From IMG/VR virus record IMGVR_UViG_3300020448_000030, positions 1 through 27,878 of that record: 27,878 nucleotides of DNA; one strand, given 5' to 3'. Made by a program: the position numbers and the translations under genes. This document shows positions 1 through 27,878 of this stretch, in pieces. The DNA comes from a virus. Numbering within the stretch: position 1 is the first letter of the stretch; each line of letters opens with the position of its first letter. The notes beneath the pieces are model-generated. The model searched no databases. It saw only the letters and a program-made list of their open reading frames with translations, and had not been told where the DNA came from.

Positions 1-6
1 TTTAAA

Positions 7-237
7 ATGAGACTTACACCAATCGCAGCAAACCAGACAGAAATCGAAACAGCAGACGCTAGAATTTTCTTTTCTTATAAAACACCTGTTGCTGCTTACA
101 TCTTTGGAGAGGGTTTTGTAAGATCAGAGGAATTTTTCTCAGTCACTACATCTCGTCACATTAATAAGTGGATCGGGGGATTAAATCCAAAAGCGACAAA
201 AACCGTTCCCCAGTCAGTACTTGACAACCTTGCTTAA
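7..237 (+). CDS. Small conserved phage protein, DUF8033-like
   Basis: A 76-residue soluble protein. It contains the block FFSYKTPVAAYI followed by TTSRHINKWIGG and a C-terminal PQSVLDNLA. This 'FSYKTPVA...T.RHINKW' pattern is one I associate with a small protein family of unknown function (DUF8033-like) that is common in marine T4-like phages and other large phages. No catalytic motif, signal peptide or membrane segment is visible. The ATG at 7 is the first in frame, but only six bases precede it, so neither a ribosome binding site nor a longer N-terminus can be judged. Its last codons contain the -35 box of a promoter (221-226), and a terminator follows the stop, so it closes a transcription unit. 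Function is unknown; the family link is from memory of the motif. Confidence 0.85.
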   Translation: MRLTPIAANQTEIETADARIFFSYKTPVAAYIFGEGFVRSEEFFSVTTSRHINKWIGGLNPKATKTVPQSVLDNLA

Positions 238-249
238 ATATACTATAAT
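221..249 (+). promoter_or_regulatory. Consensus sigma70-type promoter in the 3' end of the upstream gene
   Basis: TTGACA at 221-226 and TATAAT at 244-249 are separated by exactly 17 bases, which is the full bacterial housekeeping consensus. The -35 box lies in the last codons (Leu-Asp-Asn) of the gene at 7-237. Transcription would start near 256, inside the following terminator hairpin, and would read through the leader into the gene at 472. Such promoters are typical of host-polymerase-driven early genes of T4-like phages. The timing is inferred. Confidence 0.8.
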
Positions 250-276
250 GGGGGTAAATACACCCCCTTTTTTATT
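250..276 (+). terminator. Rho-independent terminator
   Basis: A six-pair stem GGGGGT (250-255) / ACCCCC (262-267) with a six-base loop is followed by six consecutive T (268-273) and ATT. It would stop transcripts arriving from the gene at 7-237. The start point predicted from the 221-249 promoter falls in the loop, so that promoter's own RNA would lack the 5' arm and escape termination. Confidence 0.8.
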
Positions 277-471
277 ACTTATGACTTAAGACTTGCCTAC
301 TAATTATAAACAATAACAGTCGAGATCGCAGTCACTGTAAGGGTTCTCGCGGTATCTGCGGGCGGTCACTATATAAAACCGATCACTACCCTAACCTACA
401 AAGGTTCCCCAGAGGCAGTATATTATTCCAACTTTAATTCAATCCTTATACAAAAAAATTCCCAGAAAAAA
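277..471 (+). other. Non-coding, hairpin-rich leader region (possible structured 5' UTR or small RNA)
   Basis: No convincing reading frame is present. From about 321 to 415 the sequence is GC-richer than its surroundings and holds several short inverted repeats: CGAGA (321-325)/TCTCG (345-349), CGGT (363-366)/ACCG (378-381), and AACCT (393-397)/AGGTT (402-406) with a four-base loop. A (G/A)TCACT hexamer occurs three times (331-336, 365-370, 382-387). It lies downstream of a consensus promoter, so it would be the roughly 215-nt leader of the gene at 472, or a small RNA. No tRNA cloverleaf could be fitted, and no terminator separates it from the gene. Confidence 0.35.
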
Positions 472-657
472 ATGAGCATTCAAGAGACACGAGTTTGGGC
501 ACTAACTACACTCCTTAAGAAGGAAGGAAGATTATATACACAGATGTATGAATGTGCCCAACAATATGCTGAATTGTGGGGTGATTTGCAAGATAAAGAA
601 AAACTATATAAGTCATGGGAATGCTACAATCATAGAATACCCAATAATAGACTATAA
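472..657 (+). CDS. Small hypothetical protein
   Basis: A 61-residue protein I do not recognise. It looks largely alpha-helical (LLKKEGRLYTQMYECAQQYA then LWGDLQDKEKLYKSWECY), with several Tyr, two Cys and three Trp, and no membrane segment. The ATG at 472 follows an A-rich stretch (AGAAAAAA) with no strong Shine-Dalgarno sequence, so the start is only probable. Its stop TAA (655-657) shares one base with the ATG of the next gene, which supports it being a real translated gene in a coupled series. It is the first gene downstream of the 221-249 promoter. Confidence 0.6.
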   Translation: MSIQETRVWALTTLLKKEGRLYTQMYECAQQYAELWGDLQDKEKLYKSWECYNHRIPNNRL

Positions 658-836
658 TGGATACACTTAATATGTCAAAAAGATTCACCACTACTCTGCA
701 AGAAGATGACTTTGGTGATCTACAGCTTACTATTCCTTACGATATATGTGAAGAGTTTGGTTGGGATCAGACTACAGAGTTCGAGTATGAGATGTCGGAT
801 GATGGTTCTATACACTTTAAACCTCTGGAAAGATGA
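657..836 (+). CDS. Small AbrB/SpoVT-like (swapped-hairpin) protein, possible
   Basis: A 59-residue acidic protein. After a short N-terminus the sequence runs LQLTIPYDICEEFGW, then TEFEYEMSDDGSIHFKPLE. This resembles the swapped-hairpin pattern of AbrB/SpoVT and MazE-type proteins ('v.IP..ire.lg...gd.ve.ev.ddg.i.l.p'), which are DNA-binding transition regulators or antitoxins. I infer that fold from the pattern; the basic DNA-binding loop of true AbrB proteins is not obvious. The start ATG overlaps the previous stop (TAATG). A second in-frame ATG six codons in (M6, giving MSKRFTTT) is an alternative start. The 3' end overlaps the next gene by four bases (ATGA). No toxin-like partner is evident. 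Confidence 0.65.
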   Translation: MDTLNMSKRFTTTLQEDDFGDLQLTIPYDICEEFGWDQTTEFEYEMSDDGSIHFKPLER

Positions 837-1006
837 AGTACGTACTCTTTAATGAAGAATTTGTCCCTCAAGGTTCCTTTACTTCTATACAGGAACTAAG
901 AAACTATCTTTGTGATAGAAAGTATGAAAATGATTGTGATCTAGATTTGTCATGTACATTTGATTATATTAAACATATTAAATGGCATTTCGAGATAGTA
1001 GAATGA
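833..1006 (+). CDS. Small hypothetical protein
   Basis: A 57-residue protein (MKYVLFNEEFVPQG...IKWHFEIVE) overlapping its upstream neighbour by ATGA at 833-836 and the downstream one by ATGA at 1003-1006. It begins and ends with short strand-like segments (YVLFNEEFV and KWHFEIVE) around a helix (SIQELRNYLCDRKY), which suggests a compact alpha/beta fold. It carries two Cys in the middle region (CDLDLSC), with no obvious metal-site spacing. I do not recognise the family. The tight ATGA couplings on both sides are the best evidence that it is expressed. Confidence 0.6.
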   Translation: MKYVLFNEEFVPQGSFTSIQELRNYLCDRKYENDCDLDLSCTFDYIKHIKWHFEIVE

Positions 1007-1152
1007 GTGAAAATAAAAAAACACTAAATAACCTTGTAAAGGTTTCTGATAAAGAAAGGTTATATCATCCAAACCCACAAAAACTCTGGGAAGAATTTCA
1101 TCGTGTAGTACTTCCTCCTATACGTGGTAGAAAAAATGAAAAAAATATTTGA
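1003..1152 (+). CDS. Very small hypothetical protein
   Basis: A 49-residue, lysine- and arginine-rich protein (MSENKKTLNN...LPPIRGRKNEKNI). It has one probable helix (KLWEEFHRVVL) and no recognisable domain. The ATG at 1003 lies in an ATGA overlap with the preceding gene. The 3' end overlaps the next small gene by 17 bases in another frame, a larger overlap than usual. It is supported mainly by coupling and by the uninterrupted series of short genes. Confidence 0.5.
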   Translation: MSENKKTLNNLVKVSDKERLYHPNPQKLWEEFHRVVLPPIRGRKNEKNI

Positions 1153-1282
1153 AGGTATAGTACTTGCATTAGTCCTAATAGGATTCGGATTTATATTCCT
1201 GATAGAAGCGTTGGATCTATTTTTGTTTAGACCTATCTATCAAAAGTTGTTTAAAAAAAAGAGGCGACGCAAACGTGGGTGA
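1136..1282 (+). CDS. Small single-pass membrane protein
   Basis: A 48-residue protein with one hydrophobic segment, roughly residues 7-31 (GIVLALVLIGFGFIFLIEAL and onward), preceded by MKKIFE and followed by a strongly basic tail (KKKRRRKRG). The charge distribution predicts a single transmembrane helix with the basic C-terminus in the cytoplasm. Small membrane proteins of this type occur in phage early regions, where some affect the host envelope, superinfection or lysis timing; nothing in the sequence identifies which. It overlaps the gene before by 17 bases and the one after by eight. Confidence 0.55.
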   Translation: MKKIFEGIVLALVLIGFGFIFLIEALDLFLFRPIYQKLFKKKRRRKRG

Positions 1283-1514
1283 TGATCCAAAAATCTGTCC
1301 TGTCTGTGACGCAAGATGGCTAGAAGGACAGTTATATTGGAATACAGGACGCGAAGCGTGTCCCCACGACCTCGCAGGATTGGTATGTAATGTCATACAT
1401 CCTAACTTTAAATGTGTGAACCCATGCAAAGGTTCTGACTCTGGTGTACAATGGGGTCACCCACAAGATGAAATAGATAAATTCTTCGATAATATACTTG
1501 ACAACTACGAATAG
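1275..1514 (+). CDS. Small Cys-rich, putative zinc-binding protein
   Basis: A 79-residue protein starting with GTG at 1275, about ten bases after an AGAGG ribosome binding site (1260-1264) inside the upstream gene. It has C8-x2-C11 (CPVC), C29-x-H31 (ACPHD), C38, H42 and C47-x3-C51, enough ligands for one or two structural zinc sites. The central text WLEGQLYWNTGREACPHDLAGLVCN resembles small proteins I know from marine cyanomyoviruses, which have no assigned function. No ATG in this frame would preserve the CPVC motif, which supports the GTG. Its last codons carry the -35 box of the next promoter. Confidence 0.75.
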   Translation: MGDDPKICPVCDARWLEGQLYWNTGREACPHDLAGLVCNVIHPNFKCVNPCKGSDSGVQWGHPQDEIDKFFDNILDNYE

Positions 1515-1526
1515 ATAGTCTATAAT
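1498..1526 (+). promoter_or_regulatory. Consensus sigma70-type promoter, twin of the one at 221-249
   Basis: TTGACA at 1498-1503 and TATAAT at 1521-1526 have a 17-base spacer. The -35 region shares the 11-mer TACTTGACAAC with the promoter at 221-249, and both lie in the codons for a C-terminal Leu-Asp-Asn. Transcription should start near 1533, leaving only about a dozen bases before the ATG at 1545, so the mRNA would be almost leaderless. Confidence 0.8.
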
Positions 1527-1544
1527 ATAAAAAAATATAGAACT

Positions 1545-1766
1545 ATGGCACTTCATATGCGTGAAATACTTATCAGAGCAGTGCTTGCACATGCTCACGG
1601 TGAGATAGAGAAGCATAAAGCAAATGTAAACGTATACCTTGAGAACCCTGCAGGTATTGGAGAGCATTCAGATATTACTGAGGCAATACAAACTGAGATA
1701 GACCACATATCGCGTTACCACGATCAGGTCGAAGTCATTAACAAATACTTTGCGAATAAAACATGA
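1545..1766 (+). CDS. Conserved cyanophage-type small protein
   Basis: A 73-residue helical protein. The pattern AVLAHAHGEIEKHKANVNVYL, PAGIGEHSDI and YHDQVEVINKYF matches a small protein I remember as widespread in T4-like cyanophages, of unknown function. Two or three amphipathic helices (the region around 14-32, then about 45-70) suggest a helical hairpin. No enzyme motif is visible. The ATG at 1545 is preferred because MALHMREIL preserves the usual N-terminus; M5 (1557) is an alternative. No Shine-Dalgarno sequence is visible, in keeping with a near-leaderless message from the promoter at 1498-1526. It is coupled to the next gene through ATGA. Confidence 0.8.
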   Translation: MALHMREILIRAVLAHAHGEIEKHKANVNVYLENPAGIGEHSDITEAIQTEIDHISRYHDQVEVINKYFANKT

Positions 1767-2098
1767 TAGAACAAGACCTTTGGAACGAAGAAGAGTCAGA
1801 TAAAAGAATGAACGTCATCGCACAGAACGGAAACGATGGATTGCACTATTCTGAAGAAGATTCTGACCCATATGCAGAAGCATTGAATACTGTCAATGAA
1901 TGTTTAGTAAAATTAGCAGAAAGAACGCAAATAATAGAAGAATATGTCTCAGAAGCACAAACTTTGGATAAAATACAGTATACTCCGAAAGATTCTGACC
2001 AAAAATTGAATTTTTTTGCAATAATTAACGATTTATACGAAAAAATCGAGATAATTGACAAAAAAGTCGATAATTTGCACCGTTGGTGCCGAAAATAG
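1763..2098 (+). CDS. Acidic, probably helical hypothetical protein
   Basis: A 111-residue protein that I do not recognise. The first 45 residues are strongly acidic (EEESDKR, HYSEEDSDPYAEA). The rest has heptad-like spacing of Ile, Leu and Val (LVKLAERTQIIEEYVSEAQTL, and FFAIINDLYEKIEIIDKKVDNLHRW), which suggests a coiled-coil hairpin. It overlaps the preceding gene by ATGA (1763-1766). The end of the reading frame contains a small hairpin (GCACC/GGTGC, 2077-2089) without a T tract, so it is not a terminator. Confidence 0.65.
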   Translation: MIEQDLWNEEESDKRMNVIAQNGNDGLHYSEEDSDPYAEALNTVNECLVKLAERTQIIEEYVSEAQTLDKIQYTPKDSDQKLNFFAIINDLYEKIEIIDKKVDNLHRWCRK

Positions 2099-2128
2099 TC
2101 CAAATTACCCCGCGAGCGACCACAAATT

Positions 2129-2266
2129 ATGGCAATGTATAGAAATGGTATCGAAGTAAAAGAAACCAGACCAAAGAAGACAAACCAAGGAAACGGAGCA
2201 CATACTAAGTACTCTGCAACCTCTAGAAATAGAAAAAAGAAACCCTATAGAGGTCAAGGAAAGTGA
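2129..2266 (+). CDS. Small basic conserved cyanophage protein
   Basis: A 45-residue, Lys/Arg-rich protein reading MAMYRNGIEVKETRP, then GNGAHTKYSATSRNRKKKPYRGQGK. The KETRPKKT...GNG.HTKYSATSRN...YRGQGK arrangement is one I recall as nearly invariant in a tiny protein of marine T4-like phages; it has no known function. Its charge and lack of hydrophobic core suggest an extended nucleic-acid- or ribosome-binding peptide, which is inference only. M1 and M3 are both possible starts. It ends in a four-base GTGA overlap with the following gene. Confidence 0.75.
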   Translation: MAMYRNGIEVKETRPKKTNQGNGAHTKYSATSRNRKKKPYRGQGK

Positions 2267-2736
2267 GTGACGTGTTATTTCGGAAGCATAGAGTCTTTCG
2301 AGAGACGCAAGATGTAATCTTCTTCGATATTTCTGTTGAAGAATCGAATGCCTCTGATTTAGTAGTGCATACTGGAGCTGCGATTTCTCCTCCAAACGAC
2401 TTGGTGGGTGCAAAACAGTTTTACATACACTATCATCAGACAGATTTTAACAGAGTAGTACAAGGAGAGAGACAATTTGAGTTAGTAAACTTCGATTGGA
2501 AGTACCCATATCATATTGTACACCTAAATCGGTCGTCTGGTGCCCTCGTTATACCCACAAAAACCTTCCACAGGTCGATATCTGGGGAGGAAGGGTCGAT
2601 TGTAATTAATCAATCCAGTAGAACTGAGGGATTTGAACACGATAAAGAGTTTATTCCAGTCTCTGCTGCCGAAAATAAAAAACTATACGAGATACTTAAA
2701 CACGAAAAACCAGTTATCCACACACTCGGAGAATAA
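2263..2736 (+). CDS. Cupin-fold protein, WxcM/FdtA-like
   Basis: A 157-residue protein starting with GTG at 2263 in a GTGA overlap, with GAGG (2250-2253) and AAGGA (2256-2260) upstream as possible ribosome binding sites. From about residue 50 the order of segments looks like a single-domain cupin: KQFYIHYHQ, then VVQGERQFELVNF, IVHLNRSSGALVIPTKTFHR, GSIVINQSS and FEHDKEFIPV. The 'G...v.l.....g.l.IP...wH', 'S...y..dkefi.v' succession matches the WxcM/FdtA-type sugar-ketoisomerase-like cupins, which act on nucleotide-activated deoxysugars. The usual metal-binding His set is not clearly present, so catalysis is uncertain. It is coupled by TAATG to the oxygenase at 2736, and the two may act together on a metabolite or surface modification. 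Confidence 0.6.
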   Translation: MSDVLFRKHRVFRETQDVIFFDISVEESNASDLVVHTGAAISPPNDLVGAKQFYIHYHQTDFNRVVQGERQFELVNFDWKYPYHIVHLNRSSGALVIPTKTFHRSISGEEGSIVINQSSRTEGFEHDKEFIPVSAAENKKLYEILKHEKPVIHTLGE

Positions 2737-3290
2737 TGCAAGTCATTAACAACTTTTTAGATGACTATTATATAGACTATCTTTCTGATGCTGTCACCAA
2801 TCCTGTGTTTGAGTGGCGATACCATAATAATATTTCTAAGTTCATACCCCCTAACCACGCATCTCTTCGTGATCAGGAGTTTTTGTCTGGTTTATCTCAC
2901 GTTCTCTTTGATAGTGAGAACAATTTGGGTTTTACTAACAACGCATGGATACCTGCTGTCTTGAAGATAGAAAAGGAACTGGGAGTACCAAAGGGTAGTT
3001 TGACAAGAGCAAGACTAGATATGACGTTGCAAGCACCCAAAAAGACCTTACACACACCACATACGGATCAGAACTATCCTCACATGTCTTGTATACTATA
3101 TCTAATAGACAGTGATGGTGATACCGTAATATATAATGAAGACAAAGGTGCAGAAGAACTAACTATATTACACACAGTAGAACCTAGAAAGAATAGATTA
3201 GTCATTTTTGATGGTGATCAAATGCATACAGGTCACTCTCCATTACACCATGCTAATCGTATTCTACTCAATCTCAACTTCATGAAATGA
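2736..3290 (+). CDS. 2-oxoglutarate/Fe(II)-dependent oxygenase (prolyl-4-hydroxylase-like)
   Basis: A 184-residue protein with the double-stranded beta-helix signature of 2OG-Fe(II) dioxygenases. The iron ligands are H109-x-D111 (HTPHTDQ) and H164 (FDGDQMHTGHSP), and R175 (HHANRILLNLNF) is in place to bind the 2-oxoglutarate carboxylate. The strand before the distal His (NRLVIFDG) and the ILYLIDSDGDTVIY strand are typical of the prolyl-4-hydroxylase-like branch. Length is normal for the single-domain phage enzymes, which are abundant in T4-like cyanophages and often sit near tail genes; their substrates are mostly unknown. Start ATG overlaps the preceding stop (TAATG), with GGAGA at 2728-2732 as ribosome binding site. 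Hydroxylation of a tail protein or a host protein are both possible. Confidence 0.9.
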   Translation: MQVINNFLDDYYIDYLSDAVTNPVFEWRYHNNISKFIPPNHASLRDQEFLSGLSHVLFDSENNLGFTNNAWIPAVLKIEKELGVPKGSLTRARLDMTLQAPKKTLHTPHTDQNYPHMSCILYLIDSDGDTVIYNEDKGAEELTILHTVEPRKNRLVIFDGDQMHTGHSPLHHANRILLNLNFMK

Positions 3291-3370
3291 ACAATTACGG
3301 ATTAGAAATAGCATTTTGGGTAATTCTATCGCTTTTTATCCTTACAAAGTTAAAAGTATTCAAAAAGTAG
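3287..3370 (+). CDS. Tiny membrane peptide
   Basis: A 27-residue frame (MNNYGLEIAFWVILSLFILTKLKVFKK) overlapping the oxygenase stop by ATGA at 3287-3290. Residues 6-21 form one hydrophobic helix, and the C-terminus is basic, so it would be a single-pass peptide with the tail in the cytoplasm. It ends just before the late promoter box, filling the gap between the oxygenase and the structural operon. Support comes from coupling and from the membrane-protein composition; function is unknown. Confidence 0.45.
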   Translation: MNNYGLEIAFWVILSLFILTKLKVFKK

Positions 3371-3371
3371 C

Positions 3372-3378
3372 ATAAATA
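3372..3378 (+). promoter_or_regulatory. T4-like late promoter box (ATAAATA)
   Basis: The heptamer ATAAATA, in the context CATAAATACT, sits two bases after the TAG of the preceding peptide and 21 bases before the ATG at 3399. It matches the -10-like TATAAATA box read by the T4-type late sigma factor gp55. It is well placed to drive the baseplate genes that follow. A matching box lies at the end of the giant gene (27869-27875). Confidence 0.65.
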
Positions 3379-3398
3379 CTTTTAGGATCGAGGTAACT

Positions 3399-3512
3399 AT
3401 GGTTGTAAAAGTCGATAAGAGTGAAGAGTTTGTCAAAAGTGGCAAAGTCTTAATTAGTGAGTATCCTAGTAAAAAAGAAAAGGATGTAAAACCACTTAGC
3501 AAATGGCGTTAA
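3399..3512 (+). CDS. Small hypothetical protein at the head of the baseplate operon
   Basis: A 37-residue charged peptide (MVVKVDKSEEFVKSGKVLIS, then EYPSKKEKDVKPLSKWR). The ATG at 3399 has a good ribosome binding site, GAGGT at 3390-3394, and it is the first gene after the late box. The 3' end overlaps gp25 by ten bases in a different frame, so it may serve partly to deliver ribosomes to the gp25 start, which has no strong site of its own. No domain is recognised. Confidence 0.6.
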   Translation: MVVKVDKSEEFVKSGKVLISEYPSKKEKDVKPLSKWR

Positions 3513-3922
3513 AATCAATTAGCGGAAAGGATGTAAACCTGAGTCGTTCTTTTAAAGATATAAAAGTAGACTTTGCAAGGAATCCTTTTACTCAAGATGT
3601 ATCTCAAGTATCTAATGACAATGCTATTAAGCAGTCATTAAAGAATCTTGTGATGACTCAACCTGGTGAAAAGTTATTTCAACCCCAAATAGGTTCGGGA
3701 GTTAGGCAATTATTGTTTGAACCTATGGATGGTTTTACAGCAGATGCTATTAGAGATGACATTCTTTCTACTGTTGGACAACATGAACCCAGAATTACAA
3801 TAAACAATCTTGCTGTAAGAGAGCAGTATGATGCAAATCAATTCAATGTCACTATAGATTATAATATTGTGGGTCAACCACTTGTGGAAACAGTGTCATT
3901 TGTACTTAAGAGACCTGAATAA
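3503..3922 (+). CDS. 25: Baseplate wedge subunit gp25
   Basis: A 139-residue member of the GPW/gp25 family. In contractile tails gp25 sits in the baseplate wedge at the tube-sheath interface and helps start sheath assembly. Visible family marks are the N-terminal DFARNPFTQDV, the helix NAIKQSLKNLVMTQPGEKLF (about 40-59), IGSGVRQLLFEPMD, and the EPR triplet (residues 95-97) that bonds to the wedge core in known structures, followed by strands ITINNLAV and NQFNVTIDYNIV. Length is typical (T4 gp25 is 132 residues). It is preceded by the small gene at 3399 and overlaps gp6 by one base (TAATG). gp25 next to gp6 corresponds to the W-J gene pair of P2-type phages. Confidence 0.95.
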   Translation: MALKSISGKDVNLSRSFKDIKVDFARNPFTQDVSQVSNDNAIKQSLKNLVMTQPGEKLFQPQIGSGVRQLLFEPMDGFTADAIRDDILSTVGQHEPRITINNLAVREQYDANQFNVTIDYNIVGQPLVETVSFVLKRPE

Positions 3923-5910
3923 TGTCAACACCGAATAATTTAACAGCACTAGACTTTAATGACATCAAAGCGTCAATCAAATCTTACCTAAGAACTAGGA
4001 AAGAATTTACAGACTATGAGTTTGATGGTGCAACATTGAACTACTTGATAGATGTATTGTCATATAATACGTACTATAGTTCCTTTAATGCGAACATGGC
4101 AATGAATGAGGCATTCCTACCCTCTTCCACAGTGCGTGATAATGTAGTTAATATAGCAAAACTTTTAAATTATGTACCAAGATCAATAAATGCAAGTCAA
4201 GCAACTGTCAATCTAACAGTACAGACTATACAAAGTAGCGGATCATACCCATCTACAGTCACTTTAAAGAAAGGTGCAGTAGCTACTGGTGGAAGTTATA
4301 TCTGGAATATTACTTCTGATACTACTGCTGAGGTAAATTCCACTACTGGTATCGCAACTTTTAGTAATCTTGTACTAAAAGAGGGATCTATAGTCACATT
4401 TCAATACGTTGTTAATACATTTGCGACACAAAATTACAAAGTTCCTTCAGAAGATGCGGATATTAATACACTTTCCGTAAGAGTAAAGGCAAACGAATCC
4501 TCTACAACCTCTGATTTGTACAATTTAGTAGACACAATTACAGGACTTACCGCGAATACAAGGGTATATTTCTTATCTGAGGGTGAGGATATGCGGTATG
4601 AGGTCAAATTTGGAGATGATTCTGTAGGTAGAGCATTAAAAGACGGAGAAGTTGTAATGTTTGAGTACCTTGTGACTTCTGGTGATGAGGCAAATGACGT
4701 AGATAGGTTCTCATACACTGGTAGAATGACAGATACACTAGGTCAAAGTTATTCTCCTGCTGCTGTGACACTCACAAAAGTGGCAAGATCACAAAACGGA
4801 ACTGCTGCTGAGACTATTGAGTCTATTAAATACAATGCTCCAAGATTCTATTCCTCACAATATCGTGCTGTGACTGCAGGAGACTATGCTATTCTTACTA
4901 AAAAGGTATATCCTAATGCAGATGCAGTGGTAGCATACGGTGGAGACTCTCTAAACCCTCCTGTATATGGTAAAGTATACGTTGCGGTAAAGACTGCTAC
5001 AGGTGCTACATTGAACGATCAAACCAAAAAGAACATTGCAGCAGACTTAAGAAAGTATGCAATGGCATCTATAGATCCTGTAATCATTGACCCAGAGAAT
5101 CTTTACATCTATACTAAGGTATTCGTACTTTATGATACAGGTAGTAGTTCTGATACATCAACAATCAAAACAAATGTACAGACTGCAATCAGTCAGTGGG
5201 CACAACAAACCCAGATAAACAACTTCAACAGTACATTTAGATCACAAGCGTACGAGAAAGCAATTACACTGTCAAATAATGCTATTACAGACGTATCTTT
5301 ACAGGTCACTCTATTGAGATATATTATTCCTGTTGTCAATCAAACTAACACATACTCAATATCTACTGGTTCTGCTTTATACAATTCCGCACCAAGTAAA
5401 ACATCTCTGTCTACAGATGGTGCAAAAGAACCAATTTTACTCTCTGGCCAGTTCCGTTCAGCAGATAGACCAGGTGTTGATCAACAATTCGAGGATGATG
5501 GATATGGAAACCTTAGAACATTCTATAATACAGGTACAAGAAAGGTATTTACCAATACCTCTGCAGGTACTGTCAACTATGACACAGGAGAAATTGCCTT
5601 TGGTCCTATTTCTGTTATTGGAACAGGTTCAAATATTCCTACCACTGGTATAACAATTACTGATTCAACAACTGGTGCGGGTTCTGTATCTGATCCTGCA
5701 GCACTACCAACATCATTATCATTACCAATACAGTTCATCCCTGCAAACAGTTCCACTATACCTGCTTCAACACCAGGTACAATTATTAACTTAGTAAGTC
5801 CTGAAGTGACAATTTCACCAATCGGAACTGCTCCACCTCCTTCAATCCCACTAAATAGTTTGAGTCCAACAGTGTTTGACCAAACCCCAACAATAGTGAG
5901 TGTAACCTAA
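3922..5910 (+). CDS. 6: Baseplate wedge subunit gp6
   Basis: A 662-residue protein, almost the same length as T4 gp6 (660). In T4, two gp6 chains and one gp7 form each wedge core, and gp6 dimers make the ring that holds the baseplate together. The N-terminal part shows DFNDIKASIKSYLR and then FDGATLNYLIDVLSYNTYY, FNANMAMNEAFLPSSTVRDNVVNIAKLLNYVPRS. The central family block is at about residues 304-320 (YNAPRFYSSQYRAVTAGDY) followed near 340-357 by GGDSLNPPVYGKVYVAVK. The C-terminal 120 residues are rich in Pro, Ser and Thr. No transmembrane segment is expected. The ATG overlaps the gp25 stop (TAATG), so the two are translationally coupled. The next gene begins nine bases after its stop. Confidence 0.93.
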   Translation: MSTPNNLTALDFNDIKASIKSYLRTRKEFTDYEFDGATLNYLIDVLSYNTYYSSFNANMAMNEAFLPSSTVRDNVVNIAKLLNYVPRSINASQATVNLTVQTIQSSGSYPSTVTLKKGAVATGGSYIWNITSDTTAEVNSTTGIATFSNLVLKEGSIVTFQYVVNTFATQNYKVPSEDADINTLSVRVKANESSTTSDLYNLVDTITGLTANTRVYFLSEGEDMRYEVKFGDDSVGRALKDGEVVMFEYLVTSGDEANDVDRFSYTGRMTDTLGQSYSPAAVTLTKVARSQNGTAAETIESIKYNAPRFYSSQYRAVTAGDYAILTKKVYPNADAVVAYGGDSLNPPVYGKVYVAVKTATGATLNDQTKKNIAADLRKYAMASIDPVIIDPENLYIYTKVFVLYDTGSSSDTSTIKTNVQTAISQWAQQTQINNFNSTFRSQAYEKAITLSNNAITDVSLQVTLLRYIIPVVNQTNTYSISTGSALYNSAPSKTSLSTDGAKEPILLSGQFRSADRPGVDQQFEDDGYGNLRTFYNTGTRKVFTNTSAGTVNYDTGEIAFGPISVIGTGSNIPTTGITITDSTTGAGSVSDPAALPTSLSLPIQFIPANSSTIPASTPGTIINLVSPEVTISPIGTAPPPSIPLNSLSPTVFDQTPTIVSVT

Positions 5911-5916
5911 AAGGTT
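5904..5916 (+). promoter_or_regulatory. Small hairpin covering the ribosome binding site of the giant gene
   Basis: AACCT (5904-5908) and AGGTT (5912-5916) can pair around a three-base loop. The AAAAGG ribosome binding site (5909-5914) of the gene at 5919 lies in the loop and 3' arm. The hairpin overlaps the gp6 stop codon (5908-5910), so ribosomes finishing gp6 would open it and couple translation. The stem is weak and the regulatory role is inference. Confidence 0.35.
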
Positions 5917-5918
5917 AA

Positions 5919-6113
5919 ATGACAAGTATCAATAAAGTCTCATCGGCAATTGTTGCCCAGACTCCTCAATTTGTAGAGTCTGACTACCCTCTGTTTAACA
6001 GATTTCTTGAGTATTACTATCAATCTCAAGAGAAGACTGGTCTTGGTCAGAATATTCTAAACAATTTCCTTGGATACCTTGATATTGATAGATTAGATGT
6101 TGGTATATTAGAT
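5919..6113 (+). other. Giant protein: N-terminal helical docking segment
   Basis: Residues 1-65 read as helices: VSSAIVAQTPQFVESDYPLF, then FNRFLEYYYQSQEKTG and NILNNFLGYLDIDRLDV. The '..Q.P.FV..DYPLF..FLE.YY' pattern opens many marine T4-like phage proteins encoded just after gp6. I take it as the part that docks to gp6 in the wedge; that role is inferred from gene position. Confidence 0.6.
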
Positions 6114-9100
6114 GGTAAGACAAAATTAGTAGAAGCAATTGATATTACTAGCGACACAATCGTTGTAGAATCAATTGACCAGTTTTTAGAAAAGTCTGGA
6201 TCTATTCTCATAGGTAATGAAGTTATCTACTATGAGAGTATAACCAGTTCTCCAAACATTGCTCTTTCACCAGGTATTTCATATGACCAGGTAAAATTAA
6301 AGTGGGTAAATCTTTTTAGTCCTATTAGTCTCTTCGATGGCACTACTACTCAGTTTAATTTAACATCTCAGGATAATCCAATTGCACCTCCATCCGCACA
6401 ACATTTAATTGTGTCTGTGTATGGCGAGGTATTGACCCCTGTGACCGACTACACAGTGTCTGGAACAACTATTACCTATGCAACTGCTCCTAGAACAAAG
6501 ATTCCTTCTGATGATGCTATAAACACCTATATTACATACCTAGATGGTTTTGTAGAAAATCAGATTGTTGCACTCGATAATATTTCTAACTCCTTTGGTG
6601 AAGGTAAGACACAATTTAGAATAACACGTAATGGTATAGCATATGAACCAATTGTAGACGAATATGTAATTGCAATATACGACAAAAAATTATTAATACC
6701 TAAAGTAGATTACTTTATAGATGGTGCAGACTTTCTATTTGCTACCGCACCTACAAACGGTAGATTCTTATCATTATATTCTATAGAAGCACCTGTACCT
6801 TCTTTTGGTAGTGGTGCGGAAGGTTTTGCACGAGTAAATGATACAGGTCAACTTACAAGTATCTCAACTAACGTAAATGGTAGTAATTATAGATTTGAAT
6901 ATCCTCCAAAAGTTTCTATTAACACAACTACTGGATCTGGTGGTGCTGCACAAGCATTAGTAAACGGTATTAAGACCGTGACTCTACTTAATGGTGGTAA
7001 AGGGTATAGTGATACAAACCCTCCTGTTGTTCAAATAGAATCTCCTACAAAAACAGGTTCTACACAAGCAACACTAAAAGCAACAGTAACTAATGGTTCT
7101 GTTACTGCTGTAGAATTAACTGGATCGGGTTCTGGATATACATTTACACCTAGAATCACTTTCCGACAACCTGGCGGTGCTACAGTTGCCACTCCGACCG
7201 TTTCTCACTATCATGGTGGATCTGGTGGATCAATCACAGGTGGTTTAACAATTACTAATGCAGGATTTGGATATACAACCCCTCCTGCAGTGTATGTTGA
7301 CGAACCAACTGGAAATAATCCAATCAGAGCATCTTTCCAAACAGTTCTTGCTGCAGACGGAACTATTGCATCTATTACTACAATTAACGCAGGGCAAGGT
7401 TATACATCTGTTCCAAGAGTAGCAATAGTAGATCCTGTTGGTGCACAAGTATTACAAACAGTAGTTGATGGAGACGGAAGAGTTATTCGTATTGATATAC
7501 TTGACGGAGGAAGCGGGTATGATGAAGTTCCTTCCGTCTATATCGTTGATAATAGAGTAGATGGTACAGGAGCATATGCAGGTGGTACAGGTGCTACCGC
7601 AACTGCTGCAATATTCAATGGTTCGATTACAGATATTAACGTAAGTGCGTTTGGTAGTGGATATTCTGCTGCAAATCCTCCTTCTGTTGTAATTCAAGCA
7701 CCTACAAGTGCTGAAGCATCTGCGGAAATAGGTTTAAATGAGGTCACAGGATTTAAAGTCAATCAATCAGGTAAAGGATATAATAAAGCACAGTTTGTAG
7801 GATGTGCACGTGCTGCATCTGGTATCGTAGAATACACGGAAGATGGTAATGCAGTATTTTCTAATGATACTACTGCTGCAGCTGCCACTGTTGATACTGA
7901 GGTAAAATGTCTTGATGCTTTATTTGTAAAACGTTTACTAGACAAGTATACACAACAGTTCTTACCTGATGTACCAGAACTAGACTATAAGAAGATTGAT
8001 GTTCGTACAGCAATCAAAACTATTAAGGATTTCTACTCCGCAAAAGGTACATCATTCAGTATTGCGTACCTATTCAAGTTATTGTATGGTGAGACAGTAA
8101 GTATATCTTATCCAAAAGACCAGATTATCAAACCATCTGCAGCAACATGGTCTATTGATACTATTTTAAGAGCAACTAAGGTCTCTGGACTTGCTACAGA
8201 CATTCAAGATGGTCTTATACAACAGGAGGCAGACATTGCGGATCCTAATGTAAGAGCTGCATCTGCGTTAGTTGAAAACTATATTTCAATCAAAACATCT
8301 ACAGTAGAGATATTTGAACTTGTTCTATCAGAGGAAACTATTACAGGAACATTTACCGTACCTTATAAAACAAAACTTGCCGAACCATTAAATCAAACTG
8401 ACTCAATCATTACGGTTGACTCTACTATTGGGTGGCCAGAAAGAAACGGTGAATTTATAATTGGTTCAGGCACTACTACAGAATTAGTACAATATAAGGA
8501 AAAATCACTCAACCAGTTTATTGAGTGTACTCGTTCTGTAAACGGAGTTGTAGAGGACTGGGATTCTGCTACTGAAGTTGCATCAAACTTCCAAGTAAAG
8601 ATTAATAAAGACACACCACAAGAAGTTGTGATGAATGTTGTTGGTATTGTTGATGCACAACAAACAACTTTAACTGATACAGGTTCTTACTACTTACAAG
8701 GTGATAAACTAACAGTTTCTAAGTTAGGTGGTACTGGAACATCTCCTTTACTTACAACTTGGTTATACAACGTTAAAAAACTGATTACTGTTAGTGGTAT
8801 TACATTTGGCGGTGTAAATAATCAATCCGCAACTGTCACTTGTGCTAATAATCATGGTTTGTTGGTTGGAGATCAGGTCACAGTCTATGGTGCAAACCCA
8901 ATCATCTATAATGGAACATTTACTGTCACATCGAGAGATAGTGAGACAGTATTCCAGTATGCACTACCACAACCTGCATCAATCGTACCTCAGGGTAATA
9001 TTCTTGTATCTGTTGACTTAAACAAAGGTAAGTCTGATACCAGTACAATTTTAAATGCAGTAGGACCTTATACTACTAATATACAAAACTCATTCTTTAA

Positions 9101-12100
9101 TGATAATCATACTTATGTTGCATCAACTGGTATACCAAACTATTCTATAGGTCCTTTTCCTGGTTCTGCTCTTTTACCTGGCAACCAACGTAAATTAAAC
9201 AGATTCCCTGCAGTACCCACTACAATATCTACAAAGAATACTATTTCTTCAGGTCCTATTGGTACATGGGTGAATGGTGTTTCTGTATGGTCATATAAGT
9301 CAACACAAAGCAAAACTTTTGGTGCTATTACAAGTATTGCGATTACTAATGCAGGACAAGGTTATGATGCTGCATCTCCTCCTGTTATCACCATTTCTGG
9401 TGGTGGAGGAACTGGTGCTACTGCTAATGTTATAGTTAATGGTTCTATCTCTGAAATTACAGTCACAGCAGGTGGTTCTGGTTATACATCTTCTCCTCTA
9501 GTATCAATCGTTGGTGGAGGCGGTTCAGGAGCAGCAGCGACCGCTATTATTACTAAAGGTGCTGTAAGCCGTATTTTGATTAACTCTGGTGGTACAGGTT
9601 ATACTTCTCAACCTTCAATTACTATTGTTGGTGGAGGTGGAACGGGTGCTGCAGGTACTGCGAGTGTTAGAGGTCCTATTAATACTGTTAATATTACCAA
9701 TGGTGGTAGTTCTTATACCAGTGCTCCTACTGTAAGTCTATCCTCTGGTTCAGGAGCAGTGGCACAGCCGATTGTACAGAATGGTAGAATTATTTCTATT
9801 GCTATCATCTCTGCAGGTTCAGGATATACCACAGCACCTGAAGTTAGTATTCAAGGTGTTGGATTTGGTGCTGTTGCTCGTGCTACTATAGACACTGATG
9901 GTGAAAACGCAGGTAGAGTGACAAGTATTACTATTGTCAACCGTGGTATTGGATACGTTCAAGGAACTACTCTTATTAATATGACATCTGTTGGTCAAGA
10001 TGCAATCTTTACACCTTCAGTATTTAAGTGGACATATAACTTACAAGCAACATCTATATTAGACGCTGCTAAAGGTGGAGTATTTGAAGGATATAATAAT
10101 CAGTATGGTGGTGAATACGCTCACATATCAAATCCACAAAAATTACGTTTCATTCTTGGTGATAATTTACAAGAGGCAGTTGCAGGAACTATTACTGAAC
10201 AAGAAACACAACTACAACACTCTCCTATTATTGGTTGGGCATTTGATGGAAACCCAATCTACGGTCCTTATGGATATACTGATCCAACTGACCAGTCATC
10301 TGAAATTACAAGATTAAGAACTTCATATAGAGTTCAACCTGCTCTTGTACAAACTTCAAATAATCCATCTCCTGTAAGAACTGCAGGTCCTCTACTATCT
10401 TCTGAAGCAGCAGGTAATTTTGTTGAAGATTATGAGTATGTTTTCAACCTTGGTGATCTAGATCAGTACAATGGTAGATTTTGTAAAACACCTGACTACC
10501 CTACAGGTAGATACTGCTATTTTGTCACTATAGATGCTACAGAGGCAGGTAATCCAGAATTCCCTTATGTCTTAGGTCCTAGTTTTAACTCTGTTGTTGA
10601 TACATGGAACTTAAGTACAAGTGCAGTACAGCAAAATATTCCAACTGGTGTTGTAAGATATCGTGACCCATATGAGAATGTTGATATTGATGTTGAAAGA
10701 GCACCTAATGCTTCCACAAATGCTCTAACAACTGAAGATGGTGCAATACTACTCTTTGATCCAGAAGATACTAATAGAGATGGACAGATAGACGCTGAAG
10801 AATCAGCAGAAATTAATCTAGGTCAATTATTTGAAGAATCACCTCTACAACTCTTCGATTACTTCCCTAAAGTTAGATTTGACTCAAAAGTTGATATTGA
10901 GGTAGAAACAACTAATAAATTTGAAGATGCTAACGTCACTGGATTTACTATTGAAAACGCAGGTCAATCATATCAGGTAAATGATAGATTAGTTTTTGAT
11001 AATACAAACACTGGTGGTGATGGTGCTTCTGCACGTGTATCTCGTATTAAAGGAGAAACAGTTTCAGCATATACTTTTGAGAGTATAAGTGGTAATAACT
11101 TTGGTGTTCTAACAACTTCTAATCCTCATAACTTATCTGCAGGTGATAGTATATTTGTTGACTATACACCTGTAATGGACAATACAAATAAACAGTTTAC
11201 TGTTCGTCAATACAAGGGTATAGAAGAAATACAAATTACACAGACTGGTTCTGGATATAACACTGATATTCCTCCTACAATAATTATTGATAGCACTAGC
11301 GGTCAAGATGGTGAGTTGCAAGCAGTTGTATCAAGTGTAGGATCTATTGATACTGTTAATATTATTAATTCTGGTTCTGGATACTCATCTAACCCAAGAG
11401 TTATACTTTCACATCCACAGATCTTTAAAAAAGCAGATTACTATCTATCATTCATTAATAATAACAATTATGTCAAAGTCAATGATACCTTCGTTAACGA
11501 TAACAAGGAAGTATTCATCTGTGGTAAAACAAAAGACTCAAGTGGCAACGTCGTTGCATTCGTTTCTAAATTATCAGCAACTGGTGTTAAAGAATGGTCA
11601 AAAACTCTTGAACTCTCTGGTGGATTAAATTACGCAGAGTTTAACTCAGTATATGTTGATGGTAATGATGTTTGGGTTGTAGGTATCAATAAACCTAATA
11701 GTAGCATTCTTGATGCATATAATCCTGATGTAATCCTTTGTAAGTATACACAGGCAGCAAACGGTCTAAGTGCCACACTTTCTTTCCAAAAAGCATATGC
11801 AGGTATCTCTGGTGGTACTCGTGCTGATCATATTACAATAATCAAAAAGTATAGTGATACTCGTTATATAATCGGTGGTTATACAAATACAAACTCTGCA
11901 AATCCTGATGATGCCTTTATAGCATCTATTGATACTACAGGTAATTTTGCTATTAAGAGAAAATTTGCTTCTGCAAATAAATCTGAAAGAATTACTGATA
12001 TTATCTGTAATTATAACCAAACAACAGGTTCACAAGATGTTTACTTCTGTATGGAGACTGCATCTACAGTCAATGCTTTAGATGTTGATGTTGCTGTTGG

Positions 12101-15100
12101 TAAGTGTCAGATTGGAATCAATGCTATTACTGTTGACTGGATCAATACTTATGCTAATTCTTTACATTCTATGATAGACACTAGCATTGCCATAGATGAG
12201 TTTAATGAAATTTATATCAATGCTACATGTAGACAAAAAGCAAACGATACTGATAGAGATAGTATTTGGGTTGGTAAGATTGATAGTGCAGGTACATTAA
12301 TATGGAACTATCGTTATCTAACACCAGGTAGAGATGTCACATGTGCAGGTAAGTCTGCTATTGATTTATTTGGTGATCTTAATATTGCATATACTAGAGA
12401 TAATAATACTAATGAGTATAAGACTGTTGATGTATTGAAGATTGGATATAATGGTGTAATCAAAAATCATACAACTACAGAATTTACTGCAGATAATATA
12501 GAAGGTTTACAAATTCATGGATTAGATGTTGATACATCTGGTGATGTTCATACATTTGGTCAGACTTATTGGAACAGAAATGAGTTTGTTATACCATTTA
12601 CATCTAGTGCAGTCACAGATACTACAGGTCATTATACTCCTACTCTAACTCAAACAGGAGATTCTCTTAGTTATGATGCATCAAATGGTTGGGCAAAAAT
12701 TCTTGGTGCACAAACATCAGCACCAACTGTATGGACAAATACTAATATTAAGTTTGCAGGTTCAGACTTAGGACAAAAACTTGCAGGTGATTGGACTCTA
12801 GAATTCCTTATATTTAAGGATGCTACAAACAGTAATGTATTCTCCCAGCCTAAAGAGACATTAATCGCTATAGGTGATGCTACAGTATCTACTGGTGGAC
12901 TACATTTATTCTATGATCAGTCTTCTGCAGGTCCGAGTGGTCCTTTGACAATGACTATCACTAATAGTAGTACAAGTATTAACTCTGCAGGTAGTTCTCT
13001 AACATCATCTCAAACAAACTTATATGCTGATAATACATGGCAAGCAATAGCAGTCACTAAGAGTGGTGATACATTTAAGGCATATGTAAATGGAATTGAA
13101 GTTCTTACTGGTACTATATCAGGAACATCATTAGGTGCTAAAGATCTATACATTGGTAATATTCCTGGTGCGAATGGTACATTAGGTCAGTTTAGATCTA
13201 ATGAACAAGGTCAATTCCATATAGATCACTTACGTTTAAGAAATAGAGCAGTCACACCAACAGTTCCTAGTGATATTCTTGCACTACCTACTGCAGGTGC
13301 GTATGGTCTTACATATAACTGGGTTGATGATGCGTGGTTTGCAGATCATATGAGTCGTTATGATTATATTGAATATGCAGGATTTGGTATTAAGAGTGAT
13401 AGAAATGCTGATGCAGCAAGATTAGGAAATCAAGGTAAGAAACCTACTACTGGTATAACTTTTACAAGAACTGCTGTGACTCCTGTTATTGGTTCACCTC
13501 TTACTATCAATGTAAATGGTTATGCTCTTGGAGATGCAGGTTATCAATCATTAGACTTTGATGATAGCACTACAACTATGACTGAGGACACTGAGACTTT
13601 AACTCATGTTCAAGATATTTGGAGTTCTAGAACTGCTACTGTTCCTTCACCAGGTTCACAAAAACTAAAAGTAACTGCAGTTGTCAAAGACAGATACTAC
13701 TTTAAAGTCACACCCACAATTAAAATTGATAATGTTCAAGCATTGACTGTTAATCAATCATTTAATTTTTCTGTTGGTTCTAAATTAGTATTAAAAAATG
13801 ATTCTGGTCAATTTGTTAATAGTGGTTATATTATTAGAAAAGATGATGAAAATAATATTGTATACTTAGCAGTTAATAATAATGCATGGAGTAATGATCT
13901 AAACACTGGTCAATTATCTACTGAACAATTTAATGAGCAAAGTAATTATGGTATTACTGGTGCAATACCTAATGATATTAATGAAATATCAAATTATACT
14001 TTTGCAGAAATTAATAATCAAACACCTGGTACATTTATTATTAATCTAGATGGTTTTGATTTAGACGGTACAGTAGCAGATATACCTGCAACCATTGCTT
14101 TAAGTGCAGCAGGTACAGGTTATCCTAATACTGGTGATAGCGTTGCAACAACTACAACAAATGGTGAAGCATCTGGATTATTAGTTGACTACACTGCATC
14201 TGGTGGTGTCATACAATCTATCTCTATAGATTCAGGTGGAGCTGCAGGATCTGGATATAAAGTTGGAGATGAAGTAGTAGTTAGTGGTGGTAATGGTGAT
14301 GCTAAGTTTACTATCAACTCTACTACAGGTAATCTAGACTCATTTGCAACATTCAAACCATATGCTGATGAAGATTACTCTGTAAGAATAGATCAAGTTT
14401 CTGGATCATCTGCATATATTGTTGGATCTGTAGTCACTATAGGTTCTGGTGCAATTACATGGAATAGCGATTACTCTCAAGCAACAATCAGTGGATTAAC
14501 AGGTGTTCTTAAAATTACTCTAGTTGCTAATCTAACTAAGATTCTTCAAGCAACTGCTGTAGCAAATAGTGATGAAGTGTATGTTATTACAAGTACAAGT
14601 CATTATCTAGATGCAGGTGATATGATATATGTTGATGGCAACCCAACACAAACTATTGGTGCCACTTCATATGATGAATATGATGGTGCATTCGCTGTAC
14701 AGACTGTTGTAAGTCCTCTTGAATTTACTTACAAGTTAAAGACAGCTGCTCTAACTGCTCCTGCTACATCAGCATCTGCTGTAAGTATCTTTATTAAATC
14801 ACCTACATTAAAAATGTATTATGGTCATCAGTATCTGTTTGATCTTAGTCATTCATCTATGGCAGGTGGAAACTTATCATTTGCAAAAGATAATTTATAC
14901 AAACTTGAATATTCATTCAACTCTATAGAAAGAGTTGGTACACCTGGTGTTACTGGTGGTGGACAACCAACTCCTACAGTAAAGCTTAAAGTTGATAGAA
15001 GTATAGTAACAAATATATCATACTATTTCGATCCATCAAGAACAGGCACTGACAGCCCAGTGGTACCTGGTAGCTACCTTGATGTTGTAGATTCTCCATA

Positions 15101-18100
15101 TAACGGAACATTTGAGATTAGTTCTATTGCAGGTGCTACTATTACTAAGGGTGCTGATATACTTAAGTTCCCACTTGCTAATGAACCAGAAGGTGCTGCT
15201 ACTATATCACAAGCAACTTACACAACAAGTTCTATTAAAGCAGTTGGTGCTATTGGTGATATTCGTATTGTTAATCCTGGTGGTTTCTATACTAAGTTGC
15301 CTATTGTTAGTGGTATTACATCAAGTAGACAAATTGAAAGAGTGCAGATTAATGCACCAGGTACTGAATATGCAGTTGGAACTTATAATGGAGTATCTAT
15401 CGGTGGTGATGGTGAAGGTGGATTTGTTTCTATCACTGTTGCAGATGGAACTGATGCAGAAGGGTCAACAATTCCTGGACAAATTAATAATGTAGTTGTT
15501 ACATCACCAGGTAAAAATTATACTACTGCAACAATTGATATTAACGCTATACCTGGCATACTTGGAACTGGATTGACTGGATCTGGTGCTGAATTAGTAG
15601 TTGTTATACCATCGGCAGGTACAGGAGCATCTGTGTTTACCAAGGGTGCAAATGTTGGTAAGATTAAGAAACTTAAGAACAATAATTTTGGTTATGATTA
15701 TCCACATGACTACACACTACGCCCTGAAATATCATTCCCAATAAACGCACAGCTTACTTCTACAAGCATACTTGATAGTATTACTATTACAGATCCAGGT
15801 ACTGGATATTCACAGGCACCTGCTGTTGTTATCACTGGTGGTGGAGGTTCTGGTGCTGTTGCTGAAGCAACAATTAAGAATGGTAGATTAGATGTTATTA
15901 TTGTTAAAGATCCTGGTGCAGGATACTCATCAACTCCTACAGTCAATCTAAGATCTTCATTTAACTATGTTATAAACCTTGACTTAGGATTATTACAATT
16001 TGCTTTCCCACATGGTATTGCAAATGGTGCTGAAGTCACATTAAATGTTGTTGATACTGGTGATGGTGCTGATTTCCCATTATCAGCTGGTGCGGTTGGT
16101 AGATTGAATGGAAGTACAACTTATTATGCTATATCTGGTACTGCAAACTCACTAGAAGATGATCAGTTAAAACTCGCTATTACTGCTGCTAACGCTTCAC
16201 TTGGTGATGCTCTATCATTCTCTAACGCAGGTACAGGTCGTCAACAAGTATTAACTGAATCATTTGGTGGTTCTGCTACTGCAAATGTCATTACATCAAC
16301 ATTCTTAGAAGGAGAACTTGTATATCAAGGTGATTCACTTGCTACTGCAACTGCACAGGGATTTGTTTCTACTAACTCTGGTTGGCAAGTAGGTCCTAGA
16401 GTTCTTAAGATTGTTGATTATACTGGAGATTTTGCAGAGAATCAAAGAATTACTGGTGTTATATCTAAATCTTCTGGTATTATTACTGATCTTAAGATTG
16501 CTCGTGGTGTTCTTGAAATTGGATCTATTACTAGAACTACAGGTCAGTTTATTGATGATGTTGGTAAACCATCTGAGATTATTCAGAAGATTCAAGACTC
16601 TTACTATTATCAAGACTTCTCTTATGCTGTTAAGTCTTCTACATCTATCAGTGAATGGAAAGAGATTCTAATTAAGAACGTTCACCCTGCATCATTTAAA
16701 GTATTTGGTGAACTTAACTTAAACGAGTATGGATTTATTCCTAACAAAGAGACATTCTTCTCTTTAACTAAATCTGTTGAATTAGCACAAGAAGCAATAG
16801 TTCCTAATATACAAAACTTTGCTCTTGTAGAACCTGTTTATACTGCATTCAATAATACTGAGGTATTATTCAGACAGAAACGATTAACTTCTTCTGAGAA
16901 TATTCTAACATCTGTTGTACAAAGAATTGATGATATATCAACTTTATTCGATGGTGAAAGAACTTCATTCCCACTACAAGTTAATCAAACTAATATTGTT
17001 GCTAACGCAAATCAGTTAATGATTGTGCTTAATGGTGTTGTACAAACACCTGGTACTGCATTCTCAATCCAACAGGATTCTATAGTATTTGTTGAACCAC
17101 CACAACCTCCTGCTAGTGTCAAATATGTAAACGTCACTATTAATCTTATACAAACAGTTGATCTTACATTTACTAATATCAGTGGTATTTTCCCTAATAT
17201 TGGTAATACTGTTGTAGGTACTTCATCTGGTGCTCGTCTAACGGTTACTAAAGTGACTGGTAATACTATTACTGGTTTTATAACTCAAGGATCATTTATA
17301 TTACCTACTGCAGGTGGCGGTGGTGAATTATGTACAGTTGGTGCTACTGGATTCTCTGCTAATATTGCTACAAGAACTGTTGATATAAACATCAATAATG
17401 TCACTACTGGAAACTTCCCTGCTACTGCAGATATAACTGCAGGTACAGTCTTTACAGGTGGAACATCTGGTGCTCAGTTAACAATCACACAAATTGTTGG
17501 TACTACTATATCAGGAACAGTCACTTTAGGTAATTTCCAAGCAAATGAAATTATAACTGCTACCTTATCTGGTGGAGCAGCGTTCTCTGGTACAACTTAT
17601 ACTGTAACTGGTGGTGTTGCTAGTGGTGGACTATTCATATTTGGTGAGCAAGTCACTAACTTTGATGGTGATACTGCAAAAGTTGAACAAGTTAACTTAC
17701 AGACAGGTCAAGAGACACCTCTTGCACAACTTCGTTATACTGTTGGTTTATCTACAACTTCTATAGAAGTAGTAGCATACAGAACTGATAATACTGCTGC
17801 TGATGCAGTTGTCCCAGCTGGAACATTTACAGCAGGTAAAAATTATCAATTTGGATCTGAAATTGTATTAGTATCTGCTATTACACAAGGTAGTAATTCT
17901 ACAACTCTTACTGTGACCAGAGCACAGAATGGTACTACTGCAGTTTCACACCAAGAAGATGTTCCTGTATATGGTACTGACATATCAGTCACAAATAGTT
18001 TAACTTTAAGTAAGACTGCAGGTACATATCAGTCTACACCAGGTCTATTCGATATCCAACTTAATGACTATATTATTGCTGCACAATCAGGTGTTGTGGC

Positions 18101-21100
18101 ACAGGTTACTGCGTCAAGTGTATATCAAGATCCTACAACTAATGAGTTTATTGGACAGGTTAACATATCACCAGGATCATCATTCTTTGGTTTACTATTC
18201 AACAGAATTACATCACAGACATATCCAAACGTTGTTCTTGATAACATTGCTAATTCTTCAGTTAATATTGTTAACTATACAGATAATAATACTCCATTCA
18301 ATGAAAACTTCCCTGCTAACGAGCAAATTAATAACTATGTAATTACATATGATAATTCTAGTGGTGCATTAACAGAAGGAGAGGATATTAGAAATTACAA
18401 GATAGAATATGGTAATTCTAATGGAGACTTTGATTCTGCAGAAGATGCCAAGATACGTAAATTAACATTTACAAATCAAAAAGGAACTGGATTCTTTGTA
18501 GCAGGTCAAAATATTAGAATTGGTTCTCTATCAGAAGGTGAAGGAACTAAAGCAGAAGTTGTTGGATATAGTCAGGCAAGAAAAACAGTATATCTTGGTA
18601 AGATTGGTAGATGTCAATATAATGGTCAAGATATTCATTCTATTGCATTTACAGGCAATGCACAGATATCTACTGGTTCATTTAAGTTTGGTGGATCATC
18701 ACTGTTATTAGATGGTACAGGAGATTATGTAAATGTTGTTTCTTCTAGTGAATTTGCTTGGGGAACTGGTGCATTTACTATAGAGTTCTGGGTTAATCCT
18801 GGTTCTGCAGCAATATCTGGAACTGCAACTCTATTAGATCAAAGAGAAAACGCAACTGAAGTTGCTGCCAGAATTTATCTAGAGGCAGCTCAGATTCGTT
18901 ATAATGTAAATGGATCAGATCTTGTCACATCTGGTGCTACTACTCTTAACAACGCTACATGGTATCATGTTGCTATCGTTAGATCTGGTTCAACTACTAA
19001 GATTTGGTTAAATGGTGTTGAGGTAGGAACTGGAACTGATAGTAGCAACTTTGCTGCTAAACCAATTAGAGTTGGTATGGATTATAATGGTGCTAATGGA
19101 TTTACAGGATATATTGATGAATTAAGAGTATCTAATACCAACCGTTATACCTCAGCATTTACTTCTCAAACTGGAATACATCAAGGTGATACAAACTCTA
19201 AGTTATTAGTACATTTTGATGGAACTAATGGTCAAACATATACAGAAGATTGGTCTGGTTTTGTCACTCCTGCTATTGGAGATGAGTTTAACAATGACTC
19301 AATATTAGAAACATCTCGTACTACTGGTGCACCAGCTGGATTTGTTGGTAGAACACACAGATACTTAAATGCTGCTGATGATATTTTATTAAACAAAGAA
19401 CTTATAAAAGCAGAAGCGTTATACATCATGAAGCAGGTATTCCCTGCACATACTGTTAAAGGTGGAGATAGTGTTCAATTAGCAAGACTTGAAGTTCTTA
19501 TACAAGCATTAGCAGACGATCTTCGTAATGGTAGTAATAGTCATATTTGGACTACATCAGCATCTTACATTAACAGAACAACAAATCCAATATCAATAGC
19601 AACAGGAACTATTGAGGGTGATGTTCCACAAGAAGTATTTGCAACTGAAATTGTAGAGAAGATATCTAAATTTATTATTAATAATGTTCCTTGGCATATT
19701 CAAGATACAAGTCATTCATTTACACAGATATATGATGGAACTCTAAAAGATTCTGATTATCCATCAGCTGTAAACTTTACTCCTACAGGTGCAACATATA
19801 ATCCTGCTACTGGTGATATGGTTCTTACTAGCAACAGTCATGGATTACTTTCACCTCGTGAAATAACTGCATCAAATGCAGGATACACTGCTACCACTGG
19901 TGTTTTGACAATCACATCTAACAGTCATGATCTTCAGACTGGTGATAGAATTAAATTGAAACCAAACTCTATTACCATGACATGTACATCTGATGGTAAT
20001 ACAGTATCACAATCTTATCCTCGTCCTGATGATCCAGCTGGACAGGGCTGGATGGAAGTCACTAGAATTGATGCTAATAACTTTAGTATTAATGTTGGTA
20101 AATCTCCTACTGTAAATTACACAGTGACAGATGGTACTTATGATGGTGAGACTGGATTCTTAACAATGGATATTGGAGACAATGATCTAAGAACTGGTTG
20201 GAAATATACACCTGAGGGAATTGCTTATAATCCATCAACAGGTGTGATGACAATTACTATTGCCAATCATGGATTCTATGTCGGTGATAGAGTAATGTTT
20301 GGTGTAAATTCATTAGTCTTTACATGTGGTCAAGATAGTAATGCTACAGATCATGCATATCCTAGAATTACTGATCCTTACTATAACAAGTGGATTGCAA
20401 TAGGCAACGTCACTACAAATACATTTACTGTAAACGTAGGTACTTCAAGTAATACTACAACTCATGTATTTAAGTATGCACTACCTAATTCAATGGTTCG
20501 TTCTGGAGAAACTCTAAGACTTTCCAAAGATGCAGTATCATTTAAGTGCTCACAAGATAACTTCAGAACTATACACTCTTATCCAAGAACTGACGATCCT
20601 GGCTATAATACATCATTACCAATTTGGACTAACGGTACTACATTCACTGCATCAAATGCAAACTACAATGCTGCAACTGGTGAGATGGTCATTACCAGTA
20701 ATGCACATGGACTTACACTTACTGATGAAGTTAGAATTGAATTAAATTCTCTAACATTTGCATGTACTAAAGATGGTAATAAGACAACTCACTCTTATCC
20801 TAGAGCAACTGATCCTGCTGCACAAAGATGGTTAAGAATAGAATCTAAGACAGATAATACATTTACAGTTAATGTTGGCATAGGTGCTGTTGCTGATCAG
20901 TATGTTCATACATTTGTTTCTGCTCTTGAGAACGGTCTTACTAAGAGAGATAATACAATCACAGTTAATATTGGTAAATCACCAACAGTCAATTACCAAC
21001 CTCAATCAGGAACATATAATGCTACCACAGGTGCACTTGAGATAAACATTGGAAGTCATAGTCTTCCTGCTCCAACAACACATACAGTCACAGATGCAAA

Positions 21101-24100
21101 CTATGTACCTTCAACAGGTATCATGACATTGACTATTGCAGGTCATAACTTCTCTAACGGTGAGAAAATTAAGATTGCAGATAACTCATTAAGATTTACT
21201 TGTGCACAAGATAATAATGCTACAAATCATGACTATCCAAGATCTACTGATGCTGTAAGTAATAAGTGGATTCCTATTTCTAATGTCACAACAGACACAT
21301 TTGATGTACAGGTTTTAGATAGTATTCCTTCCACTAACGTCACTGCTCATACATTTGTAAGTGCAACATCTGGTGGTGTAAGTAAAGCAAACTCAACTAT
21401 TAAGTTAGCACCTAATTCTATCAAGATGACATGTGATCAGGATAGTGATGCTACAGTTCATCTATATCCAAGATCAGAGCAAGATAGACATACTGCTACA
21501 ACTGGAACAACTTACAATCCTGTAACTGGTGTAATGACAGTCACAACTGCAGCTGCACATGGATTGAGAACTGGTACACCAATAATGTTCCAAGATTTAT
21601 CTCTTACATTTACATGTGGCGAAGATAATAATGCAACTAATCATCCATATCCAAGATCTACAGACTATGCAAGTAATAGATGGTTATTTGTAGCATCTGT
21701 TCCAACTACAACTACATTTACTGTTGTTGTTCTAGATAAGATTCCTTCTACAAATACAACAACTCATACATTCGTATCTGCTATTAAGGGTGGAATTATA
21801 GAGGGTGATCCTTTAGTTGCTCAGGCAGTTCCTATTGATGCTGTTACAGGTTCAACTATCACAATTAATACTCTTGATGGTTATACACCTTCCAACACAA
21901 CTACTCACGTTGTGACTGGATTTGCAAATCATCAGTACACACCTTCTGGTGCAACTTATGATGCAGCAACTGGTGTCATGGAATTGACATTTGCAACTAC
22001 TAACTTTACTCCAACCAATGCAACATATAATCCTACCACAGGTGATATGGTATTGACCATTGGATCTCATACTTTGAGTGTTGGTGATACAGTTAGAATC
22101 GCACCTAATTCTTTAGTATTCACATGTACATTAGACAGCAACGTTGCTCAGAAGTCATATCCAAGAGCAAGTAGCAATGACTATCCATACAATTATGATC
22201 TAACAATCACTAATGAAACTGCAACTACAATTACAGTCAATGTAAATGGTGATGGTACACCAATTTCAGATACTTCTGCACATACATTTGTATCTGCAGC
22301 AACTAACGCTGTTCAGTATGGACACCAAATTAAAGAACATGAAAAGATTAAATTAGCAGACGGTGCAGTCACATTTAATTGCACAATGGATGGTAATAGT
22401 TCTAATAAAGCATATCCTCGTGCTACTGATCCTATCAGTGGTAAGTGGATGCAAGTATTTAATGTTGACTACAATAAACTAAGTATCAACGTTGGTAAAT
22501 CTCCATTAAGGAAGTTCACACCTACACATGCTGAATATAATCCTACAACAGGATTCATGACACTTACAATAGGTCGTCATAATTTAAGAAGAGGAACTGC
22601 AGTTAAAATTGCAACAAACTCAATAACATTCAGATGTGCACAAGATGATTATGCTACAGATCATTCTTACCCTCGTACTACAGACCCTAACTATAACACA
22701 GCAGTCAATATAACTGATGTCACTGATGACACAATCACAGTTCAAACATTAGCAAGCACTCCTTCTACAAATACATCTAATCATATATTTGTTTCTGCCA
22801 CTGCTGACGCAATCACAACTGGTGGAAATTATTCACACACATTTGTATCTGCAACAAGTAATGGAATCACAAGAGCACTTCTTCAGACAGGCGGTAATTA
22901 TACACATAAGTTTGCATCTGGACTTGCTAATGGTGTATCTACAGGTGGTAATTACACACATACGTTCGTCTCTGCTACAAGCAATGGAATCGATGTTGCA
23001 GGAGATTCTGTAATTATTTCAGATAACTCTATTACATTTACATGTACTAAAGATGGTAATGCTACAACTCATACATATCCAAGATCCACTGACCCTGCAT
23101 CTGCACAAGTTCTACCATTAACAGCACATGATTCAAATACATTTACAATAAATGTTGGAGTATCTGCTGCTGAAGATCAGTATACTCATACATGGACTGC
23201 ATCTGCAACAAACGCTGTCACCAAAGTATTCTATTCATTATCAGATTGTTCTGATGTTATTACTACTCAAAATAACTTAGTCACAATATTAACAGATACA
23301 TTAAACAATGCTATACTAGCATCTCCTACAGATCATCTAGCTGGAGTGACTTCTGTATCTCCTGCTGCTGAATTTATTGGTGGTAGAGTAAATGGATTTA
23401 AGGAAGTACCATTCCCAGTATCATATCATGATGGCACAAATGATATAATTTACACAAATCAAATTGATATAGATGGACAGTATAGATTTAGAGACGCTGC
23501 ATATCTAGTTCGACAAAACGCTAGTGTTATCGTTGATAAGGCAACTTATGATATGCTACAACGTTATCCTGATCTTACATTAGATTTACCAGGAAATAAT
23601 AATGGTTTATCTGATGCAGGAACATTACAGAAGAAGACTGATCTAACAACAATAGTTGAAGCAATTGCTGATGATCTTGAAAATGGTGGTAATGCAAAAA
23701 TTGTAGAAACAGCAAACTTCTATCTTGGAAATACTAATGAAATAAGGCGTGTTCGTTTACAAGTTGTTCAGTCAATATATGCTCATGATCGTCTTGCAGT
23801 TTACATTAAAGAAGCAATTACAGGAGACTTAACTTATGACAATACAAATGATATTATTACAGGTGATTGGGATATTACTGGCAATAGTGTTTCTAATTAC
23901 TTTGATGGTGTTAAGACTGAGGTTGACACTCTTATCTCAACGATAAATGATATGATTGCACCTACCGATAATGATTTTAATATCGGTGGAGATAGATTAT
24001 ATTTCAACAGACAATATATTGCAGAAGAAGCAACTGGTTTAACATCATCAGAATTTAACTATACTCTTAATGGTGTATCTTACAACGCATACAGTTATCC

Positions 24101-27100
24101 TGGTAGTGGTAGAACTGAGATAGTAATTCAAGATAATTTAAAAGATATTATACTTGCTATAGTATCTGACTTACAAACTGGCGGTCAAAATAGCATAATA
24201 ACTGCTATGGAAACATATCTGAATGCTAGTTTACAAATTCAAACTATAGAAGAAGAATTACTTCCATTTATATTTGCTATAGAACAAGTTGGAGTTATTG
24301 GTGAGCATGCACTTAATAATATACTTCAAGATTTCAATAGTGGATTTACTCTACCAACTGGATATGCTGCACAAAAAACTGATGAGACTGCAATTAGAGA
24401 TACAGAAACACCAACTACTATTTCTACAGTAATTACAAGATTTAGAGAGTTAATTAAGATTGCAGTTAACTTCTTATCACCTGCCAAACTAGCAGGTAGA
24501 AGTGCTGCTAAACATATTCTTTACAACTACAACTATTATAAAGAAGAGATTACTAATCAGGTTAACTCACAGTTTGGTACTGGTCAGTGGACATACGATC
24601 AATTCCTTACAGATGTCACCGATGATATGGTGCATGATATTATTGCAACTGATCTTACAGATAAGACAACTGCATACGAAATTACATTAACAAGTAATAT
24701 TGGAAACTATACAGTTGGTGAGGTAATACACTCAAGCAATGGTGCATATGCAAAAGTATTAGAATGGAATGAAGATACAACATTCTTAGTTGTTGCTCCA
24801 TTTGTAGGAACACAATGGGCAAATGGTAATACTATTGTTGGTAGAACATCTAAGGCAGTAGGTGTGGTAAATGCAGTTGGTTCTGGATATGACTGGTATA
24901 ATAAACCAACAAATATACAAACTATTGTACATGCTAGAACTTTAACATCTAATATTACTGGTCAGATTGCAGGTGCAAACTTATTCAGTAATCCAGAGGC
25001 AATAGCAAGTGATTGGACTGCAACTGAAGCAACCATTACAAATAACTCAATCGCTGCTCCTGATCTTACAATTACTTCTGAAAAAATTGTACCAAGCACT
25101 AATACTGCACTTCATACACTTAACAGAGATTTCAGTCTAACTGCGTTTGAAACTTTTGACTCTGGTGTAGTTAAATTTGACACTACTAACGAGACATTTG
25201 ATACTGGTTCAATTTCTGCAGATGCAAATCAACAGTTTACATTCTCAGCGTTTATCAAGGCAGGTGGATATACATCAGTTCGTTTCCAAATGTCACTCGA
25301 TGAAGGAACCTCTGCTGTACAGAGAATATTCTTTGATCTTAACTTAAGTACAGGAACTATTGGTTCTGTATTTACACCTCAGGGTGGTATGACTAATGAT
25401 GCTGCAGGAGTAGTTCCTTTAGGTAATGGTTGGTATAGAGCATTTATTACAACTACATTCTCCTTTGGTTTCGCATCATTACAGAATAAAATTATTATTA
25501 ATAATGCAACTGGTTCTCAGAACTATGCAGGTAATGGTACAGATGGTATTTACGTTTGGGGTGTTAAACTTACTAAGAGTGTACTTGATCCTTATCAGTC
25601 TGGTGATGGTACAGTATTCTACTCTGATAACGAATACAACATTAAGCAATATGCGTTGAATACACTTCAGACATATATGCAAGCAGCACTTGATAATTCA
25701 CTTACAGAACCTTCACCTAATGCAGGATTCTACAAGTATTACAATTCTTCTGATGCTGCAAACTATACTACAAAATCAATGAATAGAATTATAAGATCTA
25801 ACATTGATATTATTAGAAATCAGATTAAGACAGGAACTTACTATACACAAATTACATCTCAGAATGGTATCTCTGTTCCTACTAAACTATATGGAACAAG
25901 ATCTATACCAGTTGCTCTTGGCGGTGGATTGAACAATGCAGACTATGCGTATGGTTTATCAAGTAATGTATATGGTGAACTTGAATCTATTTCAGAAAAT
26001 ACAGGTAAAATTGTTCAGGTATATCAAAGATTTAGAATTGATGGTGATATAACAGACGGTCCTTATACTATGAACGAGACTGTACAAAAACAGGGTAATG
26101 CTTCTATTACTGGTGTTGTTTACGGATTCTTTGAAGATGCAAACTATAAGTATCTTGATATTAAGGTGACTGCAGGTCCTTGGGCAATTACTGATAATGT
26201 TGTTGGTTCATCTAACTCTACAACTGCTCAGATAAGTGCAATCGAAAGTCGTATTCATATAATTGATTTACAAGGTGATTTCACAGATAACATTCCATTT
26301 AAAGGTTATACATCTGGAAATACTGCACAACCTGCAGGAACATTCTTAAAGAATGAAGCTGCTGTGACAGATAATACTGGTGGTACATTGACTGTAGATA
26401 CTGCAACTTTGAATGGATCGTTTGAAACTAATTCTGTTGTTTATCCTGAGTCATCTAGACAGTATCTTGATGTTATAAAGTATGATGGATTGGAACTTAA
26501 AGTTGGTGCTAAGATTGCATCTACTGGAAATATAAGATTTGGTATTAGTATTATATCCAGTCTTGCTACATTCCAAGTTGGTAATAGACTTTATAAGATT
26601 GCCAATGGTACTCAAGATTTGAATACTTACGCAATAATCACTGGTGTAGATATTGCAAATAACTTTATCTACGCACAAGAGTTCCAAGGAACATTAACAA
26701 ATGGTGATCAAGTTGGAGATTATGGAGTAGGAAGTTTCCCACAAGGTTATGCAAATATTACAACTAAGGTGGTCACTGCAGGTTCTGCTTCTGCTACTGT
26801 TCAAGATGTCAAAACTGTTGGTACTCTGAAGAGAATATATTTAAGTAGTGTTGCAGGAACATTTGATGTTAACGATGCTATTAAGAGTATTGATAATTAT
26901 AAAGCAGCAATTTCTGCTAAAGGTGATCTTAAGGCACGTGTCAAGAGATCATTCAAAGGATTTGATGGTGTACAAACAACCTTTAATTTATCTCAGAATA
27001 ATGGTACAACATATCTACCAGATCCTGCAGGACATCTACTAATATTCATCAATGGTATTCTACAACCACCAGGTGCAACTAACGCATACACAGCGTTTTC

Positions 27101-27872
27101 TAATCAGATTCAGTTTACTGAAGCACCTGATTTAGGAGCATCATTCACTGGATTCTATGTTGGTAAACTTAGACAGTTAGATGACATATCATTTGAGTTT
27201 GATTCATTACGTCAGTCATTTAACTTAAAACGTAATGAAGTATTCTACTCATTGACATTGACCGATGGTGTACAGTCATCGTCAATTAGACCAGAGAACA
27301 ATATCATCTGTTCATTGAACGGTGTTATACAGGAACCTGGTATTGGTTTTGAGATTGTTGGTTCTAGAATTATATTCTCAGAAATACCTCGTGTAGGATC
27401 TACATTTGTTGCATTCTCATATGTTGGTTCTGAAGCGGACGTAGACGCTGCTGAGATTGTACCTCCTGTAGAACCAGGTGATGATATTAGAATACAGGGT
27501 GAGACTGAAGATAGAACAGTTGCTGTTATTGAATCTTCTAACTCACTAATTACATTTGATTATCTTGGATCTGTATTTGGTCAAGACGCAGTTGCGACTG
27601 CAGCATTGACAACTGGATTCATTAAGAGTGTACAGGTCACTGGTGGTGGTTCTGGATATACTACAAGACCAACTGTAAGAGTTGACTCTATATCTGGTTT
27701 TGAAGGTAATATTAGAGCACTGGTTGGTGTTGGTGGAGTGACCTTAAGTAATACAGGTACTGGATATCAAAATCCTGACATCGCAGTTGAAACTTCTGTT
27801 CCAGATGACTGGACTGCACCAGATTTAAGTCAATATGGTGAAGAAGTAGTTGACCCTGAGATAATCACATAA
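5919..27872 (+). CDS. Giant modular virion protein (7317 residues), probable wedge-anchored (gp7/gpI-position) adhesin arm
   Basis: One uninterrupted frame encodes a Gly/Ser/Thr/Asn-rich protein of roughly 0.75-0.8 MDa (estimate). The start at 5919 follows AAAAGG (5909-5914). Segments in order: helical docking segment 1-65; GxGY beta repeats about 295-635; second helical docking segment 665-755; YHYH domain about 1064-1560 split by more GxGY repeats; EF-hand loop 1617-1628; seven-bladed propeller 1835-2225; LamG-like domain about 2225-2453; conserved YGHQY (2968) and YYYQDFSY (3562) core blocks; second LamG about 4240-4445; helical modules; eleven C/YPR repeats about 4620-5770; more helices; jelly roll 6352-6567; two LNG modules and terminal GxGY repeats. 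It follows gp25 and gp6, where the third wedge protein is encoded. The docking and core blocks resemble large structural proteins of marine T4-like phages. Role as a baseplate-attached receptor-binding arm is inferred; no protease or signal peptide was seen. Confidence 0.85.
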   Translation: MTSINKVSSAIVAQTPQFVESDYPLFNRFLEYYYQSQEKTGLGQNILNNFLGYLDIDRLDVGILDGKTKLVEAIDITSDTIVVESIDQFLEKSGSILIGNEVIYYESITSSPNIALSPGISYDQVKLKWVNLFSPISLFDGTTTQFNLTSQDNPIAPPSAQHLIVSVYGEVLTPVTDYTVSGTTITYATAPRTKIPSDDAINTYITYLDGFVENQIVALDNISNSFGEGKTQFRITRNGIAYEPIVDEYVIAIYDKKLLIPKVDYFIDGADFLFATAPTNGRFLSLYSIEAPVPSFGSGAEGFARVNDTGQLTSISTNVNGSNYRFEYPPKVSINTTTGSGGAAQALVNGIKTVTLLNGGKGYSDTNPPVVQIESPTKTGSTQATLKATVTNGSVTAVELTGSGSGYTFTPRITFRQPGGATVATPTVSHYHGGSGGSITGGLTITNAGFGYTTPPAVYVDEPTGNNPIRASFQTVLAADGTIASITTINAGQGYTSVPRVAIVDPVGAQVLQTVVDGDGRVIRIDILDGGSGYDEVPSVYIVDNRVDGTGAYAGGTGATATAAIFNGSITDINVSAFGSGYSAANPPSVVIQAPTSAEASAEIGLNEVTGFKVNQSGKGYNKAQFVGCARAASGIVEYTEDGNAVFSNDTTAAAATVDTEVKCLDALFVKRLLDKYTQQFLPDVPELDYKKIDVRTAIKTIKDFYSAKGTSFSIAYLFKLLYGETVSISYPKDQIIKPSAATWSIDTILRATKVSGLATDIQDGLIQQEADIADPNVRAASALVENYISIKTSTVEIFELVLSEETITGTFTVPYKTKLAEPLNQTDSIITVDSTIGWPERNGEFIIGSGTTTELVQYKEKSLNQFIECTRSVNGVVEDWDSATEVASNFQVKINKDTPQEVVMNVVGIVDAQQTTLTDTGSYYLQGDKLTVSKLGGTGTSPLLTTWLYNVKKLITVSGITFGGVNNQSATVTCANNHGLLVGDQVTVYGANPIIYNGTFTVTSRDSETVFQYALPQPASIVPQGNILVSVDLNKGKSDTSTILNAVGPYTTNIQNSFFNDNHTYVASTGIPNYSIGPFPGSALLPGNQRKLNRFPAVPTTISTKNTISSGPIGTWVNGVSVWSYKSTQSKTFGAITSIAITNAGQGYDAASPPVITISGGGGTGATANVIVNGSISEITVTAGGSGYTSSPLVSIVGGGGSGAAATAIITKGAVSRILINSGGTGYTSQPSITIVGGGGTGAAGTASVRGPINTVNITNGGSSYTSAPTVSLSSGSGAVAQPIVQNGRIISIAIISAGSGYTTAPEVSIQGVGFGAVARATIDTDGENAGRVTSITIVNRGIGYVQGTTLINMTSVGQDAIFTPSVFKWTYNLQATSILDAAKGGVFEGYNNQYGGEYAHISNPQKLRFILGDNLQEAVAGTITEQETQLQHSPIIGWAFDGNPIYGPYGYTDPTDQSSEITRLRTSYRVQPALVQTSNNPSPVRTAGPLLSSEAAGNFVEDYEYVFNLGDLDQYNGRFCKTPDYPTGRYCYFVTIDATEAGNPEFPYVLGPSFNSVVDTWNLSTSAVQQNIPTGVVRYRDPYENVDIDVERAPNASTNALTTEDGAILLFDPEDTNRDGQIDAEESAEINLGQLFEESPLQLFDYFPKVRFDSKVDIEVETTNKFEDANVTGFTIENAGQSYQVNDRLVFDNTNTGGDGASARVSRIKGETVSAYTFESISGNNFGVLTTSNPHNLSAGDSIFVDYTPVMDNTNKQFTVRQYKGIEEIQITQTGSGYNTDIPPTIIIDSTSGQDGELQAVVSSVGSIDTVNIINSGSGYSSNPRVILSHPQIFKKADYYLSFINNNNYVKVNDTFVNDNKEVFICGKTKDSSGNVVAFVSKLSATGVKEWSKTLELSGGLNYAEFNSVYVDGNDVWVVGINKPNSSILDAYNPDVILCKYTQAANGLSATLSFQKAYAGISGGTRADHITIIKKYSDTRYIIGGYTNTNSANPDDAFIASIDTTGNFAIKRKFASANKSERITDIICNYNQTTGSQDVYFCMETASTVNALDVDVAVGKCQIGINAITVDWINTYANSLHSMIDTSIAIDEFNEIYINATCRQKANDTDRDSIWVGKIDSAGTLIWNYRYLTPGRDVTCAGKSAIDLFGDLNIAYTRDNNTNEYKTVDVLKIGYNGVIKNHTTTEFTADNIEGLQIHGLDVDTSGDVHTFGQTYWNRNEFVIPFTSSAVTDTTGHYTPTLTQTGDSLSYDASNGWAKILGAQTSAPTVWTNTNIKFAGSDLGQKLAGDWTLEFLIFKDATNSNVFSQPKETLIAIGDATVSTGGLHLFYDQSSAGPSGPLTMTITNSSTSINSAGSSLTSSQTNLYADNTWQAIAVTKSGDTFKAYVNGIEVLTGTISGTSLGAKDLYIGNIPGANGTLGQFRSNEQGQFHIDHLRLRNRAVTPTVPSDILALPTAGAYGLTYNWVDDAWFADHMSRYDYIEYAGFGIKSDRNADAARLGNQGKKPTTGITFTRTAVTPVIGSPLTINVNGYALGDAGYQSLDFDDSTTTMTEDTETLTHVQDIWSSRTATVPSPGSQKLKVTAVVKDRYYFKVTPTIKIDNVQALTVNQSFNFSVGSKLVLKNDSGQFVNSGYIIRKDDENNIVYLAVNNNAWSNDLNTGQLSTEQFNEQSNYGITGAIPNDINEISNYTFAEINNQTPGTFIINLDGFDLDGTVADIPATIALSAAGTGYPNTGDSVATTTTNGEASGLLVDYTASGGVIQSISIDSGGAAGSGYKVGDEVVVSGGNGDAKFTINSTTGNLDSFATFKPYADEDYSVRIDQVSGSSAYIVGSVVTIGSGAITWNSDYSQATISGLTGVLKITLVANLTKILQATAVANSDEVYVITSTSHYLDAGDMIYVDGNPTQTIGATSYDEYDGAFAVQTVVSPLEFTYKLKTAALTAPATSASAVSIFIKSPTLKMYYGHQYLFDLSHSSMAGGNLSFAKDNLYKLEYSFNSIERVGTPGVTGGGQPTPTVKLKVDRSIVTNISYYFDPSRTGTDSPVVPGSYLDVVDSPYNGTFEISSIAGATITKGADILKFPLANEPEGAATISQATYTTSSIKAVGAIGDIRIVNPGGFYTKLPIVSGITSSRQIERVQINAPGTEYAVGTYNGVSIGGDGEGGFVSITVADGTDAEGSTIPGQINNVVVTSPGKNYTTATIDINAIPGILGTGLTGSGAELVVVIPSAGTGASVFTKGANVGKIKKLKNNNFGYDYPHDYTLRPEISFPINAQLTSTSILDSITITDPGTGYSQAPAVVITGGGGSGAVAEATIKNGRLDVIIVKDPGAGYSSTPTVNLRSSFNYVINLDLGLLQFAFPHGIANGAEVTLNVVDTGDGADFPLSAGAVGRLNGSTTYYAISGTANSLEDDQLKLAITAANASLGDALSFSNAGTGRQQVLTESFGGSATANVITSTFLEGELVYQGDSLATATAQGFVSTNSGWQVGPRVLKIVDYTGDFAENQRITGVISKSSGIITDLKIARGVLEIGSITRTTGQFIDDVGKPSEIIQKIQDSYYYQDFSYAVKSSTSISEWKEILIKNVHPASFKVFGELNLNEYGFIPNKETFFSLTKSVELAQEAIVPNIQNFALVEPVYTAFNNTEVLFRQKRLTSSENILTSVVQRIDDISTLFDGERTSFPLQVNQTNIVANANQLMIVLNGVVQTPGTAFSIQQDSIVFVEPPQPPASVKYVNVTINLIQTVDLTFTNISGIFPNIGNTVVGTSSGARLTVTKVTGNTITGFITQGSFILPTAGGGGELCTVGATGFSANIATRTVDININNVTTGNFPATADITAGTVFTGGTSGAQLTITQIVGTTISGTVTLGNFQANEIITATLSGGAAFSGTTYTVTGGVASGGLFIFGEQVTNFDGDTAKVEQVNLQTGQETPLAQLRYTVGLSTTSIEVVAYRTDNTAADAVVPAGTFTAGKNYQFGSEIVLVSAITQGSNSTTLTVTRAQNGTTAVSHQEDVPVYGTDISVTNSLTLSKTAGTYQSTPGLFDIQLNDYIIAAQSGVVAQVTASSVYQDPTTNEFIGQVNISPGSSFFGLLFNRITSQTYPNVVLDNIANSSVNIVNYTDNNTPFNENFPANEQINNYVITYDNSSGALTEGEDIRNYKIEYGNSNGDFDSAEDAKIRKLTFTNQKGTGFFVAGQNIRIGSLSEGEGTKAEVVGYSQARKTVYLGKIGRCQYNGQDIHSIAFTGNAQISTGSFKFGGSSLLLDGTGDYVNVVSSSEFAWGTGAFTIEFWVNPGSAAISGTATLLDQRENATEVAARIYLEAAQIRYNVNGSDLVTSGATTLNNATWYHVAIVRSGSTTKIWLNGVEVGTGTDSSNFAAKPIRVGMDYNGANGFTGYIDELRVSNTNRYTSAFTSQTGIHQGDTNSKLLVHFDGTNGQTYTEDWSGFVTPAIGDEFNNDSILETSRTTGAPAGFVGRTHRYLNAADDILLNKELIKAEALYIMKQVFPAHTVKGGDSVQLARLEVLIQALADDLRNGSNSHIWTTSASYINRTTNPISIATGTIEGDVPQEVFATEIVEKISKFIINNVPWHIQDTSHSFTQIYDGTLKDSDYPSAVNFTPTGATYNPATGDMVLTSNSHGLLSPREITASNAGYTATTGVLTITSNSHDLQTGDRIKLKPNSITMTCTSDGNTVSQSYPRPDDPAGQGWMEVTRIDANNFSINVGKSPTVNYTVTDGTYDGETGFLTMDIGDNDLRTGWKYTPEGIAYNPSTGVMTITIANHGFYVGDRVMFGVNSLVFTCGQDSNATDHAYPRITDPYYNKWIAIGNVTTNTFTVNVGTSSNTTTHVFKYALPNSMVRSGETLRLSKDAVSFKCSQDNFRTIHSYPRTDDPGYNTSLPIWTNGTTFTASNANYNAATGEMVITSNAHGLTLTDEVRIELNSLTFACTKDGNKTTHSYPRATDPAAQRWLRIESKTDNTFTVNVGIGAVADQYVHTFVSALENGLTKRDNTITVNIGKSPTVNYQPQSGTYNATTGALEINIGSHSLPAPTTHTVTDANYVPSTGIMTLTIAGHNFSNGEKIKIADNSLRFTCAQDNNATNHDYPRSTDAVSNKWIPISNVTTDTFDVQVLDSIPSTNVTAHTFVSATSGGVSKANSTIKLAPNSIKMTCDQDSDATVHLYPRSEQDRHTATTGTTYNPVTGVMTVTTAAAHGLRTGTPIMFQDLSLTFTCGEDNNATNHPYPRSTDYASNRWLFVASVPTTTTFTVVVLDKIPSTNTTTHTFVSAIKGGIIEGDPLVAQAVPIDAVTGSTITINTLDGYTPSNTTTHVVTGFANHQYTPSGATYDAATGVMELTFATTNFTPTNATYNPTTGDMVLTIGSHTLSVGDTVRIAPNSLVFTCTLDSNVAQKSYPRASSNDYPYNYDLTITNETATTITVNVNGDGTPISDTSAHTFVSAATNAVQYGHQIKEHEKIKLADGAVTFNCTMDGNSSNKAYPRATDPISGKWMQVFNVDYNKLSINVGKSPLRKFTPTHAEYNPTTGFMTLTIGRHNLRRGTAVKIATNSITFRCAQDDYATDHSYPRTTDPNYNTAVNITDVTDDTITVQTLASTPSTNTSNHIFVSATADAITTGGNYSHTFVSATSNGITRALLQTGGNYTHKFASGLANGVSTGGNYTHTFVSATSNGIDVAGDSVIISDNSITFTCTKDGNATTHTYPRSTDPASAQVLPLTAHDSNTFTINVGVSAAEDQYTHTWTASATNAVTKVFYSLSDCSDVITTQNNLVTILTDTLNNAILASPTDHLAGVTSVSPAAEFIGGRVNGFKEVPFPVSYHDGTNDIIYTNQIDIDGQYRFRDAAYLVRQNASVIVDKATYDMLQRYPDLTLDLPGNNNGLSDAGTLQKKTDLTTIVEAIADDLENGGNAKIVETANFYLGNTNEIRRVRLQVVQSIYAHDRLAVYIKEAITGDLTYDNTNDIITGDWDITGNSVSNYFDGVKTEVDTLISTINDMIAPTDNDFNIGGDRLYFNRQYIAEEATGLTSSEFNYTLNGVSYNAYSYPGSGRTEIVIQDNLKDIILAIVSDLQTGGQNSIITAMETYLNASLQIQTIEEELLPFIFAIEQVGVIGEHALNNILQDFNSGFTLPTGYAAQKTDETAIRDTETPTTISTVITRFRELIKIAVNFLSPAKLAGRSAAKHILYNYNYYKEEITNQVNSQFGTGQWTYDQFLTDVTDDMVHDIIATDLTDKTTAYEITLTSNIGNYTVGEVIHSSNGAYAKVLEWNEDTTFLVVAPFVGTQWANGNTIVGRTSKAVGVVNAVGSGYDWYNKPTNIQTIVHARTLTSNITGQIAGANLFSNPEAIASDWTATEATITNNSIAAPDLTITSEKIVPSTNTALHTLNRDFSLTAFETFDSGVVKFDTTNETFDTGSISADANQQFTFSAFIKAGGYTSVRFQMSLDEGTSAVQRIFFDLNLSTGTIGSVFTPQGGMTNDAAGVVPLGNGWYRAFITTTFSFGFASLQNKIIINNATGSQNYAGNGTDGIYVWGVKLTKSVLDPYQSGDGTVFYSDNEYNIKQYALNTLQTYMQAALDNSLTEPSPNAGFYKYYNSSDAANYTTKSMNRIIRSNIDIIRNQIKTGTYYTQITSQNGISVPTKLYGTRSIPVALGGGLNNADYAYGLSSNVYGELESISENTGKIVQVYQRFRIDGDITDGPYTMNETVQKQGNASITGVVYGFFEDANYKYLDIKVTAGPWAITDNVVGSSNSTTAQISAIESRIHIIDLQGDFTDNIPFKGYTSGNTAQPAGTFLKNEAAVTDNTGGTLTVDTATLNGSFETNSVVYPESSRQYLDVIKYDGLELKVGAKIASTGNIRFGISIISSLATFQVGNRLYKIANGTQDLNTYAIITGVDIANNFIYAQEFQGTLTNGDQVGDYGVGSFPQGYANITTKVVTAGSASATVQDVKTVGTLKRIYLSSVAGTFDVNDAIKSIDNYKAAISAKGDLKARVKRSFKGFDGVQTTFNLSQNNGTTYLPDPAGHLLIFINGILQPPGATNAYTAFSNQIQFTEAPDLGASFTGFYVGKLRQLDDISFEFDSLRQSFNLKRNEVFYSLTLTDGVQSSSIRPENNIICSLNGVIQEPGIGFEIVGSRIIFSEIPRVGSTFVAFSYVGSEADVDAAEIVPPVEPGDDIRIQGETEDRTVAVIESSNSLITFDYLGSVFGQDAVATAALTTGFIKSVQVTGGGSGYTTRPTVRVDSISGFEGNIRALVGVGGVTLSNTGTGYQNPDIAVETSVPDDWTAPDLSQYGEEVVDPEIIT
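6330..6794 (+). repeat. Giant protein: LNG beta modules, copies 1 and 2
   Basis: Two adjacent units (6330-6548 and 6582-6794) share a plan: 'F.g..TqF.l', about 20 residues later a strand with 'l.VsVyGevLtP..dY.v.G', and then 'i.fatAP' before a 'Y' strand. Copy 1 starts LFDGTTTQFNL; copy 2 starts SFGEGKTQFRI. Three further copies lie near 16944, 26958 and 27189. Confidence 0.6.
6800..7806 (+). repeat. Giant protein: GxGY beta repeats, cluster A (about eight units)
   Basis: Units of about 38-50 residues follow 'I..i.i.n.GsGYt..P.V.i......a.A.a.v.nG'. The anchors are NGSNYRFEYPP, GGKGYSDTNPP, SGSGYTFTP, AGFGYTTPP, AGQGYTSVP, GGSGYDEVP, FGSGYSAANPP and SGKGYNKAQ. They lie between the two helical docking segments, as if inserted. 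A parallel beta-solenoid or a string of small beta domains is likely. Confidence 0.75.
7911..8175 (+). other. Giant protein: second helical docking segment
   Basis: Residues 665-753 read LDALFVKRLLDKYTQQFLPD, then VRTAIKTIKDFYSAKGTSF and IAYLFKLLYGETVSISYPKD. 'IK.FY.AKGT..S...LF..Ly.E...i.YPkd' is a strongly conserved block in the marine-phage structural proteins that follow gp6. It is usually close to the N-terminal helices; here some 600 residues separate them. Confidence 0.65.
9108..10600 (+). other. Giant protein: YHYH-type domain interrupted by beta repeats
   Basis: The first half (residues 1064-1127) has HTYVASTGIPNYSIGPFPG and GPIGTWVNGVSVWSYKS. The second half (about 1368-1560) has GGVFEGYNNQYGGEYAH, the block PIIGWAFDGNPIYGPYGY (1437-1454), and NGRFCKTPDYPTGRYCYFVT with FPYVLGP. 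These match the order of blocks in YHYH-domain proteins. The naming motif is degraded to EYAH. Between the halves lie six GxGY repeats (9318-10010). Confidence 0.7.
9318..10010 (+). repeat. Giant protein: GxGY beta repeats, cluster B (six units) inside the YHYH domain
   Basis: Units of 37-38 residues are very regular, with anchors AGQGYDAASPP, GGSGYTSSP, GGTGYTSQP, GGSSYTSAP, AGSGYTTAP and RGIGYVQG, and intervening GGGGTGA-type turns. At the DNA level the glycine turns repeat as GGTGGAGGNNGN runs, which suggests recent unit duplication. Confidence 0.8.
10767..10802 (+). other. Giant protein: EF-hand-type calcium-binding loop
   Basis: Residues 1617-1628 read DTNRDGQIDAEE. Positions 1, 3, 5, 6, 8, 9 and 12 of the canonical loop (D, N, D, G, I, D, E) are all satisfied. 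Only one loop is visible, as in dockerin- or single-loop calcium sites of extracellular proteins, so a structural calcium site is the likely role. Confidence 0.6.
10938..11410 (+). repeat. Giant protein: GxGY repeats, cluster C
   Basis: Three units, ENAGQSYQVNDRLVF, QTGSGYNTDIPPTIII and NSGSGYSSNPRVIL, flank a 'PHNLSAGDSIFVDY' strand module. The last unit leads directly into the propeller. Confidence 0.6.
11421..12593 (+). other. Giant protein: seven-bladed beta-propeller
   Basis: Seven evenly spaced blade starts occur at residues 1865 (VFICG), 1918 (VWVVG), 1982 (RYIIGG), 2040 (DVYFC), 2097 (EIYIN), 2153 (DLNIAY) and 2209 (DVHTFG), about 53-64 residues apart. Most are followed by a 'D..v.Ki...G...W...y' strand (for example KLSATGVKEWSKTL, KIDSAGTLIWNYRY). 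This is the pattern of SBBP/delta-60-type propellers. Confidence 0.65.
12591..13275 (+). other. Giant protein: LamG-like (concanavalin-type) domain 1
   Basis: Residues about 2225-2453 include DWTLEFLIFKD, LHLFYDQSS, WQAIAVTKSGDTFKAYVNGIEV, LYIGNIPGANGTLGQF and HIDHLRLRNRAVTP. 'W..iAvt..g...ka YVnG' followed by 'l.iG' and 'iD.lrl..ra' is the hallmark of LamG/pentraxin-like sugar-binding sandwiches. Confidence 0.7.
14811..15110 (+). other. Giant protein: conserved YGHQY core block
   Basis: From residue 2965 the text KMYYGHQYLFDLSHSSM, NLSFAKDNLYKLEYSF, SIERVGTPG, VKLKVDRSIVTNISYYFDPS and VVPGSYLDVVDSPYNGTFEI is a block I recall from large structural proteins of T4-like cyanophages. It supports the virus group; its function is unknown. 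Confidence 0.55.
15241..15960 (+). repeat. Giant protein: GxGY repeats, cluster D (diverged)
   Basis: Units are anchored by NPGGFYTKLP, APGTEYAVGTY, SPGKNYTTATI, DPGTGYSQAPAVVI and DPGAGYSSTPTVNL. The first three have lost the GxGY core; the last two, with a GGGGSGAVAEA turn between them, are close to cluster B. Confidence 0.65.
16584..16725 (+). other. Giant protein: conserved YYYQDFSY / HPASFKVFGE block
   Basis: The block has KIQDSYYYQDFSYAVKSS (Y3562 first of the three Tyr), then ISEWKEILIKNVHPASFKVFGEL (His 3589). It is among the most conserved parts of the marine-phage structural protein family as I remember it, and seems to close the wedge-associated core before the more variable outer modules. 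Confidence 0.6.
16944..17145 (+). repeat. Giant protein: LNG beta module, copy 3
   Basis: The unit has LFDGERTSFPLQ, NQLMIVLNGVVQTPGTAF and DSIVFVEPPQPPASVKYVNV. It has the same order of strands as the copies near the two ends of the protein, and it follows the HPASFKVFGE core block. Confidence 0.65.
18633..19254 (+). other. Giant protein: LamG-like domain 2
   Basis: The segment includes SLLLDGTGDYVNVVSS, GAFTIEFWVNPGS, WYHVAIVRSGSTTKIWLNGV, IRVGMDYNG and GYIDELRVSNTNRY, closing with LLVHFDGTNG. This is a textbook LamG-type jelly roll, clearer than the first copy, and a candidate glycan-binding module. Confidence 0.85.
19359..19575 (+). repeat. Giant protein: helical module, copy 1
   Basis: Two helices, NAADDILLNKELIKAEALYI and LARLEVLIQALADDLRNGSN, are separated by a short Gly-containing linker and followed by SHIWTTSASYI. 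The 'aa.li..N...i..ea', 'vl.AlayDL..Ggn' plan is frequent in marine phage structural proteins. Further copies lie at 23484, 23991 and 24495. Confidence 0.55.
19770..23220 (+). repeat. Giant protein: eleven C..D....H.YPR repeats
   Basis: Each unit has a strand 'YnPtTGvMtlTi..H.l..Gd.v.i..nSl.FtC..D.NaT.H.YPR.tDP' and later 'i.nVt..TftVnVg'. The invariant Cys falls at residues 4689, 4803, 4877, 4949, 5095, 5172, 5233, 5403, 5488, 5573 and 5709. Spacing varies from about 61 to 170 residues because some units carry extra strands. I know of no named domain for this repeat, though similar text occurs in uncultured marine phage proteins. Confidence 0.85.
22782..22995 (+). repeat. Giant protein: short GGNY-H-F tandem repeats inside the YPR array
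   Basis: Three near-identical units start at 22818 (TGGNYSHTFVSATSNGIT), 22887 (TGGNYTHKFASGLANGVS) and 22941 (TGGNYTHTFVSATSNGID), 23 and 18 residues apart, after a partial HIFVSATADAI. They look like a local slippage or duplication of the 'HTFVSAt..gi' strand that ends the larger repeats. Confidence 0.75.
23484..24665 (+). repeat. Giant protein: helical modules, copies 2-4
   Basis: Copy 2 (23484-23735) has DAAYLVRQNASVIVDKATYD and IVEAIADDLENGGNAKIVET. Copy 3 (23991-24225) has FNRQYIAEEATG and LKDIILAIVSDLQTGGQNSI. Copy 4 (24495-24665) has AAKHILYNYNYYKEEITNQV and DMVHDIIATDLTDK. They share the plan of the copy at 19359 and may form helical bundles that stiffen or oligomerise the arm. Confidence 0.5.
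24972..25620 (+). other. Giant protein: carbohydrate-binding-like jelly roll
   Basis: The segment begins NLFSNPEAIASDWTATEATI and continues with FTFSAFIKAGGYTSVRFQMS, FFDLNLSTGTIGSVF, VVPLGNGWYRAFIT and GIYVWGVKLTKS. 'N....S..f...W', 'S.y.KAg', 'FdLstGtv', 'GNGWYR', 'iyiWGaqle' is the common plan of a jelly-roll module in phage tail fibres, thought to bind glycans. Confidence 0.7.
26958..27431 (+). repeat. Giant protein: LNG beta modules, copies 4 and 5
   Basis: Copy 4 (26958-27170) reads GFDGVQTTFNL, LLIFINGILQPPG, NQIQFTEAPDLGASFTGFYVG. Copy 5 (27189-27431) reads SFEFDSLRQSFNL, NIICSLNGVIQEPGIGFEI, SRIIFSEIPRVGSTFVAFSYVG. Together with copies 1-2 they place a pair of these modules near each end of the protein. 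Confidence 0.7.
27618..27790 (+). repeat. Giant protein: terminal GxGY repeats, cluster E
   Basis: Two units, VTGGGSGYTTRPTVRV and LSNTGTGYQNPDIAV, precede a short acidic tail (SQYGEEVVDPEIIT). The C-terminus is thus built from the same repeat family as the N-terminal cluster. Confidence 0.65.
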
Positions 27873-27875
27873 ATA
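27869..27875 (+). promoter_or_regulatory. T4-like late promoter box overlapping the giant gene's stop
   Basis: ATAAATA in the context CATAAATAACT includes the TAA stop (27870-27872). It matches the box at 3372-3378 including the preceding C. It would drive a gene beyond the window. No terminator can be judged because only six bases follow the stop. Confidence 0.5.
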
Positions 27876-27878
27876 ACT

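Follow-up and report, generated by a model that had tools for sequence, protein, structure and literature searches.

The window analysed here, the whole of a 27,878-bp virus record, contains a 7,317-codon open reading frame that, judged by sequence, is the gp7 gene of a P-SSM4-like (Ronodorvirus-type) cyanophage. In its product the gp7 wedge domain is very probably split by two inserts: the three pieces would reunite on the gp6 dimer, and the inserts, together with a C-terminal extension, would form a skirt that contacts the host. The pieces are separated by about 540 and about 2,640 residues, and about 3,680 residues follow piece 3. The features of the region are listed below, with residue numbers referring to gp7.

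3503-3922, + strand: gp25, baseplate wedge, 139 aa (Pfam GPW_gp25, E 2e-15; 91% identity with P-SSM4 gp25)
3922-5910, + strand: gp6, baseplate wedge, 662 aa (Pfam Gp6-like_1st, E 5e-16; 96% identity with P-SSM4 gp6)
5919-27872, + strand: gp7, giant baseplate wedge protein, 7,317 aa, calculated mass 781 kDa; ATG to TAA, one stop
5934-6290, + strand: wedge piece 1 (N piece), residues 6-124; HMM match ahead of the core piece in five of six compact gp7s, not in T4
6291-7901, + strand: insert 1, residues 125-661, GxGY repeats; without counterpart in 5 of 16 cyanophage gp7s
7902-8279, + strand: wedge piece 2, conserved core motif, residues 662-787; Pfam PF23786 on residues 678-736, HMM matches in six of six compact gp7s
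8394-16313, + strand: insert 2, residues ~826-3465, about 2,640 aa; boundaries approximate, from tiles
10098-10541, + strand: YHYH domain, residues 1394-1541 (Pfam PF14240, E 2.9e-33), with the literal YHYH replaced by YCYF
12873-13259, + strand: LamG/concanavalin-like domain 1, residues 2319-2447 (Pfam Laminin_G_3, E 3.9e-8)
16314-16823, + strand: wedge piece 3, residues ~3466-3635, from tiles and from an HMM of residues 3531-3635 that matches six of six compact gp7s in order
18711-19139, + strand: LamG/concanavalin-like domain 2, residues 4265-4407 (Pfam Laminin_G_3, E 1.1e-20)
19983-23084, + strand: eleven C..D...YPR repeats, residues ~4689-5722; repeat number varies among phages
25191-25577, + strand: GTA head-spike-fiber-like domain, residues 6425-6553 (NCBIfam NF048003, E 2.8e-16; PDB 6tb9)
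25869-27869, + strand: conserved C-terminal block, residues 6651-7317, overlapping the tblastn query of residues 6701-7317 (313 records)

One continuous gp7 gene and its relatives

The ORF lies directly downstream of gp6, giving the gene order gp25-gp6-gp7 that is common to the window, P-SSM4 and P-SSM2; gp6 and gp7 are adjacent in T4 too. Because the gene stops 6 bases before the end of the record, its 3' neighbour is unseen in the window; the gene after gp7 in P-SSM4 is gp9. A tRNA search of the window found none. Upstream, a 184-aa ORF (2736-3290, + strand) matches the Pfam 2OG-Fe(II) oxygenase family (E 2.5e-7). Its P-SSM4 counterpart, equal in size and place, is annotated as denV, DNA endonuclease V, a name that is possibly wrong in that record.

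The initial annotation described a single 7,317-codon frame with a normal stop, and the gene does run from ATG to TAA in one frame, with 334-944 stops in each of the five alternative frames across 5919-27872. The GC content of third codon positions is 0.12-0.20 per 1.5-kb block and that of positions 1 and 2 at least 0.39. The stops in the other frames and the low GC3 together place this frame far beyond chance.

A tblastn search with the first 500 residues matched 378 of 50,697 phage records, each of the 378 having a name that starts with Synechococcus, Cyanophage, Prochlorococcus or Marine, and one with the last 617 residues (6701-7317) matched 313. Among named matches the best is the gp7 of P-SSM4 (PSSM4_080, YP_214641.1; 7,312 aa), which is identical to the window protein at 6,906 of 7,311 aligned residues (94.5%), end to end, and bears out the proposed kinship with large proteins of T4-like cyanophages. 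Colinearity with P-SSM4 extends over 26 kb (window 1865-27878) at 92.7% nucleotide identity. P-SSM3 PRAG_00216 is also 7,312 aa long and is 90% identical over the full protein. Both relatives lie after gp6, carry eleven YPR repeats and have the wedge pieces at matching places; the window protein differs from P-SSM4 gp7 in being 5 residues longer and diverges most in the YPR block. Over the 7,311 codons aligned with P-SSM4, dN is 0.0315 and dS 0.2405 (dN/dS 0.13); across 11 blocks the ratio ranges from 0.043 to 0.236, with the maximum in a block within the YPR array. PHROG 701 ranks first or second in nine of nine slices of the protein, from profile position 2 to 6135 of 6136, and the P-SSM4 and P-SSM2 orthologues carry the name gp7 in their records. 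This kind of giant gene is thus already known from annotated cultured phages, and the window adds one member. The earlier remark that its combination of modules looks unusual was too strong, P-SSM4 and P-SSM3 sharing both the length class (7,312 aa) and the eleven YPR repeats.

Contiguity was followed in IMG/VR contigs that carry both the core and the C-terminus loci, of which at least 20 were paired by eye among the matches listed. In 18 of the 20 compared the frame is unbroken, though in one of these a contig edge cuts off the start; the remaining two are a contig with non-overlapping loci (L025 and L106) and one with a frameshift (L060). Ten relatives, each with one annotated CDS, were all open on translation. 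It is exceedingly improbable that the ORF is an assembly artefact of mis-joined repeats or fused neighbouring genes. Repeats do exist, the gene stops at the contig end, and a stop in frame follows the core motif in 2 of the 80 core loci among the matches listed (L055 and L060); however, the gene is colinear with that of cultured P-SSM4, the P-SSM3 gene is equally long, and the frame is continuous in those 18 contigs. The initial view of a real structural gene conserved at both ends was right. Among the records fetched, one (metaG-MbCM1) is annotated with the modules in separate genes, a reading that was rejected: its three annotated ORFs lie in one frame with in-frame stops between them and homology running through. 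A later wedge gene in metaG-MbCM1 is also in two ORFs.

The wedge domain in three pieces

Profile HMMs of the three pieces, built from marine relatives with T4-type rows left out, match the window protein at residues 6-124, 662-787 and 3531-3635. The same HMMs locate the pieces in SKML-39 (284 aa) at 11-37, 176-221 and 236-280; in IME-SM1 (503 aa) at 9-50, 81-132 and 368-444; in phiM9 (903 aa) at 266-326, 337-395 and 794-851; in Melnitz-3 (896 aa), a Methylophilales phage filed under Kyanoviridae, at 11-44, 161-243 and 604-677; and in phiM7 (1,006 aa) at 11-46, 65-145 and 931-987. In T4 gp7 (1,032 aa) they find pieces 2 and 3 only, at 729-758 and 863-889. All three pieces therefore occur in order in five of the six compact gp7s.

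The Pfam family PF23786 (Baseplate_wedge) matches residues 678-736 with 29.2 bits against a curated cut-off of 27 (profile positions 163-221), and its positions 235-280 pair with residues 3557-3598 at 14.2 bits, below the cut-off. These two segments are near neighbours within the 284-aa domain. PF23786 spans SKML-39 gp205 completely (1-284 of 284), so the split can be measured against a contiguous reference: the SKML-39 gp7 (Ackermannviridae) has all three wedge pieces, but in a contiguous protein of 284 residues where pieces 2 and 3 are 15 residues apart, compared with 2,744 in the window gp7. The docking core proposed in the initial annotation is supported by the PF23786 match; the division of the wedge domain into three pieces had been missed. 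We found no description of a split wedge domain in the literature searched, which comprised abstract beginnings and passages.

The three pieces occur in one order in all 16 cyanophage gp7s compared, the window included, and these proteins range from 1,942 to 8,573 aa (7,312 aa in P-SSM4 and P-SSM3). With gaps taken as start minus end, pieces 1 and 2 are 538 residues apart in the window and 525-541 across the window type (n=11), and 28-37 apart in S-SM2, S-CAM9, ACG-2014f, P-SSM2 and S-H34. The gap between pieces 2 and 3 is 15 in SKML-39, 105 in T4, 1,582 in S-H34, 2,112-2,181 in S-CAM9, S-SM2, ACG-2014f and P-SSM2, and 2,645-2,763 in the eleven window-type proteins. The stretch after piece 3 spans 27 to 4,935 residues across the sixteen. 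Other Kyanoviridae gp7s of PHROG 701 (Syn19, P-RSM4, S-SZBM1, P-RSM6, S-SM2, P-SSM2) thus share the ordered pieces and differ in length, in the number of YPR repeats (0-14 per protein) and in insert 1, which is missing in five. Length and YPR count show a rank correlation of 0.71 (p 0.03, n=9, computed after removing P-SSM3, P-SSM4 and the five that lack insert 1), which is weak since S-SZBM1 has no YPR repeat by pattern yet reaches 6,619 aa. The longest gp7 of the series, that of P-RSM6 (HQ634193.1 103907-129628, locus L012), has 8,573 aa in one frame. P-RSM6 is among the phages reported to be without long tail fiber genes in a passage of PMC9146016.

As a control, the whole protein was cut into 132 overlapping 110-aa tiles, each searched as a one-round profile. 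The minimal gp7 of SKML-39 was matched at iE<0.01 by 5 of the 132 tiles, all overlapping the three pieces, and T4 gp7 by just 2 of the 132, which fall on pieces 2 and 3. For each of the remaining four compact gp7s, 16-31 tiles gave a match, repeat tiles outside the pieces among them, which leaves just SKML-39 and T4 as clean controls. Rounds 2-3 of the core profile absorbed 22 T4-type sequences; we relied on round 1, on T4-free models and on the single-round tiles.

The relationship to T4 gp7 (NP_049765.1) is carried by the core motif, which aligns with T4 residues ~729-773 in hhalign (T4-type gp7; E 4.4e-9, probability 96%) and matches T4 gp7 at iE 9.3e-10 in the tiles; the round-1 core HMM without T4-type rows reaches iE 6.8e-11 for T4-type relatives. 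Piece 3 is weak against T4 alone (iE 4.6e-4 in the six-protein search; hhalign probability 13.8%, E 0.002) and strong against the Melnitz-3 intermediate (iE 9e-21). Piece 1 was not found in T4 gp7 by HMM or hhalign. The Pfam domains of T4 gp7 (helical, 643-689; V, 766-861; VI, 920-1012) had no match in window slices at E<=0.05, PF23786 had none to T4 or phiM9 gp7 at E<=0.01, and a PDB sequence search with the core piece ranked T4-type gp7 (E 0.85) below ribosomal proteins (E 0.09). T4 gp7 resembles the window protein in its place after gp6, in the core motif (729-758), perhaps, on a weak match, in an HPxxF motif (863-889), and in its domain V region, which is matched by the predicted model of a compact relative. 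Unlike the window protein, it has its pieces close together, and Pfam detects neither LamG nor YHYH nor a spike domain in it.

The bounds of insert 2, about residues 826 to 3465, come from two tiles: 716-825, which matches Melnitz-3 gp7 at 208-297, and 3466-3575, which matches it at 571-643. We modelled a Melnitz-type compact gp7 with AlphaFold2 from an alignment of 43 of the 80 loci listed. The model is poor overall (mean pLDDT 52.4), with the wedge pieces mostly below 50 and better values in the beta parts. Among 995 chains its best matches are 5hx2_A, 5iv5_BJ and 9f4a_A0 (Z 9.6, 9.3 and 9.3), taken as gp7 of T4 and of a KP1 variant from chain length and numbering; only 9f4a_AY carries the gp7 name outright in the search output. 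The next row is an unlike protein, T4 gp18, at Z 8.6, 1.0 below the best. The 86 aligned residues correspond to 5hx2_A 760-845 while spreading over 228-611 of the model, so the model side is interrupted. Given this pairing and the extent of T4 domain V (766-861), insert 2 probably interrupts the counterpart of domain V, and piece 3 is the probable end of that counterpart together with the HPxxF motif. Foldseek returned nothing at E<=0.001 for either this model or that of the C-terminal block. In IME-SM1 gp7 (L280), Pfam pairs residues 261-308 with domain I of the tail sheath protein Gp18, below threshold (E 3.4e-5). Together with the Z 8.6 of the Melnitz-type model to T4 gp18, this raises the possibility that the GxGY-rich inserts have a fold in common with sheath domain I.

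Modules of the inserts and the C-terminal extension

Most modules named in the initial annotation were recovered. Pfam places the YHYH domain and both LamG domains at residues 1394-1541, 2319-2447 and 4265-4407, the count of eleven YPR repeats is correct, and the proposed jelly roll finds support as the GTA head-spike-fiber domain (NF048003, 6tb9). The suggested propeller found no support: its region returned no hit either in Pfam (E<=0.05) or in a PDB sequence search (E<=1). A motif check of the window YHYH domain found the namesake histidines not present, and Y[C/A/S]YF stands in place of YHYH in 15 of 16 cyanophage gp7s, S-H34 being unmatched by the pattern. The S-RIM14 CDS AOO14285.1 (locus L010) also carries Y[C/A/S]YF. 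PMC7824862 cites AOO14285.1 to illustrate a predicted Zn-dependent hydrolase, in a passage that gives no position for the histidines.

A PDB sequence search with the YPR array returned only an antibody chain (E 0.76). In the PDB, the GTA spike domain matches the head spike Rcc01080 of 6tb9 at E 6.8e-12 and also, at E 9e-5, a tail fiber, and GTA_spike_fiber was the sole NCBIfam match above cut-off. The C-terminal block shows 83% mean column identity in a 48-sequence alignment; its AlphaFold2 model (the window plus 47 of the 80 loci listed) has a mean pLDDT of 48.2, and its best VIA match, at Z 7.8, is at the level of models without a clear match. Within it, a predicted beta domain at residues 6696-6778 (26004-26252) resembles 9f4a_A0 763-857 (Z 7.8, near noise), and the C-terminal extension may hold copies of domain V.

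A predicted role in the virion

Homologues of this protein have been found in virions. The 6,619-aa S-SZBM1_208 was detected by mass spectrometry in CsCl-purified virions (PMC9146016), where its table row gives 724.20, 6619, 71 and 13.5%; we read these as mass (kDa), length in residues, number of peptides and coverage, as the passage does not include the column heads. The S-SZBM1 gp7 gene was confirmed at 6,619 aa. Cluster T4-GC969, found in S-SM1 virions according to a passage of PMC3037559, is that of S-SSM5 and Syn19 gp7; P-SSM4 gp7 is filed as T4-GC397. A passage of PMC6300606 describes the heterotrimer of the T4 wedge: one gp7 and two gp6 chains, featuring a three-helix bundle and a trifurcation domain, with a resemblance to TssG and TssF of type VI secretion.

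By homology with T4 gp7, we infer that the three pieces assemble in space: they would fold together as the wedge subunit and dock on the gp6 dimer of each wedge. The inserts and the extension would then protrude from the wedge and form a skirt, rich in beta structure and in part like lectins and fibers, that touches the host surface. This predicted host-contact role is read from domain types, namely the two LamG domains and the GTA-spike-fiber domain, whose matches in the PDB are a head spike and a tail fiber. A changed number of YPR repeats would alter the reach or avidity of the skirt. The host-adaptation study of S-TIM4 (PMC6224464) was considered as support and rejected: the passage singles out ORF108 and ORF224 and does not name the gp7 orthologue (ORF_101/ORF101).

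That the inserts are instead passive, with the wedge part being gp7 and the rest a shell, spacers or a stabilising skirt while other fibers bind the host, seems to us rather unlikely. Both gaps are near constant in the ten other window-type phages (525-541 and 2,645-2,763), which suits a fixed structure, and the folds of LamG and YHYH are broad or unproven; on the other side, LamG 2 and the YPR array lie in the most variable zone of the protein (residues ~3900-5700), and the highest dN/dS relative to P-SSM4 (0.236) falls within that array. Cleavage of the one chain into several virion proteins during assembly is a further reading. Nothing speaks for it directly, and the protein size and the 13.5% figure for S-SZBM1, if it is coverage, leave room for it; but the wedge pieces flank insert 2, so that a cut there would part one domain, and we hold cleavage to be improbable.

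Still less probable, in our view, is that the ORF is an unrelated structural or adhesin protein because cyanomyophages lack gp7 and VrlC substitutes for it. A passage of PMC7029224 has T4 Gp7 absent from pelagimyophages and cyanomyophages and apparently replaced by VrlC, the Pfam domains of T4's own gp7 have no match in window slices, and many records use names such as 'hypothetical protein' or 'virion structural protein'. Yet three wedge pieces occur in order with a clean tile control, Baseplate_wedge exceeds its Pfam cut-off, VrlC is a separate downstream gene in P-SSM4, and gp7 is the name given to the gene in P-SSM4 and P-SSM2. On the ordered piece HMMs and the tile control, the statement in PMC7029224 is probably wrong for cyanomyophages.

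The split wedge domain with a host-contact skirt, which we favour, leads to a more tentative proposal. T4 uses separate short-fiber and adapter proteins for host contact, and the part of its baseplate that includes gp7 helps trigger sheath contraction. It is possible, if doubtful, that Kyanoviridae moved much of the host-contact apparatus into gp7, in six copies of ~780 kDa (one per wedge, by analogy with T4) that would form a skirt of several megadaltons. Such a skirt would replace the separate T4 short-fiber and adapter proteins and tie host contact directly to this part of the baseplate, which helps trigger sheath contraction.

The split wedge domain, if true, would account for the description of cyanomyophages as lacking gp7, and it gives residue numbers that are testable in a cryo-EM map. 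The series from 284 to 8,573 aa would mean that one domain of a conserved injection machine accepts very large inserts.
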